64,000 bases of DNA, from positions 1-64,000 of IMG/VR virus record IMGVR_UViG_3300031787_000064, one strand, 5' to 3'. Below, piece by piece: positions 1 to 64,000 of this stretch (positions are counted from its first letter, which is position 1; each line of letters starts with the position of its first letter). The position numbers and the translations under genes are program-made. This DNA is from a virus. The notes under the pieces were generated by a model. The model had not been told where the DNA came from and did no database searches. It saw nothing but the letters and a program-made list of their open reading frames with translations.

Positions 1-1
1 C

Positions 2-586
2 GAAAGGATCCACTACGGCTTCTATAAGCTAGTAGAAAATATTATTCATACGTTTAAGTTCTACTACACCGAAGTTGACAATATAGAAGACCTAAAGTAT
101 GAAGTGATCTCGTTTCTTTTACAAAAACTAGACCTCTACGACCAATCCAAAGGAAAGGCCTACTCTTATTTTGGGACTATTGCCAAAAGGTATTTAATCA
201 TCTATAACCAAAAGAACTACAAGAAGCTTGTATCTAAAGCAGACATTGGAGAACAACACGACGATAATGCTTTGGTCAACTCAATTCTAGTAAAAGAGCC
301 AGAACCAGAGCTAGATAAGCTAGATATAGTCGAGCTTTTTATCAAGCATGTAGACGACAACTTGTTTGAGTTATTCGATAAACCTGAGGAGATCAGAGTC
401 GCTGATGCAATCCTAGAGATCTTCAAGAAAAGAGAGAATATAGATATTTTTAACAAGAAGGCTGTCTTCATCTATGTTAAAGAAATGACTGACACTCAGT
501 CTAATACGATCACCAAAGTGATCAAGAAACTAAAAACCATCTACAAGACCATTCTAGACAACTACCTTGAAAATCACGACTTTTAA
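2..586 (+). CDS. 55: T4 gp55-like late-transcription sigma factor (5' partial)
   Basis: The reading frame is open to the left edge of the window, so the N-terminus is missing and about 194 residues are visible. Around residues 40-65 of the visible part is a sigma region 2-like block, LYDQSKGKAYSYFGTIAKR, matching the aromatic-rich DPxKxxxxxxYFxxIAxR signature of T4-type gp55. An acidic middle and a basic C-terminus follow. In T4, gp55 replaces sigma-70 on RNA polymerase and directs late promoters with the gp33 and gp45 clamp. It sits just upstream of the virion genes, and a candidate promoter overlaps its stop codon. The family call rests on motif recognition, not a search. Confidence 0.75.
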   Translation, partial: ERIHYGFYKLVENIIHTFKFYYTEVDNIEDLKYEVISFLLQKLDLYDQSKGKAYSYFGTIAKRYLIIYNQKNYKKLVSKADIGEQHDDNALVNSILVKEPEPELDKLDIVELFIKHVDDNLFELFDKPEEIRVADAILEIFKKRENIDIFNKKAVFIYVKEMTDTQSNTITKVIKKLKTIYKTILDNYLENHDF

Positions 587-594
587 TATTTATT
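585..594 (+). promoter_or_regulatory. Candidate late-promoter motif AATATTTATT before the virion operon
   Basis: AATATTTATTCTAAAAG overlaps the stop of the sigma gene and ends 9 nt before the next ATG. The stretch ATATTTATTCTAAAAG recurs exactly at 23024 on the minus strand. It may be a promoter or a translation-start element. Confidence 0.45.
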
Positions 595-603
595 CTAAAA
601 GTC

Positions 604-966
604 ATGGAACTAGAAAAAGAGATATTCAAAGGCAAAAAGATAGCCGATCTAGTCGAAGAGGTTTACAACAAGCATAAAAACCAAGACTCTACCATTAAGC
701 AAGAGATCATGAGACTTGCTGATATGATCGAGACTCCTGGTGATGCTATTGTAATTGTGCCTCTTTTGAAAGGATTCATGGATTCTAGCCTCAAGAACGA
801 CGAAGTCTTGATGAAACTCCTACAGCTTTTCCAAAAAGCATCGGCAGAAGCCAAGAAAGATGGTGTCGAAGATTCTGGCATTTTGACAGAAAAGGACATC
901 GAGCAGTTGTTTTCTGAAGTAAGTAACATTAAGATTAAAGATCCTAAACAATTACCACAAGCATAA
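604..966 (+). CDS. Conserved phage protein of unknown function, late operon
   Basis: 120 residues, mostly helical and charged, with no motif I recognise. The stop overlaps the next start as TAATG, so it is translationally coupled to the OB-fold protein. Its place between the late sigma factor and baseplate genes suggests a virion or assembly role, which is inference only. Confidence 0.7.
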   Translation: MELEKEIFKGKKIADLVEEVYNKHKNQDSTIKQEIMRLADMIETPGDAIVIVPLLKGFMDSSLKNDEVLMKLLQLFQKASAEAKKDGVEDSGILTEKDIEQLFSEVSNIKIKDPKQLPQA

Positions 967-1874
967 TGTCAGACGGATATATTTTTGGTAATAAGTTTGA
1001 CTCCAAAGTTGGTAGATCTATCGGCCAGTATTTCCAAATTGGTCGAGTTAAGTCTATTGTGTTAGGACCTTTTAAAGGAAACACTCAAGAACGTGATCCT
1101 GATTACGGAAGCCCTATTGATATAGGAAAGATCAAATATGAGCTGTTATATTCTACTTTAGGAACCTCTAAGTCTGGTGAAGTATCTGAACCGGCTTGGC
1201 CAATGTTTAACTTTATTAGGCAGTATCCTGTGGTTAATGAGATAGTGCTTATCATGGCAGGGCCTACTGAGAAGTTGAACGATCGTGTGTCTAATCAGCA
1301 ATTCTTCTATTTTCCTCCATACAGTTTGTGGAATCGTGCTAATCATGGTGCTTTTCCAAACATGAGTGAGTATAGTAACTTCTTGAAACAGTCTGTTAAT
1401 ATTCAAGGGTATTCTGGAAATGCTGTAACTGGATCATCTCTTCCTTTGGGATATACTTTCCAAGAGAATCAACAAGTTAGAAATTTGCAGCCTTTTGAAG
1501 GTGATACAATACTACAAGCTAGATTCGGTCAATCTATCAGATTTGGATCAACTGTTCCTGTTCTAAAAAGAGATAATACATGGTCTAATTCTGGAAAGAA
1601 TGGAGACCCTATAACTATTATACTAAATAGTCAAAGGCAAGAAAACCCTGGACTAAAGTTCAATAATATTGTAGAAGACATAAATAAAGACGGCTCTGCT
1701 ATCTATATGACCTCTACTCAAGAGATCTTTTTAGAGGACATAAATAACTTTCCTTTAAACTCTTTTGGAACACCAATCACAGCAATATCACAGCCTACTC
1801 TAAGAGTTCCTAAACCAGCAATATCTAATGAAGTAGTTTCTCCAGCACTACAAGACCAAGCAAGCATAGGATAA
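966..1874 (+). CDS. Baseplate hub/spike OB-fold protein (gp5-like N-terminal region)
   Basis: 302 residues. The segment FIRQYPVVNEIVLIMAGPT (about 72-91), then YFPPYSLWNRANHGAFPN, follows the pattern seen in OB-fold domains of gp5-like hub proteins in marine T4-like phages (YPLxNEIVxIxxxP, then a Y-Y-xxxNxWNxxHHN motif). No lysozyme domain is visible, unlike T4 gp5. The next gene looks like the missing C-terminal beta-helix, so the spike may be split over two polypeptides. The family assignment is from memory of pattern; structure prediction would test it. Confidence 0.55.
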   Translation: MSDGYIFGNKFDSKVGRSIGQYFQIGRVKSIVLGPFKGNTQERDPDYGSPIDIGKIKYELLYSTLGTSKSGEVSEPAWPMFNFIRQYPVVNEIVLIMAGPTEKLNDRVSNQQFFYFPPYSLWNRANHGAFPNMSEYSNFLKQSVNIQGYSGNAVTGSSLPLGYTFQENQQVRNLQPFEGDTILQARFGQSIRFGSTVPVLKRDNTWSNSGKNGDPITIILNSQRQENPGLKFNNIVEDINKDGSAIYMTSTQEIFLEDINNFPLNSFGTPITAISQPTLRVPKPAISNEVVSPALQDQASIG

Positions 1875-1875
1875 T

Positions 1876-2313
1876 ATGTACAGACCAGTTTTTCCATATA
1901 AAGGCAATCAACTCATTTTAACTTCTGAAAGAGTTACTATTCACTCAAAAACAGATGCTATCTTTTTGTTTGGTAAACAAGCAGTATCTTTGTCCTCTAC
2001 TAATACAATTAATTTAGACGCTTCAAATAAGATTATATTAGCAGGCCCTGTTATTGAACTAGGAAATAAAGCAAAAGACCTAGGTGAACCTATAGTTTTA
2101 GGAGATACATTAAATAGAAAACTATTAGACTTATTGGATGCTTTAAGTTTTATTTCTACAAGAATGGCACAAGCTTCCACATCTAATCCTGGTGCAACTG
2201 CCGAATTACTACAACAAGCTGGATCTTATCTAGGTAATAAAGTTAATGAACTAAAAGGCCAATTAGAGCCAGGTTTATCAGAAATACTATCTAAAAATAC
2301 TTTTACTAGATAA
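1876..2313 (+). CDS. Baseplate spike-like beta-helix protein
   Basis: 145 residues. Residues 12-55 alternate hydrophobic and polar positions in short strands ending in I/L-x-G or N-x-I (VTIHSKTDAIFLFGKQAVSL, then INLDASNKIILAG). This resembles the triple-stranded beta-helix of gp5/VgrG spikes. It is followed by a helical segment and a coiled-coil-like tail. The start lies one base after the previous stop (TAATATG). Together with the OB-fold neighbour it probably makes the central spike. No metal-binding tip motif is obvious. Confidence 0.5.
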   Translation: MYRPVFPYKGNQLILTSERVTIHSKTDAIFLFGKQAVSLSSTNTINLDASNKIILAGPVIELGNKAKDLGEPIVLGDTLNRKLLDLLDALSFISTRMAQASTSNPGATAELLQQAGSYLGNKVNELKGQLEPGLSEILSKNTFTR

Positions 2314-2315
2314 GC

Positions 2316-4259
2316 ATGTCATCTACAAATAACAATATTAACCTCAATACCACCTCAGCAAAAGGTTTAGAAAAGGCTATTGGTGTTGTTAGTAGATTCT
2401 TTATAAAAACTCAAAGCAAAATAAATGAGATTTTATATGGTAAAGCTATATCAAAAAGGCAAGATGCTAACTTAATAAAAAGATTGCTAAATAAAGGAAT
2501 TATACCTTTACTAGATAATGTAACTTCTGTAGATCTTTGTAACATATTAAATTACGCTGCTAATAATATACCTGATGCTACAGATGCTAATGGTAATAAA
2601 ATTGTTTTTAATCCAAATAATCCTCCTCCAACTAATGATGTTATAGGTAGAAAAAAATGGCAACTTCAAAAAACCGCATATGATGTTCAACAGTTTATTG
2701 ATGAATATTATAGAGAGTATTTAGATACAAATAATCCTCAAAGTAGAGTTGGATTATTTACACTACTACAACAAATTAATTCATCTTTCTCTTCTGCTGT
2801 TAATCAAACTCAAGCTGGTTTAAATGACCCTTTAATAAAAGAGAATTTTCCTCAAGCTTCTGTAGCTAGTAATTTTTTACAAAATGCTTTAGGTAAATTT
2901 AATAGATATACTGATGTCAATCAAATTACTCCTCAAGAGGTCCAAAAGCTAATTGATTTAGTAGACAAAGTTAGACAGTATTGTATTATTATACAAGCTT
3001 TTAACAACCCAAAAAATTTAGTAGGTTTAATTGATAACTCATTAAATAGTGCAATTCAAAGAGAATTATCCGATATATCTAAATTGATCATTAACCCTGA
3101 TAAATTCTTTTCAGTTTTAAAAGCTATAATTAAAACAGTAAACACAGTTAATAATATTAGTCAAAAAATATTAGGCTTTATAAATACTATTCAAGCACTA
3201 ATTAAACTATGTATTGGTATAGTCTTTTTGTTTGGTATAATTATTGGCTTCTTAGTACTTTTACCAATTCCAAATATTTTAACTTTCTTAGGACTAACAA
3301 CAAAGTTTGCAGATACACTACAAAAATTAAGAGCTTTACAACAAAAACTACTTTCAAGATTAGAACAAATATCTGCAGTTTTAAATTTAGCTGCTATAGT
3401 AGTTACTAGTTTGGTAGCAGGAATACAAAATATTATAGATAAATTAAGAATAATTCAACAAAATTTAGAGAGTTGCACTAATAAAAATGAAGACTTAATT
3501 AATGAATTTAAAGACGCTATTAATAATTTAACTAATACATCCCAACAATTAAATAACTTCTTAACACAGTATAATAACCAACAAACAAAATCACAAACCC
3601 AATTTGGTAAATATACTATTCAAATAGTAACCGAGCAGGTTGTAGATGAGGGAATAAACCTAAGAAGAAGATATGGTATAGCCAAAGATTCCAATGGGTT
3701 TGTTGTTGTTCAATCAACGCCTACTTTTGCATCTTTAGACCTAATCATAATAAATGAAGTAAAAGCACTTCTTGTATCAAAAGGATTAGTAAATGCGAAT
3801 GTAGCCGGACTGTCTTCTGAAGAACAGGTAATTATTTTGGACGCCGCAAGATTTCTTGGAGATGATGAAATAGATCTATCAAATATAGAATTAAATACCA
3901 CGGATATACAAACATTACAAGAAGACGAATTAGGTTTAGGTACTTTTGTTAATAATTTACCAGGAGGAAGGGCCTTGAGAAGGAAAGTCCGCCAAAAAAT
4001 GCTTCAAAACTATCAAAAATTAGGAACTGATTTAAAATCAACAGATCCGCAAGGCAGATTCTCTTCTGGAATAATAAAACAGCAACAGTCAGAAAGAAAT
4101 AAACTAGAGATTCAAGTTCTAGAAGACAAAATTGACGGCTGGAAAAAGGAAATAGCTCTTGCAGCAACTCAAGGTCCAATAGGCCTAGTTGTGGTAAGAG
4201 ATAGGATTAAAAAGATCAAAGACGCCGAGAAGAAGATTCAAGAATTAAGACAAGGATAA
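2316..4259 (+). CDS. Large virion-associated protein with hydrophobic segment and coiled coils
   Basis: 647 residues, Asn/Gln-rich and mostly alpha-helical. A long hydrophobic stretch spans about residues 288-330 (IALIKLCIGIVFLFGIIIGF and on), flanked by coiled-coil-like helices at 200-285 and 330-430. A basic helical C-terminus follows (about 590-647). Codons are even more A/T-rich than in neighbouring genes. Position between spike and wedge genes suggests a hub, tape-measure-like or membrane-penetrating role, but I do not recognise the family. Confidence 0.6.
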   Translation: MSSTNNNINLNTTSAKGLEKAIGVVSRFFIKTQSKINEILYGKAISKRQDANLIKRLLNKGIIPLLDNVTSVDLCNILNYAANNIPDATDANGNKIVFNPNNPPPTNDVIGRKKWQLQKTAYDVQQFIDEYYREYLDTNNPQSRVGLFTLLQQINSSFSSAVNQTQAGLNDPLIKENFPQASVASNFLQNALGKFNRYTDVNQITPQEVQKLIDLVDKVRQYCIIIQAFNNPKNLVGLIDNSLNSAIQRELSDISKLIINPDKFFSVLKAIIKTVNTVNNISQKILGFINTIQALIKLCIGIVFLFGIIIGFLVLLPIPNILTFLGLTTKFADTLQKLRALQQKLLSRLEQISAVLNLAAIVVTSLVAGIQNIIDKLRIIQQNLESCTNKNEDLINEFKDAINNLTNTSQQLNNFLTQYNNQQTKSQTQFGKYTIQIVTEQVVDEGINLRRRYGIAKDSNGFVVVQSTPTFASLDLIIINEVKALLVSKGLVNANVAGLSSEEQVIILDAARFLGDDEIDLSNIELNTTDIQTLQEDELGLGTFVNNLPGGRALRRKVRQKMLQNYQKLGTDLKSTDPQGRFSSGIIKQQQSERNKLEIQVLEDKIDGWKKEIALAATQGPIGLVVVRDRIKKIKDAEKKIQELRQG

Positions 4260-4272
4260 AATAACAAGGCAA

Positions 4273-4282
4273 AATATTTATA
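4273..4282 (+). promoter_or_regulatory. ATATTTAT-type motif before the gp25 operon
   Basis: AATATTTATA lies in the short gap after the 647-residue gene. It ends only 4 nt before the ATG at 4287, which argues for a translation-start role here at least as much as a promoter. Confidence 0.3.
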
Positions 4283-4286
4283 AGAT

Positions 4287-4730
4287 ATGGCACAAATTGA
4301 TGCACTAAGAAAGCTAATCCGTGAAGAACTTCGCCAAGTTCTAAAGGAAGAACTCCCTAAAATTCTTAAGGAGGTACAAGCTCCTGTGGTAAAAGATCCT
4401 AAAAAGGCTCTTCAAGAACAGGTTAAGGCTAAAATTCCTGGTACTTTAAACACCCAGGCTAGTAAACCTCAAATAAAGTTTGCGTCTAACAACCCAATGG
4501 CAGCTTTTTTGAATGATACTGCAAAGTCTATGCTTCAAGAAGACTTTTCTATGACCACAGCAGATGTTCATCCTGCGATGGCCTTCCAACCTAACCAGGT
4601 ATCTGTAGGTTCTGTTGAAGGAATGCTTGGATCTGCTAGACCTAGTTCAAACTTAGCAGCAGTACAAATTAATGAAGTGCCAGACTTTTCTGGACTTATG
4701 AGTAAATTGAAAGAGAAAGGACAAATCTAA
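4287..4730 (+). CDS. Small baseplate-operon protein, function unknown
   Basis: 147 residues. An N-terminal amphipathic helix rich in Leu, Glu and Lys (about 3-30) is followed by a low-complexity Pro/Ala/Asn region. TAATG overlap couples it to the gp25-like gene. It may be a wedge-associated or chaperone protein, but no family is recognised. Confidence 0.65.
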   Translation: MAQIDALRKLIREELRQVLKEELPKILKEVQAPVVKDPKKALQEQVKAKIPGTLNTQASKPQIKFASNNPMAAFLNDTAKSMLQEDFSMTTADVHPAMAFQPNQVSVGSVEGMLGSARPSSNLAAVQINEVPDFSGLMSKLKEKGQI

Positions 4731-5143
4731 TGGCATACGGATTAAAGAAAATATCAGTAGTAGATCTTAGGCCATCAACCGGTGTTGGTGTTAAAATTCC
4801 TTTTGATGCTGAAAATGTATTTTCTACCGTATATACTACCAAAGACCAGACTAAGTACAACTTGATCAACTTTTTGTTGACAGACCCAAGAGAAAGGCCT
4901 TTTAACCCTACTTTTGGAGCTGGGCTTAGAGCCAGACTATTTGAACAAATTGATCAGCTTACTTTTGAAGACATAAAAGAATCCATCAGAACTCAGATAG
5001 AGGCCAACTTTCCTAATGTGCAAATAGTTACTCTAGATATTATAGGAAACCCAGATTACAATTCAATTAATATAAAATTTAGTTATCGCTTATTAAGATC
5101 GAATGAAAACGATTCAGTCACAGTAGCTATACAAAATATGTAA
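4730..5143 (+). CDS. 25: Baseplate wedge subunit gp25 (gp25/gpW family)
   Basis: 137 residues, close to T4 gp25 (132). The diagnostic segment is TDPRERPFNPTFGAGLRARLF at about 49-69 (ERPFxPxFGxGLRxxLFE), followed by helical IxxQIxxNFPNVxI. In contractile injection systems this protein binds the gp6-type subunit and links the wedge to the sheath. The original lysozyme annotation of the family is not supported by known structures. It is directly followed by gp6, the order found in T4-like phages. Confidence 0.95.
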   Translation: MAYGLKKISVVDLRPSTGVGVKIPFDAENVFSTVYTTKDQTKYNLINFLLTDPRERPFNPTFGAGLRARLFEQIDQLTFEDIKESIRTQIEANFPNVQIVTLDIIGNPDYNSINIKFSYRLLRSNENDSVTVAIQNM

Positions 5144-5145
5144 CA

Positions 5146-7002
5146 ATGCTTAACCAGGTAGACATAAAATATTTAAATAAAGACTTTACTTCGTTTAGGT
5201 CTGACCTAATTGAATACGCTAAGGCATATTATCCTACGGTTTATAACGATTTTACTCAGGCTTCTCCTGGTAGCATGTTCATTGAAATGGCTTCTTATGT
5301 AGGAGACGTTTTATCATTCTATCTAGACAATCAGATTCAAGAGACTTACTTACAATATTCAAAGCAAAAAGGAAACCTATATTCTATGGCCTATACACTA
5401 GGTTATAGACCAAAAGTTACCTCTGCTGCAACTGTTACTTTAGATGTTTATCAACAAGTACCTTCAATAACTGTAGGTGGAAGCACAAGTCCTGACTTTA
5501 CTTACGCAATGACTATTGAACAAGGAATGCAAGTAAAATCAAATGTTGATAACTCCGTGTTGTTCTATGTACCTCAAAAAGTAGACTTTTCAACATCTTC
5601 ATCTTATGATCCAACTACTGTAGAAGTATATACAATCAATGGATCAAATGTTCCTACGTCTTATCTTCTAAAGAAAAGCGTCCAAGCAATATCTGGCCAA
5701 GTTAAGACACAAACGTTTTCTTTCGGAGCTGCTCAAAGATTTGCCACAGTTAATTTACAAGACAGTAGTATTATCACTATTCTTGATGCTAAAGATTCTA
5801 GTGGTAATACTTGGTATGAGGTACCATATCTTGCTCAAGATTATATATTAAAGCCAGTTCAAAATACAGCAGCTAACTATCCTAGCTTATACCAATATCA
5901 GAATCAGGTTCCATACATGATTCAAAAGCTGACTGTTCCTAGAAGGTTTGTTTCTAGATTTAGAGTAAATGGATCATTAGATATTGAATTTGGTTCTGGT
6001 ATAAACGCTGTTGCTGATACCGCTATTATACCAAATCCTAACGCAGTTAGTGTAGGTTTAACTGGTGGAGGTTTAAGTACACTGTCTAGTTCATTCGATC
6101 CAACTAACTTTGTAACTACTCAAACTTATGGTCTTGCTCCAAGAAATACATCTATAACATTCCAATATATTGTAGGCGGTGGCGCTTCTGCAAACGTATT
6201 AACAAGTCAACTTACAGATATAGTATCATATACAGTATCAGGAAATACAACATATCAAAATACTATAGTTGTAAATAACCCTGAACCTGCTGCAGGTGGA
6301 GGAGACGGTGATTCTGTAGAACAATTAAGATTTAATATTGCGGCTGAATATCCAACACAGCTTCGTGCAGTTACTCAAGAAGACTATCTTGCAAGAGTAA
6401 TGTCAATGCCTGCTCAGTATGGTGAAGTTGCTAAGGCATATCTTACAAAAGACGATGTTACCTTTAGAAATTACATGAATCAAGATCCAGGCCAAAGAGA
6501 TCCTTTAGCTATAAGCTTGTATGTTTTAGGTTTAAATGGACAAGGTCAATTAGATGTACCATCACCGGCAATTCTACAGAACATTCAAACTTATTTGAGG
6601 GATTATAGAATGTTGACTGATGCTGTTAATATAAAGCCTGGTTATATTATTAATATAGGTTGTAACTTTGATATAGTTATCAGACCAAACTACACTAGCC
6701 AAGATGTTGTTGCAAGATGTATATTAGCACTACAAGACTTCTTTAACATAGACAACTGGCAGATCAATGAGCCTATTATTTTAGGAGACATTTATACAAT
6801 ATTAGATCAAGTAGAAGGAGTTCAAACAGTGAAAACTGTAAACATAGTAAATAAGTCTGGAGAGGCTGACGGATATTCTAAATATTCTTATGATATTTCA
6901 GCTGGTACTTTAGACGGTGTAATTTATCCATCACTTGATCCATCTATATTTGAAGTTAAATATTTAAACACAGACATACAAGGTAGAGTAGTAACAATAT
7001 AA
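5146..7002 (+). CDS. 6: Baseplate wedge subunit gp6 (baseplate J family)
   Basis: 618 residues against about 660 in T4. The N-terminus carries the gp6 signature LNKDFTSFRSDLIEYAKAYYP, then DFTQASPGSMFIEMASYVGDVLSFYLDNQ. The C-terminal half contains the LPxxYGEVxKAY-like segment (MPAQYGEVAKAYLTKDD, about 423-439) typical of the J domain. Gp6 dimers form the ring holding baseplate wedges together. A small gap after gp25 and a 10-nt gap before the next gene fit one late operon. Confidence 0.93.
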   Translation: MLNQVDIKYLNKDFTSFRSDLIEYAKAYYPTVYNDFTQASPGSMFIEMASYVGDVLSFYLDNQIQETYLQYSKQKGNLYSMAYTLGYRPKVTSAATVTLDVYQQVPSITVGGSTSPDFTYAMTIEQGMQVKSNVDNSVLFYVPQKVDFSTSSSYDPTTVEVYTINGSNVPTSYLLKKSVQAISGQVKTQTFSFGAAQRFATVNLQDSSIITILDAKDSSGNTWYEVPYLAQDYILKPVQNTAANYPSLYQYQNQVPYMIQKLTVPRRFVSRFRVNGSLDIEFGSGINAVADTAIIPNPNAVSVGLTGGGLSTLSSSFDPTNFVTTQTYGLAPRNTSITFQYIVGGGASANVLTSQLTDIVSYTVSGNTTYQNTIVVNNPEPAAGGGDGDSVEQLRFNIAAEYPTQLRAVTQEDYLARVMSMPAQYGEVAKAYLTKDDVTFRNYMNQDPGQRDPLAISLYVLGLNGQGQLDVPSPAILQNIQTYLRDYRMLTDAVNIKPGYIINIGCNFDIVIRPNYTSQDVVARCILALQDFFNIDNWQINEPIILGDIYTILDQVEGVQTVKTVNIVNKSGEADGYSKYSYDISAGTLDGVIYPSLDPSIFEVKYLNTDIQGRVVTI

Positions 7003-7012
7003 AAGTAGAAAA

Positions 7013-8116
7013 ATGGCCGTATATAAAATATTTGCTTCAGCTGATGCTTCATTATACTCTAGTCAACCTGCTAGAAACACAGGACTTGATGAGATATTAG
7101 AAGTTAGTGTGAAAAATAGCAATAAACCGTTGAATTTTTTCGTAGATCCTGTACCATCAGAACCACTACTTCAAGATGATCTAAGAAGGTCGCTTGTATT
7201 ATTTAGTGATAAAGATTTAACTAAAATAAAAACGTACACAACAGGATCATGGAAAGCATTTCTAAGATTATATCTTGCAAATGCAGAAAATTTAACTACA
7301 CAGTATAATTTACTAGTAGGCCAAGTTTCTCAGTCTTGGGATATGGGAACAGGTAAATTAGCTGACAATCCACAAACTAGAAACGGTGTTTGTTGGTATA
7401 ATACAGGTTCTTATGTTAGCTCTACTACAAGTTGGATTAATGCTCAATATTATCTAACTCCTGGAGGAGGTTCTTGGACTGGTTCTTTTATAAGTCAATC
7501 TTTTGGGTATAGCGATAATAAAGACATAGATTTAAATGTTACTCCTATTGTTAATAATTGGTTTAGTGGATCATTAAATGCAGGTTTTATAATTAAACAT
7601 CCACAAGCAATAGAAAATAATTCTGGTAGTTACATAGCATTGAGCTTCTTTTCTGTAGATACTCATACTATTTATCCTCCTACAATTGAAATGAAGTGGG
7701 ATGATAGTTCATATTCTACTGGTAGTTTAAGCGTTATTAATAACTCTAATACTGTTATTACGTTAGCAAATAATACGGATACTTACAAATACGGCACAGA
7801 CAAATATAAGTTCAGAATTAACGCAAGAGACAAATATCCTGCAAGAGTATTCACAACGTCGTCTTTTTATACAACTAATAAAGCGCTTCCTCAGACTTCT
7901 TATTGGGCTTTGCAAGATGTAAAGACCGAAGATATGGTAATAAACTTTGACGATGTTTATACAAAGATCAGTTGTGATCCAACAAGTAGTTATTTTAACA
8001 TGTATATGAATGGTTTAGAACCAGAAAGATACTATAAGGTACTTATTAAAACAACATTAGCAGACGGAGAAACATTTGAAGTAGATAATAACCTTATTTT
8101 TAAAGTAGTTAGATAA
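7013..8116 (+). CDS. Tail/baseplate protein with DNRLRE-like beta domain
   Basis: 367 residues. The N-terminal half resembles a DNRLRE-type fold: an opening strand with ADASLYSSQPARNTG, a central RLYLANAEN strand, then DLNVTPIVNNWFSGSLNAGF (about 182-201), typical of the DVTxxVxxWxxGxxNxG motif. A C-terminal beta-sandwich-like region follows. Such domains occur in cell-surface and tail proteins of Bacteroidota and their phages. It lies between gp6 and the gp7-like gene, so a wedge-peripheral or receptor-facing role is plausible. Stop and next start overlap (TAATG). Confidence 0.6.
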   Translation: MAVYKIFASADASLYSSQPARNTGLDEILEVSVKNSNKPLNFFVDPVPSEPLLQDDLRRSLVLFSDKDLTKIKTYTTGSWKAFLRLYLANAENLTTQYNLLVGQVSQSWDMGTGKLADNPQTRNGVCWYNTGSYVSSTTSWINAQYYLTPGGGSWTGSFISQSFGYSDNKDIDLNVTPIVNNWFSGSLNAGFIIKHPQAIENNSGSYIALSFFSVDTHTIYPPTIEMKWDDSSYSTGSLSVINNSNTVITLANNTDTYKYGTDKYKFRINARDKYPARVFTTSSFYTTNKALPQTSYWALQDVKTEDMVINFDDVYTKISCDPTSSYFNMYMNGLEPERYYKVLIKTTLADGETFEVDNNLIFKVVR

Positions 8117-8454
8117 TGGCAAACGTACAGCTAGTTAAAGAAATATATGGTATAAACACATATACCAAAGCTGTTGATACAGAATTTGAAGAACTACTTC
8201 AACCTGTAGTTGTAGAAACAACACCTACAATAACTGTTGATGAGTTCTTTCAATACTATCAAGATCTTTTCTTTGAGATACCCGTATCTGGATCTATTAA
8301 CTCTCACACCTATCTTGTTGAACAAAGCCAACAATATATAGGAGGATCAGTTTTAGATGCAGAAAAACAGGCACTCATCGAAGAAATTAACTCTCTTCGT
8401 CAACAATTATTAGATTTAAACCAATCGTTTACAGATATCAATAGCTTAATATAA
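8116..8454 (+). CDS. Small coiled-coil baseplate-operon protein
   Basis: 112 residues. The C-terminal third (about 78-112) is a leucine-heptad helix (IEEINSLRQQLLDLNQSF). It is TAATG-coupled on both sides, to the DNRLRE-like gene and the giant wedge gene, so it is probably a structural partner of one of them. No family recognised. Confidence 0.65.
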   Translation: MANVQLVKEIYGINTYTKAVDTEFEELLQPVVVETTPTITVDEFFQYYQDLFFEIPVSGSINSHTYLVEQSQQYIGGSVLDAEKQALIEEINSLRQQLLDLNQSFTDINSLI

Positions 8455-11400
8455 TGGAATTAGTTAACATAACATACTCTGGTGAAGGTAGGCAGCCTGT
8501 CGAATTAACTCCGTTAGATCAGCAGTTAGTTACATCTAATTTCATTAACTCTAATTTTGGTGCTGATGGGGACTATATAGAGTTATTTATATACGATCAA
8601 CAGAATACACTAATAGACGTTGATTATGATGCGTTTGATTATTACCCGTTCTTACTAAATAATCCACAAAACAATACATACTCTGCTCTAACTCTAGAGC
8701 CAGAAAAAGATCTTCGCAATAGAGGGTACAACAGAGGAAATCTTACCATTCAGTATAACTTTTATAAGAAGCTATTTAACTCTCAGTTTGGCACTCAGTA
8801 TTGGATCAAAGAAATATCTCAGACAAGAAGAGAAATAAAATTAGCATCTCAAGTATTATCAGACGCAGTTATAAGAGATGGTTTTACACAATACCAATCT
8901 TACATTGCAACGAAGAACTACTATCCAATATTCTATTTGAACTTTGGTAATAATATAGTTATAACTGCTAACAATGTTGCATTAACAGAAGACGAAGAAG
9001 GATCTTATTTACTTATTAGATTATATGAACCCCTTCCTACAGAGTTTGATCTCAAAACTCAACTGTGGATTGTAGATAAAGTAGCTGAATCTGTTAGCTT
9101 TAATGTAGACATTCAAGTACAAGTAGATCCTACCCAAGACGTTAATGCTCTTCGTGGACCTAATTATAATGTAGTTGTTAATACTAAGAATGGGCAAACT
9201 ACACCTTATTATAACTACGATAATTTAATAACAAGCCCAGTAACATCATCTTTTCAAAAGTTACTAAGCTATTATCAAGATAGATCTATAGATATTAACG
9301 TAGACTATAGTAACTTCTCTAACTTTATACACTTTTCTAATGCAGAAGAAAGAGTTAGAAATTTTGTATATAAATTACAACTAATAGAATCAGCTAATAC
9401 TGATTTAGCTGCTCAAAGGTCTATCGTAGGAGGATCTGGTACGTCTACTATTTTATCATCTAGTATAGATGCAATACAGCAAAGAATAGATAATATAGTT
9501 AAGAATTTTGATCTATATGAATACTTCTTATACTTCAACTCATCTAGTTGGGCTTGGCCAAAAAGTAGTAATACTCAACCATATGCTTTATATTCTGTAA
9601 CATCATCTCAAGCTTCTAACTTTTTAGGAAGTACTACTACTGTACCAACCGCAACAACTCAATCACTATTATTTAGCGCATCTTACTATGACTCTACTAA
9701 TAAAGATGCACTTCGTAATTTTATTCCTCAATATCTACTAGACGATTCAAGTAACCAGCCATATATCACTTTTGTTGACATGATTGGTCAACACTTTGAT
9801 AATATTTGGTTGTACTATAAAGATGTTTCTAATAGATACAACAATACAAATAATCCTGATACTGGTATATCATTAGACCTCGTTTCTGACGCATTACGAG
9901 GCTTTGGTATGCAATTGTATACAAACAGTAACGTTTCAGATAACCTCTATTATACGTTGTTTGGTATCAATGAGGATGGATCTTTACTTCCTCCAACAGG
10001 ATCAGAAGTAATTACTAACTATGTTACTTCAAGTTTAACTACACTTCCAGCGGCTACTATACAAGATGAGTACTATAAGAGAATATATCACAACCTACCT
10101 TACTTACTTAAAACAAAAGGTACAGAAAGGAGCGTAAAAGCTTTAGTTGCTACTTATGGTATTCCTGAAAGTATATTGACTGTTCGTGAATTTGGAGGAA
10201 ACCCAATATCTGGAACTATAGGTGTTCTAGACATGCCTACCTCTGATTTTAAAGTATCAATAGCAACAGGATCAGCAGGTATTGTTACAGGAAGTTTAGA
10301 ACTCTCATCATCATTACTTTCTTCATATACTACATTACAATACTATACAAATAATGATCGATTAAATAGTTCAAATGTAGAGATAGGATTTTCACCTGCT
10401 GATGTTATTAATGCAAATATTAGTGCATCTCAAGGTTATTTTGATATCAATCAATTAATAGGAGCTCCGGGATATCAATACTCGTCTTCTTATCAACCTT
10501 TAGTTAGTGCTAGCAATGCATACTTTGCAACATATACACAACCTAATAGTATTTGGGAGTATATACGCCTGTTAAAGTTCTATAACAACTCTTTATTTAA
10601 GTTTGTAAAAGATTTCGTTCCTGCAAGAGCAAACGTATCTACAGGTATTATAGTTAAGTCTCACTTGTATGAGAGAAACAAATACCCTCGCCATGAACCT
10701 AATATAAGTTTCAATGACTATTCACAGTCTATTGATATGGTCTCTATTAGTGGTAGTTACGGTGATGCAATATCTGGATCTACTTACTGGGATGGTTTTG
10801 TTACAACCCCTTTAGGTCCTGCATCATATATTAGTTCACAAAATATAGAACTATATAACGGTGAGTTTAGTGGATCAAAAATAGTTGTAACTAGTGGCGA
10901 AGCTTTTGATCAAGATGAACCATCAAATTTACCAGGAACAGGTTCAGGTTTTATTCAAGTTAATTTAGGAGCACTTTATCAAAATGTAACTTCATCAGTA
11001 AGATCTGTTGATTTGTTTGACCTTGATTATTCTTCTGATCAATTGATACCTGTAAACTACGGTATAGTAACTCAATCTATTAGTGCATCTCAAGTAAACA
11101 ATTACGCTACATACACTAATCCAAATAGTCCATACGCTCAAGTACAAGACTATAACTATAATTTAGAAAGATCAATTATACCAAGGTATCGTGGTTCTAA
11201 AACAATCAGTGCTGAATATAATACAGAAAGCCCAGCAAATCAGTCTTATGGTGATACAGCCGCTATCGATAAAATTAAATATCAATATGCGTATCTTGTA
11301 GACATTTATTCTGGTTCTATGTTCTTGCCTAATAGATCAAATGCTCAGATTAAGTATATTATAGATAATGATCAAAATGTTCTTGACTTAACTAAAGCGA

Positions 11401-12692
11401 ATAAAAACATATTCACTGTTCAAAACGTGTTTAAGTCTCAAGAGACTACTAACATATCTTTGTTTGATTATGATGAAGCTAACCCATATACACAACAGTT
11501 AGCTAACAATCCAGACCTTGAAATATATGAAGGTGGTTGGAGATATCTTCCTATCTTACACAACTTGAGTGGATCAACTAATGCTCAAGTGTTTACATTA
11601 AGAATTCCTGAAAGAACAGAAATTCAACAAGGATCTGGGGTATCTCCGAGTTCTAGTTTCTTAGATCCTAACAACTGGTCACTTTCTTGGTGGGTTGTAG
11701 AAACGCAAATAACGCCAGGGGCGGCATGTGCTGGTGATAGTGATTTTGCATTTTATGTTTCTGCTTCTTATACAGGTCCAGGTGGAACTAATCCAGGCGT
11801 AGTACTCACTCTTTCATCAAATTTAGATATCGCATTTCAAAATTGTGTAGGAACCACACAAACATTTACTATTCCAGTTACAGCAGGAAATACTACTGGA
11901 GTATCTGATCAATATGGACCTACTTTAAGTTTATATTCAAATACCGGAAACGGTTCTGGAAATAGTGGATATTTAGGACCACATTGGCCGACTTTAACTG
12001 GTTGTACAGGAGCATATCCAGATTGTTCTATATCAATAGATTCTATTGGCACTATTAGACCTGGCGGTGGTGGAGGCGGTACTGGTGGCGGTTCAACTAC
12101 ATTCACATTTTATCAAACTGAATTTAGTAGTTCTCAAGCATGTTTATATTTTCTTTCTCAATCTAATGAGGTATTGTTTAATTCCACAATGTCTTACTAT
12201 TACAATAGTAGTAATGGTCCTATTACATTTAAATCAACTTCTGATCCTTTTTGGTCAGGTTCCTCACTTCCACCTGCAATACTTCCATTTACTTTACAAA
12301 CAGGAGACAAAATTTCTTTCTATAATACTTCTTCTCTTGGTTGGGATGAACTATTTGAATATACAATCAAAAGTGTAAGACAGTCTGGAAGTGTAAATAA
12401 TATAACTGGATCGGTTTTACTTGTAGAATTAGATAAGCCAGTTAACTTAGCATTATTTAATTCAGGTTCATCTGTTCCTACAGAGTCTATAACGGGAGCG
12501 CAATTTAGAACTTGTAGATACATAGTATGGAAACACGTACCAGATGAAACAAATGTAATGTTAAGGTACAACCCTAAAGACTCCACTCTAGTTGAAAATG
12601 GTCTACTATTCCCAGAGTACATTGACCCAATAGTTAGAGATAATGCAGGTAATGTAGTCAAAGCCTTGAAACAACAGAACTTGATACAATAA
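8454..12692 (+). CDS. Giant baseplate wedge protein, gp7/gpI-like
   Basis: 1412 residues against 1032 for T4 gp7. Around residues 545-570, the segment YHNLPYLLKTKGTERSVK followed by YGIP matches the LPxLLxxKGTxxxLxxLLxxxG signature of the P2 gpI/tail-protein-I family, the functional counterpart of gp7. Gene order gp25-gp6-this gene also fits. SGS-rich beta regions fill much of the rest. Residues about 1085-1215 hold a cysteine-containing segment ending in a glycine run (about 1203-1214), like an inserted display domain on a linker. I infer wedge core plus surface-exposed modules. Confidence 0.7.
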   Translation: MELVNITYSGEGRQPVELTPLDQQLVTSNFINSNFGADGDYIELFIYDQQNTLIDVDYDAFDYYPFLLNNPQNNTYSALTLEPEKDLRNRGYNRGNLTIQYNFYKKLFNSQFGTQYWIKEISQTRREIKLASQVLSDAVIRDGFTQYQSYIATKNYYPIFYLNFGNNIVITANNVALTEDEEGSYLLIRLYEPLPTEFDLKTQLWIVDKVAESVSFNVDIQVQVDPTQDVNALRGPNYNVVVNTKNGQTTPYYNYDNLITSPVTSSFQKLLSYYQDRSIDINVDYSNFSNFIHFSNAEERVRNFVYKLQLIESANTDLAAQRSIVGGSGTSTILSSSIDAIQQRIDNIVKNFDLYEYFLYFNSSSWAWPKSSNTQPYALYSVTSSQASNFLGSTTTVPTATTQSLLFSASYYDSTNKDALRNFIPQYLLDDSSNQPYITFVDMIGQHFDNIWLYYKDVSNRYNNTNNPDTGISLDLVSDALRGFGMQLYTNSNVSDNLYYTLFGINEDGSLLPPTGSEVITNYVTSSLTTLPAATIQDEYYKRIYHNLPYLLKTKGTERSVKALVATYGIPESILTVREFGGNPISGTIGVLDMPTSDFKVSIATGSAGIVTGSLELSSSLLSSYTTLQYYTNNDRLNSSNVEIGFSPADVINANISASQGYFDINQLIGAPGYQYSSSYQPLVSASNAYFATYTQPNSIWEYIRLLKFYNNSLFKFVKDFVPARANVSTGIIVKSHLYERNKYPRHEPNISFNDYSQSIDMVSISGSYGDAISGSTYWDGFVTTPLGPASYISSQNIELYNGEFSGSKIVVTSGEAFDQDEPSNLPGTGSGFIQVNLGALYQNVTSSVRSVDLFDLDYSSDQLIPVNYGIVTQSISASQVNNYATYTNPNSPYAQVQDYNYNLERSIIPRYRGSKTISAEYNTESPANQSYGDTAAIDKIKYQYAYLVDIYSGSMFLPNRSNAQIKYIIDNDQNVLDLTKANKNIFTVQNVFKSQETTNISLFDYDEANPYTQQLANNPDLEIYEGGWRYLPILHNLSGSTNAQVFTLRIPERTEIQQGSGVSPSSSFLDPNNWSLSWWVVETQITPGAACAGDSDFAFYVSASYTGPGGTNPGVVLTLSSNLDIAFQNCVGTTQTFTIPVTAGNTTGVSDQYGPTLSLYSNTGNGSGNSGYLGPHWPTLTGCTGAYPDCSISIDSIGTIRPGGGGGGTGGGSTTFTFYQTEFSSSQACLYFLSQSNEVLFNSTMSYYYNSSNGPITFKSTSDPFWSGSSLPPAILPFTLQTGDKISFYNTSSLGWDELFEYTIKSVRQSGSVNNITGSVLLVELDKPVNLALFNSGSSVPTESITGAQFRTCRYIVWKHVPDETNVMLRYNPKDSTLVENGLLFPEYIDPIVRDNAGNVVKALKQQNLIQ

Positions 12693-12707
12693 AAAACCAA
12701 ATTGAAT

Positions 12708-12716
12708 ATATTTATT
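12708..12716 (+). promoter_or_regulatory. ATATTTATT motif before the tail-protein genes
   Basis: ATATTTATTTAAAAG follows the stop of the giant wedge gene and ends 16 nt before the ATG at 12733. Of the virion-gene copies, this is the best spaced for a promoter with a short leader. Confidence 0.45.
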
Positions 12717-12732
12717 TAAAAGCCACTTTCGT

Positions 12733-13389
12733 ATGTCATATTTAAGTAGTACCTCTGTAGTAGTAGATGCAATCCTTACCAAAAAGGGTCGTGAACTCAT
12801 GGCCCGTAATGACGGTAGTTTCCAGATCACTCAGTTCAGCCTAGCTGACGATGAGATTGATTATACTCTGTACAATCCAAATCACCCTTCTGGATCTGCT
12901 TTCTATGGTGAAGCTATTGAAGCTATGCCAATTCTACAAGCATATCCTAACGATACAGAGATCATGAGATATAAGTTGATCACTCTTCCAAGAGGAACAG
13001 CTAAGATCCCAGTTCTAGATCTAGGATATACTTCAATCACTTTGAAGCAAGGCGCTTCTTTGGCAATTACTCCTCAGACGCTCAACTATCTTGGAGCTAC
13101 TTCAACATTTGAACAATCTGGCTACACTGCTACAATTGGTGATGTTAGAACTATGGCATCTTTCAACGGCGTTGGTATCAATACTCCAGAAGCAACTAGC
13201 TTAAATAGTACAACAACTATAGGAACTAATGTAAGTAAGACAGTTATCGGAACAACTATTAACATAACTGCTACTACAGTTAACACTCTATTTGGTAATA
13301 ACACCGCCTTGTACACAACACTAGTAGTAACAGGCCGTGATTCTGGTGCTAGAATCTCTATTCCTGTAACAATCACAAAAGTAAACTAA
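12733..13389 (+). CDS. Phage structural protein, conserved N-terminal domain
   Basis: 218 residues. The N-terminal 100 residues (VVVDAILTKKGRELMARND, then FSLADDEIDYTLYNPNHPSG and YGEAIEAMPILQA) are a pattern I associate with a widespread uncharacterised virion protein of tailed phages. The C-terminal 100 residues are Thr/Ser/Val-rich strands, likely Ig-like. It starts a new set of three tail genes after a 40-nt gap with a promoter-like motif. A fibre or baseplate-rim role is inferred. Confidence 0.65.
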   Translation: MSYLSSTSVVVDAILTKKGRELMARNDGSFQITQFSLADDEIDYTLYNPNHPSGSAFYGEAIEAMPILQAYPNDTEIMRYKLITLPRGTAKIPVLDLGYTSITLKQGASLAITPQTLNYLGATSTFEQSGYTATIGDVRTMASFNGVGINTPEATSLNSTTTIGTNVSKTVIGTTINITATTVNTLFGNNTALYTTLVVTGRDSGARISIPVTITKVN

Positions 13390-13396
13390 TTAATAT

Positions 13397-14428
13397 ATGT
13401 CATTTACTAGATTAGATCCATCAGATTTTGTAGTGTCTTCAGACTCAGTTACAGCTCCGGCATGGAGTAATAATGTAACTACGCTTACATCTTTTTTTAC
13501 AGCGTCGGCTGCTAGTACAGGAAGTTATTATCTAGATGTGTATAATGCAGCTGTAACTTCAAATACATCTTCTGTACAATTTTCTATAGCTTATGGACAT
13601 GCGCTAGGATCTGGTTCAGCTCCTTTGAATCCACTAGTTCTACAGAATACACCAACTAGGATTAATTTTGGTCAATATAGAAACTTAATCTACGGAGACG
13701 CTGAATCTGCTGTAAACTTTGGACCAGGAAATACTGCATCAATCAACTTAATTGCAATACCAGTAGATAGAAACAGATATAAAGAGAGCTTGTTCCCAGG
13801 TACATGGAACCTTTCTCTATCTGGATCAGCTGGAATAGTTAAACTAACTGACAATTCTAATGATGTTACTACAGTAAACTATGTAGACGGTGGTCGTGTA
13901 TATTATATAGTATCAGGATCTAATGGTTCAGCAGCTACTGCTCCTTTGATTACTGGAGCTTCTCAAAGAGGCTTTACTGTATCAGGTAGCTACGGTTTAT
14001 TCTTACCAGATCTTGGACTATTTGTTTTAAACCCACTAGCTTTGACTATTAATCAAGCTGGTGGTGGTATTGGATTGAACTTATCTTCTAATACTACTAA
14101 TGCTGCTGCTTCTTTGAATATGACTAATATAGTAACGTCTATAATTCAAGGTGCTAACTTCCAATTAAACTCACAAGAGACTATCTCTTCTGATTATATA
14201 TTTGTAAGAATTAAAAACCAAGATTATAACTACACAACTAATCCATCATTTATCACAGGTTCAGGAACATTGATCTATTCAAACTTTATCAATAGTCCAC
14301 AAACTTTCCCAACCACTGTTGGCCTATACAATGATAATAACGAGTTGTTAGCTGTAGCAAAAATGTCTAAGCCTCTTACAAAAGACTTCACTAAAGAAGC
14401 GCTAATAAGAGTTAAATTAGACTTCTAA
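13397..14428 (+). CDS. Tail structural protein with conserved C-terminal domain (paralogue of next gene)
   Basis: 343 residues, beta-rich with no signal peptide. The C-terminal about 80 residues (IKNQDYNYTTNPSF, then TTVGLYNDNNELLAVAKMSKP) align with the C-terminus of the next gene. The shared NxxFNYTxNPS and TTxGLYNDxNELLxVxKxSxP blocks suggest a common attachment or trimerisation module. The N-terminal parts differ, as expected for variable virion proteins. Probably a baseplate-attached or neck protein. Confidence 0.65.
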   Translation: MSFTRLDPSDFVVSSDSVTAPAWSNNVTTLTSFFTASAASTGSYYLDVYNAAVTSNTSSVQFSIAYGHALGSGSAPLNPLVLQNTPTRINFGQYRNLIYGDAESAVNFGPGNTASINLIAIPVDRNRYKESLFPGTWNLSLSGSAGIVKLTDNSNDVTTVNYVDGGRVYYIVSGSNGSAATAPLITGASQRGFTVSGSYGLFLPDLGLFVLNPLALTINQAGGGIGLNLSSNTTNAAASLNMTNIVTSIIQGANFQLNSQETISSDYIFVRIKNQDYNYTTNPSFITGSGTLIYSNFINSPQTFPTTVGLYNDNNELLAVAKMSKPLTKDFTKEALIRVKLDF

Positions 14429-14437
14429 TAAATAAAA

Positions 14438-15331
14438 ATGAGTAGGTCATCAAATACACTGAAGACTTCAGATGTAACCTCTGTACCTATACAAGTAAAA
14501 TATTTTGCTAGTTATAATACAGTGAGCCCAGCTCCTTTATGGTCTAATGTAGGTATTACTTACAAAAGAGGGCTTAATTATACAGGATCTGAATTCTATC
14601 AAATACCTGCAGCATCTACGGAGTCATTTTTAAATTATAAGTCTGTAGAACAGTTATATTATTCCAACTATATATCAGGATCAATTCCAACAACTGCTTC
14701 TTACGCAGATAATTGGTTACAATCAACAGCAGCATCAGGAACATTTGATAACGACTTTAGATACTTTCCTACTGCATCAAATGCAAGTGTTTGGATTGTA
14801 AGTATACCAAGATCAGTATATGGTCAACAAATAGCTAGAAAGAGTTTTTATATGTCTGGTTCTACTGTTGATGGTGTACTATTAAGAAATTGGCAAATTA
14901 CAGACGATGGAAACGGCAACTTAATAGAAGTTGTAACAGGAAGTGTTGTTAATCAAAAAGTAGGAAATTTATTTTATGCTCAAGGAATGGCAGTGATAAC
15001 ATCACAAGCTCCAGAGTTTGGCGCATTAATGTTTGACAACGCATATAATACTAGACTTGATTTGACTTCAGAACTAACAATGTACCAAAATGAAGTTAGG
15101 TGTTTAGTAAATGAAAACGATTTTAATTATACATTGAATCCTAGTGCTATACAATCTGGCACATCAGGATCTTATATCAATGCAATAACAGGATCAGATT
15201 TTGATCCATACACTACTACTATAGGTTTATATAATGACATGAATGAACTACTAGTCGTAGGTAAACTATCTAGACCGTATAGAATGCCACCTAACACAGA
15301 CATGACGTTTATAGTTAGATGGGATTCGTAA
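14438..15331 (+). CDS. Tail structural protein sharing the C-terminal domain of the previous gene
   Basis: 297 residues. It ends with NENDFNYTLNPSAIQ and TTIGLYNDMNELLVVGKLSRP, parallel to the upstream paralogue. The N-terminal 200 residues are Ser/Tyr/Asn-rich and share no clear similarity with it. It is the last virion gene before an endonuclease, preceded by an A-rich leader (AATAAAAATG). Role inferred from context. Confidence 0.65.
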   Translation: MSRSSNTLKTSDVTSVPIQVKYFASYNTVSPAPLWSNVGITYKRGLNYTGSEFYQIPAASTESFLNYKSVEQLYYSNYISGSIPTTASYADNWLQSTAASGTFDNDFRYFPTASNASVWIVSIPRSVYGQQIARKSFYMSGSTVDGVLLRNWQITDDGNGNLIEVVTGSVVNQKVGNLFYAQGMAVITSQAPEFGALMFDNAYNTRLDLTSELTMYQNEVRCLVNENDFNYTLNPSAIQSGTSGSYINAITGSDFDPYTTTIGLYNDMNELLVVGKLSRPYRMPPNTDMTFIVRWDS

Positions 15332-15342
15332 AATAAAAACAA

Positions 15343-15804
15343 ATGAGTTACAAAAAGTGGTTATATAAAGATCCAAGTGGATCTACTACGGAGTTTAAGA
15401 CACTAGAGGATTTTCCACCAGACACTTTTGGGTTCGTATATAAAATAACTAATATATGTGACGGCCGTTTCTATATTGGTAGAAAGGTCTTGTACAATAA
15501 TGTGACCAAACCATTGACCAAGAAGGAGATCGCGGAATGGGATAAACCTGGGCGCGTCCCAAAGAAGCGTAAGATACAGAAAGAATCGGATTGGGAGACT
15601 TATTGGGGGAGTAGCAAATTGATCCGTCAAGACTTGAAAGATCTAGGTGAGGATTGCTTCACTAGAGAGATATTGACACTCTGTAAAACGAAGAAGCAAC
15701 TAAGTTACTACGAAGTATATTGGCAGATGCACTTGAGAGTTCTTGCCATAGAATCATACAACGATAATATACAAGGAAGGTTCTATAGAAAGGATCTAGA
15801 ATAA
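15343..15804 (+). CDS. GIY-YIG family endonuclease
   Basis: 153 residues. GFVYKITN (about 29-36) and FYIGRK (about 43-48) form the GIY-YIG core. A conserved Arg and Lys cluster follows, and a candidate metal-binding Glu lies in YYEVYWQ (about 125). This resembles Seg-type and related stand-alone homing nucleases of T4-like phages. The enzyme would make a nick or double-strand break in DNA lacking the gene. It sits at the downstream end of the late operon, next to the strand switch. Confidence 0.85.
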   Translation: MSYKKWLYKDPSGSTTEFKTLEDFPPDTFGFVYKITNICDGRFYIGRKVLYNNVTKPLTKKEIAEWDKPGRVPKKRKIQKESDWETYWGSSKLIRQDLKDLGEDCFTREILTLCKTKKQLSYYEVYWQMHLRVLAIESYNDNIQGRFYRKDLE

Positions 15805-15831
15805 AAAAACCCCAACGATTAAGTTGAGGTT
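15802..15831 (-). terminator. Intrinsic terminator of the minus-strand operon
   Basis: AACCCCAAC (15808-15816) and GTTGAGGTT (15823-15831) form a nine-position stem with one mismatch and a six-base loop. Read on the minus strand, it is followed by a run of seven T, a good intrinsic terminator for the gene ending at 15861. On the plus strand the U-run is missing, so it is weak for the converging late operon. Confidence 0.75.
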
Positions 15832-15860
15832 AATTTATGCATGGGATTTAAGGGGTATTT

Positions 15861-16844
15861 TTACATTTCAACTCCAGAGGAGGAAACAGTTACTTCTTCT
15901 TCGAAAGGTTCACCTGCTTGTTGATCTGCTCCATAGGCAGCATTGTCAGCAGCTGTTACATTATCACCATCTTCAGCTATAGTAAAGTCTGTAGCAAAGA
16001 AGTCAACAATGTCCATTGGATCAAACCCATCATCAACAAGGTCTTTAACAGCTTGTTTAGTTATTGAGCTAGTAGAAAGCATATTGAAGATAGACTTGTC
16101 AGATATCATCATATCTCTAGCTTTATCTACTGCATTCTTAATTTTAGGAAGTTGAGCTTCTAATGTTCTATCAATAAGCCCCATCATACGATCAAACTTC
16201 TCTTGTTCAGCACTAAAAGCTTCTTTTATTTGTGGAGTGTTTGTTATAGTTAGTGTAATATAGTCATCTGTACTATCCCACCTATCAATAAAGTCTTTAA
16301 GATACTTTTCTTGCTCAGGAGTCTTTTCAATAGAATCGTCATAAAGAAGTTCATCAGCACTCATTTCAGGAAGATTATTTTGCTTCGTCCACTCTTGATA
16401 CTCTTGTGATAGTTCATCAGTTACAGTATTGTCTACAATATCAATATCAATAGTAGCATTTTTAAGTCTATCATTAATTATGTCAACAATATCTTCAATA
16501 GGAGCTAGTCTAAATTCATCGTCTTCCTCTTGTGATTTTACAACATCTTCATCATCAGAAATATTATCAAGAATCCACTCATAAGCGTCTTCACTAGATT
16601 CAGGATCAGATAGATCAAATTTCTTCTTAACTTGGCCATCTACAGCTTCTTCTACAGGAGCAACTTGATCATACTCACTACCCATACCATCAAGGTGTGG
16701 ATCAGGTCCTTTGTAAGGAATTTCAGTATCTAACTGCTCTTCTGATTCTTCTTTTAGAGGATTCAGATCAACATAAGGTTGGAACATACTAAATGGACCT
16801 TGATAGTTTTCTTTAAGGTATTTAGCGAGGTTAAAGTCTTTCAT
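15861..16844 (-). CDS. Acidic protein with N-terminal KDFNL motif, possible head-targeted protein
   Basis: 327 residues, strongly acidic (Asp/Glu clusters throughout residues 30-190). The first residues, MKDFNLAKYLKE, closely match the start of the neighbouring gene. T4 internal head proteins begin MKTYQEFIAE and are cut after I/L-x-E by the gp21 protease, and the YLKE here offers a similar site. I therefore suspect a capsid-targeting leader. No enzymatic motif is visible. It is the last gene of the minus-strand block before the terminator. Confidence 0.6.
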   Translation of the reverse strand: MKDFNLAKYLKENYQGPFSMFQPYVDLNPLKEESEEQLDTEIPYKGPDPHLDGMGSEYDQVAPVEEAVDGQVKKKFDLSDPESSEDAYEWILDNISDDEDVVKSQEEDDEFRLAPIEDIVDIINDRLKNATIDIDIVDNTVTDELSQEYQEWTKQNNLPEMSADELLYDDSIEKTPEQEKYLKDFIDRWDSTDDYITLTITNTPQIKEAFSAEQEKFDRMMGLIDRTLEAQLPKIKNAVDKARDMMISDKSIFNMLSTSSITKQAVKDLVDDGFDPMDIVDFFATDFTIAEDGDNVTAADNAAYGADQQAGEPFEEEVTVSSSGVEM

Positions 16845-16855
16845 GTGATTATTTT

Positions 16856-17152
16856 TTATTTCATGTTTTTTGCTGCTTTTATCACCGCTCTTACATAGTG
16901 AAGTATGTCTCCTTCAGAATATCCACCTCTAACTAAACTAACTACAGCGTTTTTAATACGAGGACCTTGATATCCACCGAATACATCGTATCCCGGCTTA
17001 TCATCTATACCTGGAAGTTCATACTTTTTATCATAAGGATCATTTCCAGTATACTGGTTACTTTCTTGCGTTTGTCCAAATTTATCTGAATCATAGGACT
17101 CGCGCATCAAAGTTTTATTGCGTAAATATGCTTTTAAATTAAAATCTTTCAC
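16856..17152 (-). CDS. KDFNL-motif protein, probable GTG start
   Basis: 98 residues if it starts at the GTG at 17152. A longer form from the ATG at 17194 is possible but overlaps the upstream gene. The GTG is chosen because it gives VKDFNLKAYLRNKTLMRE, paralogous to the next gene's N-terminus, and because both share the same leader (AAAAAATAATCRC before the start). The C-terminal half (YQGPRIKNAVVSLVRGGYSEGDILHYVRA) resembles a small helical domain. Function unknown. Confidence 0.6.
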   Translation of the reverse strand: MKDFNLKAYLRNKTLMRESYDSDKFGQTQESNQYTGNDPYDKKYELPGIDDKPGYDVFGGYQGPRIKNAVVSLVRGGYSEGDILHYVRAVIKAAKNMK

Positions 17153-17156
17153 GCGA

Positions 17157-17417
17157 TTATTTTTTAATGCCTGCGGCTCTTTGTAATTGTGCAACTTCTT
17201 CCATTTGCTCAGTAGAATCTTCTATAACGTCAGCTCCATACATACCTCCAGGACCAAATCCAAAGTCAGTAGGATTTTCGATCTTAGCTAGATATACTGT
17301 ATCTTCTTCAAAAGCATCCTCTTTAAACTTATCAAAAACTTTTCTAGCAGCTTCTTCAGTAGCATGAATGGAGTATCTATTATCTCCATCAGGATTTGCA
17401 TGTATTACAATGAACAT
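17157..17417 (-). CDS. Small protein of unknown function
   Basis: 86 residues. It opens with a short strand (MFIVIHANPDGDNRYSIHAT) and continues as charged helices. It ends 4 nt before the GTG start of the KDFNL-motif gene. No recognised family. Confidence 0.55.
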   Translation of the reverse strand: MFIVIHANPDGDNRYSIHATEEAARKVFDKFKEDAFEEDTVYLAKIENPTDFGFGPGGMYGADVIEDSTEQMEEVAQLQRAAGIKK

Positions 17418-17438
17418 AATTAAATAAATTTATACACT

Positions 17439-17447
17439 AATAAATAT
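17439..17447 (-). promoter_or_regulatory. ATATTTATT motif upstream of the 17157-17417 gene
   Basis: On the minus strand GATATTTATTAG lies 21 nt before the ATG at 17417. A second AT-rich stretch, TATAAATTTATT, lies between it and the start. Confidence 0.35.
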
Positions 17448-17452
17448 CGATC

Positions 17453-17734
17453 TTACTTAAATAAACCTTTGATACCGATCCATAGAAGTGTGATAGGAGT
17501 TATGATAATAGCAGATATAAGACCACTAAATGCAAGAACAAGTCCTATACAAAGAAACAATCCTATAGAGGTACCAATCACTTGAGCAGATAATTCACTA
17601 TTGAAAGGTAGTATTGCTATACCTAGAAAGAACAGTCCAAGCAAGATCAAAAATATATACAATACCTTTTCAACAAATTTGACTAGTAAGAAAGAAACTA
17701 CCAGTGATAATATGATTAATGAAGTAATTAGCAT
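17453..17734 (-). CDS. Small integral membrane protein
   Basis: 93 residues with three predicted hydrophobic segments, at about 3-20, 25-43 and 55-90. Charged residues are few, with a basic end (GIKGLFK). It could be a holin-like or inner-membrane modulator. No lysis gene is adjacent, so no function is assigned. Confidence 0.6.
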   Translation of the reverse strand: MLITSLIILSLVVSFLLVKFVEKVLYIFLILLGLFFLGIAILPFNSELSAQVIGTSIGLFLCIGLVLAFSGLISAIIITPITLLWIGIKGLFK

Positions 17735-17783
17735 AAAAAAGGATTTTTTCCGTTAGAGGGCCTATTTTACAATATATACAAAT

Positions 17784-18275
17784 TTATTTACCGAAGTCTT
17801 TAGGAGTCACAGTAAGCTTGTCACCTATTTCTTTGATAACTTTTATGGCAGTATTAGAATCAATTTCAAAGCCTTCACGTTTTGGGTTGACACGGTAGCC
17901 TAGGTCTTCAAGGTGTTTGTGCACAGCCTTTTCTAAAACAAGGCTATTGATGCACTTGTATTTGAATACAGCGAACCAAGGAGTAATAACTCCTGTTGCA
18001 CTATTGATTTCTTTCACACGTTGAGGGACAGACGTAGTAGTCATACCGATCTTACAAATACCAGGCATACTCTTATTGACTAATACATATACCCATTCTG
18101 GCTTCTTTGGGCTAAGGCTAGGATCAAGGATACCTTCACCATAATAGGTAACGTCTTGCCAACCAGGCTCACCAGAATCGGTCAGGGTAAAGGCCACGGC
18201 CTTTTCCATCTTACGAGGGTCGTCACCTGTTAACTTGACGTAGAAGTGGGTCTCGTTAGCAGTTATTCTTATCAT
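17784..18275 (-). CDS. T5orf172/MUG113-type GIY-YIG domain protein
   Basis: 163 residues from the ATG at 18275. The upstream ATG at 18296 would add seven residues and overlap the preceding gene more. The domain begins at EWVYVLVNKSMPGICKIGMT and continues with the R-x-x-E-I-N pattern and EKAVHKHLEDLGY. This is the layout of the T5orf172 subgroup of GIY-YIG proteins (VYVL, KIG-T, E-x2-H). Such proteins are common in phages, some free-standing and of uncertain role. Residues 1-50 are an extra N-terminal part. Confidence 0.75.
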   Translation of the reverse strand: MIRITANETHFYVKLTGDDPRKMEKAVAFTLTDSGEPGWQDVTYYGEGILDPSLSPKKPEWVYVLVNKSMPGICKIGMTTTSVPQRVKEINSATGVITPWFAVFKYKCINSLVLEKAVHKHLEDLGYRVNPKREGFEIDSNTAIKVIKEIGDKLTVTPKDFGK

Positions 18276-18495
18276 AGATAACGCCAGTTTCGTCAAATAC
18301 TTTAACTACAGGGTTTTTGGTACAACACTCTTTAGCTACTACGGCCAAAGCATATTGTTTAGGATACTTGACCAATTTATGAGTAGTAGTATAAGTACCA
18401 TCTTTAAATAAGAATGTAAGTCTACTACCACCAGGCTTACGTGTTAATGGATGAACCTGGAAATTTACGGATTTACTTTTTTGGAAGAATTGCAT
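18256..18495 (-). CDS. Small basic protein of unknown function
   Basis: 79 residues, basic N-terminus (KSKSVNFQVHPLTRKPGGSR), likely a beta-sheet mini-domain. It ends inside the start region of the T5orf172 gene (20-nt overlap), suggesting coupling. No family recognised. Confidence 0.5.
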   Translation of the reverse strand: MQFFQKSKSVNFQVHPLTRKPGGSRLTFLFKDGTYTTTHKLVKYPKQYALAVVAKECCTKNPVVKVFDETGVIYDKNNC

Positions 18496-18554
18496 ATTTC
18501 TGAAAGTTTAGATTTTAGTTTTTACGATTTTTTAGTAAATTTCTGTATACGGAT

Positions 18555-18764
18555 TTATAAGTTTACTTTATTAACTACCTTTTTTTTGGTCTTAGGCTTC
18601 TTGAGTCTATCAAGGCTAGATATAGCAGTCTCTAATGAAGCAAATACATTAGGGTACGTTGAATTGTATATATTAGCATCTATCCATATAAGACCTAGGA
18701 GTTTAACCTGTACTTCGTACCACTTATAGGTACCTTTTGTTACTTCGAGGATTCTGGTTGTCAT
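18555..18764 (-). CDS. Small protein of unknown function
   Basis: 69 residues with a lysine-rich C-terminus (LKKPKTKKKVVNKVNL). The central region looks like beta strands, and the tail may bind nucleic acid. It starts just after the membrane gene's stop in an A/T-rich leader. Confidence 0.5.
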   Translation of the reverse strand: MTTRILEVTKGTYKWYEVQVKLLGLIWIDANIYNSTYPNVFASLETAISSLDRLKKPKTKKKVVNKVNL

Positions 18765-18766
18765 AT

Positions 18767-18949
18767 TTAAAACTTTTTTGCATGATTATAAAATGAATGG
18801 CCAATTGCCAATAGAGATACTAAGGCTATCAACTTGACTTGTACCATATAAGAATACTGATCTATCAATAACACTATGAATGAAATTCCTAATAGGCACA
18901 AGATAACGATACATGCTACGACGAATGCTTCTATGTTAAAACCTTTCAT
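18767..18949 (-). CDS. Small two-helix membrane protein
   Basis: 60 residues with hydrophobic helices at about 8-29 and 34-52 and a basic end (HAKKF). Short phage membrane peptides of this type are often holin-like or host-membrane modulators. Nothing further can be said. Confidence 0.5.
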   Translation of the reverse strand: MKGFNIEAFVVACIVILCLLGISFIVLLIDQYSYMVQVKLIALVSLLAIGHSFYNHAKKF

Positions 18950-18959
18950 GTTATTTACG

Positions 18960-19121
18960 TATTTACAAATTAGATAAGATTGGAAAATTCCCGGGTGTTA
19001 GTGGCCAGTCAACGCGGGCCTCCCTGCTAGGGGCCCCCTATCTACCACAATTAGCCCTTTTGTGGAGCGCTAGCAAGGTGCTAACATGATGCTAACACCC
19101 TACTAACATACCACTAGCAGC
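18960..19121 (-). other. GC-rich structured non-coding stretch
   Basis: No reading frame is credible here. The block is much richer in G and C than the surroundings and full of pairing segments. GGGTGTTAG near 18994 is complementary to CTAACACCC near 19092, and CCACAA/TTGTGG form a hairpin near 19048. GCTAAC or its complement is repeated several times. On the minus strand it is the 3' region of the DUF932 transcript. Part of it resembles 62623-62689. It could be a terminator region, a structured RNA or an untranslated element. Confidence 0.45.
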
Positions 19122-19937
19122 TTAGTGCGCGTAAGCGTCAGCCAACTGCCAAAGATCTTGGTTCAACGTAAAGTCTTCAATAGGGTTCTTGATAGCCCTA
19201 GCTTGACGGTTATTCAGTTGAAAGCCACCTTTGATCAGGTTCTCTTGAACCACGTTATAGGTCTTCCATAAGGTATTGCCTTCATCAGCCTTACGCTTAG
19301 GGTTCAACATATCTAAGATCTCATACTGTTCAGGCTTTCTATCTGTAGACAGTCTTAATGCCAATGCTTCTACAGCAAAGTTATATCTGTCTTTATCTGA
19401 CATTTCTTTCATATTCCATTGACTGATCTTACTAACCACGTTCTTAAGACCATCTACCTTTTGGCTGATCAGGTCTTTAACACCTTGGAAAGACAGCTTA
19501 GTGTGACGCTCTCTAAACGATCCCATGTCTTGGTCTTTGATCACCAGACCATTCTCACATACAAGACGGAATAGACCCATCTCAAATTGAATAGGACGTG
19601 TACCGTCATGAGAGTTAATCAATACAACCTCAGGCCTTGCTTCAACGTCTCCTTCAGGGTTCTTGATAAACAGTTCAGGGTGTTGGAACTTAACGATATG
19701 GATACCCCAGTTCTTACGTAGGTCTACGTTAGATGAGGATTGGCGTACACCTGTCAAGGCATAGCCCATGTCCTTCATATAGTCAACGACTTCGAAGGTC
19801 GGGGTGAATGAGTACTTAGGACTCTTGATTGTTGGAGCAGGACTAGTTGCAAAGATAGCCGGAGCTGTACGCTTTGCTTCGTCCATAGAGATAGAGGTAA
19901 TAATACCTTGCTTGAAGTTGTTTCCTGATTTTGACAT
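19122..19937 (-). CDS. DUF932 phage/plasmid-like protein
   Basis: 271 residues. The pattern of TGVRQSSSN, WGIHIVKFQHP and GLFRLVCENGLVI, then the HTKLSF segment, is that of the DUF932 family. The family is widespread in phages and plasmids, with no settled biochemical role. It has been linked to DNA metabolism mainly by context. The leader AATAAAAATAAAGGTTATG is the usual start context of this region. It is followed by a structured non-coding stretch. Confidence 0.8.
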   Translation of the reverse strand: MSKSGNNFKQGIITSISMDEAKRTAPAIFATSPAPTIKSPKYSFTPTFEVVDYMKDMGYALTGVRQSSSNVDLRKNWGIHIVKFQHPELFIKNPEGDVEARPEVVLINSHDGTRPIQFEMGLFRLVCENGLVIKDQDMGSFRERHTKLSFQGVKDLISQKVDGLKNVVSKISQWNMKEMSDKDRYNFAVEALALRLSTDRKPEQYEILDMLNPKRKADEGNTLWKTYNVVQENLIKGGFQLNNRQARAIKNPIEDFTLNQDLWQLADAYAH

Positions 19938-20019
19938 AACCTTTATTTTTATTTGATTAAATTTAAGACAATTACTTGATGTTAAAAAATTAAACTTTTA
20001 AGTGAACAGTATGAATGAT

Positions 20020-20047
20020 AAAGCCCAGAGTAAATACTCCAGGCTTT
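20020..20047 (-). terminator. Strong hairpin after the HTH gene
   Basis: AAAGCCTGGAGTA and TACTCTGGGCTTT (minus strand) pair over 12-13 positions with two wobbles around an ATTT loop. It lies about 25 nt past the stop of the gene at 20071. There is no clear U-run after it, so termination or mRNA stabilisation are both possible. A CCAATCATTGG palindrome adjoins it at 20050-20060. Confidence 0.5.
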
Positions 20048-20070
20048 GACCAATCATTGGTTGGATCTAA

Positions 20071-20307
20071 TTAGAAGCTAGAAAGCTTAACGGCGTTAGA
20101 TACACGACCACGAGTCATATCGTAGGCTTCGTTCACGATACGCTCATTGAAATACTTACCACTAATAACGTCAGAAACGTGAGTAGTAGAGAAGCCAGTG
20201 GTGTCGGCAACACGAGTGATGTCACCATTACGGAGTTTGCGATTGATGCGGCTAACTTTCTGAGTGTAGCTGAGTTTAGCATAGCTGCTAGGGCGGTTAC
20301 TGTTCAT
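20071..20307 (-). CDS. Small helix-turn-helix DNA-binding protein
   Basis: 78 residues, strongly basic. GDITRVADTTGFSTTHVSDV (about 28-47) followed by ISGKY has the spacing of a Cro/XRE-like helix-turn-helix: helix, GFSTTHVSDVISG turn-recognition helix, then the typical NxxIV segment. It is likely a phage transcription regulator. Three iteron modules lie in this region (the nearest 1.4 kb away), making it a candidate binder, but nothing in the sequence proves it. The leader is AAACAGTTATG. Confidence 0.65.
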   Translation of the reverse strand: MNSNRPSSYAKLSYTQKVSRINRKLRNGDITRVADTTGFSTTHVSDVISGKYFNERIVNEAYDMTRGRVSNAVKLSSF

Positions 20308-20382
20308 AACTGTTTGTTTTTGTTTTTAATTGTTTAACAATATAAATATAAGACTATTTTACGAACCTGGTACAGTGGATCT

Positions 20383-21273
20383 TTATAGTTTACCACTATT
20401 TTCTATACGTACAACCCACAGACTCATAACGTTCTCAAGACACTCCATAGCAGTATCTACCACCTCATCTGATTCTAGATCTACAGAGTCAAGTTCAATT
20501 CTATTGCCACTAAGACTGAACTCGGCTGTGCTGATATCAATGAACCTATCAGATCCACTATGGCCTTCGAAGTTGGCTTCAAGCCTATCACGGACAGCAT
20601 CTAAGAATCCATCATAGTTAATTTCGTCAACCAAGATCTTACTACCCGCAAGGATATTTGTAGGAGACTCCACGTGCTTAATCATGCCAACAAGGCTTGA
20701 CAAAGAATAATGAACACCATCAATCTTTACAAACGTATTGATCTGAGATATAGCATCATAGATAGCTTCTCTAGAAGGAGAAGGCTGTTGAACGGCAATA
20801 GTAACAGCATCAAAGCATGACGATAATACTGGGTATTCAACACCTTCAGTAGGATCAAGGATCCACTCTCCAGCACTATTACATACGGCAGGCTTTACTG
20901 TTATATACTCACGGCCTTCAGAAGAATAGCCAATCTTTGTAACAATACCATACCAACCTTCAACGGTCTTGCCATATCTGTTAGCGCCTGCATTACCTAC
21001 AACGACGTCTCCTACTTTAAATGATCCAGGCTTTTCAACAACAATACTAACAGGATCAAAGCATGAAGCCAATACTTGGTATTGAGCCTGATCTTTAGGA
21101 TCAACGATCCACTCATTAACACCAATACTTATGGCTGGCTTAACCGTTATATACTCACGAGCACCAGCAGCATCAACTTCTGTAACAATACCATACCAAC
21201 CTTCGATGGTAACATTATACTTGTTAGCACCAGGATTACCTACAACCACATCGGACACATTAAACTTACTCAT
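20383..21273 (-). CDS. Protein with two tandem SH3-like repeats
   Basis: 296 residues. Residues about 3-80 and 84-163 are an internal duplication: FNVSDVVVGNPGANKYNVTI in the first and FKVGDVVVGNAGANRYGKTV in the second. Both continue with EGWYGIVT, then REYITVKPA, EW, DP and SSCFD-type endings. The fold is probably a small beta-barrel (KOW/SH3-like). The C-terminal 130 residues are unrelated, with an RFIDISTAEF segment. Function unknown. The start sits in the standard AATAAAAGTTATG context. Confidence 0.6.
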   Translation of the reverse strand: MSKFNVSDVVVGNPGANKYNVTIEGWYGIVTEVDAAGAREYITVKPAISIGVNEWIVDPKDQAQYQVLASCFDPVSIVVEKPGSFKVGDVVVGNAGANRYGKTVEGWYGIVTKIGYSSEGREYITVKPAVCNSAGEWILDPTEGVEYPVLSSCFDAVTIAVQQPSPSREAIYDAISQINTFVKIDGVHYSLSSLVGMIKHVESPTNILAGSKILVDEINYDGFLDAVRDRLEANFEGHSGSDRFIDISTAEFSLSGNRIELDSVDLESDEVVDTAMECLENVMSLWVVRIENSGKL

Positions 21274-21316
21274 AACTTTTATTGTTTTAAAATGATTAAT
21301 AATATATAGAAAAGAA

Positions 21317-21625
21317 TTACTTCAACAAGTACTTAGCCACACAGATAAGCCCTTTGGCCTCAAGATCATTCTTGATCTCGGAATGGAACTTCTTAGGAAA
21401 CTTACCCAACTTAACCGGGTATTCACTCAACACCTGGTTAATGGTCTTAGCCTCTGACTTAAAGATAGCCAAAAACTTACTAGCCTCGTTCAAGGCTTTA
21501 CGACTCTTACACACGATCTGGTGGGTCTTGCCCATAAAGTCTGTATACTGTACAGTCACGTTGAAACGGACGTTATTACTCATTTTAGAGGCGGCAAAAT
21601 TCACGGTAGGATTGTCTTGGAACAT
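21317..21625 (-). CDS. First gene of iteron-controlled operon 1, unknown function
   Basis: 102 residues, basic (Lys-rich C-terminal half). An internal Met at residue 15 is an alternative start. The promoter-like GTAAATATA lies 23 nt upstream of the ATG and three iterons beyond it, so it should be among the first genes expressed from this module. No family recognised. Confidence 0.55.
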   Translation of the reverse strand: MFQDNPTVNFAASKMSNNVRFNVTVQYTDFMGKTHQIVCKSRKALNEASKFLAIFKSEAKTINQVLSEYPVKLGKFPKKFHSEIKNDLEAKGLICVAKYLLK

Positions 21626-21647
21626 AGTAGTTATTTAAATGTTATAA

Positions 21648-21781
21648 GTAAATATACTACAATCTTTTGACACAAAAAAATCTGGAGTCAACTATTTTGA
21701 AAATTCTCTATTGATAATCAATCAGTTATGCAAGCCCTTGGAAGCCAATCAGTTATAAGTCGTTGGTAATCAAACTGTTAT
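21648..21781 (-). promoter_or_regulatory. Iteron-promoter module 1
   Basis: On the minus strand a TATATTTAC element (21648-21656) is preceded by TTTG 16 nt upstream. This matches the Bacteroidota TTTG/TAnnTTTG pattern in outline. Three iterons related to TTGATAATCAATCAGTTAT start at 21711, 21738 and 21763 on the plus strand. The distance from GTAAATATA to the first iteron is 63 nt, identical in modules 2 and 3. It drives the block ending at 15861. Confidence 0.75.
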
Positions 21782-22031
21782 ATACGTAAATATGCTTTCT
21801 AAGTAATTGACTGTCAACTAGTTGTGCGCCGCCGGCGAGACCTGGCCCTAGAACCTGGCTACCCTTTCCTATATATAAACTAACACAAATTGACACAAAA
21901 TAACACTTTCTAACACTTTATTTATGGATACACATATTTTTTTAGTACCTATTCTTTATAGTAATAGGCTTCCGCCTATCTTATTTGTATGTTTCCAGTT
22001 TAAATCCATACCCAGACTTATACCCACAGTA
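21782..22031. other. Non-coding stretch with a GC-rich spot and a small hairpin
   Basis: No credible gene on either strand. A GCGCCGCCGGCG spot near 21826 is unusual for this AT-rich genome. ATAGGC-TTCC-GCCTAT at 21964-21979 is a six-pair hairpin downstream of the minus-strand gene ending at 22032, without a U-run. AACAC repeats occur at 21890-21925. Confidence 0.5.
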
Positions 22032-22235
22032 TCAATTTTGGCACATTTCTACCAGCATCTTCTCCATTCTATCATATAGATCTTTGTCTTCTATCTTATC
22101 TCTCAGGCTTATAAAGTAGTCTACCTTGTCTATCAGGTTCTTTACCTTTTGACAGTGTTCATATTCTTCTATCTCTACCAGCTTATTTAGACTAGTATTT
22201 AATCTATCCTTTATATTCTGGATATTACTATTCAT
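22032..22235 (-). CDS. Small helical protein with UVR-like motif
   Basis: 67 residues, all helical. EEYEHCQKVKNLIDKV (about 23-38) resembles the UVR (UvrB/UvrC interaction) helix pair and is echoed in the protein at 39851-40210. No catalytic domain. Possibly an adaptor, but the family is not certain. Confidence 0.5.
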   Translation of the reverse strand: MNSNIQNIKDRLNTSLNKLVEIEEYEHCQKVKNLIDKVDYFISLRDKIEDKDLYDRMEKMLVEMCQN

Positions 22236-22257
22236 TTCTATTTCTTTCTCAGGTGTT

Positions 22258-22737
22258 TTACTTCAACTTAATGCTGGTCATTTCATACCCTCTTCTAGAG
22301 TCTGTAGTTACCTCAGCATTAGGCAGGTGCTTCTGTATGTACTTGATATACAAACTGAGTCTTGCATTAGACTCTTTATTCTTTCCTTTGGTAGTTTCAA
22401 ACTGTAAGTACTTGATATTAGGATTCTTTTTGATCAAGTCTTTAAGCACCTCTACAATTGTAGCCATGATATTAAATAGGTCTCCTTTTGATGGCACAGC
22501 ATCAAAGTTCGTGAAGCCCATATCATCTTCATCTGGCTCAACAATCCCAAACTGTACAAAAGCTGAGTCACGTTCTTCATCTCCTTCTAGAACCTCTATC
22601 TCTACTTTATAGTAAAAGCCTGTCTTGGTCTGGAACATGTATTCTTTATAGTCTTCATGGTCCGCTGTCATCTTCCAATCATACGGCCTAGACGTAGCTT
22701 CTCCTACCTCTCTAAGTAGATCAATTAGCTTCACCAT
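22258..22737 (-). CDS. Conserved phage protein of unknown function
   Basis: 159 residues, mixed alpha/beta, with an N-terminal MVKLIDLLREVGEA helix. This is a lead-in I have seen in several marine-phage proteins. A KGKNKESNARLSLYIKYIQKH segment near the C-terminus resembles the end of acetyltransferase-like folds, but key motifs are lacking. TAATG overlap couples it to the upstream gene. Confidence 0.55.
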   Translation of the reverse strand: MVKLIDLLREVGEATSRPYDWKMTADHEDYKEYMFQTKTGFYYKVEIEVLEGDEERDSAFVQFGIVEPDEDDMGFTNFDAVPSKGDLFNIMATIVEVLKDLIKKNPNIKYLQFETTKGKNKESNARLSLYIKYIQKHLPNAEVTTDSRRGYEMTSIKLK

Positions 22738-23012
22738 TAGTTATTGATTAAGTACTCTGCAAATCCTTTTATGCTTCCTGCTTCTGGAAAGTACTGCATC
22801 ATCCTTTCTTCTGATGCTACATTCATTTCCAAGAACTCTACAAGACCATCAACGTCTTTGGCCTGGATTAGACTGTAGTACTCATCAAAAGAAGCATTGT
22901 CGTCCATGAACTTGTCCATGTTCCATTGGGCTTCGGCGTAAGCTCTGTCTTCTGATTCTTTCAAAAGACCTGCGGTCTTCTTTAACTGTAGTTGTTCTAT
23001 AAGTTGCTTCAT
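22737..23012 (-). CDS. Small acidic helical protein
   Basis: 91 residues from the ATG at 23012. A start at 23042 would run through the ATATTTATTCTAAAAG motif, so the inner one is preferred. Its N-terminus MKQLIEQLQLKKTAGLLKESE ends in an L-K-E similar to head-protease sites. Function unknown. Confidence 0.55.
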   Translation of the reverse strand: MKQLIEQLQLKKTAGLLKESEDRAYAEAQWNMDKFMDDNASFDEYYSLIQAKDVDGLVEFLEMNVASEERMMQYFPEAGSIKGFAEYLINN

Positions 23013-23023
23013 CTTTCTTTTAG

Positions 23024-23032
23024 AATAAATAT
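23024..23032 (-). promoter_or_regulatory. ATATTTATT motif before the 22737-23012 gene
   Basis: On the minus strand GATATTTATTCTAAAAG ends 11 nt before the preferred ATG. ATATTTATTCTAAAAG is identical to the copy before the virion operon. Confidence 0.45.
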
Positions 23033-23072
23033 CTAGCCACATTCTTTGTCTTTATGTACTGACAAATCCACA

Positions 23073-23174
23073 CTAATCCAAATCTTTAGTCTGGTCCCAC
23101 ACGTCTAGTAGTGCCCAAAGTGCAAAGGCACAAGCACCAACCCATATAACCAAGAATAATAATAGGTCTATCAT
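23073..23174 (-). CDS. Small membrane peptide (33 aa), not seen in routine calls
   Basis: The frame begins ATGATAGACC at 23174. The ATG overlaps the upstream stop as ATGA, a classical coupled junction. The product starts MIDLLLFLVIWVGACAFALW, a single hydrophobic helix of about 20 residues, and ends in a charged tail (DVWDQTKDLD). The coupling and clean membrane helix make it a credible gene. Function unknown, perhaps a host membrane modulator. Confidence 0.6.
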   Translation of the reverse strand: MIDLLLFLVIWVGACAFALWALLDVWDQTKDLD

Positions 23175-23368
23175 TTTATTTCTCCTCCATCCATTTTATT
23201 AGGGTATACCTTTATATCGTCGTCATAGAAGTTTCTGACACTACCGTTCTCGTATAGCACAACCTTCCATACCGTATTAACTTGGCTTCCATAGTCTATC
23301 CATGCTATGGCCTTGCCGTAGCCTAAAGGTGTTTCTACGTCTATTGTGTTTCTTAGTTCGTGTATCAT
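23171..23368 (-). CDS. Small protein of unknown function
   Basis: 65 residues, beta-rich (AIAWIDYGSQVNTVWKVVLY, about 20-39). It is coupled by ATGA to the membrane peptide. A short intergenic leader with TTAACC precedes it. Confidence 0.5.
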   Translation of the reverse strand: MIHELRNTIDVETPLGYGKAIAWIDYGSQVNTVWKVVLYENGSVRNFYDDDIKVYPNKMDGGEIK

Positions 23369-23371
23369 AGG

Positions 23372-23746
23372 TTAACTAAATATCTTTTCTTTTTCTTTTA
23401 AAGCCACAACTTCACTATAAAACCAAATCTTTCTATTTTGCAAGTAAGACTCAAAGTTATCGACCAACTTTCTCACACTCTCCATGTCCTTGTCTTGTTT
23501 GTTGAACACTCCATAGAAATTACACTTGATCATGACAGTTTCACGGCCTTTAAACAACTCTTCTACATAAGACTGAAAAAGCCCTTCTTGTTTCCAATCA
23601 TGAAGAATATTCTCAAACTCGGAGTCATACTCTGAGTGCCTGTGAGTCTTCTCTAAAAACGTACACAACTCTGCCATATCACTAGGTATTACCAAAGCTA
23701 TTAAATACCAATCTGCTTTCTTTTCAAGGTCCCAAATTAGTCTCAT
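23372..23746 (-). CDS. Conserved phage protein of unknown function
   Basis: 124 residues with an alternating strand-helix pattern. The first 20 residues (MRLIWDLEKKADWYLIALVI) are mildly hydrophobic, not a clear signal peptide. KGRETVMIKCNFYGVF sits in the middle. No motif recognised. Confidence 0.5.
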   Translation of the reverse strand: MRLIWDLEKKADWYLIALVIPSDMAELCTFLEKTHRHSEYDSEFENILHDWKQEGLFQSYVEELFKGRETVMIKCNFYGVFNKQDKDMESVRKLVDNFESYLQNRKIWFYSEVVALKEKEKIFS

Positions 23747-23874
23747 ACTCTTTTGTTTTTGGATAAGGTTGATACTTAGCTCTTAACTCTTAACTAGCCA
23801 AATGGCTTACTGGATAACATATTTGTATTTACAAGGTTTTTGGCCCCCTTCGCGAAACCCCAACCCCGCGCTCG

Positions 23875-24084
23875 TTACCACCTCAACACGATCGTCTCAC
23901 CCGTGTTATGTGTAGGCATATAGAACTGCATCTTGTGTTCTCTTAAAACCTTGTGAGTCAGTTCTTTCATTCTGTCCGAATTACCGGTTATGATCTTCAA
24001 AGGAGGTTCATTCATTAGAACCCAATTCTCTACCACGTCTTGAACGTCGTAGTGTGATACTCCATGTAGGTCTAGTTGTTTCAT
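23875..24084 (-). CDS. Smr-domain protein
   Basis: 69 residues. LDLHGVSHYDVQDVVENWV (about 4-22) followed by PLKIITGNSDRM is the Smr/MutS2 C-terminal domain signature (LDLHGxxxxxA, then IITGxGxxS). Known Smr domains bind or nick nucleic acids, and ribosome- and mRNA-associated members are described. In this copy the usual Gly-x-Gly is GNSD. It is translationally coupled to a 28-residue membrane peptide upstream (ATGA). A GC-rich spot follows it. Confidence 0.8.
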   Translation of the reverse strand: MKQLDLHGVSHYDVQDVVENWVLMNEPPLKIITGNSDRMKELTHKVLREHKMQFYMPTHNTGETIVLRW

Positions 24085-24167
24085 GATATTATTGACATTA
24101 TGATAAAAAATCCTACCATACTAACAGTAATAACTATGGTCCAAATATTGTCTTTATTCAATCTCAT
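24081..24167 (-). CDS. Small membrane peptide (28 aa), coupled on both sides
   Basis: MRLNKDNIWTIVITVSMVGF is followed by a hydrophobic end. It is a one-helix peptide with an N-terminal positive charge. Its start overlaps the end of the upstream gene (14 nt) and its stop overlaps the Smr-domain start as ATGA. Both junctions are typical of the surrounding operon, so it is likely a real gene although very short. Confidence 0.55.
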   Translation of the reverse strand: MRLNKDNIWTIVITVSMVGFFIIMSIIS

Positions 24168-24447
24168 GGTAAATTATTTGAGGCTCTAGCTTTTCAAATT
24201 CCTCTTTCTGCTTCTCTTGGTTTATGTAGAACTCGGCTTCACTTTTGCTGTGGACTATAAGCCTGTCATAAGGTCTGCCTGACTTTGTGAAAGCTATCCA
24301 ACCGTTTCCTTTATTTAATTCAGGTATCCATAGACTATAACTAGGATACTTCTCTTCTAGTATTCTGTATTGTGTCATGTCTTTATTGTTTTCAAGCCAC
24401 TCCATATAGCTGGCTCCTTTTGTTTCATAGATCTGTTCTATGGTCAT
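24154..24447 (-). CDS. Small protein of unknown function
   Basis: 97 residues, charged and helical with aromatic clusters (YSLWIPELNKGNGWIAFTKS). The last bases overlap the next small gene. Its own start overlaps the upstream stop (ATGA at 24444). No family recognised. Confidence 0.5.
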   Translation of the reverse strand: MTIEQIYETKGASYMEWLENNKDMTQYRILEEKYPSYSLWIPELNKGNGWIAFTKSGRPYDRLIVHSKSEAEFYINQEKQKEEFEKLEPQIIYHEIE

Positions 24448-24674
24448 AGCTTTTTTATCTCCTCTTTTACTTCATTCCAATACTCTCTAAACTTATCTCT
24501 AGCTGATAGTCCTATTTCTTCTCTTGATCCTCCCCAAATAAAGCCTGCATTATTTAGCATTTCATTTGCTACTATTAACGCACCTTCCTTTGCTCTCCAT
24601 TCTGGATCAGGTGTATCGGCTACCAATTCATAGATGCGGCTGTTTAACTCCTGTGCTTTGTCTTTAGGTGTCAT
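24444..24674 (-). CDS. Small helical protein of unknown function
   Basis: 76 residues. TPDPEWRAKEGALIVANEML (about 20-39) and a Lys-rich end suggest a helical bundle. It overlaps the upstream gene by 4 nt. Function unknown. Confidence 0.5.
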   Translation of the reverse strand: MTPKDKAQELNSRIYELVADTPDPEWRAKEGALIVANEMLNNAGFIWGGSREEIGLSARDKFREYWNEVKEEIKKL

Positions 24675-24898
24675 TTGTTTTCAAATTCAGATTTGTAATA
24701 ACCTTTTCCATCACTATAGTCTGCAAGTATATTTCCGTTCCTTCCTAAGAAGTTGCCATCATTCCAAGCTTCTTGGATCTGCTCCTTCTCCATTTGTTTG
24801 GCTTGTTGAAATAAGCCTTCAAATTGCATTTGTTGCTTATGAGTTAGTTTTAATTGAACAAACTCGTACAAAAAGTTTACTGCTGTTTGTTGTGCCAT
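24671..24898 (-). CDS. QTAV-family small phage protein 1
   Basis: 75 residues from the ATG at 24898 (TAATATG junction). A start at 24907 adds three residues but precedes the upstream stop. MAQQTAVNFLYE, then QAKQMEKEQIQEAW, is a signature shared with the genes at 25167 and 29754. Such short proteins (TAVEWL, then QAKxMEKEQI) are frequent in phages of Bacteroidota. Function unknown. Confidence 0.65.
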   Translation of the reverse strand: MAQQTAVNFLYEFVQLKLTHKQQMQFEGLFQQAKQMEKEQIQEAWNDGNFLGRNGNILADYSDGKGYYKSEFENK

Positions 24899-24899
24899 A

Positions 24900-25127
24900 T
24901 TATTCACATTTACATTCGTTATTTAATATTGGGTTGTGCTTACATAATTTAACATTATCCCCTATTGGCATCATATTGGTAAATGTCGAATTACAAAATG
25001 CACAAGTGTAATAACCCCTACGGTGTTCAATCCATTTATGACTATTCCAAACCCAGTCGTTCCAATACATTTTTTCTGCATCTGTTTCAGATATTTTGAA
25101 AACTTCTTCTTTAATTGGTATAAACAT
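24900..25127 (-). CDS. Small zinc-ribbon-like protein
   Basis: 75 residues. A YTCAFCNSTF motif (CxxC, about 50-60) with a later LCKH-x5-CKCE end forms a plausible zinc site. W-rich N-terminal half (WNDWVWNSHKW). It ends one base before the QTAV-family gene (TAATATG). Confidence 0.5.
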   Translation of the reverse strand: MFIPIKEEVFKISETDAEKMYWNDWVWNSHKWIEHRRGYYTCAFCNSTFTNMMPIGDNVKLCKHNPILNNECKCE

Positions 25128-25166
25128 ATTATTTGTTTTTGTATGTTTGGTTGTAGTATTGTTTAT

Positions 25167-25370
25167 TTAATGTACGTGAGGTTCTTTTGCCTTACACCCT
25201 TCCTTTCCACATCCTTGTTCGTAGAATTCTACTATTGCCTTTAGTTTATTATTTTCGATTATCTGCTCCTTCTCCATTTGTTTGGCTTTTTCTTTCCATT
25301 CACTAGGTGCTGCATATCCTGCAAAAAGAAATCTTTCATACAACCAATCTACTGCTGTTTGTTGTGCCAT
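25167..25370 (-). CDS. QTAV-family small phage protein 2
   Basis: 67 residues. It begins MAQQTAVDWLYERF and continues AKQMEKEQIIENN, paralogous to the gene at 24671. The end is CGKEGCKAKEPHVH, with two Cys and two His that could bind a metal. The ATG follows the upstream stop by one base. Confidence 0.65.
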   Translation of the reverse strand: MAQQTAVDWLYERFLFAGYAAPSEWKEKAKQMEKEQIIENNKLKAIVEFYEQGCGKEGCKAKEPHVH

Positions 25371-25371
25371 A

Positions 25372-25536
25372 TTATTTGTTTTTAGCTATTTCAATCATTT
25401 TTGCTAATACTATTTCATCAACATGATCGGCTAGATCTTTAGCTACATCTGCTATTGGTTTTATTTGAGACACTTCTTTAGCCATTTCTTCAGCTAGTTT
25501 TACTCTTTTAGCTACCTCTTGTTTATCTGGTGTCAT
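25372..25536 (-). CDS. Small helical protein
   Basis: 54 residues from the ATG at 25536. The longer frame to 25602 would overlap the preceding gene by 56 nt and is not preferred. It is an Ala/Lys/Val-rich helix (KRVKLAEEMAKEV and on). The stop is followed by TATG of the next gene. Function unknown. Confidence 0.5.
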   Translation of the reverse strand: MTPDKQEVAKRVKLAEEMAKEVSQIKPIADVAKDLADHVDEIVLAKMIEIAKNK

Positions 25537-25546
25537 ATTATTTACT

Positions 25547-25840
25547 TTATACTTCGTAGACCGTATGTGGATAGTATTCAACACAGTATACCTCGATAAC
25601 ATCTAGCTCTGTAGTTTTCTCATTATGAATAATGCTTGTATAACTATAGGTATAATGTCCTTCATAGTCATCAGGATACTTAGTTTCATAAGGAACGAAT
25701 CCAAGACATTGAGCATCTGTTCCATCTACAGCATAATATTCATCTAAGCCTTTACGTAGATCATCAAATGTACTTGCTGACATAATAGGTTTCCCATATT
25801 CATTTAATGCTATGTATGTTACTTTAACTCTTGTTCCCAT
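25547..25840 (-). CDS. Small tyrosine-rich protein
   Basis: 97 residues with a Tyr-rich C-terminal half (YEGHYTYSYTSI, then VYCVEYYPHTVYEV). Likely a small beta-fold. No family recognised. A TAATATG junction links it to the gene upstream. Confidence 0.5.
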   Translation of the reverse strand: MGTRVKVTYIALNEYGKPIMSASTFDDLRKGLDEYYAVDGTDAQCLGFVPYETKYPDDYEGHYTYSYTSIIHNEKTTELDVIEVYCVEYYPHTVYEV

Positions 25841-25841
25841 A

Positions 25842-26174
25842 TTATTTTAAATTTTCTGGTATCTCCGGTCTTATAAGAAGTTCCCACCATTCTGCACCAT
25901 CATAGTCACCTCTTTCAGCCCATGTACCATCTTCAAACCATACCGTTCCAAATATTTCTTGCAGTCCGAACCCTCTATCGTATTCGAAGTCTAGGTATTT
26001 TAAGAACTCTTTAAAATCTTCTGGGGTGTAATTACACTTAAGATCGGCTTTAGTTCTTCTCTGTACACTAGCGGGACTTAACAGACCTTCAGTCCAATAC
26101 TCATGAACGATTGTAGCACATGACACCGTCTTGTCTTTACACATGTCAAGAAACTCTTCTTTAGCGTTAATCAT
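25842..26174 (-). CDS. Conserved phage protein of unknown function
   Basis: 110 residues from the ATG at 26174 (TAATATG after the small gene upstream); the reading frame itself extends to 26222. Helical N-terminus, then GTVWFEDGTWAERGDYDGAE and a WWEL end, typical of small acidic phage proteins. No motif known to me. Confidence 0.55.
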   Translation of the reverse strand: MINAKEEFLDMCKDKTVSCATIVHEYWTEGLLSPASVQRRTKADLKCNYTPEDFKEFLKYLDFEYDRGFGLQEIFGTVWFEDGTWAERGDYDGAEWWELLIRPEIPENLK

Positions 26175-26175
26175 A

Positions 26176-26313
26176 TTACTTAGTATATAAGTTAATGAAT
26201 ACTCCCCACTTCCACCAAGCAATCTCTAGGTCTATTTGATCCTGGTAGTTATGAACTGCTATTACTGGTAGTACATAACGTTTCCACTTCTCTGTAAATT
26301 TGTAACATTGCAT
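26176..26313 (-). CDS. Small protein (45 aa), missed by length cut-off
   Basis: MQCYKFTEKWKRYVLPVIAV, then an amphipathic W-rich helix (IAWWKWGVF). Start at 26313, stop TAA immediately followed by TATG of the next gene, the same junction used by its neighbours. It fills an otherwise empty gap. The overlapping reading frame starting at 26222 belongs to the downstream gene and is not used here. Confidence 0.6.
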   Translation of the reverse strand: MQCYKFTEKWKRYVLPVIAVHNYQDQIDLEIAWWKWGVFINLYTK

Positions 26314-26335
26314 AAGGTAAATTTAAGACAATTAT

Positions 26336-26608
26336 TTATTTCTTCTTATGTTTTGGTAGATAGTGTTTCACTTTCTTTTTTAGCTTCTCTATTTGAATCT
26401 GTTTGTACCAGTTACCAAGCCAACTAGAAGGTTGGTGGTTTTCCCAATAGTGAAGTTGATCAAAGACTTCTCTATTTGCTTCATTCAAATAATCAATGTC
26501 ATCATAAGAGTGATCTCCTCTCACGGCTTCTTCCCACTCATCTAGAGTGATCTTAGGTGTTTCTTCATACTTCTTTCGAAGTTGCTTCTTAATTTTTTTG
26601 GTTGGCAT
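26336..26608 (-). CDS. Small basic protein
   Basis: 90 residues from the ATG at 26608. MPTKKIKKQLRKKYEE start and a KKKVKHYLPKHKKK end are both strongly basic, so nucleic-acid binding is plausible. The upstream gene overlaps it by 20 nt. An upstream ATG at 26644 exists but would increase the overlap. Confidence 0.55.
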   Translation of the reverse strand: MPTKKIKKQLRKKYEETPKITLDEWEEAVRGDHSYDDIDYLNEANREVFDQLHYWENHQPSSWLGNWYKQIQIEKLKKKVKHYLPKHKKK

Positions 26609-26831
26609 ATATTTGTTTAAATGTTTCGAAGTCTTCCCACCCATCTTCTACTTCAACCAATATCTTGCCATCTTCTGACTTTGCAATACCGCCTATTCCG
26701 AAACCTTCACATATGTAACCGTACACGCACCAACCTTTCTCTAAGTCTTCTGCTATATCTATGATTGAAAAATCTGGTTTTATTCCGTGGTGATCGTAGA
26801 TCTCACACCATTCTTTTGAAAACTCTGCCAT
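26589..26831 (-). CDS. Small acidic protein
   Basis: 80 residues, acidic, with an ICEGFGIGGIAKSEDGKILV segment resembling a beta-hairpin. It overlaps both neighbours. Function unknown. Confidence 0.5.
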   Translation of the reverse strand: MAEFSKEWCEIYDHHGIKPDFSIIDIAEDLEKGWCVYGYICEGFGIGGIAKSEDGKILVEVEDGWEDFETFKQIYANQKN

Positions 26832-27183
26832 ATTTACTGTTTTTTATTGGTAGTAACCAATTGTGATAAAAGAATGTTTTAGGTTTAAAGTGATCGTCTA
26901 CGCTCTTTACAAACTTGTTTACATACAACATCAGATTCATCATCTCTTTCTCTTTAACTCTCTTACCATGCTTACGATAGAAGGCATTGATCTCATCTAA
27001 TACTTTACTGATACCATGTTGTTTGATATGACCATAAGTTATATAGTAACTAGGTACGTCATAGATCTGGAATGTTTGCTTGTTTTTAAGTAAGTTTGTA
27101 GGTAGTTTAAATTTCATCTCAGCCTTGTACTTGTTCCAGAAGCAATACCAAACTGAGCCGTTACCCCATCTGCTGTATATCAT
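26803..27183 (-). CDS. Conserved phage protein of unknown function
   Basis: 126 residues, basic and aromatic. It starts MIYSRWGNGSVWYCFWNKYK and contains a lysine-rich helix (RKHGKRVKEKEM, about 69-80). It is coupled to the upstream gene by a 4-nt overlap. No family recognised. Confidence 0.55.
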   Translation of the reverse strand: MIYSRWGNGSVWYCFWNKYKAEMKFKLPTNLLKNKQTFQIYDVPSYYITYGHIKQHGISKVLDEINAFYRKHGKRVKEKEMMNLMLYVNKFVKSVDDHFKPKTFFYHNWLLPIKNSKYGRVFKRMV

Positions 27184-27617
27184 TGTCTGTTTATTTTTTT
27201 ATATCCTTTATAGTGATAAACTCCATCTTTGAATACAGCAAGGTGCATAACTGTAGACTCATTAAAGCTAGCATGTGATATTCTCAACAACTGCTTTTGA
27301 ATCTGGTAACCATCCCAACCACGCTGATCTTCAGTAACCTTACATTCGTGTATCTCACCTGTCTCTGTATCTATTAGGTCATGGTATAGGTGATTCTTAT
27401 TCTCGTTTAGTCTTTCTATTGCCTTTATAAACTTAGGATTCTCTTGCATTAAATAATGTTCAAGAGGAAGTCCTATATATGTTCTCTTATATATGTCTTC
27501 ATCTGTTCTATTCTTACGCCTTGTTTTACTATTCTTAAGACGTTGGTAAGTGTCTTCGATATCCTTACGAAGCTTAACCTTATCTTTTATGTCTTCTAAA
27601 GTAAACTGTGTTTTCAC
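27180..27617 (-). CDS. Conserved phage protein with GTG start
   Basis: 145 residues from a GTG that overlaps the upstream stop (GTGA). Helical N-terminal half with RRKNRTDEDIYKRTYIG, then DTETGEIHECKVTEDQRGWD. A C-terminal ILRISHASFNE-like strand. Possibly DNA- or RNA-binding. No family recognised. Confidence 0.6.
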   Translation of the reverse strand: MKTQFTLEDIKDKVKLRKDIEDTYQRLKNSKTRRKNRTDEDIYKRTYIGLPLEHYLMQENPKFIKAIERLNENKNHLYHDLIDTETGEIHECKVTEDQRGWDGYQIQKQLLRISHASFNESTVMHLAVFKDGVYHYKGYKKINRQ

Positions 27618-27778
27618 TTTACAGGATTATACATTTTGAATTTTGCTAACTGATTTACTTGCTTTATAAGTTCGTTAACTTTTAATTTCCACTCTTGGTA
27701 TTCCTGCCTCTTTCTTTTATCAGGCTTCTCTTCTAATAACTGTTCAATCTCATCAGTTAATTCAACTACGGCTGGCAT
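27614..27778 (-). CDS. Small helical protein (54 aa), missed by length cut-off
   Basis: MPAVVELTDEIEQLLEEKPD is followed by a long charged helix to QLAKFKMYNPVK. Heptad-like leucines suggest a coiled coil. Stop TGA overlaps the next GTG start (GTGA), and the upstream gene ends just before it. The coupling supports a real gene. Confidence 0.65.
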   Translation of the reverse strand: MPAVVELTDEIEQLLEEKPDKRKRQEYQEWKLKVNELIKQVNQLAKFKMYNPVK

Positions 27779-27780
27779 AA

Positions 27781-28008
27781 TTAAAAACGTTTTGCTATGT
27801 TAATAATTGTTTGTTCGTCTTCTTTACTTATTGACATATAGTTTCCTTTCAGTTTATTTAGAGCATCATCATACTCTTGTTCTGATATAGACTTTATGTC
27901 TAGATCTTCTTGAGGTATAAAACCATTATCTCTTAACCAATCAATTGCATAATGAACTACACCTTGCTCATTCATTTTCTCCATTGTCTCTGATACAGTT
28001 GTTCTCAT
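27781..28008 (-). CDS. Small helical protein of unknown function
   Basis: 75 residues. Helical, with HYAIDWLRDNGFIPQEDLDI, a segment recalling QTAV-type proteins without their signature. TAATATG junction from the peptide upstream. Function unknown. Confidence 0.5.
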   Translation of the reverse strand: MRTTVSETMEKMNEQGVVHYAIDWLRDNGFIPQEDLDIKSISEQEYDDALNKLKGNYMSISKEDEQTIINIAKRF

Positions 28009-28009
28009 A

Positions 28010-28081
28010 TTATTCTTTTTCAGTGTTTTTATGTATTTTATATAAAAGTATAATAATAACGACTAATAAAAAATTTTGCAT
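28010..28081 (-). CDS. Tiny membrane peptide (23 aa)
   Basis: MQNFLLVVIIILLYKIHKN and a short charged end. It begins a few bases after the metallophosphatase stop and ends in the TAATATG junction of the next gene. Single membrane helix with a positively charged cytoplasmic-type tail. Short, so confidence is limited. Confidence 0.45.
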   Translation of the reverse strand: MQNFLLVVIIILLYKIHKNTEKE

Positions 28082-28091
28082 ATCATTTATT

Positions 28092-28847
28092 TTATTTTGT
28101 ATTTCCAACTCTTAATTTACCATCTTCAATAACAAGATATTCACCTGAGGTTCCCATGGTATCAACAAAGTAGTATCTACCTCCTGCTGCTTTCTCAGAA
28201 CCTTTAAGATCAAGCTTCTTCATTTCAGTATGTCCAACTACTTGAATCACACGTCTATTAAGTATGTTCTTATTTGCTTTCATTAAAGATCTAGGTCTAA
28301 TCCAAACAGGAGTCTGGTATGTATTGTCACCGTAAGGATCCATACCATTAAAGTCAAATAGTCTTGGCTTGTATTTGAATAGTTCATTTAGTTGATCAAC
28401 CATTGTTTCTACTTGCCAACCACCAACAGTGAACACTTGATCTAGGAACTCACTACTAATACCTGCATGACTGAACACAAAGTCATCGAACTGATAAGCC
28501 ATTTGTAAATGCTTTCTATTCTCGTCTATGACTTGCGTAATTGATGGAGCAATTCTAGGTTGATATCCTGACGTGCCAGTATTACCAACTTCTGGTAAAT
28601 AGTGCAAATCGTGGTTACCAAATAATAGTATCACTTCAGTCTTGCGTTCACTAAGAGTTCCTACATTACTAAATGAAGTCTCTTTGTATTCTATAATGTC
28701 TTTGAAATTTTGGATCTGTTCTACTCCTGATATATCGAATGAATCGAAGTAGTCTCCCATGAATATAACCCTTTCTGGGCTTTCTTGATCAACTGCTATT
28801 TTCCAGTTAGATCTTCCATGCGTATCTCCAAGCACCAGGGTTTTCAT
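28092..28847 (-). CDS. Calcineurin-like metallophosphatase
   Basis: 251 residues. The metal-binding series is complete: GDTHG (7-11), GDYFDS (31-36), GNHD (77-80), FSHAG (about 124) and VVGHTE (about 207). This is the phosphoesterase fold of PP2A-like and bis-tetraphosphatase enzymes. Substrate not predictable; phage homologues include protein phosphatases and nucleotide phosphatases. A promoter-like TATATTTA lies upstream. Confidence 0.9.
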   Translation of the reverse strand: MKTLVLGDTHGRSNWKIAVDQESPERVIFMGDYFDSFDISGVEQIQNFKDIIEYKETSFSNVGTLSERKTEVILLFGNHDLHYLPEVGNTGTSGYQPRIAPSITQVIDENRKHLQMAYQFDDFVFSHAGISSEFLDQVFTVGGWQVETMVDQLNELFKYKPRLFDFNGMDPYGDNTYQTPVWIRPRSLMKANKNILNRRVIQVVGHTEMKKLDLKGSEKAAGGRYYFVDTMGTSGEYLVIEDGKLRVGNTK

Positions 28848-28892
28848 AACCTATTTTGTTAAATATACAATATTAATTGATCGTGATAAAAT

Positions 28893-29234
28893 TTATTTCC
28901 AAAGTATCTGAATAAGGATAATAACTAAACTTAAGAGTAAGCACACTCCAGTCTTTGCTGATATACCTTCTCTAAATAATACCCAACCCATAATTCCAAA
29001 GACAACGATGCCTACAGCGAATCCTAGAATACGGCTTGGATAGATCTCTCCATCGAATGCCAATATAAAATTCTGTACACTCTTCATGAAAGACCAGCTG
29101 ATTGGTAGACCTAGGAACATAAGTCCCCAGCCCCACTTCTCAGTCCAACCCCACTTGATGCCTGCTTGTAATTGAATAAATGATAAGACCTGGCCAATGA
29201 CGCCATATAAGACTCCCAAAACAAAATGTTGCAT
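28893..29234 (-). CDS. Four-helix integral membrane protein (EamA/SMR-like)
   Basis: 113 residues with hydrophobic helices at about 3-22, 35-50, 68-88 and 92-111. The closing part (VLFREGISAKTGVCLLLSLVI) resembles the last helices of small multidrug-resistance/EamA proteins. No Glu14-type residue of classical SMR transporters is evident. Probably a membrane protein of unknown transport role. Confidence 0.6.
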   Translation of the reverse strand: MQHFVLGVLYGVIGQVLSFIQLQAGIKWGWTEKWGWGLMFLGLPISWSFMKSVQNFILAFDGEIYPSRILGFAVGIVVFGIMGWVLFREGISAKTGVCLLLSLVIILIQILWK

Positions 29235-29257
29235 AACCTAATTTTAGTTGCGTGTTA

Positions 29258-29530
29258 TTACTCTTCTGGATTCAGTGTTAATCCTGAACTCATATTGCCA
29301 CCCTCCTCTTCAAGAGGTTCGTGGATCAATTCGTAGATCTCTTGCTTGATCTCTTTGATAGCTTCAACATACTGCTTCAACTTTTCTTTCTTGTCTGGAG
29401 ACAGGCTAGCAATTCTTTCTTTCATGCTCATCTCACCTTTAACAGGTACAGTCTCCTCAGTCTGAGGCATTTCGTCTTCCATCAAAGATAGGATCGTGTT
29501 ACGATACTTAACTGGATCTACGTAATTCAT
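29258..29530 (-). CDS. Small helical acidic protein
   Basis: 90 residues. A long helix (MSMKERIASLSPDKKEKLKQ) lies between acidic ends. An ATATTTATT motif lies upstream, so it may begin its own transcript. Function unknown. Confidence 0.5.
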   Translation of the reverse strand: MNYVDPVKYRNTILSLMEDEMPQTEETVPVKGEMSMKERIASLSPDKKEKLKQYVEAIKEIKQEIYELIHEPLEEEGGNMSSGLTLNPEE

Positions 29531-29541
29531 ATAAGTTCTTT

Positions 29542-29748
29542 CTAATAAATATTGGACAATTCAACAAGCTGTTTAGCAACCTCAGGATCCTTGATCACAT
29601 GGACCTCAAAGTCATTCTTAGATCCAGCTGCTACGATCCCGGTATACTTGGATGCAGTTGAATGATCTACACAAGTTGTACTATAACCCATCTTAACACG
29701 AAGTGGGTGGATCTGCTTCTGACATACTTTACAAAATTTCAATTCCAT
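29542..29748 (-). CDS. Small zinc-finger protein, DksA/TraR-like spacing
   Basis: 68 residues. KFCKVCQKQIHPLRVKMGYS (about 4-23) followed by TTCVDH gives CxxC-x17-CxxH, similar to DksA/TraR fingers (C-x2-C-x17-C-x2-C) with the last Cys replaced by His. The remainder is a short alpha/beta tail. It could act on RNA polymerase like TraR, or simply be a structural zinc protein. Confidence 0.6.
   Translation of the reverse strand: MELKFCKVCQKQIHPLRVKMGYSTTCVDHSTASKYTGIVAAGSKNDFEVHVIKDPEVAKQLVELSNIY
29544..29552 (-). promoter_or_regulatory. ATATTTATT motif before the 29258-29530 gene
   Basis: On the minus strand AATATTTATTAGAAAG overlaps the stop of the zinc-finger gene and ends 13 nt before the next ATG. 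The spacing suits a short-leader promoter or a translation element. Confidence 0.4.
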
Positions 29749-29753
29749 GTTTG

Positions 29754-30176
29754 TTATTTTTTAAATGTTTCGTTATAATATAGTTTACCGTTACTGCACT
29801 CTGATATGTCCTTTGATTTGTCTGGATCAGACTGTCCATCTTTATAACCATCGTTATAGGTTTGGATTAGTTGATTCTCCTCCATTTGTTTGGCTTGTTC
29901 AAGTATATCAGTAGATACATAACCAATCTTTGTTGTCATTTTAGCAAACCATTCTAATGCTGTTTGTTTTTCCATTTTACTACCAAATTTTTTAATAAAG
30001 TTTTCGTCTGTCTTTAGTTTCTTATTGAACTCATTTTGAGTATATGTGTCATAGTAGTACTGCACATGATCTTCTGTTTGTTTAAGCCATGTATGAATAA
30101 AGTCCCAGTCCCACTGAGTATCTCTTGTGAATTGAATGTAGTCTAGGTACTCTTTTGTGAATCTTGGTTTTGCCAT
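29754..30176 (-). CDS. QTAV-family protein 3, longer version
   Basis: 140 residues. Residues about 70-110 (KQTALEWFAKM, then QAKQMEENQLIQTYNDGY) match the family motif of 24671 and 25167. An extra N-terminal domain rich in Asp/Trp/Thr (FTRDTQWDWDFIHTWL) is attached. Function unknown. Confidence 0.6.
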   Translation of the reverse strand: MAKPRFTKEYLDYIQFTRDTQWDWDFIHTWLKQTEDHVQYYYDTYTQNEFNKKLKTDENFIKKFGSKMEKQTALEWFAKMTTKIGYVSTDILEQAKQMEENQLIQTYNDGYKDGQSDPDKSKDISECSNGKLYYNETFKK

Positions 30177-30180
30177 AAGT

Positions 30181-30495
30181 TTAAGATAGTTCTAAAAGAT
30201 CAACAATAGGGCAAGATACAAAACCAGTACTAACCTCTCTTTTCACAGGTCCTACGATATTGTTATCCATCAAGAATCCAAGAACTCCTTCGTTCTCTGA
30301 ATAGTTCTTGATAATAACTTCTCTATTAGTGAGATCAACATCTGGAATGTTTACCGTTGCAGTTAACACAGGTTCACCTGTCTCTGCATCAGATAATTCA
30401 ATTGCTGTTCTACCATTAGAGTATTTCAAAAACTCTATTTGTACGTCATAAGCTCCGTACTCACCTACAAACTTGTAAACTCTACTTTTTGTCAT
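30181..30495 (-). CDS. Conserved phage protein of unknown function
   Basis: 104 residues, beta-rich (VYKFVGEYGAYDVQIEFLKY). Probably a small barrel or OB-like fold. Separate start with a TAGTTATG leader. No family recognised. Confidence 0.5.
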   Translation of the reverse strand: MTKSRVYKFVGEYGAYDVQIEFLKYSNGRTAIELSDAETGEPVLTATVNIPDVDLTNREVIIKNYSENEGVLGFLMDNNIVGPVKREVSTGFVSCPIVDLLELS

Positions 30496-30514
30496 AACTA
30501 TTTAATTTAATTTT

Positions 30515-30976
30515 TTACCAACTTGATTGATAGTAATAATCTGCCTCTTCGTCCCAATCTTGAAGGATACTCTCTAATGCTTGAATAGTATTATCGATTT
30601 GACGAAAATAGTATTCATCGTACTCTTCACTACCAAAGAAACATCCATTAGAAACAGGAAGGAAACAAGGCGCGTCGATCGGCTCTTCTTTTACCTGATA
30701 ACATAAGTCTAGTAACTCTGTAAGATTTTCTTTAGTTACATAATATTGACTACAATTATCTTTACCATCTTGAACGTTGTCAACAAACCAACCATGAATT
30801 TGATTGGCCTTTCTCCAATACGCAGCTTGCTCTTCAATGTAGGTAATTTTGTTTAGGTCAATACTAGTACAAGGTTGACCTCCTCTAGTTATTACTACAT
30901 CGTACTGTTTTTCAGCAGGCGTATAATCCCATTTTCTTACATACGTTCTCTTACTCAAATACATGTCTAATCCCAT
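30515..30976 (-). CDS. Conserved phage protein (MGLDMYL family)
   Basis: 153 residues. It starts MGLDMYLSKRTYV and has YWRKANQIHGWFVDNVQDGKD and NGCFFGSEEYDEYY segments. I recognise this set as a family widely found in phages and some bacteria, but without known function. Cys at about 36, 74, 92 and 103 are scattered. Standard AATAAAAGTTATG leader. Confidence 0.65.
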   Translation of the reverse strand: MGLDMYLSKRTYVRKWDYTPAEKQYDVVITRGGQPCTSIDLNKITYIEEQAAYWRKANQIHGWFVDNVQDGKDNCSQYYVTKENLTELLDLCYQVKEEPIDAPCFLPVSNGCFFGSEEYDEYYFRQIDNTIQALESILQDWDEEADYYYQSSW

Positions 30977-30981
30977 AACTT

Positions 30982-31221
30982 TTATTTTTTAGTGTTTAAC
31001 ATATTCTCTTTTGCCATATTCATTAACCTAGTTTCACGTGTACCATACATCCAATGAAACAATAGATCGTTAACTAACTCAGCATAAAACTTTGGATCGT
31101 TCTTAATGTCTTCAAGAGTAGGCTCGAATGCATCTTCTACTTGTTGACTACGATCAACGTAATTAAAGTCTAGATAAGGATTGTACCTTTTGTTTGGTGC
31201 AAATACAGAAGTTGTTGTCAT
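30982..31221 (-). CDS. Small protein of unknown function
   Basis: 79 residues. The N-terminus is Pro/Asn/Tyr-rich (FAPNKRYNPYLDFNYVDRS), the rest helical and charged. Leader AATAAAAGTTATG. Confidence 0.5.
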   Translation of the reverse strand: MTTTSVFAPNKRYNPYLDFNYVDRSQQVEDAFEPTLEDIKNDPKFYAELVNDLLFHWMYGTRETRLMNMAKENMLNTKK

Positions 31222-31226
31222 AACTT

Positions 31227-31667
31227 TTATTCTTTTACTAGTTTGATAATCTTGTTCCCTACATATTTAGGCGTATTCATTTCATTGAACTTGGTCTTGG
31301 CATATACCATGATACCGGCGTCTTCTTTGATCTTTGACCAATCGACCCCTCTTTCCTTTAGATAAATGTCTAGTGCACGAAACGCTGAATCGATATCGTT
31401 GTGTGCCTCTTCAAACATAAAGACCTGAGAATAGTCATACTCCTCTATTAGCTTAGCTCCATTTTCAACACATAAATTTCCAAAGCAATCAGTATAGACA
31501 CTACAACCATCTTCTATATTGACTAATGCTAGAGTCAATTCTGAAGGATCAAATGAAGTATTACTAAAATTGTCTTTTAGTTCATCGAACTTAACTAGTG
31601 CTCTACCAACACTTGTAAAATAATCTTGTGTGAAATAATCTGGGGTGTTGAAATAAACTAGATACAT
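31227..31667 (-). CDS. Conserved phage protein of unknown function
   Basis: 146 residues, mixed alpha/beta (VYFNTPDYFTQDYFTSVGRA start). The central LVNIEDGCSVYTDCFGNLCV has three Cys but not a clean metal motif. The gene begins right after the odd tRNA. Confidence 0.5.
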   Translation of the reverse strand: MYLVYFNTPDYFTQDYFTSVGRALVKFDELKDNFSNTSFDPSELTLALVNIEDGCSVYTDCFGNLCVENGAKLIEEYDYSQVFMFEEAHNDIDSAFRALDIYLKERGVDWSKIKEDAGIMVYAKTKFNEMNTPKYVGNKIIKLVKE

Positions 31668-31688
31668 AACTTTTATTTTTTTGTTTAG

Positions 31689-31760
31689 AAGTCAGAGCAG
31701 GATTCGAACCTACATCTCTCACCTACTATAGTGAGGCGTTACCATTTACGCTACCTGACT
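31689..31760 (-). tRNA. tRNA-like gene with abnormal anticodon loop
   Basis: Acceptor AGTCAGG/TCTGACT, D arm GCGT-AAATGGTA-ACGC and T arm GTAGG-TTCGAAT-CCTGC are all sound. The anticodon arm is one base short of the usual length. Either TCACT/GGTGA closes a six-base loop ATAGTA, or CTCAC/GTGAG closes an eight-base loop TATAGTAG with residue 26 missing. With T33 as the invariant U, the anticodon reads AGT (Thr), but identity is not certain. No CCA is encoded. It could be a pseudo-tRNA, a suppressor type or contain a sequencing slip. Confidence 0.65.
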
Positions 31761-31776
31761 TAAGATAACCAAAATA

Positions 31777-32709
31777 TTAGCTCAACTTAGGAAGCCTAAT
31801 ACTAGTAGATCTTTTGCTAGCAAGCTCTTTCTCTTTAGCAATGCTTTCTAAGATCTCATCGAATCTTTTTACAGCATAATCGCTTTTCTCTTGAGCATCT
31901 TTATTTTGCCAAGAAACAACTTTATCAATAAAGTCCTCGAACTGTTTGGTAGTCACTTGGCAGGTTGTAGTTATGCCAGTATGATTGTCTATAGTAAGAT
32001 CATATTTGTAACCAACTTTCTTGTTAACCGTGAACTCACGAACAAACACGTAGTCATATTTAGATCGACCAGTTTGAAGCTTGATCTCACCAGGATTATC
32101 TTGAAGCTCACGCTCATTAGAGGAATAATCTTCTGAACGAACCCATTCAATTGACTTATAACTCTTGAGCTTAAGTGAAAAACCAGGCTTCATGAAAGAA
32201 GTCTTTTGATCGTTTTCAATATCTGACTCAAGTTCACGGATACTACGATGAAGTGCATCGATAGGTGATTGTAATTGTCTTAACGCAATACTAATCTCTT
32301 TACAACGCTTTGACCAATTATTCAAGAATAGATCTTTGATAGTCTCATGATTCTCACATATACGACCAATCGTGATGCCATACTCGATATCACTAGGATC
32401 AGAATGTGTGTTACCACTAGACCAATTGAATTGAAATTCAGGAGCCTCTTTCTCACGCCACGTGTTTCTAATACTGAATTCTAGGCGATTTGCCCAACGA
32501 TCTTTTTGAGTATGCATAGTAAGACTCTCACTACTAATGTCCGCCTTCAAAATGCTAAGACGAATGTTTTGATTGAACCACTCTAAGATCTCATCGTTAA
32601 GACTCTGTAAATTCACATTGAATACATTCGTAGTGTATTCACTAACCTCGTTTTGTTTAACGAGCAATTGCGCTTGAAGCGCTTCCAACATAACTTGTTT
32701 GTTGTTCAT
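31777..32709 (-). CDS. Large early protein of unknown function, first gene after iteron module 2
   Basis: 310 residues from the ATG at 32709. That start is preferred over 32748 because it carries the usual AATAATAGTTATG leader. Mostly helical with two coiled-coil-like regions, at about 10-40 and 150-190. A central beta region has Trp/Ser clusters (FNWSSGNTHSDPS). A C-terminal TSIRLPKLS tail. No family recognised. Its length and place directly behind the promoter suggest a main early protein. Confidence 0.6.
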   Translation of the reverse strand: MNNKQVMLEALQAQLLVKQNEVSEYTTNVFNVNLQSLNDEILEWFNQNIRLSILKADISSESLTMHTQKDRWANRLEFSIRNTWREKEAPEFQFNWSSGNTHSDPSDIEYGITIGRICENHETIKDLFLNNWSKRCKEISIALRQLQSPIDALHRSIRELESDIENDQKTSFMKPGFSLKLKSYKSIEWVRSEDYSSNERELQDNPGEIKLQTGRSKYDYVFVREFTVNKKVGYKYDLTIDNHTGITTTCQVTTKQFEDFIDKVVSWQNKDAQEKSDYAVKRFDEILESIAKEKELASKRSTSIRLPKLS

Positions 32710-32780
32710 AACTATTATTGTTTTTTGGTTATCAATATACTGTGCCATTTGGACTAGCCTAAAATGGGCTTAGAATCTAT

Positions 32781-32936
32781 GTAAATATACAACAATCCAG
32801 TGAGATAAAAAAATATCTAGTGAACTATTTTAAAAATTGTCGATTGATTATCAATCAGTTGTGCAAGTTGTTGAAAGTGAATAAGTTATAAGTGGTTGAT
32901 TACCAATAGGTTAACCCTAACTTATTGATTATCAAT
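32781..32936 (-). promoter_or_regulatory. Iteron-promoter module 2
   Basis: TATATTTAC on the minus strand at 32781-32789. The -33-like part reads TTTTATC, weaker than in modules 1 and 3. Iterons start at 32844, 32871 and 32896 on the plus strand (periods 27 and 25, as in module 1). A fourth short copy (TTGATTATCAAT, 32925-32936) overlaps the end of the upstream gene. First iteron 63 nt from GTAAATATA. Confidence 0.75.
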
Positions 32937-33248
32937 CCCATACTTCTGGATAAGCTTGTCTATTATCTCTTTATCCATCTTATTGAACGTCTTTTGATCT
33001 TGTATTTTTCTGACGTAGTCAATATGTTTATTGATAGTGATTAATCTTAAAGCATATTGTTCGTGGTGGTGTGTATTTGTAGAACAGAACTTATACTCTT
33101 TAGTCAGTGTTTCTTTAAGTAACTTAACTCTGTTAATGTAAGGATCTGGTTCTGTCTTCTTAGGTCTATTCTCGAATAGCTCTTTAGCTTCCATAGCTTT
33201 GACAAGTTTATCACCCATCTTCGATATGGAGAAGCTATTGAATTTCAT
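32922..33248 (-). CDS. Small basic helical protein
   Basis: 108 residues. Positively charged helices throughout. Its last codons (GIDNQ-stop) are written by the extra iteron copy of module 2. Its stop-proximal DNA is therefore dual-purpose. Function unknown. Coupled to the upstream membrane gene (TAATG-like overlap). Confidence 0.5.
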   Translation of the reverse strand: MKFNSFSISKMGDKLVKAMEAKELFENRPKKTEPDPYINRVKLLKETLTKEYKFCSTNTHHHEQYALRLITINKHIDYVRKIQDQKTFNKMDKEIIDKLIQKYGIDNQ

Positions 33249-33541
33249 CAGTCCTTAGATCCCTTAACTATATATTTGAGAATAGTTTTCTGTAGCTCAG
33301 ATAAGGCTTGTGTATTCTCTCTAATCAGTTCAGAGAGTCTGTCTCTCTCTTCTACAAGTAGTGCCATCATCTCTTCTTGTAGCTTATCTACTTTAGCTTC
33401 TAGCTCGTCGTTCTTTTTAACCAGTCTTTGATGCTGCATCCACGCAAAATATCCAAGGATAAATGCAACTAGACCTAGTACTCCGTATTGTAACAAATAA
33501 TCTTTTGTGCTGTGAGTCGTGACGATTTGAAGTAAATACAT
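33248..33541 (-). CDS. Membrane-anchored coiled-coil protein
   Basis: 97 residues. One membrane helix (about 16-35, LLQYGVLGLVAFILGYFAW), then a long heptad-repeat helix to about 90. The same plan occurs at 62235. Such proteins can be spanin-like, holin accessory or host-factor binders; no lipobox is present. Function open. Confidence 0.55.
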   Translation of the reverse strand: MYLLQIVTTHSTKDYLLQYGVLGLVAFILGYFAWMQHQRLVKKNDELEAKVDKLQEEMMALLVEERDRLSELIRENTQALSELQKTILKYIVKGSKD

Positions 33542-33549
33542 TGTTAATG

Positions 33550-33765
33550 TTAATTTAATGGACTAATCTTTTTGTACAACATATATTCCCAATACTTGGC
33601 ATATTCATACAAGTCTTCACGCTTCTCATCTATGATGCCCTTTTCAATCATATCAATCATGATCTCTACCCACATATACCTAGGGTTAACATGGTAATAA
33701 GGATGGATCTCATTTGGTATACCTGACCCGTCTGCAATGTCGTCTAGCACGTCATAATATAACAT
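33550..33765 (-). CDS. Small protein of unknown function
   Basis: 71 residues, acidic and aromatic (PYYHVNPRYMWVEIMIDMI). The initiating ATG lies only 3 nt from an ATATTTATT motif, so that motif cannot easily be its promoter. Function unknown. Confidence 0.5.
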   Translation of the reverse strand: MLYYDVLDDIADGSGIPNEIHPYYHVNPRYMWVEIMIDMIEKGIIDEKREDLYEYAKYWEYMLYKKISPLN

Positions 33766-33768
33766 AAC

Positions 33769-33777
33769 AATAAATAT
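33769..33777 (-). promoter_or_regulatory. ATATTTATT motif close to the 33550-33765 start
   Basis: On the minus strand TAATATTTATTGTTATG. The motif ends 3 nt from the ATG, too near for a normal promoter, which is the main counter-example to the promoter reading. Confidence 0.25.
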
Positions 33778-33794
33778 TAGTTTTACTTTAAGGA

Positions 33795-34172
33795 TTATTT
33801 ACCGAATAGTTCTTTAATACATTTTTTGGCATCACGTTTGGCAATCTTGTATGCTTCTATCTCCATAGGGTGTTTACTATCTGGAAGATACATACTTAAG
33901 ATCTGGTAATGCCTCATGTTTTGCCTGTAATGTGTATATTCATGGATAATACTACAGGCTAGTTCATGTAGATCATGGTGCATACTTTTATCTATAAAGA
34001 TGGTGGATTCTATCTCATCATAGAATGCCATACACCCTTCAGTATAGTAGTCACCATTCTTGAACTCTATGTAAGGAAGGTCTCGGTTGTATTTAGACAT
34101 ACCATATTTTGCAACACACCAATCAAAGATCTTGTTGGCATGTCGCTTGGTAAGCTTTGGTTGTTTGTCCAT
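33795..34172 (-). CDS. HExxH zincin-like metallopeptidase 1
   Basis: 125 residues. IIHEYTHYRQNM (HEYTH at 77-81) has the zinc-binding HExxH motif, with candidate third ligand Glu at 104 or 106 (HPMEIEAY). This is the layout of compact gluzincin-like peptidases of phages (IrrE/ImmA-related or SprT-like in appearance). It lies directly before a second HExxH gene. Substrate unknown; anti-host-factor proteolysis is speculation. Confidence 0.7.
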   Translation of the reverse strand: MDKQPKLTKRHANKIFDWCVAKYGMSKYNRDLPYIEFKNGDYYTEGCMAFYDEIESTIFIDKSMHHDLHELACSIIHEYTHYRQNMRHYQILSMYLPDSKHPMEIEAYKIAKRDAKKCIKELFGK

Positions 34173-34174
34173 AA

Positions 34175-34768
34175 CTAGATTTGTTCTTCAATGAAGACCT
34201 GTTCGATCTTCTTGGGTAACTTATTATAGTTCATTCTAAAGTGGTTAGGCATCATTTTAACTAACCTCTTGTTTGAATACGGGCTATTGTTAGAGGTACA
34301 CCATTTCCTGGTGGCCAACATTCTATTATAAAAATGAATGTAACAATTGGCCTTCTTTATGTATTGATCAATGTCTATATCTAATCCGAACTTCTTTATG
34401 ATCTTGACAGCTCTTTTCTCGTTGTCTAGTTCTAGGTCTCTAGACACGGCTAGATGCTTCTTAATGTCTCTAACTTCCTCACCCATCAACCAATCGTCTA
34501 CTTTAGGGATCGATACATCTGCCTTCTTCCACAAGTCTATCTGATCTACCCATTGGGTCAAATGAGCAAACTCATGTGCCAAGATCTCTATGGAGTCTGG
34601 TCTATTCATAGAGCATACCAGCTCCTTATTATATTCGTCAAAATACCCAGAACATTGTAACTTGCCTGGGAGCCTGACGTATTTGGTGCGTCTGAGATCA
34701 CACTTGATCCCATACTTCTTGCACTCTTGTTTAACGTACTTTACGAATTCTTTTGCTTTCTTATTCAT
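34175..34768 (-). CDS. HExxH zincin-like metallopeptidase 2
   Basis: 197 residues. ILAHEFAHLTQW (HEFAH at 65-69) and a later LELDNEKRAV with Glu 113 or 117 as possible third zinc ligand. The C-terminal half is basic with YIHFYNRMLATRKWC. Related in layout to its neighbour but longer. It may act on host or phage proteins. Adjacent tandem peptidases in one operon are unusual. Confidence 0.7.
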   Translation of the reverse strand: MNKKAKEFVKYVKQECKKYGIKCDLRRTKYVRLPGKLQCSGYFDEYNKELVCSMNRPDSIEILAHEFAHLTQWVDQIDLWKKADVSIPKVDDWLMGEEVRDIKKHLAVSRDLELDNEKRAVKIIKKFGLDIDIDQYIKKANCYIHFYNRMLATRKWCTSNNSPYSNKRLVKMMPNHFRMNYNKLPKKIEQVFIEEQI

Positions 34769-34796
34769 AGAATGTCTTTTTAAAGGTCAAAGAATC

Positions 34797-35120
34797 CTAT
34801 GATAAATATTCCGTTTGGATTTGTTCTATATGTTTACAGGTTCCAGCCCTGCCACTAAATTTGAAGGCGTGGCAATTGCATGACCAGTTTTTATGGTCCA
34901 GCTTTACAGTATAAGAACGGCCTCCATTTCCTTCAACGTCCCAATCCAACCTCAACTTAAAGGCCTCATTTGTGCCTCCTACGTGAGGCTTACGGAACCA
35001 CATAAGGTCGGCTTCCGTAGTCCCACTAGGAACATCGATCCTCTTACCATCTACTTGGACATAAGTACCTTTGTCGTCTTGAGTAGGAAAAGGATATTGA
35101 AAGCTGTGTATTATTATCAT
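34797..35120 (-). CDS. SWIM zinc-finger protein
   Basis: 107 residues. WSCNCHAFKFSGRAGTCKHI (about 82-101) fits CxC-x(n)-CxH, the SWIM finger. Residues 1-75 form a small beta domain. SWIM domains bind DNA or protein. It overlaps the upstream gene by 4 nt. A role in DNA transactions is possible but unproven. Confidence 0.75.
   Translation of the reverse strand: MIIIHSFQYPFPTQDDKGTYVQVDGKRIDVPSGTTEADLMWFRKPHVGGTNEAFKLRLDWDVEGNGGRSYTVKLDHKNWSCNCHAFKFSGRAGTCKHIEQIQTEYLS
34801..34809 (-). promoter_or_regulatory. ATATTTAT motif 32 nt before the peptidase-2 start
   Basis: On the minus strand GAATATTTATCATAGG lies inside the end of the SWIM gene, with the longest gap to a start of all copies. Confidence 0.3.
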
Positions 35121-35329
35121 AGGGGTTTAAATTTAAATAAATTCCAGACTCTGGAAAAATCAAAGCCTGTAGTTTTTGGTTTTAGTTTACCGAAGTCATA
35201 CTCACTATGGAGATTATGTGCTTGAGGTTGATCGTTTCTGCAAGCAGAACCCACTCTAAACATATTCATCCACTCTTGTTGACTTACTTTCTCAGGATAA
35301 GTTGTACTCTTAATTTTAATGTTGCTCAT
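35117..35329 (-). CDS. Small protein of unknown function
   Basis: 70 residues from the ATG at 35329, preferred over 35377 because the longer form overlaps the upstream gene. It contains SQQEWMNMFRVGSACRNDQP and a basic end. Overlaps the SWIM gene by 4 nt. Confidence 0.5.
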   Translation of the reverse strand: MSNIKIKSTTYPEKVSQQEWMNMFRVGSACRNDQPQAHNLHSEYDFGKLKPKTTGFDFSRVWNLFKFKPL

Positions 35330-35336
35330 ATTAATT

Positions 35337-36017
35337 TTATTTAGTGTAACCAAATATTTTTGAATCATCAATTTCACAATAAGAATAATCTACTTTAACT
35401 ACCTTAGTTAACTCCTTTTGCTTGATAGTGCCTGTCTTACGATCTTCAATCATAACAGTAGCAACACCTGCATAAGGATCAAGATCAATTGAATCATAGT
35501 ACTCGTTAGCTTGCTCAAATGTATCAAACAAACGCGTCTCTGTATCTTTATCAGTATATCCATCTAACAACTCTGATTCAAAGTCGTCTTCATTTTCTAC
35601 AGTAAAGTAAGGACTAACTGTAACAAAGAACTTATTAGGGTCTTTTCCATCACCTATGATCTCTCTAGCTAGCTCTTTAATTTGTGCTTCACTCAATTCA
35701 ACTGTACTATTATCACGTAAAGATGAGAGAGCTTGATTGATTTGCTCGGCCGCAAGATCAGTAACTGTGCCATTAAAACCACCAATATGCCACTCGATCA
35801 TTTCATCTGTACGAAGCATACGATATTCTTTCCAATCGTATACAGTAAAGACTTCACCAGACTCGAGCTCCATTTCCCACTCGAAGTTGACTTTGTCTTG
35901 ACCTGTATTTGAATCTTCATTAGGTTCACCTAATACCTGGATTAACTGATCAACGCTTGCAGTTACAATACTATCATGGAAGCTAGTTCCTGATACACGC
36001 TTATTTGTCTTTTTCAT
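35337..36017 (-). CDS. Conserved phage protein of unknown function
   Basis: 226 residues from the ATG at 36017, chosen for its AATAAAGGTTAT leader; 36056 would overlap the preceding gene. The SFHDSIVTASVDQLIQVLGE start and VNFEWEMELESGEVFTVYDW belong to a set I have seen in several phage genomes without known role. The C-terminal half is acidic alpha/beta. Confidence 0.6.
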   Translation of the reverse strand: MKKTNKRVSGTSFHDSIVTASVDQLIQVLGEPNEDSNTGQDKVNFEWEMELESGEVFTVYDWKEYRMLRTDEMIEWHIGGFNGTVTDLAAEQINQALSSLRDNSTVELSEAQIKELAREIIGDGKDPNKFFVTVSPYFTVENEDDFESELLDGYTDKDTETRLFDTFEQANEYYDSIDLDPYAGVATVMIEDRKTGTIKQKELTKVVKVDYSYCEIDDSKIFGYTK

Positions 36018-36039
36018 ATAACCTTTATTTAGTTTTAAA

Positions 36040-36267
36040 TTATTGAATGTCTTCAAATTGTCCCCAAGGAAAATTCATATCAAACTTGATATTTGCACTT
36101 CTACAAACACTACCAAGATCAACTACTACTCCATAAGGAATGTTTGATAAAATAGTATTCTCTTGTAGAGTTTCTTCAAGGCGAATAGCCGTATTTGGAT
36201 AATCTACTTTGAATGACGCAATAGCCTTCTTAAGCTCAGGCTTGGCTCTTTCTAATAATGTTTTCAT
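36040..36267 (-). CDS. Small protein of unknown function
   Basis: 75 residues, helical start then strands (VVDLGSVCRSANIKFDMNFP). Leader AAACAGTTATG. No family recognised. Confidence 0.5.
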   Translation of the reverse strand: MKTLLERAKPELKKAIASFKVDYPNTAIRLEETLQENTILSNIPYGVVVDLGSVCRSANIKFDMNFPWGQFEDIQ

Positions 36268-36273
36268 AACTGT

Positions 36274-36450
36274 TTATTTTAATTGTTTTTTAAATTCTTT
36301 AATTGGATCTTGTTTAGCAATACGTTTAATGTAACTACTAACTCTATGCTTCTCATTTAATGAACGCATAAGTTCATCTCGTTCTAAGGTCTCTTTCAAC
36401 CATTGTTCTCTGTTAGTCTCATATAGACTAAGTTTTTTATCTTTACTCAT
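36274..36450 (-). CDS. Small basic helical protein (58 aa), missed by length cut-off
   Basis: MSKDKKLSLYETNREQWLKE, then a charged helix to KEFKKQLK. Start overlaps the upstream stop as ATGA and the frame fills the gap exactly. Strongly basic, perhaps nucleic-acid binding. Credible because of coupling and length. Confidence 0.65.
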   Translation of the reverse strand: MSKDKKLSLYETNREQWLKETLERDELMRSLNEKHRVSSYIKRIAKQDPIKEFKKQLK

Positions 36451-36728
36451 AACTCATAATTTGGTTCATAATCTTCATCTGTATCGTAGCATCCTACCAT
36501 ACGTTCTAACTCAGCATCAATACGAAGTTGATGAGGTCTCCAACGTTCATAACGTTCTGCATTTGTTTCTTTATCTTCAGGCCAATGACTATCATTGTCC
36601 CAACCTTTTGGAAACATAGGCTTAAGATCTTCACTACTTACATTAGGATTGATTGTTTGAATCTCACTATCAAACACATTTTTGTCTAGGCTAATAAGCC
36701 TCTCTAAATTTTCTTTCACACTTTTCAT
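36447..36728 (-). CDS. Small acidic protein of unknown function
   Basis: 93 residues from the ATG at 36728 (MKSVKENLERLISLDKN). A start at 36737 is possible. Trp/Pro/Glu-rich middle. Coupled to the next gene by ATGA. Confidence 0.5.
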   Translation of the reverse strand: MKSVKENLERLISLDKNVFDSEIQTINPNVSSEDLKPMFPKGWDNDSHWPEDKETNAERYERWRPHQLRIDAELERMVGCYDTDEDYEPNYEL

Positions 36729-36745
36729 AACACACAATTTTATAA

Positions 36746-37057
36746 TTAATAATCAAATGAATCTCTCATATTGAAGTCCTCGTCTTCTAGAATGTCAATT
36801 TGCTCTTCGATCACACTATCAGGAACATGGCCATCCAAAAACATTTCAAGCTCAACCTCTTTTAGTATCTGATCAATTGGCATTGCTTTGTACTTTCTAA
36901 TTTCTACTTTGATCTCTTGACCCAAATACTCGATAACTGCAATACCTTTAGTACCTTCTTTGTAGGTATACTCTCGTCCTTTTGGACTTACGAACGTCTT
37001 ACCAACTTTAGCACTATCCCAATCTCTCTTCTTACCAACTTCTTTTCTTTGCATCAT
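36746..37057 (-). CDS. Small acidic protein of unknown function
   Basis: 103 residues. KVGKTFVSPKGREYTYKEGT looks like a small strand-rich domain, followed by an acidic helix. Two adjacent ATG codons; the first (37057) or second is used. AAAAATAAATGTTATG leader. Confidence 0.5.
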   Translation of the reverse strand: MMQRKEVGKKRDWDSAKVGKTFVSPKGREYTYKEGTKGIAVIEYLGQEIKVEIRKYKAMPIDQILKEVELEMFLDGHVPDSVIEEQIDILEDEDFNMRDSFDY

Positions 37058-37074
37058 AACATTTATTTTTTAGG

Positions 37075-37269
37075 TTATTCAAATAAACAATTCTCTTGCT
37101 CCCATCGACCGTTTATAAGTCTCTCGATCGTATAGTCACCATTGTACTTACGATTCTCTGGGTGTGTTAGCCACACTTTCACATCGTCTTTCCAAATCTT
37201 GAGTTCGTCTCCGTCCCAAGCTTGCTCGATTGTATCGAGACTTTCTAGTTGTCTTTTTGTGTATTTCAT
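37075..37269 (-). CDS. Small protein of unknown function
   Basis: 64 residues, Trp/Lys-rich (WDGDELKIWKDDVKVWLTHP). Leader AAATAAAAGTTATG. No family recognised. Confidence 0.5.
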   Translation of the reverse strand: MKYTKRQLESLDTIEQAWDGDELKIWKDDVKVWLTHPENRKYNGDYTIERLINGRWEQENCLFE

Positions 37270-37316
37270 AACTTTTATTTGTAATTAAATATAATTATGG
37301 AGTCGCGGTCAATCAA

Positions 37317-37508
37317 TTAAAGTCCACATTCCATTCTGTATACTCTATCATGGTGTTCAGCCTCTGAATATACATCTAAATTCAAATATGTATTATTCCA
37401 AAAATTATGAAATAAATACGTATCCGCCCATTTAAGGTCAGCTTTCATCACCACTTTAGCTTCATCAGCTGTTAATACTTCTTTTTGTTTTAATTCTTGT
37501 ACGTTCAT
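37317..37508 (-). CDS. Small protein of unknown function
   Basis: 63 residues, helical, MNVQELKQKEVLTADEAKVV start. TAATAGTTATG-type leader. No family recognised. Confidence 0.5.
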   Translation of the reverse strand: MNVQELKQKEVLTADEAKVVMKADLKWADTYLFHNFWNNTYLNLDVYSEAEHHDRVYRMECGL

Positions 37509-37522
37509 AACTATTATTTTTA

Positions 37523-37813
37523 TTAGCTTAAAGAACTTAATACCACACCTTTGTAACCAAGGCTATTAGCCTTCTCGATACCAACGAACTCGCTAAAGTC
37601 TTCACCTGGTACCTCATACAAGTATACCTGGAAGTTCTCACAAAACTTCTTAATATGCTTGGACTGCTCGGCCCAATCCATATACATCGTATTGATGCCT
37701 AACGTATAGTCAAGCCAATCGTGAACATCACAAATATTCAATACAGGAAATTCGCTTTGTAGCTCAGCGATAACTCTGTTTCTACCTTCTAATACTAATT
37801 CATTCATATTCAT
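37523..37813 (-). CDS. First gene behind iteron module 3, unknown function
   Basis: 96 residues. Mixed alpha/beta with Trp/Tyr clusters (YTLGINTMYMDWAEQ). The perfect AAAATAAAAGTTATG leader and a TATATTTAC promoter-like site 39 nt upstream mark it as the head gene of its operon. No family recognised. Confidence 0.55.
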   Translation of the reverse strand: MNMNELVLEGRNRVIAELQSEFPVLNICDVHDWLDYTLGINTMYMDWAEQSKHIKKFCENFQVYLYEVPGEDFSEFVGIEKANSLGYKGVVLSSLS

Positions 37814-37851
37814 AACTTTTATTTTAAGTGTCCTTTAATCAATCGAACAAT

Positions 37852-37984
37852 GTAAATATACTACGAATTTTTGACACCAAAAAATTTTTAGTGAACTATT
37901 TTGAAAATTGTCGATTGATAATCAATTAGTTATGCAAGTGATTGGAAATCAATCAGTTACACACCTTGATAATCAATTAGTTAC
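37852..37984 (-). promoter_or_regulatory. Iteron-promoter module 3
   Basis: Minus-strand TATATTTAC (37852-37860) with TTTG 17 nt upstream. Iterons start at 37915, 37942 and 37966 on the plus strand (periods 27 and 24). The AGTGAACTATTTTGAAAATTG block between promoter and iterons is almost identical to module 2. Distance promoter to first iteron is 63 nt as in the others. It heads the block that ends at 32922. Confidence 0.8.
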
Positions 37985-38015
37985 GTATGTAGGAAAATTA
38001 ATATGTATAAGTGAC

Positions 38016-38603
38016 TCACTTCTTGTACCTGCACCTGTCAAAATGCCATTGTTTCATGGCGCTTCCTTTTCCTTTCTTTAAACAGTGCGGACACGTATAC
38101 ACGGGACGAATATCACCAGCATATTTAGGACATTTATCAAAATGATATTTTTTTGCATTATTAGATGCTGTTTTAATTCCACAATGAGGACATTCAATAT
38201 GGCTGTATACTTTTCCTATGCTAGCTTCTTTTATTTTATTTTTATGTTCTTCAGACTTAGGTTTTCTCATTCTCATTTTTGTTTCCTCAGTCTTAGGTTT
38301 TTTCATTCTACTCTTATGGTATTCTGATAAAGGCTTGCCTGTTTTAAATTCACTAATCTTTTTATTTATATGAGCTCTTTCTTCTGGTGTCATGTTTAAT
38401 CTTTGACTTATTAAGTGGGCTGCGCAATATTCACCTTTATCATAATGAATTTGATAATGCTCTTTTAATGGAAGTGCAATAAGATTAAATATATTATTGT
38501 TATTTCTATCACCATCAATGTGATGGATATCATAAGTCACTCCATTTTCATCAACTGGTATCGGTCCGTAATAATCAGACCATATTTTTCTATAATCAGC
38601 CAT
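38016..38603 (-). CDS. HNH homing endonuclease with NUMOD3-like and zinc-finger modules
   Basis: 195 residues from the ATG at 38603; 38657 is possible. YDIHHIDGDRNNNNIFNL (24-41) is the HNH core with its His pair and Asn. GKPLSEYHKSRMKKPKTEE and repeats resemble NUMOD3 DNA-binding motifs. Two CPHC-type fingers follow, ending MKQWHFDRC. The same finger module sits in the GIY-YIG enzyme at 40228. It is flanked upstream by a TAGATAG/TATCTA hairpin. It likely spreads by cutting alleles without it. Confidence 0.85.
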   Translation of the reverse strand: MADYRKIWSDYYGPIPVDENGVTYDIHHIDGDRNNNNIFNLIALPLKEHYQIHYDKGEYCAAHLISQRLNMTPEERAHINKKISEFKTGKPLSEYHKSRMKKPKTEETKMRMRKPKSEEHKNKIKEASIGKVYSHIECPHCGIKTASNNAKKYHFDKCPKYAGDIRPVYTCPHCLKKGKGSAMKQWHFDRCRYKK

Positions 38604-38669
38604 AAAATAAAAATGGACCCAGAGGAAGTAAAGGTCCCGGAATGACCGATACTCCATGAGTCCAATAAA

Positions 38670-38716
38670 TTATTGTAGATAGTTGATTCCGGCAACTTTC
38701 TATCTATAATAAATAT
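38670..38716 (-). promoter_or_regulatory. Hairpin and ATATTTATT motif upstream of the HNH gene
   Basis: On the minus strand GATATTTATTATAG (38708-38716 core) is followed by TAGATA and GTTG pairing with CAAC and TATCTA, with a four-base bulge (GAAA). In T4, hairpins before homing-endonuclease genes hide start sites of early transcripts; a similar role is possible here. Confidence 0.35.
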
Positions 38717-38717
38717 C

Positions 38718-39467
38718 TTACTTTTTAAAATCTATAAATTCATTACCATCTTCTTGACTCAAATGATCTTCTTTAGACTTAAATAATACATCTCCAGATC
38801 CATCTAATCCGAGGTTTTTAAGATGTGTATAATAAAAATCATCGAGTTGGAATAACTCTTGTGCATCTTCTTTTATCTCTGGTGCATCTATAGGCATTGC
38901 TTCTAGACGTTGTAGCATTTTGTTTGAGAACGGATCTTCTATGAACAAGAAGTAACAATTGTAGCAAAGCCATCTTAGGTTCTCTATTCTCCAGTCACTA
39001 CGTTTACCGTTAACAAAGTTAAGTAGTAAAGGTGCTTTCATATCTGTCAATCTCTTCTCACTGAACTTACATGTTGCACATTGGTAACCTAGTCTACCAT
39101 CTTTCATTAGAAGTTCTTTCAACCTTATAATCTTCTTGGTATTGATAGGTTGATTCTCTACTAACATGTCGTCTAGATTCTTCTTCCACTGTCCACCTAC
39201 CCAGTTCTTAGGCATACCTTTGCCTGCTTGATTCTTGTGTAGTTCGAACAAGCTTTTGCCTGTAGCTTCGTCTATATGTTTCTTTGCATACTTCTTGTAT
39301 GTAACATCTGTAATGCCAAGCCATCTAGCAGCTTCTTTATTGCTTCTAGTATTAGCCATGGCTTCTCTAATTCTTTCTGGAGATAATTGCAGGCCTCGGT
39401 TCCACCAGGTTTCTGGTCTAACGCCTCTAGCCATATTTTCTTTCGTGAAGTTATATTGCTTGCTCAT
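38718..39467 (-). CDS. HNH-like zinc-binding protein with degenerate core
   Basis: 249 residues. A HTH-like segment (NKEAARWLGITDVTYKKYA, about 43-61) precedes a domain with CATC at about 131-134 and LRWLCYNCYFLF. The spacing is that of HNH/recombination-type endonucleases (CxxC, then DWRIENLRWLCxxC). The catalytic His pair is replaced by LLLNFVNG. It may be an inactive nuclease acting as a DNA-binding regulator. Its C-terminus is acidic. Confidence 0.6.
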   Translation of the reverse strand: MSKQYNFTKENMARGVRPETWWNRGLQLSPERIREAMANTRSNKEAARWLGITDVTYKKYAKKHIDEATGKSLFELHKNQAGKGMPKNWVGGQWKKNLDDMLVENQPINTKKIIRLKELLMKDGRLGYQCATCKFSEKRLTDMKAPLLLNFVNGKRSDWRIENLRWLCYNCYFLFIEDPFSNKMLQRLEAMPIDAPEIKEDAQELFQLDDFYYTHLKNLGLDGSGDVLFKSKEDHLSQEDGNEFIDFKK

Positions 39468-39867
39468 CTATTTTAGGGTTTACTTTACACATCAAGTTCC
39501 ACAAATCAGTTGGGTTGTTAAGTATTACCTCGTCTTTATCATTCACTATAATTGGGTTCATAGTCCCATCAGAGTTTACTCTATCGTATAAATAGAATCC
39601 TATTAGTTCCATACATTGCTTACCGAAGTTCATATACAACAACATGTCTATGATAGTAAAGAACTTCTCATCATAGTTAGTAAAGTCAAGGTTTAGATCT
39701 GCATAGACTATATTCTGTCTAACAAAGATCTCTTCCATCATCACAATAACATTAAAGAATAGTTCACGCTTCTTGTCTATTACAGACTTCCTCTTCCTTC
39801 TAATCAAGGTTTTGGTACCTAAGATCTCATCGACAGCTAACTGAACTTGCTTATATTCTTTTTCCAT
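39451..39867 (-). CDS. Conserved T4-like phage protein of unknown function
   Basis: 138 residues, helical N-terminal half, then LDFTNYDEKFFTIIDMLLYM and a NPTDLWNLMCKVN end. Overlaps both neighbours by 17 nt, consistent with one operon. Conserved-looking but no family name known. Confidence 0.55.
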   Translation of the reverse strand: MEKEYKQVQLAVDEILGTKTLIRRKRKSVIDKKRELFFNVIVMMEEIFVRQNIVYADLNLDFTNYDEKFFTIIDMLLYMNFGKQCMELIGFYLYDRVNSDGTMNPIIVNDKDEVILNNPTDLWNLMCKVNPKIDEQAI

Positions 39868-40210
39868 GCTTTCTCTTTTTAGGTACGTCTATCTTTCCAG
39901 ACTTAGGTTTTTCTTGTATGGTGTGAATTAAGTTCTTAATGTGAGTGCACATCTCATAGTCTTCGTCTTCAACGTACCAGACTAAACAGGTCTCAAGTGC
40001 TTGGATCCAGTTGTTCTTATGAACCTCTACATACTGACCTGAATCGTTTATTTCAAATAAAGATGCGTAGATCTTCTTATCAGCGACTGCTTCTTCTATA
40101 GCAAGTGGTACATGCTTCTTAACCAGATCTTTTAGAATATCTGACTTAGCAATTTGCTCTGGAGTTAAACTATCTAAACTATCAAATAGTGCTCTAACAG
40201 GTTTACGCAT
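39851..40210 (-). CDS. Small protein with UVR-like motif
   Basis: 119 residues, helical. VEDEDYEMCTHIKNLIHTI (about 80-98) echoes the motif of 22032-22235. C-terminus strongly basic (KIDVPKKRKHGKRI). Perhaps an adaptor binding nucleic acid. Follows the GIY-YIG gene. Confidence 0.5.
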   Translation of the reverse strand: MRKPVRALFDSLDSLTPEQIAKSDILKDLVKKHVPLAIEEAVADKKIYASLFEINDSGQYVEVHKNNWIQALETCLVWYVEDEDYEMCTHIKNLIHTIQEKPKSGKIDVPKKRKHGKRI

Positions 40211-40227
40211 AACTAAATTAATCGTTT

Positions 40228-40887
40228 TTACTTGAATCTAGGGTTATGCAGTCTCATAAACTCTGCATGCTCTGGTCTTTTCTTGCCATAGAATGGATGG
40301 TTTTCTCCTCTCATCTTTTCTTTAAAGCTTTCTGATTGTGTGTTTCTAACTCCTGTATATGTAGGACAGTTGTCGAAGTGCCATCTATGCATAACATTCT
40401 CATTTCCTTTTTTACCACAGTGAGGACACTCAGCATCTCTCTTCTTCTTTCCTTTCTGAGCTATGCTAAGTTTAAGTTTAGTTTCCTCTGACTTGACTTT
40501 CCCTAAACCAGATTTGTTACCTTTAGAAGTAATAGTCAGCTTTTGTCTATGCTCTAACGTCTTCTTTCTACCAAACCAAGGATGGGCTTCTTTACTTCCG
40601 AATCCACCATCTCCGATTTCCTCTTTCATGTTAGCCCAGTTATCTGACTTAACTACATTGAATAAGTTAGAATAATACAATCCTAACTCTTTTACTTCAT
40701 CTTCATTAATTGTTTCGTGAAGTATCCAAGTCTGTAAGTCTGAGTTCTTGAGGTTGTGCAAGTTAAGGTGTCTTTTCCATCTTAGCCCACTACCTTCATA
40801 CTTATAAGGATCTTGAACTGTCTTACCTAGATACAATAACCCTTTAGGACTCTGCTTAACGTATATGTAAGTCTTCTTATTCTCCAC
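40228..40887 (-). CDS. GIY-YIG homing endonuclease with NUMOD3-like and zinc-finger modules
   Basis: 219 residues, GTG start overlapping the upstream stop by 11 nt. TYIYVKQSPKGLLYLGKT (6-23) is the GIY-YIG core. NUMOD3-like segments (HPWFGRKKTLEHRQKL, then KSEETKLKLSIAQKG) are followed by ECPHCGKKGNENVMHRWHF, the zinc finger shared with the HNH enzyme at 38016. Typical modular homing enzyme. Confidence 0.85.
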   Translation of the reverse strand: MENKKTYIYVKQSPKGLLYLGKTVQDPYKYEGSGLRWKRHLNLHNLKNSDLQTWILHETINEDEVKELGLYYSNLFNVVKSDNWANMKEEIGDGGFGSKEAHPWFGRKKTLEHRQKLTITSKGNKSGLGKVKSEETKLKLSIAQKGKKKRDAECPHCGKKGNENVMHRWHFDNCPTYTGVRNTQSESFKEKMRGENHPFYGKKRPEHAEFMRLHNPRFK

Positions 40888-41191
40888 CTTTCATAGCTTT
40901 GATTATCATCGTAGCTACTGAATTTAAAGGTACGATGAATCCTATAACGTTACGATATGGCGATCTATCATCAAAATCTACCATTACGCCAGCAGCTCCT
41001 AGGCGTTTCTGTAATGCTATACTTATTTGTTGAGCCAAAGCTTGCTTGTCTCTAGGATCTTGGAACTCTTGATCTAGAATGAACTGGAGTTTAACTCCTT
41101 TCTTGGTAGGATTATCGTTAACGTCGAACTGAAGCTTGTACTTCTTTCCTCCGACGGTTATATTGAATAGTGGATTAATAGCCTGCGCCAT
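40877..41191 (-). CDS. Small virion-like or assembly protein, unknown function
   Basis: 104 residues. Beta-strand start (FNITVGGKKYKLQFDVND), then a helical KQALAQQISIALQKRLGAAG and an RNVIGFIVPL strand. The GIY-YIG gene overlaps its end. It carries its own ATATTTATT motif upstream, so it may be a late gene. Confidence 0.55.
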   Translation of the reverse strand: MAQAINPLFNITVGGKKYKLQFDVNDNPTKKGVKLQFILDQEFQDPRDKQALAQQISIALQKRLGAAGVMVDFDDRSPYRNVIGFIVPLNSVATMIIKAMKGGE

Positions 41192-41201
41192 CTTGTTTTT
41201 A

Positions 41202-41210
41202 AATAAATAT
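41202..41210 (-). promoter_or_regulatory. ATATTTATT motif before the 40877-41191 gene
   Basis: On the minus strand GATATTTATTTAAAAAC, ending 10 nt before the ATG, directly after the end of the glycan operon's last gene. Confidence 0.4.
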
Positions 41211-41211
41211 C

Positions 41212-42495
41212 TTACTCTATTGTTAATAGTGACATATCGAACGGTGGATTTTTAACCACGATTTGATCTGGGGCTAGGCTGACCACGTTCTTTACCTCTA
41301 TTCTGGCTGATCCTAGTTCATATATTCCTGGTTCATAAGGTTCTATAATCGAGCTTATACGCGTCAGGTTTTGTAGAAAAGGATCTTGTTGAGGATCGAC
41401 TTTACCAAAGGACACTTCAATTTTAATGTTATAATCATCTGGCTGACCTACTTTGTAGATCGAATCGAAATCAACCTGATTGTAGAACTCTTTATCGTGT
41501 TCCCAATCCTCTAGTGAAAATCCTAATAGTTCGTTTGCTGGATCATGTTGGTTACTGAAGATAGATATGATCGCTTTCTTTTGATCTTCGTTTCCTAACC
41601 ACACTCTTGAAAAGAATGGTTCTATTTGTACTATGAACATCGGATTCAATTTGCCAGGTTCTGACAAAACTAGATCCATATCGATCTTATTTAGTTTGGG
41701 TTCACCATGATTAAAGTTACCCCACTTCTGTAAGAATCTCCTAATCTCTATTCCGTCTGCTATTTTCTGAAGTTCAACACGTCTTTGTGCATCTTGATTG
41801 TTCTTATCAAACCAATTCTTTCCTCTTGAAGATACACATGTGAAATGATATACCACAGCAGAGAAAGTTTGTTTTAGACTTATTCCTGCATGTAAACATC
41901 TTTGGACAAAGTCAGAATCTTCTCTAGCTCTTCTAAACAAAGTATCATATCCTCCTATCTTCATCCACGTTTCTTTATGAAATGTATATGGTGCAAAGAA
42001 GTAGTCTACTATTTCACTTCTTTTAACTGTTTCTGAAAACTCTACAAACTCATCAAATTTAAATTCAAGAGGATCTAAACCAAAGTCTTTTGTTATAGTT
42101 TTATCTGATGGTCCATGAAGTGGTGGTTCTATTCTAGTAGAACTTAATATTGTATTCTCTTCTAAAGCATTTATAACTTCCGTATCATAATGTTTAGACA
42201 CAACCATATCAGATTGTAGATAGCTTATAATGTCATACTTTGCTAGTTCAACTATCAAATTAGAGTTTCTTTGATAGCCTACTATTCCTTTTAGTTTATG
42301 AGTAACTATCTTTAGATCAGTAAAGTCATTCTTTACAGACTTTAAATAGTCAACAGTTCCATCTGTGTCTTTATCTACAAATACTATTATTTCATGGTCT
42401 TTATTATCTAGATTCTCTTTCAAAGACTTCAAGAGTAGTTTAGTATATTCTAAAGTACCAGCTCCTACATTAGTTGCAAATGTTATATTTCTCAT
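41212..42495 (-). CDS. GT2-family glycosyltransferase with C-terminal extension
   Basis: 427 residues. GT-A core: VFVDKDTDGTVDYL at about 38-51, SYLQSDMVVSKHYD around 90-103 (DxD position filled by SDM), then PYTFHKETWMKIGGYD and RAREDSDFVQRCLHAG. The last 150 residues form a beta-rich region with no known motif. It would transfer a sugar from a nucleotide donor to a growing glycan or protein. Last gene of the glycan operon; a 4-nt overlap couples it to the epimerase upstream. Confidence 0.85.
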   Translation of the reverse strand: MRNITFATNVGAGTLEYTKLLLKSLKENLDNKDHEIIVFVDKDTDGTVDYLKSVKNDFTDLKIVTHKLKGIVGYQRNSNLIVELAKYDIISYLQSDMVVSKHYDTEVINALEENTILSSTRIEPPLHGPSDKTITKDFGLDPLEFKFDEFVEFSETVKRSEIVDYFFAPYTFHKETWMKIGGYDTLFRRAREDSDFVQRCLHAGISLKQTFSAVVYHFTCVSSRGKNWFDKNNQDAQRRVELQKIADGIEIRRFLQKWGNFNHGEPKLNKIDMDLVLSEPGKLNPMFIVQIEPFFSRVWLGNEDQKKAIISIFSNQHDPANELLGFSLEDWEHDKEFYNQVDFDSIYKVGQPDDYNIKIEVSFGKVDPQQDPFLQNLTRISSIIEPYEPGIYELGSARIEVKNVVSLAPDQIVVKNPPFDMSLLTIE

Positions 42496-43268
42496 TTTAG
42501 TTTATTGTATACTTGTCTAATACCTTCTTCTAGACCAATATAGTTAATTCCAATTGGTTTATAATCACCTATATAATTAGTGACGATATTATTGTTAGAC
42601 GATATAGCAACTTTATAATTGCTAAGATTATTTACCATCATTGCAATATCTAAAAGCGATTGCTTTCTTTCATAAACACAATCATATGTTTTAGGCAAGT
42701 TATTATTGTTTATATAGTAGTCAACTACACTAACTAGATCTTGCATATAAAAGAAGTCCATGTATTTGTATTCATAAACCTGCATGTCTTCTTTATTTAT
42801 GTACTTATTGATGCAAGATTTGATAAACCTAGTGTCTAATTCATTCTCATCAAACACAGCAAACACTCTCAAATTATAAAAGTTATTTATCTCTTCTATT
42901 GATCTAGCTATAACTTTCTTACTCAATCCGTATGGTTCATCAGACATATATAGTTCAGCACCAGAACCAAAATGGATTAGTTTATCATAAGACAATTTAT
43001 TCTGAAGTAGATTATAATACATAGACAAGTTAATGTCCATGTCTAGATAATTGTCTTTTCTAAGTCTACTACCTCCTGATACTGCGGTATGTATTATTAC
43101 ATCGAAGTGCTTATCTCTCATGTAAACTCTTGTGTCAATAGAGTTAGTAAGGTCTAATGTGTCTCTGCCAATACATGTTACATCATACTTGCTAGATAGT
43201 TCTCTGTAAAGACTCTTAGCAATATAGCCAGATTTACCTGTAATTAATATATTTTTTATTCTATCCAC
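42492..43268 (-). CDS. NAD(P)-dependent sugar epimerase/reductase (extended SDR)
   Basis: 258 residues. ILITGKSGYIAKSLYREL is the Rossmann GxxGxxx motif with Lys in the second position. The catalytic YGLSKK (YxxxK) lies at about 112-117, and DFFYMQDLVSV is in the substrate domain. Shape resembles RmlD/GDP-fucose-synthase-type reductases. Overlaps the ThDP gene by 13 nt. Substrate unknown. Confidence 0.85.
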   Translation of the reverse strand: MDRIKNILITGKSGYIAKSLYRELSSKYDVTCIGRDTLDLTNSIDTRVYMRDKHFDVIIHTAVSGGSRLRKDNYLDMDINLSMYYNLLQNKLSYDKLIHFGSGAELYMSDEPYGLSKKVIARSIEEINNFYNLRVFAVFDENELDTRFIKSCINKYINKEDMQVYEYKYMDFFYMQDLVSVVDYYINNNNLPKTYDCVYERKQSLLDIAMMVNNLSNYKVAISSNNNIVTNYIGDYKPIGINYIGLEEGIRQVYNKLK

Positions 43269-44992
43269 TGTATATTTTTTAATTCTCCTGGTATGAACTT
43301 ACCGTCTTCTCCTAACTTGGCTACTACTTTAGGTTCATGAAATTCATTAGGATCTGTGAACACTTCACATATTGCAGGACCTTCTTGACTAAAGAATTCT
43401 TTTAGCGTAGATTCAATATCACTATTGTTCTTTATAGAATAATAAGGTAAGTCGTATGCATTTATTAACTTCTTAAAGTCTGGAAAAGAAACTCCGCTTG
43501 ACTTCTCAGAAGCTACATACTTCCCTTTAAAAAAGGTTTTCTGAGATATCTTTATAGACAGATACCCATCGTTGTTTAATAGAATGAGTTTTATAGGAAG
43601 GTTATAATGTTTGATTGTTTGTAATTCATGTACGTTCAAATGTAAACTTCCATCTCCTTCAAGACAAACTATTTTGTGTTTAATAGCAGCTCCTATTGCT
43701 GCAGGCATTCCGTATCCCATCGGAGCACAACCAGTATTTGTAATTAGTCTTTGATCTTTCTTAAGATCTAAAACCTGCATAGTAACTACATTAGCAGATC
43801 CATCACTTGTTATTACATGGTGGTCGGTTGGTATAACTTTACTGAGCTGCTCTATAAAATAATAGTTACTAACAAAGTCTTGATTGTCTCTGTGTCTTTG
43901 TAAAACTTTAGGAGCTTTGTTTACTTCATTACAATGATCAATCCACTCTGTATTAGTTCTAGGTAACTCTTGAGCCAATAGCTGTTTTAAAAACTGTTTA
44001 GCATCAGACTCAACTTTAAGATCAGTAAATAGTGTTGGTTTATTTAATTCATTAACATCTACGTCTACATGTACTTTATAAGCTTGTTTAGCAAAGCTAT
44101 GAAAGTTGTATCCTGTTTGTCTAACATATAATCTGCTTCCTATAGTTAATAAGAAGTCACAATCACTGATTAAGTTGTTGGCACATATTTGTGCGTGTGT
44201 TCCAAATCTACCATAGTATTGTGGATATTCTGATGTGACTAGATCATTTCCGTTCACTGCAGTTATAACAGGAATATTGGTTGCTTCTAAAAGTTTATGT
44301 AGCTCATCAACACCACCACTTAATCTAATACCATTTCCAACTATTAGTAGTGGCTTCTTTGCCTCTTTCCATTTATTTAATATTGTTGATAGATCAATGT
44401 TGCTAGCATTTTTTATTTCTGTATTATCTTCAAAGCCTACTAATAATTCTGGTTCTATATTTGCTGATTGTACATTCAATGGTATATCTATCCAAACAGG
44501 ACCAGGTCTACCTGTAGTTGCTAACTTACAAGCCTTTTCTAAATGATACTTTATTTGATCTGGTTCATTTACCTGTACTGCATATTTAGTCATGCTTTTT
44601 ACAGACTCAACTATATTAAACTCTTGGTCTCCTAATTGTCTTAAAGGTAGGTTTGTATACTCAGTAGTCATTTCTTTATTGACTTGACCACTTATAACAA
44701 TAACAGGAATAGAGTCTAACCAACTACATAAAGTACCAGTAATAGCATTAGTTCCACCAGGTCCACTAGTAACAACACAAGCGCCTAACTTGTTATTAAT
44801 TCTAGCATATCCTTCTGCAGCGATAGACGCAGCTTGTTCGTGGTGCGTTGCTACATATTGAACTCCTTCGGTACTTCCTAATGAATCAACTAAGAATATG
44901 CAACCTCCACCAGATACTGTAAAAATTGTATCAACTCCATAGTTATCCCTTAAGTATTGAATCACAAAGTCAGATACTCTCATACGTTTCAT
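43256..44992 (-). CDS. ThDP-dependent enzyme of acetolactate synthase family
   Basis: 578 residues (or 575 from Met 4), the normal family length. THHEQAASIAAEGYAR (49-64) holds the catalytic Glu52. GDGSLHLNVHELQTIKHYNL (about 445-464) starts the ThDP/Mg motif GDGS-xn-NN. SGPGGTNAITG is also typical. Full catalytic apparatus. In a glycan operon it is more likely to act on a sugar acid or ketose than in valine synthesis. The neighbouring sugar phosphate cyclase and aldolase suggest a shared pathway. Confidence 0.9.
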   Translation of the reverse strand: MKRMRVSDFVIQYLRDNYGVDTIFTVSGGGCIFLVDSLGSTEGVQYVATHHEQAASIAAEGYARINNKLGACVVTSGPGGTNAITGTLCSWLDSIPVIVISGQVNKEMTTEYTNLPLRQLGDQEFNIVESVKSMTKYAVQVNEPDQIKYHLEKACKLATTGRPGPVWIDIPLNVQSANIEPELLVGFEDNTEIKNASNIDLSTILNKWKEAKKPLLIVGNGIRLSGGVDELHKLLEATNIPVITAVNGNDLVTSEYPQYYGRFGTHAQICANNLISDCDFLLTIGSRLYVRQTGYNFHSFAKQAYKVHVDVDVNELNKPTLFTDLKVESDAKQFLKQLLAQELPRTNTEWIDHCNEVNKAPKVLQRHRDNQDFVSNYYFIEQLSKVIPTDHHVITSDGSANVVTMQVLDLKKDQRLITNTGCAPMGYGMPAAIGAAIKHKIVCLEGDGSLHLNVHELQTIKHYNLPIKLILLNNDGYLSIKISQKTFFKGKYVASEKSSGVSFPDFKKLINAYDLPYYSIKNNSDIESTLKEFFSQEGPAICEVFTDPNEFHEPKVVAKLGEDGKFIPGELKNIQWIE

Positions 44993-45980
44993 TTAAAACT
45001 TTTCTAATGACTTCAATGTCTTCTATATTTTTTAGAAAAGGTTCTTTATCAATAAGCACCATAGTCAGTTGACCTGTACTCTTTTTATCAGACTTTACAA
45101 TCTCTAAAAGTCTATCTAAGTTAAACCAATCTCTTTCTAATTCTAGTTCACTGTCTTTTATCAATTTGATTCCTTTGTCTAGAATGATCTCATAGTTGTG
45201 AACATCATAGCCAAGATACTTTGAAACTCTAGCCGCTATCATAGATCCTAATATAACAGCAAGTCCATGAGGTATCTTGTTGTTAGACGTAGTTTCTATT
45301 GCATGGCCAAATGTATGTCCATAATTTAGAAAGCGTCTTTCCTTTTTATCAAACTCATCTTTCTTTAAAATACTAATTTTATATGAAAGACCTTCATGAA
45401 TCATTTCTAGTATATCTCTAGAAAGATTAAAGTTCTTAATGTCGTTTTGTAATATGCTAAATTTATAAATCTCTCCTAAACCACTAATATAATCTTTTCT
45501 AGTGAGCGTATTTAGAAACTCTTTATTAATTAATATCTTAGTTGGTGGATAGAAAGTTCCTACTAAATTCTTCTTACTACGTAGATTAATAGATGTTTTT
45601 CCTCCTACACAACTATCAGCTTGTGCCAAAAGAGTTGTTGGTATTAAAATGTATTCTATTCCTCTGGCATAAACAGATGCACAAAATCCTGCTAGGTCTT
45701 GTATTATACCTCCACCTATAACAATTAACTTGGTTTTTACATTAGCTCTTCTTTCAGATAGCTGGCTTAATAAGTCCTCAGCTCCTTCAAGAGTCTTTGC
45801 TTTCTCAGTTGCTTCTACTATTATACCACTATTTAATTCAGGATATAGGTTAGCGACATTACTATCTACAATAGATACGGTATTAGGTTCTTTCATAAGA
45901 TCCTGAATCACTTGCATCGTGTCTATGAATTCAATAGTATAACTATGAATTGAAGACTCTATAGTTAATTTGCTGTGCAT
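44970..45980 (-). CDS. Sugar phosphate cyclase (AroB-like, divergent)
   Basis: 336 residues. NAD-binding GGGIIQDLAGF (89-99) and PTTLLAQADSCVGGKTSIN (114-132) are AroB-like. Metal ligands are E170, H222 and H238 (SGLGEIYK, NYGHTFGHAIE, PHGLAV). The canonical HGEAV of dehydroquinate synthase reads HGLAV here. No other shikimate-pathway gene is near; the neighbours are sugar enzymes. I infer a cyclase for another sugar phosphate rather than true dehydroquinate synthase. Overlaps the ThDP gene by 23 nt. Confidence 0.85.
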   Translation of the reverse strand: MHSKLTIESSIHSYTIEFIDTMQVIQDLMKEPNTVSIVDSNVANLYPELNSGIIVEATEKAKTLEGAEDLLSQLSERRANVKTKLIVIGGGIIQDLAGFCASVYARGIEYILIPTTLLAQADSCVGGKTSINLRSKKNLVGTFYPPTKILINKEFLNTLTRKDYISGLGEIYKFSILQNDIKNFNLSRDILEMIHEGLSYKISILKKDEFDKKERRFLNYGHTFGHAIETTSNNKIPHGLAVILGSMIAARVSKYLGYDVHNYEIILDKGIKLIKDSELELERDWFNLDRLLEIVKSDKKSTGQLTMVLIDKEPFLKNIEDIEVIRKVLNETYESI

Positions 45981-46600
45981 GTATAACCTCCGTCTATTAT
46001 AATGTTTTGTCCTGATATGAACGTATTCTCTATTGACATTTGGTATACTAGCTTAGCAACCTCTTCTGGTTTTCCAAGTCTTTTAGCCGGAACCTTCTTT
46101 ACAAGTTCTTGTAGTTCTAATTCAGTATTATTCTGATACGTCAAATCTGTTCCTATAAAACCTGGTGATATAGTATTGGCTAAAATCCCTTGGCTTGTAT
46201 ACTCTGCTGCTATTGCTTTAGTTAATGCGTGTAATGCATTTTTGCTTGCACTATAAGCAAGTCTATTAGGTTTTGCTATATTAATCCAAATGCTTCCTAT
46301 GTTTACTATTCTACCGTATCCTTTTGATATCATATAAGGTAAACACTGTTGTACAATTTGCAGAGCAGAGTTATAATTAACCTGCATCACATCATTATCA
46401 GATATGTCTACAATACTTTTTAAAGGGTTAATACCTGCATTGTTAATAACAATATCGTACTCTATATCTTCTAATAGAACATCTGATCTCAAGTCTAATT
46501 GATCTCTCGTAGGACTAATCACATAATGACCATTACTTTTAAAGTATTCTGTGATTGCTTTACCTATGCCTCTAGAACCTCCTGTGACTAATACTTTCAT
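45965..46600 (-). CDS. Short-chain dehydrogenase/reductase
   Basis: 211 residues, classical SDR. TGGSRGIGKAI (7-17), NNAGIN (about 53-58), and YSASKNALHAL (YxxxK, about 115-125). Ends with the IIDGGYT motif. Lies between cyclase and glycosyltransferase-like gene, so a ketone reductase or alcohol dehydrogenase in the same sugar route is likely. Overlaps the cyclase by 16 nt. Confidence 0.9.
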   Translation of the reverse strand: MKVLVTGGSRGIGKAITEYFKSNGHYVISPTRDQLDLRSDVLLEDIEYDIVINNAGINPLKSIVDISDNDVMQVNYNSALQIVQQCLPYMISKGYGRIVNIGSIWINIAKPNRLAYSASKNALHALTKAIAAEYTSQGILANTISPGFIGTDLTYQNNTELELQELVKKVPAKRLGKPEEVAKLVYQMSIENTFISGQNIIIDGGYTCTAN

Positions 46601-46602
46601 GA

Positions 46603-47313
46603 TTATTTAACAAATGTACTATTTCCAAATATTCTTACAATTTCACATTTAGAATTAGAAATAGAAACTGGTATTTTATTATCTCCTATTAAGTATTCTT
46701 TAAGTGCACTTTCATAAAATATTTCATTGTAATTTTTCTTATACCAATAATCATCTATAAAATAATAGTATTTTGTTTTTACATCCATGTAATTTTCTGG
46801 GCCTGCCATCCATATATCATATATACCATCAGGTCTTGAATTTGAACATAAAATATGATCTTTAGATAATTCTTCCACTTTAAATTTTTCTGTATAATTT
46901 ATATCCATTCTAGTTGAAAAATATATATCATATTTTTTATAATTTCTTGCTATTTCAAAAATCTTTCTGGATCCTTCAAGCATATTTTTAACTCCTAAAT
47001 TTGCTCTAGAAAAATGATGGTCTTTAATATACTCTATTGGAACATTAGGATCTTTATCTTGTTCTATATATAATATCTTAGGATTATAGGATGCATGTAT
47101 TCCAGATATGTCTGCTAGCTTTGAAGACTCTTCTAAATTTTTTCCAGTTAAATCATCCCAGCCATTCCAATAAGATCCTCTATTTGTATTAACTGTATTC
47201 CATGTATGAATAAAGATATCACCTGGTATTTGTGAATACACGTTATCAAAAAAATTTCTATAACATGATTTCCATGATCTTGAATGCCCGTGAAATAAAT
47301 AAGCAATTTCCAT
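46603..47313 (-). CDS. Glycosyltransferase-like protein
   Basis: 236 residues. FLFHG-like start (MEIAYLFHGHSRSW), DIFIHTWNTVN (34-44) and YFSTRMDINY (R-x-D, about 131-140) are features of putative surface-glycan transferases found in O-antigen and capsule clusters. No DxD elsewhere. Function is inferred from motif and context. Confidence 0.6.
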   Translation of the reverse strand: MEIAYLFHGHSRSWKSCYRNFFDNVYSQIPGDIFIHTWNTVNTNRGSYWNGWDDLTGKNLEESSKLADISGIHASYNPKILYIEQDKDPNVPIEYIKDHHFSRANLGVKNMLEGSRKIFEIARNYKKYDIYFSTRMDINYTEKFKVEELSKDHILCSNSRPDGIYDIWMAGPENYMDVKTKYYYFIDDYWYKKNYNEIFYESALKEYLIGDNKIPVSISNSKCEIVRIFGNSTFVK

Positions 47314-47316
47314 TAT

Positions 47317-48117
47317 TTAAATTGTATTTATTGATTGATTAATTCTATCTTGAATCATTTTAATTCTAGATAAATCATAGTTGGCATTCATATTATAATA
47401 CTCGTGTTTACTCATTAACCATTCGTATTCAAACATCTGCGCTTTTGATAATGCTCTAGATAAATTTTTAAGACTTATAGATGGATCAAATATAGCATAT
47501 CTAGTTTCAAACTTATCTAACAACCCTTCCGAATTAAGCTTCTTAAGAAAGTTGAGTGAGTCTACTGATACTGCGCCTCCTAAACAGGCTTTTAATCCCT
47601 TCTCTTTTACTTTACTAAATACAGATTTTGTCATTTTAAATATTTCGTCACTATTAACATAGGATCTATCTTTTCCCATTGAAGAAACTAGATCTACTCT
47701 ACCAACTGTAATAGCATATAAGCTGTCTGCTTCTTTTATTGAAAGTATAGAATCTATATTGGATACCGCTTGTTGGGTTTCTATATTAACTAAAAGCTGT
47801 AATGATGATACTACGTCTTCTGGAAGGGTTTTGTTTATAGAGTCTATAAACTTTTTTAATCCAAATGCTGATTCTACCATCGGAGCCACTACTCCTTTAA
47901 CTCCTATGATAGATAAGTCTTTCATATCTCTTATTGCTTCAGGGCCACCAATCTTTAAATTAAGTTTTACTTTAGATTGATTACAAACTTCTTTTAATCT
48001 AATTGTCTCATTAAAAGTTGCTCCTTCATCTTCAAAGCTTGTTTTTATTCCTATAAGCCCGTCATTCTCTACCAAGTCGGTTAATATCTTTGAACACTTA
48101 AATTCTCTTATATTCAT
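47317..48117 (-). CDS. HpcH/HpaI-type aldolase
   Basis: 266 residues. GVKGVVAPMVESAFGLKKFI (72-91), LLVNIETQQAVSNIDSIL and YAITVGRVDLVSSMG are the family's core strands (GVxxPMVE, E-T binding metal, GxxDLS-like). The enzymes usually condense or cleave 2-keto acids with aldehydes using a divalent metal. Next to an AroB-like cyclase it could make the keto acid that the cyclase closes. That order of steps is speculation. Confidence 0.85.
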   Translation of the reverse strand: MNIREFKCSKILTDLVENDGLIGIKTSFEDEGATFNETIRLKEVCNQSKVKLNLKIGGPEAIRDMKDLSIIGVKGVVAPMVESAFGLKKFIDSINKTLPEDVVSSLQLLVNIETQQAVSNIDSILSIKEADSLYAITVGRVDLVSSMGKDRSYVNSDEIFKMTKSVFSKVKEKGLKACLGGAVSVDSLNFLKKLNSEGLLDKFETRYAIFDPSISLKNLSRALSKAQMFEYEWLMSKHEYYNMNANYDLSRIKMIQDRINQSINTI

Positions 48118-48141
48118 ACTATTTGTTTTTATTTTTTTAAT

Positions 48142-49104
48142 TTACCAAATAAATTTATACTTATAATATTCTACGATAGCTTCAATCTCTTTACTAAATA
48201 CTCTATTAGGTTCCCAACCTAAAGATCTAAGTTTAGAATCATCTAAAGCATATCTAATGTCTTGACCAGGTCTACTGATAGAAAAATCAATAAAGTCTTC
48301 AGGTATTATTGACTCTTCTTTAAAATAAGACTTAACTATAGATTCTACAGTATCTATGTTTCTTTGTTCAAATCCACCGGCTACATTGTATATTTCTCCA
48401 ATAGATCCTTTTTCAATTATAGTCATAACGGCTTCTGCTGTATCTGCTGCGTGTAACCAATTACGATACGGCATTCCATTGTCGTGTAGTGGTATCTTCT
48501 TGCCTATTCTTAAATGCTTAACAGATTTAGGAATTAGCTTCTCTACATATTGACCTATCCCATAATTGTTTGTAGGTCTTATAATCATATAAGGAACTTT
48601 ATGAGTTCTACCCCAAGCCATGACTAACATATCAGCGGCAGCTTTGGTTGCGGAGTAAGGATTGGATGGTTTTAGTATATCCTTTTCTGTATGATCTCCT
48701 GATTCGATATCTCCATATACTTCGTCTGTACTAAAATGGATTAGAACAGGCTTCTCTGTATTCTCTCCTCTGTGATTCTTAATTAGTTCTAATAGGTTGT
48801 GAACACCGTCTACATTTGATTTAACAAACTCTTTACTACTAACTATACTATTACCTACGTGCGTTTCAGCGGCAGTATTAATTACATAATCACAATCATA
48901 TAAGAACTGAACGTCGTTAATGTCTTGTCTTTCAAATGTGAATCTATCTCCGTATTTTTCTGTAAACTCAAATAATAGATCTTCATTAGAAGCGTAAGTA
49001 CATTTATCTATTCCTCTAACATACCAACCCTTTTCTAAACAAGCTCGAGTTACGTAAGATCCTATAAACCCAAAGCATCCTGTAACGTAAACAACTTTTA
49101 TCAT
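48142..49104 (-). CDS. dTDP-glucose 4,6-dehydratase-like nucleotide-sugar dehydratase
   Basis: 320 residues. TGCFGFIGSYV (9-19), AAETHVGNSI, HFSTDEVYGD (about 122-131) and YSATKAAAD (about 148-156) follow RmlB. The catalytic Asp-Glu pair of STDEVYG and YxxxK are present. It would remove water from a nucleotide-glucose to give the 4-keto-6-deoxy sugar. Partners RmlA, RmlC and RmlD are not clearly present nearby. Confidence 0.85.
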   Translation of the reverse strand: MIKVVYVTGCFGFIGSYVTRACLEKGWYVRGIDKCTYASNEDLLFEFTEKYGDRFTFERQDINDVQFLYDCDYVINTAAETHVGNSIVSSKEFVKSNVDGVHNLLELIKNHRGENTEKPVLIHFSTDEVYGDIESGDHTEKDILKPSNPYSATKAAADMLVMAWGRTHKVPYMIIRPTNNYGIGQYVEKLIPKSVKHLRIGKKIPLHDNGMPYRNWLHAADTAEAVMTIIEKGSIGEIYNVAGGFEQRNIDTVESIVKSYFKEESIIPEDFIDFSISRPGQDIRYALDDSKLRSLGWEPNRVFSKEIEAIVEYYKYKFIW

Positions 49105-49955
49105 TTGTCTATTTTTTTATAATGTGATACTAATTTTTTTACTACTTCTTCTATACTATATTTAGTTTTAAAACCATAAGAGTTTAACTTGGCTACGTCT
49201 AAATATGAATGTTCTACCTGTACAATTTTATGAAAAAAAGGTATACTTATTTCAACGATCTTAGAAGTGGAGCTAGATTCTTTCATTGCTATGTCTACAA
49301 CATCAGCTAATTTACTTGGCTTACCACTTCCTATATTGATTATCTCGTTTACGGGTGCATTATCTAAACAACACATTATTGCACTACAAACATCATCTAC
49401 ATAAATATAGTCTCTTAATGCCGTTCCTCCGTTGTATAGATTAACATCTTCACCTTTAACAGCTTGCCTGATCAGGTGTTGCGCAGCATTTTTCTTTTTA
49501 GATATCTTATTGTCTCCTTCTCCAAGTACATTGGCCAGTCTAAAGATTCTATACTTAATATCAAATGTTTCACAAAAGCTTATTAGCATTTGCTCAGCGC
49601 ATCTTTTTGTAATTGAATAAAACCCCGTAGGATTACAAATAGACTTCTCTTCATTGAATGGCACTACTTCATTTTTACCATAGACAAACCAAGAACTTAC
49701 AAAGTTAAATACAAAATCTTTATTGTTCCTGTCTATATTATCTAACACATTCATTAAGACAGTTAGATTAGTATCAATGTCCTTATGTAGATCTACGTGT
49801 ACGTTGTAGTTGTCAATAGTACTAATTAAATACAATACCTGATTTGACTTAGGTACGTAGTCCTCTCTTTCAAGCTTAATTACTTGGTCTGGATACATTT
49901 CACAGAATCTTCCTCCTATGAATCCACTAGCTCCAAATACAGATATATTATTCAT
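49101..49955 (-). CDS. NAD-dependent epimerase/dehydratase
   Basis: 284 residues. FGASGFIGGRF (8-18) and FYSITKRCAE (YxxxK, about 112-121) with DYIYVDDVCSA in the substrate lobe. A 4-keto-reductase or epimerase of the extended SDR type. It may act on the product of the RmlB-like enzyme, coupled by ATGA. Confidence 0.85.
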   Translation of the reverse strand: MNNISVFGASGFIGGRFCEMYPDQVIKLEREDYVPKSNQVLYLISTIDNYNVHVDLHKDIDTNLTVLMNVLDNIDRNNKDFVFNFVSSWFVYGKNEVVPFNEEKSICNPTGFYSITKRCAEQMLISFCETFDIKYRIFRLANVLGEGDNKISKKKNAAQHLIRQAVKGEDVNLYNGGTALRDYIYVDDVCSAIMCCLDNAPVNEIINIGSGKPSKLADVVDIAMKESSSTSKIVEISIPFFHKIVQVEHSYLDVAKLNSYGFKTKYSIEEVVKKLVSHYKKIDK

Positions 49956-50733
49956 CTAATATTACTTTTTGAAATTTAGATATGTTATGTTTATTATTTC
50001 TAACAAATTGTTCGTAAGGGTATTGTTGATAATCGTCTAAAACTTTTACCAATGGAACAGGTGACATACCTCTTATTCCACTAGGATCTTGTTTATATTT
50101 GAAGCCAGCAAACTCTCTATTGAATCTAGGTTTATTATCTATATGCGTTTCTATGTTATCGTTTCTTAGTTCATAAGAAGCTTTATTATACAATCCTGGT
50201 ATTTCTATGTCTGGCATTCTTTGTCCAAACATTTCAATATATCTATGAACTATATCTCCGTCTTCTTCTCCAAAACCACAAAGTCTTTCATCAAAGTATC
50301 CTAATTTATGCATGATACTCTTTGTTAGAACAAAATGAGAAAATTGGTTATTGATAGTAAAGAATTGACTTTCTGTATTTTTAATAAAAGATTCTACAAT
50401 AGGAAGTGTTTTAGGATTATCGTAAACCACATCGTCGCAGATCATGAAAATATATTCAGTTTTACTAAATATGATCAACGTATTCCATAGTTTGCACAAA
50501 CTCTTAAACTCTGGGCATATGATAGGATATATGCTTTTATACTGCTTAGATAGATCTAGCATCTCTTGCCTATATTCTTCTGGCATCTCCTCTTCATTAT
50601 TTCCATTCACTGCTATCATAATATCAACCGTATCTGGGACGTGTTGCCTGATTTGGTGCACTAGTTGCTTAACTAGCTCTGCTCTTTGCTTAAATGTGAC
50701 TATTGCTATTGTTATATTAGTATTCACTTTCAA
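49948..50733 (-). CDS. GT2-family glycosyltransferase
   Basis: 261 residues. TIAIVTFKQRAELVKQLVHQ start, FMICDDVVYDNPK (DD at about 99-100) and GFGEEDGDIVHRY (ED motif about 157-169). C-terminus basic. Overlaps the next gene by 8 nt. Acceptor and donor unknown. Confidence 0.85.
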   Translation of the reverse strand: MKVNTNITIAIVTFKQRAELVKQLVHQIRQHVPDTVDIMIAVNGNNEEEMPEEYRQEMLDLSKQYKSIYPIICPEFKSLCKLWNTLIIFSKTEYIFMICDDVVYDNPKTLPIVESFIKNTESQFFTINNQFSHFVLTKSIMHKLGYFDERLCGFGEEDGDIVHRYIEMFGQRMPDIEIPGLYNKASYELRNDNIETHIDNKPRFNREFAGFKYKQDPSGIRGMSPVPLVKVLDDYQQYPYEQFVRNNKHNISKFQKVILDE

Positions 50734-52291
50734 ATGCTTTATATAGTTTAACCTTTTGTTGCTCTAATTTATCTTCAGACTCTTTACTAACTGTATTAGG
50801 ATGGTCTAAATATATAGCCAAGACTTCTGGTATCAGTTTAAACTTAGCTCCAGCTTTAGCAAACCTTGCCCACATTTCCCAGTCTCCAATGATACTATAT
50901 TCTTCTTGATTAAAATAACCTGCCTTGTCATGTAACTCTTTCTTCCATACAGGATCTGGTCCTATCAGACAAGCTACTTTATAATGATTCTCATAGTTAT
51001 CTGGAAACTGCAAAATGTTTTTCTTACTGAGATCTAGATTGTTGAAGTTTTCATTTGGATCAATAGTAGCTGCGTAATAGTTATAAGCTACATCAAAGTC
51101 GTTGTTCTCAAGAAGATCATATTTTATTTTGGTATTGATAGGATGCCTTAAGTCGTCTACATTCCAATTAGTAAGGTATTTAGTGGTAGCTGCTTTAACT
51201 CCTAGATTCCACGCATGATACATTCCGGCTTTCTTATCTTCTTGTATTAATTTAAAGTTAGGATATTTTTTAAACACATCAAATTGATCAGACCATTCTG
51301 AGTAAACTATAATGTGCTCTGTTTCTAAAAAGAAGTGTTGTTCAATTGCATTATTAAAGTATCTTAGAATATAATCTGAGTATCTGTTCAGAGGTCCTAT
51401 TGCTGTTATTACACTGAGTTTGTAAGGGTTTAGGTTTACTGTCGCTTCATTGTTCATACTCATGAAGTCATAACCCCAGTTACCTAGGTTTGGTATGTTG
51501 TGCTTTTCTGTTTTACTTTTAATGTAGTCTAACTTGTAGTTATTTAACTGGGCAGTTTTAGATATAGTATAAGGAGATATTTTTAATGGAATAAAAGTAT
51601 ATTCTTCTTCCCATTTAAAATCATTGACTGACTCATCATAGGCCTTATTTCCTACTATCTGCACATTGTGCACAAGATTGTTAACATAGTCATAAACTTT
51701 CCAATAGTATTGTTTGATAGCTACATGGGTTTTATCTAACCATTGAAGGTGTGCTATAAACAAACTTTCCGGGTCTAAAGCTTTTTGATTCTTAGGCATT
51801 GGTAAATGAGTAGAGTGGTTTTGTTTCTCTTCAAATTTACAAGCTTCACTATAACAACCTATACGATCTTTAAAATTATTCTTCCAAGGTCCATCTACTC
51901 TTAGAGTATTGCAAGATGTATATTGTTTCCACTGCAAATGAAACACTGTATCTGGGTTGTCATCTAGGAACTGTTCTAATTGTTGTTTAGACATTTGACC
52001 ATCCAGATATTCGTCTGAATCTAAACAGATAATCTTGTTTGAATATTTGTATGCTGTATCAAATAATCTTTGTCTTATATTAGTTTCTATGATAAGACTA
52101 CCATCTTCACCAGTATTAGTTATGATCTCTAGTATGTTGTATGTTTCTTTTACTTCGTTCAAATACTCAAAGCTACCATCATTGCATCTGTCCAACATAA
52201 AAACAAATCCATCAGTATGTTGGCTCCAAATAGGAAGTAACTCTTTAATTAGAGCTAGTTCATTTCTGGCCATTGTTATTTGTACAATCAT
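50717..52291 (-). CDS. Two-domain glycosyltransferase (GT2-GT2 fusion)
   Basis: 524 residues. The first domain (1-270) has MARNELALIKELLPIWSQHT and CLDSDEYLDG (DSD at about 93-95). The second (272-500) starts YKLSVITAIGPLNRYSDYIL and has WNVDDLRHPINTK and GDWEMWARFAKAG. Two complete GT-A folds in one chain suggest a polymerising or two-step transferase. Coupled upstream by ATGA and downstream by a 17-nt overlap. Confidence 0.8.
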   Translation of the reverse strand: MIVQITMARNELALIKELLPIWSQHTDGFVFMLDRCNDGSFEYLNEVKETYNILEIITNTGEDGSLIIETNIRQRLFDTAYKYSNKIICLDSDEYLDGQMSKQQLEQFLDDNPDTVFHLQWKQYTSCNTLRVDGPWKNNFKDRIGCYSEACKFEEKQNHSTHLPMPKNQKALDPESLFIAHLQWLDKTHVAIKQYYWKVYDYVNNLVHNVQIVGNKAYDESVNDFKWEEEYTFIPLKISPYTISKTAQLNNYKLDYIKSKTEKHNIPNLGNWGYDFMSMNNEATVNLNPYKLSVITAIGPLNRYSDYILRYFNNAIEQHFFLETEHIIVYSEWSDQFDVFKKYPNFKLIQEDKKAGMYHAWNLGVKAATTKYLTNWNVDDLRHPINTKIKYDLLENNDFDVAYNYYAATIDPNENFNNLDLSKKNILQFPDNYENHYKVACLIGPDPVWKKELHDKAGYFNQEEYSIIGDWEMWARFAKAGAKFKLIPEVLAIYLDHPNTVSKESEDKLEQQKVKLYKAFESEY

Positions 52292-53274
52292 TTTGAAAGT
52301 AGTTTAAACATTCTATGTTTCCAATCGTCTACTGAATAAAATAGTTGGTAGTTCTTTTTAGCTTGATAAGAACACTCTTCATAGAACAGTTTATCTTCTT
52401 TAAGTTGTTTAGCCAGTTCAACTGCTCTTTGTACATCATTAACATCTACAGACAAATTAGAGTGGCAAAGCTTTTGAGTATCTACTTCACGGTTACCGAT
52501 ACAAGGAATTCCTAGATAAGCGCAGTTAAGTGCAAATGTGCCTGCTGCAATGGTAGGCATCATATGAACTGCATACTTGAATGTAGATAGATTCTTCATC
52601 CAATCTAACCATGACATTCTAGGTAGGTGGTTAATGCCTCCTATTAGATTCTCATTCTCTCTTTTAGCGTGACTATCTTGAACAAATATAGGATTGTTAA
52701 ACTCTGAGGCCACTATATAACTTTCGAATCCTCCATACCATCTTGCCATGTTTCCTCCAATGATAGTCTTGTCTTCTTTGTTTGGAGTAATGTCTTTGAT
52801 CAAGTCGTGGATCATTAGAGTATGTATGGCGTTCACAGGTTTGTTTTGGAACATTCCTTTGTAATATACAGTATCATGTTCATTGTGACAGAAGATCGAA
52901 TCACACGCGGCTATCATGTTATAGTAATAGACCTGGTCATATATCTCATAATCATTCCACAACCAATGTGGACCTTCTTGAATAAAGTGTATTTTCTTGT
53001 TGTTCTTTTTTAAAGTATCTATAAAATTACTTCGAAGAATACCAGATGTAGGATTTTGTTCATCACTTAATTTAGTTCCTATTGAGTTAAGGTAGACCGC
53101 TCCTTTAGGAAAAATAATGAATACATGATCATAATCATTTATTTTATTAAAAAGAGTTATGTTGAAGTGGTCTGCGTCTAGCGCATACATCCATGCAAAC
53201 TCTGTCCTCATATTAGGATATGTAGGAAGTGTTTTTCCATTGAATGGTAATTCTGTTAAAAATGCTATTTTCAT
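52288..53274 (-). CDS. GT-B-like glycosyltransferase
   Basis: 328 residues. The N-terminal half looks like a Rossmann-like binding lobe (MKIAFLTELPFNGKTLPTYP). The C-terminal half contains AAGTFALNCAYLGIPCIGNR (about 241-260), the usual donor-site segment of GT4-like enzymes. Weak motif conservation but a good size. Coupled to gmd by ATGA. Confidence 0.7.
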   Translation of the reverse strand: MKIAFLTELPFNGKTLPTYPNMRTEFAWMYALDADHFNITLFNKINDYDHVFIIFPKGAVYLNSIGTKLSDEQNPTSGILRSNFIDTLKKNNKKIHFIQEGPHWLWNDYEIYDQVYYYNMIAACDSIFCHNEHDTVYYKGMFQNKPVNAIHTLMIHDLIKDITPNKEDKTIIGGNMARWYGGFESYIVASEFNNPIFVQDSHAKRENENLIGGINHLPRMSWLDWMKNLSTFKYAVHMMPTIAAGTFALNCAYLGIPCIGNREVDTQKLCHSNLSVDVNDVQRAVELAKQLKEDKLFYEECSYQAKKNYQLFYSVDDWKHRMFKLLSK

Positions 53275-54245
53275 TTATATTCGTTTTTCCAGTATTCAAT
53301 CATTTCGTCTAGCATAGTTTCGAAAGTATATTTAGGCTGCCAACCAGTAACTTGCTTTAACTTAGTGCAATCGCCTTTCAATACATCTAGCTCTTCTGGT
53401 CTAAGATACTTCTGATCTTGCTTTACCCACTGTCTCCAGTTTAAACCAAGTTTATCAAACACATACTCACACAACTCTCTTACAGTGTGTGATATACCAG
53501 TTGAACAAACAAAGTCATCTGATTTATCTTGCTGAAGTATTAACCACATTGCTTCAACAAAATCTTTGGCATGACCCCAATCTCTTGAAGCATCTAAGTT
53601 ACCAAGTCTTAACTCATTAGACAGACCATAGTATATCTTTACAGCTTCTTTAACAACTTTGTTAGTTACGAAGTTAGTACCACGCCTTGGTGATTCATGA
53701 TTGAAAAGTATACCATTTGAAACAAATAAATTATAAGAATGTCTGTAGTTCCTTGAAATATTATAACCAAATACTTTAGCACAACCATAAGGAGATACTG
53801 GATTCAAAGGAGTTGTTTCTCTTTGGAACCCATCTTCATCTATTGAATTACCAAACATTTCTGATGAAGACGCTTGATACACCTTTGTGGTTGGGCAAAC
53901 TTCTTTTACTACCTCTAATAGATTCAATACTCCAATACCTGTTGCATTAGCTGTGTATATAGGTTGATCAAATGATATTCTAACGTGTGATTGTGCAGCT
54001 AGATTATAGATCTCATTAGGCTTTACTTTGTTAATCACTCTATAAAGAGAAGAAATGTCTGTCATATCAGCGTAGTCCAGATTGTCTCTTATGCTTTGGA
54101 ATATATCATTAAGTCTTGCTGTTTGGTTCTCTGATACAGAGTTTCTCTTGAGTATACCATGAACTTCATAACCTTTATCTAATAAGAAACTGGTTAAATA
54201 AGATCCATCTTGGCCATTGATACCTGTAATTAAAGCCTTTTTCAT
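53271..54245 (-). CDS. gmd: GDP-mannose 4,6-dehydratase
   Basis: 324 residues against about 350-370 usual. ALITGINGQDGSYLTSFLLD (4-23), KRNSVSENQTARL, SSSEMFGNS and SPYGCAKVFGYN (YxxxK about 153-157) are Gmd hallmarks, with NHESPRRGTNFV at about 181-192. It converts GDP-mannose to GDP-4-keto-6-deoxymannose, the branch point for fucose, rhamnose, colitose or perosamine. Coupled to the fcl-like gene by ATGA. Confidence 0.93.
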   Translation of the reverse strand: MKKALITGINGQDGSYLTSFLLDKGYEVHGILKRNSVSENQTARLNDIFQSIRDNLDYADMTDISSLYRVINKVKPNEIYNLAAQSHVRISFDQPIYTANATGIGVLNLLEVVKEVCPTTKVYQASSSEMFGNSIDEDGFQRETTPLNPVSPYGCAKVFGYNISRNYRHSYNLFVSNGILFNHESPRRGTNFVTNKVVKEAVKIYYGLSNELRLGNLDASRDWGHAKDFVEAMWLILQQDKSDDFVCSTGISHTVRELCEYVFDKLGLNWRQWVKQDQKYLRPEELDVLKGDCTKLKQVTGWQPKYTFETMLDEMIEYWKNEYK

Positions 54246-55144
54246 TTCCTTATTGTCTCGTAGTTTTCATTGAACCAATCAATTGTTTCTTTTAATCCTA
54301 TCTCAAGTGGAATAAAATTATAATTGCCTATGATATCTATAAGTCTTTGATTAGAAGACGGCTTTCTAAACTGTCCATCTGGTTTATCTGTAAGCCATTT
54401 GACTTCACCTTTAAATTCCATGTACTGAACAATCAGATCAACCACTTCTTTAATAGAGTATTCTTTTGGATTAGAGATTATAACAGGATCAGTTCCATCA
54501 TAATTTTCTAGTAGTAGATCAATTATGTTTGCTACATCTTCTGAGAAGACAAACTCTCTTAAAGGTTTACCAGATCCCCATACTTCAAAAGCTGTATTAT
54601 TCTTTTTAGCTAGATAGCATTTATGAATAAGCATTGGAATAACGTGACCATTCTCAAGGTCAAAGTTATCATTAGGACCATAAATGTTTGTTGGTATTAC
54701 ACAGAAGTATTTTGTGCCGTATTGTTTATTGTATGCTTGTATTTGAACGTCTGCCATTCTCTTTGCATATGCGTATGGTGCATTAGAGAAGTGAGGTTCA
54801 CCTTTATGTATCTTAGTTTCATCTAATGGATATTCTACATTGTCTGGAAATACACACGTAGATAGAAAACAAACAAGCTTCTTAACTCCAAATATGTAGG
54901 CTTCATTTATAACATTTGTATTCATCATAATGTTGTTATAAAAGAAGTCAGCGGGATAATTCATATTAGCCCCAACACCACCTACTGTAGCAGCTGTATG
55001 GACCACTACACCTGGCTTATGATCCATAAACATCTTTCTAGTTTGCACTTCTGATATTAGGTTGTAGTGCTTAGAAGATAATTTAGTGCCATCTTTAAAA
55101 GCAGAACCAACCAAACCAGTTCCTCCAGTTATGATCTTCTTCAT
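54242..55144 (-). CDS. fcl: GDP-L-fucose synthase-like epimerase/reductase
   Basis: 300 residues. KIITGGTGLVGSAFK, HTAATVGGVGANMNYPADF and FLSTCVFPD (TxCVFP) are typical GDP-fucose synthase segments, and NAPYAYAKRMADVQ holds YxxxK. It epimerises and reduces GDP-4-keto-6-deoxymannose to GDP-L-fucose. With the RfbH-like gene next door, a GDP-colitose-type route using a related reductase is an alternative. Confidence 0.9.
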   Translation of the reverse strand: MKKIITGGTGLVGSAFKDGTKLSSKHYNLISEVQTRKMFMDHKPGVVVHTAATVGGVGANMNYPADFFYNNIMMNTNVINEAYIFGVKKLVCFLSTCVFPDNVEYPLDETKIHKGEPHFSNAPYAYAKRMADVQIQAYNKQYGTKYFCVIPTNIYGPNDNFDLENGHVIPMLIHKCYLAKKNNTAFEVWGSGKPLREFVFSEDVANIIDLLLENYDGTDPVIISNPKEYSIKEVVDLIVQYMEFKGEVKWLTDKPDGQFRKPSSNQRLIDIIGNYNFIPLEIGLKETIDWFNENYETIRK

Positions 55145-56454
55145 AGCTTACTTACAAATTGATCTAAAATAGTTTCAATATAGTCAGTCTTTTCTTTATC
55201 AATAACAGGACTTGTGCCTAAGAAGAATGTGTCTGTTGTAACTTTACGAGCAACAGGAAAATTCTCTATCACATCTTTAGGATCCATAAGTCCTTTGTAT
55301 GCTGGTTGAAGCATAATGTTGCCAGCAAAGTAAGGTCTAGTTTGAATCATATTCGCTTCAAAGAACTTACAGATATCAGACCTTTTGAAAGGAGCATCAT
55401 CTTTTACGGTAACAGGAAATGCAAACCAATCTGGATCAGATCCTGGTTGTGCTTTATGTAAGTGGAAGTACTGTTCATATTTAGAGAATGCATTAAACAA
55501 GTTAGTATAGTTCTCACGACGTTTAACTCCTATCTCTTGTAGCTTATTCATTTGAACAAGACCAATAGACGCTTGTAGTTCAATTGGTTTTAGATTATAA
55601 CCAATCTCTTCATAAACGTATTTGTGATCAAAGATATCGTTCGGTAGTGCTGGTAGCCAATTGCTAAATCTACAACCACACGTTCCGTTCTCTAATAGGT
55701 TTTGTTTACCAATACAGTAGCAACCACGACCCCACTCTCTAAAGCTACGGATAATAGTTTCAAGTTGTGGATCATTCATAGCAACAAAACCACCTTCACC
55801 CATTGTCATATGGTGTGCAGGATAGAACGAACAACTTGCCATCATACCAAATGAACCTAAAGGCTTTCCTTCGAATGTAGAGCCTAAAGCATCACAACAA
55901 TCTTCTAACAAGATTAGTTTATACTTTTCTACAATTTCCATTAGCCTGTTCATATTAGGAGGATTTCCTAGTACGTGAGCAAATGTAATGATCTTACAAT
56001 CAGGGTATTTAATGCAGGCCTCTTCTACTTGATCAAGGTTTAGGTTTAATGTATCTAGTTCAATATCTACAAAGATAGGTGAGAATCCTACTTGAAGTAT
56101 TGGATTGATAGTAGTTGGAAAACCTGCAATAGGTGTAATTACTTTTGTACCTTTAGGAAAAGCCAAACCTCTTTTAGACGTCATTGCTAACATCATAACT
56201 AAGTTAGCACTAGAACCACTATTAAGTAGTAGTCCATATTCTTTTCCAAATAGTTTAGGAAACTTTCTCTCAAACTTGTTAGCCTCTGCTCCTAATACTA
56301 ACCACTCTCCTAATAGAGTTTTAACTGCTGCTATATACTCTTCAGAAGAAAAATAAGGTCCAGCATACTGAACCCAATCTTTTCCAGCAGTCCAGGTTTT
56401 CTTACTATGTTTTTCTTTAATGTACTGATCTACTAAGTCTAATATTTCTTTCAT
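55141..56454 (-). CDS. PLP- and probably Fe-S-dependent sugar 3-dehydratase (RfbH/E1-like)
   Basis: 437 residues, the RfbH length. SFYPAHHMTMGEGG (209-222) has His-His at 214-215 where DegT/DnrJ aminotransferases have the Schiff-base Lys. This is diagnostic of 3-dehydratases. The Cys set C245, C247, C259 and C261 in the segment after GRG corresponds to the iron-sulphur-binding region of CDP-4-keto-6-deoxyglucose 3-dehydratase (E1). It is followed by the RfbH-type HKYVYEEIGYNLK. Colitose-type ColD lacks such Cys. Next to gmd and fcl, a GDP-linked substrate is possible; a CDP-linked one is the family default. Needs an E3-like reductase not seen here. Confidence 0.85.
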   Translation of the reverse strand: MKEILDLVDQYIKEKHSKKTWTAGKDWVQYAGPYFSSEEYIAAVKTLLGEWLVLGAEANKFERKFPKLFGKEYGLLLNSGSSANLVMMLAMTSKRGLAFPKGTKVITPIAGFPTTINPILQVGFSPIFVDIELDTLNLNLDQVEEACIKYPDCKIITFAHVLGNPPNMNRLMEIVEKYKLILLEDCCDALGSTFEGKPLGSFGMMASCSFYPAHHMTMGEGGFVAMNDPQLETIIRSFREWGRGCYCIGKQNLLENGTCGCRFSNWLPALPNDIFDHKYVYEEIGYNLKPIELQASIGLVQMNKLQEIGVKRRENYTNLFNAFSKYEQYFHLHKAQPGSDPDWFAFPVTVKDDAPFKRSDICKFFEANMIQTRPYFAGNIMLQPAYKGLMDPKDVIENFPVARKVTTDTFFLGTSPVIDKEKTDYIETILDQFVSKL

Positions 56455-57068
56455 AACACTGCGTATAACGTATTTTGTTTTTCTTGTCTCTCGATTGTTT
56501 TAGGATGAATCAGGCAATAGAATTCCTCAGGTGGCATCATAGCATACGTATTATGCCCTGTCAAAACCTCATGAACCTTGTTGACCCAATTGATCTTAGG
56601 TGAGTTCTGTAAGATCCTTGTTTGATAGTCTGGAAAGTTTACCCAACCTTTATCGTCAACTCTCCATCTCCAGATATCAATATGTTTTTGAGCCAGTCCT
56701 TCTACTGTGTTAATCCTAGGTAATAAAAATAAATCAATTGTTGGATTATCTTGCAGAATTTCTGGCAAGTGTTGTATAAATTCTTCTTTTAAGTATTCAT
56801 CAGCGTCTATTTGAAAGATCCACTCTCCAGAACAATTTGCTTTAAGGTTATTCTTGAAAGCGCCGAAGTTGCCTTTAAGTGCAAACTCTACTAATCTAAT
56901 TTGATTCTTATATTTATCAACCACTTGATAAACTTCTCCAGTAGTGTTACCAAGATCTGCTTGAACCACAATTTCATCTTCAGGTCTTTTATTCTTAATT
57001 AGTAGATCTAACAGTCTATCTAATTCTTTATGTTCATTACAAACTGGTATGGCGTAACTGATTCTCAT
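56451..57068 (-). CDS. GT2-family glycosyltransferase
   Basis: 205 residues, short. SYAIPVCNEHKELDRLLDLL, QADLGNTTGEV and FQIDADEYLKEEFI (DADEY about 92-96) match the SunS/WaaE-type branch of GT2. C-terminus with CLIHPKTIERQ. Coupled on both sides. Confidence 0.85.
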   Translation of the reverse strand: MRISYAIPVCNEHKELDRLLDLLIKNKRPEDEIVVQADLGNTTGEVYQVVDKYKNQIRLVEFALKGNFGAFKNNLKANCSGEWIFQIDADEYLKEEFIQHLPEILQDNPTIDLFLLPRINTVEGLAQKHIDIWRWRVDDKGWVNFPDYQTRILQNSPKINWVNKVHEVLTGHNTYAMMPPEEFYCLIHPKTIERQEKQNTLYAVL

Positions 57069-57520
57069 TATTGTTGTATATCAAATAAACCAATATAGTC
57101 ACAGGCTTCAAAGTATCCGTCTTGTCCAAAGTTTTGTAGCGTTTTAGAATCTGACTTGTGTGTCTTTCCTTTAAACCTTGGATTATCTTTCTCTTCTTCT
57201 GTTAAAGGTACAGACTTAATACCACTCCACTGCCATTCATCTTTTGAAGGACCGTTTGCAAAAACTGTTCCTAGTCCATCAACATTAACAACATTAGGGT
57301 ACCACACGCGGCCTTCTTCATCTACATGCTTAATATCTTTGAAGAGTTCAGGCATCTCGGCTTCGTATGTTTCAACATCGTATTCACCCTCTCTGATAAG
57401 GTCAGATGTATTATATCCACAGCTCAAACAAGAATATGCACTATGAAACTCGTTAATAGGAGTTTTATAACAAGCTAATGATTCTTTACATTTAGGGCAA
57501 GTAATTAAATTATCAGTCAT
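57068..57520 (-). CDS. Zinc-ribbon phage protein of unknown function
   Basis: 150 residues. ITCPKCKESLACYK and SAYSCLSCGYN give a CxxC-x21-CxxC ribbon near the N-terminus, then an acidic region with WYPNVVNVDGLGTVFANGPS. The set looks like a conserved marine-phage protein. Not obviously a sugar enzyme though inside the operon. Confidence 0.6.
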   Translation of the reverse strand: MTDNLITCPKCKESLACYKTPINEFHSAYSCLSCGYNTSDLIREGEYDVETYEAEMPELFKDIKHVDEEGRVWYPNVVNVDGLGTVFANGPSKDEWQWSGIKSVPLTEEEKDNPRFKGKTHKSDSKTLQNFGQDGYFEACDYIGLFDIQQ

Positions 57521-57755
57521 TTAATTGTTGTTTTTTCTTTTGACTATTAGTATAGTTGATTGTAGTTCCTTCAGGATATGAATATGTAGTTGACGTGTTT
57601 ATAAATCCTGTTCCACCTATTCCGATTGAAATTCCACCATCATTAACTTTTGATAACTCTTCCTGTATTTCATCCCATTGTGCAGGTGTAACATTGTATG
57701 GATTAGCAGCTTTAGAGAATCCTTTTAACCATATAACAAATTCTTTCGACGTCAT
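57513..57755 (-). CDS. Small conserved phage protein
   Basis: 80 residues. EFVIWLKGFSKAANPYNVTP (5-24) then QWDEIQEELSKV is a frequent opening of small phage proteins of unknown function. Gly/Thr-rich middle. Overlaps both neighbours. Confidence 0.6.
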   Translation of the reverse strand: MTSKEFVIWLKGFSKAANPYNVTPAQWDEIQEELSKVNDGGISIGIGGTGFINTSTTYSYPEGTTINYTNSQKKKQQLND

Positions 57756-59062
57756 ATTTTATTTAATTTAGGAAGTTCTATTTTCTTTAACTTAGGTAGT
57801 TGTAATTGAGGTTGAGTTGACTTAGGAACTTTGTCAAAATAAGTTTTAATCAGCTCTTTCATTTTATCAAAGCTAAATTCTTCTCTTGACTTCTTAGCTT
57901 GCCTCTTTGCCAACTCTTGATACTTGTTATACTTCTCATAAACGTCTTTAAGATAATGTTTAGCTTGAGATATATCAGGGCTGAACCATTGTGCATCTGG
58001 AAGAATAATTCCTGGAACATGTGTTGATGGATGCGTTGGTTTTAATTCTCCTCCTATTTGACAAGTAAACTCACGATCTAAAAAGTCTGTTTGTCCTGAC
58101 CAGCCAGAAACAATAATAGGCTTTTTAGCCAAAGAGAATTCAAGAAGAGGTCTACCGAACCCTTCACCTTTAGTTAGATTGAACATCGCTTTAACTTTAC
58201 CGTGATTATAAAGGTAGTTAATGTCTTTGTCGTCTAATTCTCCATGAAGTAGATATACATTAGGAAGTTTTCCTTTAACTGATTCTCTGATAGCATCTAT
58301 CTTTTTTAGTAGCGCATCTCGATCCATAATACTAGAACCAGCGCCAGATACTTTCATAATCAAAGCAGGTTTATTCTTTTTATCTTTGAATGTCTCTAAG
58401 AATGTTTTAAGCATTAGGCTTACATTCTTTCTGTCTTCGCCAATTTCACCTTGAAGCCAGTGACCAACAAATAAAAAGCAAAAGTCTTCTTCAATTTGAT
58501 CTAACTCTTGAACTAATTCTGTTTCTTCAATATCATTATCTTCTAAAAAGAAGTATTTGTTTAGATCAACTCCTTCAAATAGAACATCAACAGGTTTTTG
58601 TAGTTTAATATCTTGAATAAGTTGATTAGTGTTTTTGTCTCTCTTCTGATATGCGGTTTGCTCAAATACAGTTTTAGCGTGTTTAGAAGACACTAGGGTA
58701 ACATTCATTCTATTTATTCCTTCTATCCACGCAGGATCGCAAGCAGTAGTTTCTATACCAGCAGTTATACCAATATTATAAACTCCTATTGGTTGAAATT
58801 CATTTGGTACAGTTATTTGAATCCACACATCTGGCTTTTTTGGAAGTTCTGGTGTGTGATGAATCATAGGAAGTATCCAACCCCACTCTTCCATATTATC
58901 TTGAATATAACCCCAAGGAGTAGCTCCCCATCTTTGACTTAAGATTTTAAAGTCATATTCACTTTTCTTAGTTTGATATAAAGCTCTAAAGAAATCTCTA
59001 GCTCTAGCACCGTAACCGGAGTAAGTATCAATAGGACATGATACAATACACAACTGTTTCAT
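57752..59062 (-). CDS. GT4-family glycosyltransferase
   Basis: 436 residues, GT-B. The PIDTYSGYGARARDFFRAL start binds the acceptor side, and NLTKGEGFGRPLLEFSLAKK (about 295-314, with GEGFGRPxLE) is the donor-binding motif. Typical of phage-encoded GT4 enzymes in T4-like marine phages. Acceptor unknown. Confidence 0.9.
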   Translation of the reverse strand: MKQLCIVSCPIDTYSGYGARARDFFRALYQTKKSEYDFKILSQRWGATPWGYIQDNMEEWGWILPMIHHTPELPKKPDVWIQITVPNEFQPIGVYNIGITAGIETTACDPAWIEGINRMNVTLVSSKHAKTVFEQTAYQKRDKNTNQLIQDIKLQKPVDVLFEGVDLNKYFFLEDNDIEETELVQELDQIEEDFCFLFVGHWLQGEIGEDRKNVSLMLKTFLETFKDKKNKPALIMKVSGAGSSIMDRDALLKKIDAIRESVKGKLPNVYLLHGELDDKDINYLYNHGKVKAMFNLTKGEGFGRPLLEFSLAKKPIIVSGWSGQTDFLDREFTCQIGGELKPTHPSTHVPGIILPDAQWFSPDISQAKHYLKDVYEKYNKYQELAKRQAKKSREEFSFDKMKELIKTYFDKVPKSTQPQLQLPKLKKIELPKLNKI

Positions 59063-59063
59063 A

Positions 59064-60506
59064 TTAGTATATTAATTTGTGTGTAATTTTATTTTTAGGT
59101 AACTTTTCTATTTTAAGTAGTTCAAACTTCTTTCTAGGTTTAAACTTAACAAATGTTTCATCTACTGATTCAATGATATTGTCGCACATGTGTTTTGCAC
59201 TCATCATAGATTCTTCAGATAGAACCCATTTACGTCCAGCCATACCTCGTCTTTGTCTTTCTTCTATTGGCATATTATAAACCTGTTCTAGCTTTTCTGC
59301 TGCATCAATGAAGCTACAGCGATCATCTATAATATAAGGTGTAGGTATTGAACCAACTATACTTTGATTTGTTGGAAATAAAGGTATTGCCCACTCTCCA
59401 CATTCTTTATATGTACCGTAATGATTAGAACAGAATTTATCATCGAAGTCAATCCACTTACCATTCTCATCAACAAACCTCATTTGATCTTGCATACCAC
59501 CAGTTACATTTGCCATGATCATTTTACCGCACATCATACCTTCAGTTAAGCTAAGACCCCAACCTTCATTGGAAGACATTAACATAACAATGTCGCTTAA
59601 GTTATAGAGTAGATTAACTTCTTCAGCTGGTACACGTGAATCAGAGAAGTATACCTTTTGATATTCTGGGTCGCAAAGGAGTTCTATTACGGCTTCTAAG
59701 TCTGTACCGTTTTCGTCTTGTCTTTGTGTGTGAAGTACAAGCGCACATTTAGAAGCCTTTTCTTTACCTATTCTATCACAAAATACAGAATACGCTGCAA
59801 TAGTGTCTGCTGTACATTTACGTCTAATATTTCTTGAATTGTAGAACACAATAAACTCTGGTTCAAAATCACCAAAAATTTGCTTTCTTTTTGCTTCTAA
59901 CTTGTCATTTTCGGGATTCATGAATTCTGTGATAGGATAGAATATCTTCTCATTAATTCCATGAGGTACATACTTAATGATCTTGTCTTTAGCTTTATCT
60001 CCTAGAACAAGTCTATTAATATTTTGAGTTTGTTTAGAGATTGCCATTAAAGTATCACAAGACTCATAGTATGATTTGTTATATAATGGAGCTGGCATAT
60101 CGTCCCAAATATTCAAATAGATCATTGGAACTTTTTTACGTATCTCATTCTCCATCTGGAATAACCATATCCAGTATCTAGGATCAGTAAAGAACATGAT
60201 AGCGTCTGGCTTTTCTATTTCCATTAATTGCCTAATCAACTCTACCGTACCATATCCAGATATTGGGTACATATAAACACTTGCATCAGGAATATCAGCA
60301 ACACGATTAGTATCTTGAGAAATGTCTAGACGTTTGCCTTGATCTGGGTGATTAATAGCAGCTCCTAAATTAACCCAATTGTATCTGTGTGCTGTACCTA
60401 CAACTATCTCTCTAGCCATGGTAGAGATTCCAGAAGTCATGCGTATGTCATCACATAAGAACAGAATTTTCTTTCTCTGTTCTCTAGGAATGTAACCTTC
60501 TTTCAT
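59064..60506 (-). CDS. GT4-like glycosyltransferase
   Basis: 480 residues, GT-B fold. ILFLCDDIRMTSGISTMARE start, SNEGWGLSLTEGMMCGKMIM (E-x7-E-type motif, about 313-332). A long C-terminal tail ends in basic residues. First enzyme of the operon, immediately after the ribbon-helix-helix gene. Homologues are common in marine T4-like phages. Confidence 0.85.
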   Translation of the reverse strand: MKEGYIPREQRKKILFLCDDIRMTSGISTMAREIVVGTAHRYNWVNLGAAINHPDQGKRLDISQDTNRVADIPDASVYMYPISGYGTVELIRQLMEIEKPDAIMFFTDPRYWIWLFQMENEIRKKVPMIYLNIWDDMPAPLYNKSYYESCDTLMAISKQTQNINRLVLGDKAKDKIIKYVPHGINEKIFYPITEFMNPENDKLEAKRKQIFGDFEPEFIVFYNSRNIRRKCTADTIAAYSVFCDRIGKEKASKCALVLHTQRQDENGTDLEAVIELLCDPEYQKVYFSDSRVPAEEVNLLYNLSDIVMLMSSNEGWGLSLTEGMMCGKMIMANVTGGMQDQMRFVDENGKWIDFDDKFCSNHYGTYKECGEWAIPLFPTNQSIVGSIPTPYIIDDRCSFIDAAEKLEQVYNMPIEERQRRGMAGRKWVLSEESMMSAKHMCDNIIESVDETFVKFKPRKKFELLKIEKLPKNKITHKLIY

Positions 60507-60513
60507 TTAAAAC

Positions 60514-60732
60514 TTATTTTATTGCGTCAATTAAAGTAGATCCTGTGTAGTATGTGTTATACTGTTCGTGAACAGATTGTCTGAAGCCTGAGTCAGTTAG
60601 ATACATGAACATAGCTCTTTCAACTATGTCTTGTAAGCTCATCTTTGTTTTTACTGATGTAACTTTAAAGTCTTCGTATAAAGTCTGTGGGATCTTTACA
60701 GACGTTATGACTCTTTTTGATTTGTTTACCAT
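60514..60732 (-). CDS. Ribbon-helix-helix DNA-binding protein
   Basis: 72 residues. RVITSVKIPQTLYEDFK (7-23) is the beta-strand plus first helix, and TKMSLQDIVERAMFMYLTD the second helix, of the Arc/MetJ/CopG fold. First gene of the glycan operon behind an ATATTTATT motif, so it may regulate that operon. The RHH fold is clear; the target is not. Confidence 0.8.
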   Translation of the reverse strand: MVNKSKRVITSVKIPQTLYEDFKVTSVKTKMSLQDIVERAMFMYLTDSGFRQSVHEQYNTYYTGSTLIDAIK

Positions 60733-60743
60733 ATTCCTTTTCT

Positions 60744-60752
60744 AATAAATAT
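60744..60752 (-). promoter_or_regulatory. ATATTTATT motif heading the glycan operon
   Basis: On the minus strand TATATTTATTAGAAAAGG, ending 11 nt before the RHH start. TATATTCTAG further upstream is similar. The only promoter candidate I see for the 19-kb operon. Confidence 0.45.
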
Positions 60753-60792
60753 ACTAGAATATACAAATAAATATGTAAATAAAAAAATATTT

Positions 60793-61698
60793 TTAGGCTT
60801 TTTTATCACAAAGTTCTGGCTTGTTAGTATAAGGACAGAACTTACAACTGTTTAAATTCTTAGGGTATAATCTATCTTTGTTGTACTTTGCATCAACTGT
60901 GAAACACTCTCTTATAAACAGAGATAAATCTTTGATAGCATCTTCTACTTTCTTTTTACCATTTGGAGGTACGAACTCTTGTACTCTATAGATTGGATAG
61001 TCTGGATTCTGATATACTTTTCTCTTTACTATAAAGAACTTAACGTCTATCTTTTCCTCAGGCACATTCATTACCTTTGAGTAGAACCTCTTGTACAACA
61101 GTATTTGATTGATTTTAGTCTGGTCTTTCTTTTCGTAGTCTGACCAACCTTTTGTGCTGGTTTTGATATCGTAGATGGTGTAGGACTCTGTGTTTTTTTC
61201 ATAGATAATAAAGTCAATTGATCCATTCATTAATACGTTTGGTATGTCTTCTAGAACAGGCTGAAGGATAGGGATCTCTATACCAACTAATTCAGTGTTA
61301 CGAATAGAAAAGTACTTCTTCCTATTCTTCTTAAGCCAGTCTAGTGTTGATTGACCGTCAGCCAAAAACTCTTTTAACTCTTCTTTAGTAGTAAAGTGTT
61401 CGTTTTTATTTTCTTGTAAGCTTATCCTATAGTTTTCAACAAGCCTGTCTTCTAGCATTTTATTCAGATCTAATTCATCTGCAGCTTTACCAGACTTCTC
61501 ATACATTGTCTGTAAGTAACTCTGAATGGTTTCATGCATGGCAGTTCCATATACTAGGTATATAGAAGGCTTGAAGCTAGACTCTTTCTTAATATACGTT
61601 AAGTACCATTGGTATTGACACTGCTTATATATAGAATACTGAGAGTAGCTTACTGCCTTTTGATAGGCAAAGTTTATGTCTATTTTTGGCTTAGGCAT
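60793..61698 (-). CDS. PD-(D/E)XK nuclease, RecB/Cas4-like with Fe-S-type cysteines
   Basis: 301 residues. H55 (GTAMHETI), D162 (GSIDFII), D177-x-K179 (YDIKTS) and Q198/Y202 (NQILLYKRFY) make the complete nuclease core. C27 and C285, C288 and C297 (SCKFCPYTNKPELC) reproduce the 1+3 cysteine pattern of Cas4/AddB/Dna2 iron-sulphur nucleases. Likely a phage DNA exonuclease in recombination or DNA processing, not CRISPR, since no array or other Cas gene is present. Confidence 0.9.
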   Translation of the reverse strand: MPKPKIDINFAYQKAVSYSQYSIYKQCQYQWYLTYIKKESSFKPSIYLVYGTAMHETIQSYLQTMYEKSGKAADELDLNKMLEDRLVENYRISLQENKNEHFTTKEELKEFLADGQSTLDWLKKNRKKYFSIRNTELVGIEIPILQPVLEDIPNVLMNGSIDFIIYEKNTESYTIYDIKTSTKGWSDYEKKDQTKINQILLYKRFYSKVMNVPEEKIDVKFFIVKRKVYQNPDYPIYRVQEFVPPNGKKKVEDAIKDLSLFIRECFTVDAKYNKDRLYPKNLNSCKFCPYTNKPELCDKKA

Positions 61699-61967
61699 TA
61701 TTTCTTTTTACCTACAATAATCGTTTTGATCTTTTGTAGATATAGAATGTTATCCATTTGTTCTTCAATGGCTGCATCTATCCACTGTTCTAAAGACCAA
61801 TCTTCACGATCTAATGTAGTACCATATTTAGCTTTGCCTACGTTTGACCTACTGATAAACTTATCAACAATAGCATCAACAACAGAGTCAGCTTTAGGAA
61901 CTTCTCTTTTTTGTATAGGAACATTATCATGAATTGTGATAGTTCCCAGATCTCTATTCATTGTCAT
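61698..61967 (-). CDS. Small conserved phage protein, EExxD-like helix
   Basis: 89 residues. GKAKYGTTLDREDWSLEQWI then AAIEEQMDNILYLQKI resembles the helical segment of MazG-like or related nucleotide-hydrolase relatives, frequent in phages. Catalytic second motif not evident. Overlaps the nuclease by 1 nt. Confidence 0.5.
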   Translation of the reverse strand: MTMNRDLGTITIHDNVPIQKREVPKADSVVDAIVDKFISRSNVGKAKYGTTLDREDWSLEQWIDAAIEEQMDNILYLQKIKTIIVGKKK

Positions 61968-62190
61968 TTTGCTTCAATTCTTTAGGGTAAAAGTCATCGT
62001 TTACATGTCCACATTTAGTACACACAAAAGTAGGAATTGGAAGAACTCCATCTTGTGCTTGACCAGTTAAGAACTTACTAACTTTACGAAGCATTAGTGC
62101 TTCTTGAAATGTTTCGTTACCACACGATTCACATTTGATCCCTACAGTTTTGTCTAGAGATACGTTTACTTTTAATCTTTGATCTTGCAT
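61954..62190 (-). CDS. Small zinc-ribbon protein
   Basis: 78 residues. IKCESCGNETFQ and FVCTKCGHVND form a CxxC-xn-CxxC ribbon. Helix between the pairs. Could contact nucleic acid or a polymerase. Overlaps the next gene by 14 nt. Confidence 0.65.
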   Translation of the reverse strand: MQDQRLKVNVSLDKTVGIKCESCGNETFQEALMLRKVSKFLTGQAQDGVLPIPTFVCTKCGHVNDDFYPKELKQNDNE

Positions 62191-62234
62191 GTTGTTTTAT
62201 TTAAAAATGTTGCTACTGTTCTTTAACTTATTTT

Positions 62235-62504
62235 TTATTTCTTTTTAGTTAATTTATTTTCTAATTTATCGAAGCGTGAATCTGTATAGCTATAGTTCTC
62301 ATCAATTCTACGTTCTACTAAATCTATTGCTTGATCTAGTTTACGTTCTATTGAATCATATTTATCTTGAATTTCTCTCCATAGAGATTGATTTTGTTGT
62401 TCTAGTGACTTGACCTTCTTTAACATTTTAACAATATTGATGATAAGCCAAACCAATATCCCGACTAACACTGTAGCCGAAACACCTAATAAAAATGTAT
62501 TCAT
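62235..62504 (-). CDS. Membrane-anchored coiled-coil protein
   Basis: 89 residues. Membrane helix (5-27, LLGVSATVLVGILVWLIINI) followed by a long coiled coil to the end. Same architecture as 33248-33541. The leader carries AAGGAGATATAAATTATG, a rare near-Shine-Dalgarno sequence in this genome. Confidence 0.55.
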   Translation of the reverse strand: MNTFLLGVSATVLVGILVWLIINIVKMLKKVKSLEQQNQSLWREIQDKYDSIERKLDQAIDLVERRIDENYSYTDSRFDKLENKLTKKK

Positions 62505-62542
62505 AATTTATATCTCCTTATATGTCAAAGAACAGTAGCTTG

Positions 62543-62624
62543 TGCCCCAAGAGAGACTCGAACTCTCACATCTTTCGATACTAGATCCTAAGTCTAGCGC
62601 GGCTGCCAATTACGCCATCGGGGC
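62543..62624 (-). tRNA. tRNA-Leu (anticodon TAG)
   Basis: Class II tRNA. Acceptor GCCCCGA/TTGGGGC with one G-T pair, anticodon stem CTAGA/TCTAG around loop CTTAGGA (TAG, Leu), long variable arm (TATCGAAAGATG), T arm GAGAG-TTCGAGT-CTCTC. No encoded CCA. A structured element lies directly upstream (62623-62689). Confidence 0.9.
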
Positions 62625-62689
62625 AGGTGTTAGTCTTTTGATCTACCATAGAGATCTACAGGTACTCCGAAGAGCGCTAACACCCCTGC
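62623..62689 (-). other. Structured leader element before tRNA-Leu
   Basis: On the minus strand GCAGGGGTGTTAG pairs with CTAACACCTGC over 11 positions with a two-base bulge. Inside lies a CTC-TTCG-GAG hairpin with a UUCG tetraloop, and GTAGATC is repeated. It shares GGGTGTTAG and TAGCGCTC with 18960-19121. It may be a processing or regulatory RNA structure. Confidence 0.45.
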
Positions 62690-62741
62690 TACAGATAATT
62701 TGAATATAACTATTTACGTTAATAAAGAACTATTGATCTTA

Positions 62742-63017
62742 TTAGTGTCCATGAATAAATAAGCTGATCTCGATCCCTAATAAAGATCCTGCAACTCCAC
62801 CCATTGCATAACCAAACCACAAGTGCCAACTATCATCTGACTTGGCGATCTTCTTAATAACAAAGAAGCTAAATGTTGCTAATAGAAAATCTGATGTAGC
62901 AGACCAAAAGTAATTTGCTTGCGCAACTGCCCGATAGTTAACAACCATCATACCATAGTTTAGAGTTTGTATTCCAAACATAATAGCTGCGTCACCAATA
63001 TCTTTCCAGGTTTTCAT
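62742..63017 (-). CDS. Small membrane protein
   Basis: 91 residues. Two or three hydrophobic stretches (FLLATFSFFVIKKIAK, about 43-58, and WFGYAMGGVAGSLLGIEISL, about 67-86) with an amphipathic start. Ends in HGH. Possibly holin-like, next to a lysin gene. Confidence 0.55.
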   Translation of the reverse strand: MKTWKDIGDAAIMFGIQTLNYGMMVVNYRAVAQANYFWSATSDFLLATFSFFVIKKIAKSDDSWHLWFGYAMGGVAGSLLGIEISLFIHGH

Positions 63018-63026
63018 AACTTTGTT

Positions 63027-63485
63027 TTAAATTGATAAAATGTCTTGGTGTCTTTTTATGATGTCTCTAAGTTTTTTAGCATAGCCTCTTGACTCAGAGT
63101 ATTTTCTATCGATAAAGTTTATATATTGTGATCTAGTCATTTTTCTCTTTCTCATCATGAACTCTTGATAGAGTGCATAGTCTTGAACAGAATGCATCCA
63201 TGTTTCATAGACAGCAAATCCACGTTCATTCTTTCTGATGGCAACAGTCTCTCTTACATTAGGCATCATCATACCAAATAAGTTGTTTGCTTCTTTACAG
63301 GTCTGGCTTTTGAAGTGACCTGTTTCAAGAATGGCTTGAGCAAATGCAATCTCTGGGTACATGATGTCCATTGCTTTAATGGTCAACCATAGATTTTCTT
63401 TAGTTAATAGACCAAGATCATTCTTAGCTTTTGTGTGAGGCATAAAGCTCGATAACACCAACAATAAAATGATTAGCTTTTTCAT
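63027..63485 (-). CDS. Secreted glucosaminidase-like lysin
   Basis: 152 residues. MKKLIILLLVLSSFMPHTKA is a Sec-type signal peptide. AQAILETGHFKS with Glu54, then NNLFGMM, is the catalytic start of Bax/FlgJ-type N-acetylglucosaminidase domains. It would cut cell-wall glycan after export by the host. A signal-peptide lysin next to a small membrane protein fits a lysis module. Confidence 0.8.
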   Translation of the reverse strand: MKKLIILLLVLSSFMPHTKAKNDLGLLTKENLWLTIKAMDIMYPEIAFAQAILETGHFKSQTCKEANNLFGMMMPNVRETVAIRKNERGFAVYETWMHSVQDYALYQEFMMRKRKMTRSQYINFIDRKYSESRGYAKKLRDIIKRHQDILSI

Positions 63486-63500
63486 GTTTATTATTTTTAG

Positions 63501-63571
63501 ATGTCCCTCTAGGATTCGAACCTAGACTAAGTGGACCAAAACCACTTGTGCTACCGTTACACCAAAGGACA
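63501..63571 (-). tRNA. tRNA-Gln (anticodon TTG)
   Basis: Acceptor TGTCCTT/AGGGACA, anticodon stem AGTGG/CCACT around TTTTGGT (TTG, Gln), T arm CTAGG-TTCGAAT-CCTAG. No encoded CCA. Confidence 0.9.
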
Positions 63572-63629
63572 ATGTAAGCCGACTTTCGTCGACCTACGTG
63601 GCGTCAATGCTTATCGCACCGTCTTCAGG

Positions 63630-63701
63630 TACTCGGTACGAGAATCGAACTCGTATCACCACCGTGAAAGGGTGGTGTCCTAACCGTTAGACGAACCGAG
63701 C
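63630..63701 (-). tRNA. tRNA-Glu (anticodon TTC)
   Basis: Acceptor GCTCGGT/ACCGAGT, anticodon stem CCACC/GGTGG around CTTTCAC (TTC, Glu), T arm ACGAG-TTCGATT-CTCGT. First pair is G-T. A 58-nt stretch before it holds no tRNA. Confidence 0.9.
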
Positions 63702-63707
63702 AAGGAG

Positions 63708-63784
63708 TCGGGTTGGCTGGATTCGAACCAGCGAGTTCTCCACATCCCAAATGTGGCGGGGTAACCGGACTCCCCAACAACCCG
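63708..63784 (-). tRNA. tRNA-Pro (anticodon TGG)
   Basis: Acceptor CGGGTTG/CAACCCG, D stem GGGG/CCCC, anticodon stem CCACA/TGTGG around TTTGGGA (TGG, Pro), T arm GCTGG-TTCGAAT-CCAGC. No encoded CCA. Confidence 0.9.
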
Positions 63785-63873
63785 TTCTAATAATCAAATT
63801 ACAAAAATCTTTATTAATTTAAATATTAAATTAGCTAGTATTGTAAGTTTATACTATATAGTGTAGCCACTAT

Positions 63874-63904
63874 AAAAAAAATTGGGACAACATAGTTGCC
63901 CCAA
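63874..63904 (-). terminator. Strong intrinsic terminator
   Basis: On the minus strand TTGGGGCAAC-TAT-GTTGTCCCAA, ten pairs with one wobble, followed by eight T. It ends the transcript of the partial gene that enters from the right edge. Confidence 0.9.
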
Positions 63905-63930
63905 CTCTTTATAATAATAAACTAAGTAAA

Positions 63931-64000
63931 TTACTCTTCGTTGTTTTCTGCTTCGATTTTTTCTTTTTCAACTTCTGTTTTACGGTTTGTCCATTTGTCA
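63931..64000 (-). CDS. C-terminal end of an unidentified gene (partial)
   Basis: Only the last 22 residues are visible, DKWTNRKTEVEKEKIEAENN plus a Glu pair, a charged helical tail. The stop TAA is followed by a strong terminator, which supports a highly expressed gene outside the window. Identity unknown. Confidence 0.6.
   Translation of the reverse strand, partial: DKWTNRKTEVEKEKIEAENNEE

Follow-up and report, generated by a model that had tools for sequence, protein, structure and literature searches.

Iterons of three promoter-linked modules in a phage genome fit the binding-site consensus of the DNA-bending protein IHF

Architecture of the three modules

The window analysed here comprises the first 64,000 nucleotides of a 79,661-bp viral record (IMG/VR, IMGVR_UViG_3300031787_000064), presumably a phage of Bacteroidota-type bacteria. 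Three minus-strand gene blocks in this window are each headed by a module made up of a promoter-like box, a conserved block and an array of 19-bp iterons:

15861–21625, minus strand: block of about 12 ORFs that follows module 1, with a DUF932 protein among them
21648–21656, minus strand: -7-like promoter box of module 1, TATATTTAC; the ATG at 21625 follows after 23 nt
21690–21705, minus strand: module 1 conserved block, AACTATTTTnAAAATT in plus-strand reading
21711–21729, plus strand: module 1 iteron 1, TTGATAATCAATCAGTTAT, centre 67 bp from the box
21738–21756, plus strand: module 1 iteron 2, degenerate, TTGGAAGCCAATCAGTTAT
21763–21781, plus strand: module 1 iteron 3
22032–32748, minus strand: block of about 30 ORFs, mostly small, that follows module 2
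32781–32789, minus strand: -7-like promoter box of module 2; the ATG at 32748 follows after 33 nt
32823–32838, minus strand: module 2 conserved block AACTATTTTnAAAATT
32844–32862, plus strand: module 2 iteron 1
32871–32889, plus strand: module 2 iteron 2, degenerate
32896–32914, plus strand: module 2 iteron 3, degenerate
32917–32935, minus strand: module 2 fourth site, inverted (palindrome core 32925–32935)
32922–37813, minus strand: gene block downstream of module 3
37852–37860, minus strand: -7-like promoter box of module 3; the ATG at 37813 follows after 39 nt
37894–37909, minus strand: module 3 conserved block AACTATTTTnAAAATT
37915–37933, plus strand: module 3 iteron 1
37942–37960, plus strand: module 3 iteron 2
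37966–37984, plus strand: module 3 iteron 3

The arrangement described in the earlier note, with GTAAATATA starting at 21648, 32781 and 37852, was recovered in full, and its spacing is as regular as claimed. The first iteron begins exactly 63 nt from this start in all three modules (21711, 32844 and 37915), the second follows after 27 nt, again in all three (21738, 32871 and 37942), and the third after 25, 25 and 24 nt (21763, 32896 and 37966), placing the iteron centres 67, 94 and 118/119 bp from the box. Contrary to the earlier description as identical, the modules share 80–87% identity over 82 bp. Some copies in modules 1 and 2 are degenerate, and module 2 carries the additional inverted site, which the earlier note did not mention and which overlaps the 3′ end of ORF 32922–33248. 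Allowing up to 3 mismatches, the iteron 19-mer occurs 8 times in the window, every time within a module, where 0.11 occurrences are expected and none of 100 shuffles reaches 8; a search of the whole record found no 19-mer outside the modules. The sequence AAAATAGTTSAC is likewise confined to the three modules. A fourth minus-strand TATATTTAC lies at 3615, without the rest of the module. Megablast of the region against INPHARED gave no match.

Each of the three modules lies just upstream of its minus-strand block, as first described, with the boxes 23–39 nt ahead of the start codons, suggesting that the modules are promoters with upstream arrays. Bacteroidetes promoters have the -7 consensus TAHHTTTG and a weak -33 element (TTTG) (PMC6847099), and TATATTTA in the window boxes matches 7 of these 8 -7 positions, the last being A instead of G. 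The modules resemble Bacteroidota primary sigma promoters (PMC6847099) in box shape and in distance to the start codon, and differ from them in that the boxes end in A and the -33 element is not conserved. That the modules would act as phage promoters, with a putative transcription start about 5 nt downstream of each box, is the well supported part of our reading.

Conservation in related phages

In relatives whose neighbouring proteins are roughly 65–98% identical, orthologous modules retain the iterons together with the 67/94/118–119 spacing. The inverted fourth site of module 2 is also kept in three relatives (L017, L023 and L026), and an AAAATT tract upstream of iteron 1 is invariant across 8 aligned modules; no such A-tract was seen for iterons 2 and 3. 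The 80–87% likeness of the modules could suggest recent, functionless duplications, in which case equal spacing would be trivial. This is scarcely credible, as orthologues keep motif and spacing while other positions change, conservation is limited to the motif blocks, and the palindrome described below is found at the same gene junctions in more distant relatives too. The claim that one protein controls a regulon of three operons is favoured by the conserved orthologue spacing and the box positions, with the binder itself a putative one.

Palindromic arrays near promoters are typical of repressors, and host nucleoid-associated proteins can silence foreign AT-rich DNA. The iterons could accordingly bind a repressor or host silencer that holds the three promoters off, for immunity or xenogeneic silencing. 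We consider this unlikely: the iteron centres lie at about -58 to -123, clear of the core promoter, the 56 ORFs of the three blocks include neither a recognisable repressor nor a recognisable integrase, and the precise spacing is kept across relatives, which suggests a benefit to the phage.

The iteron fits the IHF consensus

The published IHF consensus is WATCARNNNNTTR (PMC8421141). It is present exactly in 6 of the 9 iterons, including iteron 1 of each module, and 8 of its 23 occurrences in the phage genome fall inside the modules. The iteron represents one half of a palindrome, TAACTNATTGATWATCAATNAGTTA, which reads as WATCARNNNNTTR on both arms with 9 bp separating its two AA/TT steps, and the conserved block AACTATTTTnAAAATT sits where the A-tract arm of an IHF-type site would be. 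An IHF wrap takes up about 35 bp, whereas the iterons follow one another at 24–27 bp, which leaves no room for complete wrapping of all three simultaneously.

The palindrome in other phages

More than 120 IMG/VR stretches contain the palindrome, as do some named Bacteroidota phages; it is absent from the Bacteroidota phages crAss001, phi14:2, phi38:1, FCL-2, B40-8 and MA9V-1. Among non-redundant promoter boxes, 72 lie downstream of the palindrome and 13 upstream, and an ORF starts within 90 nt of 31 of 42 downstream boxes compared with 3 of 14 on the wrong side (background 44%). Preferred distances between palindrome and box are 53, 58, 63, 68 and 74 bp, with a periodicity of 5.25 bp (p=5e-5) and a weaker one of 10.5 bp (p=0.008). 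This half-turn period is not predicted by a simple bend or by class I contact. Two large phage contigs carry about 10 sites each, repeatedly linked to promoter boxes. The earlier note knew of no described phage system with this design, a statement that has to be changed in so far as the site, alone or as an array, precedes promoters in many unrelated Bacteroidota-type phage contigs and fits the IHF consensus; a literature search for the core motif returned no relevant paper and none describing it in a promoter role.

The one-sided link to promoter boxes across phages also bears on the earlier suggestion that the modules are replication iterons carrying promoters as well, a reading in which the promoters would be incidental. 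Iteron-like direct repeats at 24–27 bp fit such a role, DnaA boxes adjoin the palindrome in two other contigs (L142 and L152), the crAssphage palindrome lies upstream of repL, and sites in a bacterial contig (L285) precede an apparent plasmid rep gene. In this phage, however, there are three copies per genome, each at the head of a gene block, the cumulative GC skew continues through all three modules without a turn, the modules contain no DnaA box and none of the 56 ORFs matches a Rep family, all of which makes replication iterons very unlikely here.

Activators of the CRP type bind class I promoters at sites near -61.5, -71.5 and -82.5. The phage sites are alike in that a palindrome precedes the core promoter at certain favoured distances, although the distance steps are about 5 bp rather than 10.5, and we know of no CRP-like regulator for this palindrome. 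A dedicated activator, encoded by the phages or carried by a mobile regulator shared among them, might bind the palindrome as a dimer in positions like those of class I sites, and the preferred distances and strict orientation argue for it. Sites are scarce in the majority of the bacterial genomes sampled, which gives the element a phage-centred look. Pfam and PHROGs gave no confident regulator among the 56 ORFs, and most proteins of the three blocks are without known function, so that such a regulator could be unrecognised. Against this, the site occurs in phages that share no detected proteins in the stretches compared, at most 23 of the 160 viral loci have any one protein family in common (the loci being fragments), and some Cytophagales carry about 100 sites per genome. 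We regard a dedicated activator as possible but doubtful.

A candidate host protein

In these Cytophagales the sites are intergenic, and most of them are close to the 3′ end of a gene. A role as promoter operators was rejected for the sampled genomes (3 boxes downstream, 2 upstream), as was a large-hairpin context as a general rule, seen at only a few host sites and at no phage sites. PF00216, the HU/IHF family, is represented by one gene per genome in 13 genomes of a Cytophagales family; the copy number does not discriminate, being one in motif-rich and motif-poor genomes alike. All 12 proteins extracted from the 13 genomes contain (I/V)RGFGSF, the arginine of which aligns with IHF-beta Arg46, the TTR-reading position. 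The best NCBIfam match of the host protein is IHF beta, at 64 bits far below the cut-off of 115, and its intercalating proline (GRNP) is replaced by isoleucine (RNIsK or RNIkK compared with RNPKT). In 30 viral records no PF00216 match exceeded the cut-off, and none of these records encodes a clear HU/IHF protein.

Genomes with a close homologue average 2.7 sites compared with 0.57 in those without (p=1.6e-7), but phylogeny, and to some extent base composition, confounds this correlation (control-corrected p=0.026). The prediction that second-batch genomes with at least 2 sites carry a close homologue was partly borne out (5/9, compared with 9/39 overall). Rather dissimilar HU proteins seem to occur among the genomes of the 'phylum' sample, making its taxonomic width uncertain. 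The candidate binder is drawn from Cytophagales genomes.

A putative mechanism of activation

The occurrence of one site in many unrelated phages is most likely explained if it is read by a host DNA-bending protein. We propose, with a probability of about one half, that an IHF-like bending protein of the host is used by the phage to activate its three promoters. The host's primary RNA polymerase would read the modules as promoters whose core is weak (a -7-like box and no conserved -33 element) and is aided by the upstream array, in which each iteron is a candidate site for a host HU/IHF-family protein. In the Cytophagales examined this would be the single IHF-beta-like protein, acting as a homodimer. 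Iteron 1 with its AAAATT tract may form the main wrapped site, the other iterons adding occupancy, and upstream wrapping may bring about contact of the DNA or of the polymerase alpha domains, leading to activation. The three blocks, putatively early in timing, would then be transcribed together.

IHF bound upstream of phage promoters such as lambda pL and Mu Pe boosts them. Those sites share with the first iterons the consensus WATCARNNNNTTR with an A-tract to its left, whereas here 3–4 sites lie 24–28 bp apart, at a fixed distance, ahead of each of three operons; in its general form the site is a palindrome built from two IHF half consensuses, and the candidate is a single IHF-beta-like protein with isoleucine in place of the intercalating proline. 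The RIB/RIP/BIME-1 elements of E. coli are IHF-binding repeats at the 3′ ends of transcription units. A Cytophagales genome (G001) offers a similar picture, with about 100 intergenic copies close to the 3′ ends of genes, of which some form the centre of longer inverted repeats, while the phage copies differ in being promoter-linked and outside hairpins.

More tentatively, and at somewhat less than even odds, there may be a promoter architecture shared by Bacteroidota phages, from those of ordinary size to a 482-kb contig. In it, a 25-bp palindrome placed upstream of the promoter at quantised distances would be read by a homodimeric IHF-like protein, sequence-specific and particular to Bacteroidota, that the phages recruit as a general activator. 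Promoter control is hardly known in Bacteroidota phages, which are abundant in water and the gut, and a short element common to unrelated phages points to a host protein on which all of them depend. The element provides a sequence-level handle for promoter prediction in these phages, and through it the DNA specificity of the Bacteroidota IHF-like protein can be put to a direct test.

Module layout and conservation

The window holds three promoter-like modules on the minus strand, each with a -7-like box, a conserved block and three iterons (19-nt repeats):

21648, minus strand: module 1
32781, minus strand: module 2
32917-32935, inverted: fourth site of module 2
37852, minus strand: module 3

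The positions and spacings reported in an earlier note are borne out at all three loci. Iteron 1 starts 63 nt from GTAAATATA and iteron 2 a further 27 nt on in every module (3/3), with iteron 3 following after 25, 25 and 24 nt (modules 1, 2 and 3, respectively). Along the minus strand, the iterons precede a AAAATAGTTSACT block, a T-rich stretch, the TATATTTAC box and, 23, 33 or 39 nt past this box, a start codon. The 19-mer gives eight matches with up to 3 mismatches (0.11 expected), every one inside the modules and none elsewhere in the 79,661-bp virus record, and block AAAATAGTTSAC is likewise confined to them. The modules were also described as identical; the layout is indeed shared, but with 80-87% sequence identity over 82 bp the word is too strong.

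HNH/homing endonuclease-like genes lie just past module 3 (38016-38657, 38718-39467 and 40228-40887). The phage also carries ~20 kb of surface-sugar genes (41212-62190: glycosyltransferases, an NAD-dependent epimerase, a DegT aminotransferase, a 3-dehydroquinate-synthase-like protein and a TPP enzyme) and, past the window end, a 1121-aa ORF (L009:8757-12122; genome 68757-72122). A Pfam scan of an ORF group including the latter returned a match to an outer-membrane beta-barrel together with a carboxypeptidase-regulatory domain; the match, given for the group, probably belongs to this ORF.

Scanning IMG/VR for box plus iteron returned 14 stretches, among which those with the exact 75-bp box-iteron span all come from this phage or from relatives. 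Among six diverged modules are orthologues of module 1 (L022), module 2 (L017, L023, L026) and module 3 (L017, L026). Wherever the contig is readable, the distances from box to iteron centre are 67, 94 and 118/119 bp, with L015 as the exception (68 and 93 bp), and conserved positions are limited to the blocks GTAAATATAC, AAAAT, AACTATTTTnAAAATT and ATTGA..ATCAA..AGTT.TG.AAG. Loss of the spacing in relatives had been named beforehand as evidence against the design; we looked for it and found the spacing kept in orthologous modules, so this test fails to refute the claim.

The iteron is one half of a palindrome, TAACTNATTGATWATCAATNAGTTA, which more distant relatives keep in full at the module 2 junction (L164, L182), at the module 3 junction (L163) and upstream of homologues of module 1's first gene (L105, L137, L159).

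The Bacteroidetes -7 element is TAHHTTTG, and the -33 element is weak in this phylum (PMC6847099). The module box resembles this -7 element; were it placed at -12 to -5, its position in Flavobacterium, the iterons would be centred near -72, -99 and -123.

Sites in bacterial genomes and a candidate binder

A Cytophagales MAG (L028, G001) contains 119 palindrome sites at ≤1 mismatch, whereas the reversed control yields 1, and 8 of 13 genomes of its family have at least 27. Nearly all are intergenic (40 sampled loci, this genome and others), with ~11 of the 40 between convergent genes; in tandem gene pairs the site is usually closer to the 3' end of the upstream gene. Many such copies near gene 3' ends occur in G001 (L029-L048) and in genomes G260 and G212 (L049-L062), a few sites centre long inverted repeats (e.g. 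L044, L049, L057), and the bacterial loci examined show no promoter link. E. coli RIB/RIP repeats carry IHF sites near gene 3' ends, the same distribution. Bacterial contig L298 (2041-2987) has at least eight copies between a pair of convergent genes, recurring every 132 or 143 bp. At L283 (2048), in a bacterial genome, a site and a -7 box 75 bp apart precede a ribosomal protein operon, apparently that of L13/S9; this is possibly a host promoter of the phage modules' design.

In E. coli, IHF recognises the consensus WATCARNNNNTTR and wraps 35 bp of DNA, and its strong sites have an A-tract on the left (PMC8421141). An exact fit to this consensus is seen in six of nine iterons, a conserved AAAATT stands left of iteron 1, and the full palindrome comprises two consensus elements face to face, in which 9 bp separate the two AA/TT steps. 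Such a distance between kinks is typical of IHF/HU, and IHF-beta Arg46 reads TTR. With arginine at this position in each subunit, a homodimer would recognise TTA on either side, and we propose this as the reason for the palindrome's symmetry.

G001's family has a single IHF/HU (PF00216) gene per genome, with (I/V)RGFGSF, aligned with IHF beta, in 12/12 extracted copies; one protein tested scored best with IHF-beta models, yet under cut-offs. Of 79 further genomes sampled, 18 have a close homologue; these average 2.7 sites against 0.57 for those without one (p=1.6e-7), an association that falls to p=0.026 after reversed-pattern control correction and is confounded by phylogeny. Clear HU/IHF was found in none of 30 viral records. 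From sequence, we infer that the binder may be a host IHF-like protein. A Bacteroidota IHF-beta-like subfamily (L315-L323) has RNI(S/K)K where the intercalation tip is RNPKT.

Relation to known promoters

The iterons, 24-27 bp apart, could not all be fully wrapped at once, and the candidate host protein has Ile where IHF carries the intercalating Pro. Because the spacing falls short of the wrap length and the candidate protein scores under the IHF model cut-offs, we do not class the modules as IHF sites proper. They may work in a manner like an IHF-assisted phage promoter or, alternatively, a class I activated promoter; a literature search with the core motif found no paper describing it in a promoter role.

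The palindrome in other phages

The palindrome occurs in at least 120 IMG/VR stretches. After removal of near-duplicates, 72 GTAHHTTTR boxes lie downstream of the site against 13 upstream, bunched at 52/53, 58, 62/63, 68, 71 and 74 bp, with periodicities of 5.25 bp (p=5e-5) and 10.5 bp (p=0.008; n=43, uniform null); leftover kinship among contigs could inflate these values, and the half-turn period departs from what a simple bend or a class I contact would give. An ORF starts within 90 nt after 31 of 42 boxes at 45-90 bp; the figures for wrong-side boxes and for such boxes overall are 3 of 14 and 44%, respectively. In L142 and L152, DnaA boxes (TTATCCACA) directly adjoin the palindrome, which suggests a replication-origin link in some elements.

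Site enrichment is absent in crAss001, phi14:2, phi38:1, phi10:1, FCL-2, B40-8, MA9V-1 and T4, and matches are weaker in Prevotella Lak phages and Riemerella phages. The site lies upstream of repL in crAssphage BK010471 (box at 69 bp) and is present in cr8_1 (box at 87 bp), while phage contigs G323 (482 kb) and G325 (160 kb) repeat the site-box arrangement at ~10 places each. The promoter-linked palindrome is a general element, reaching beyond this phage.
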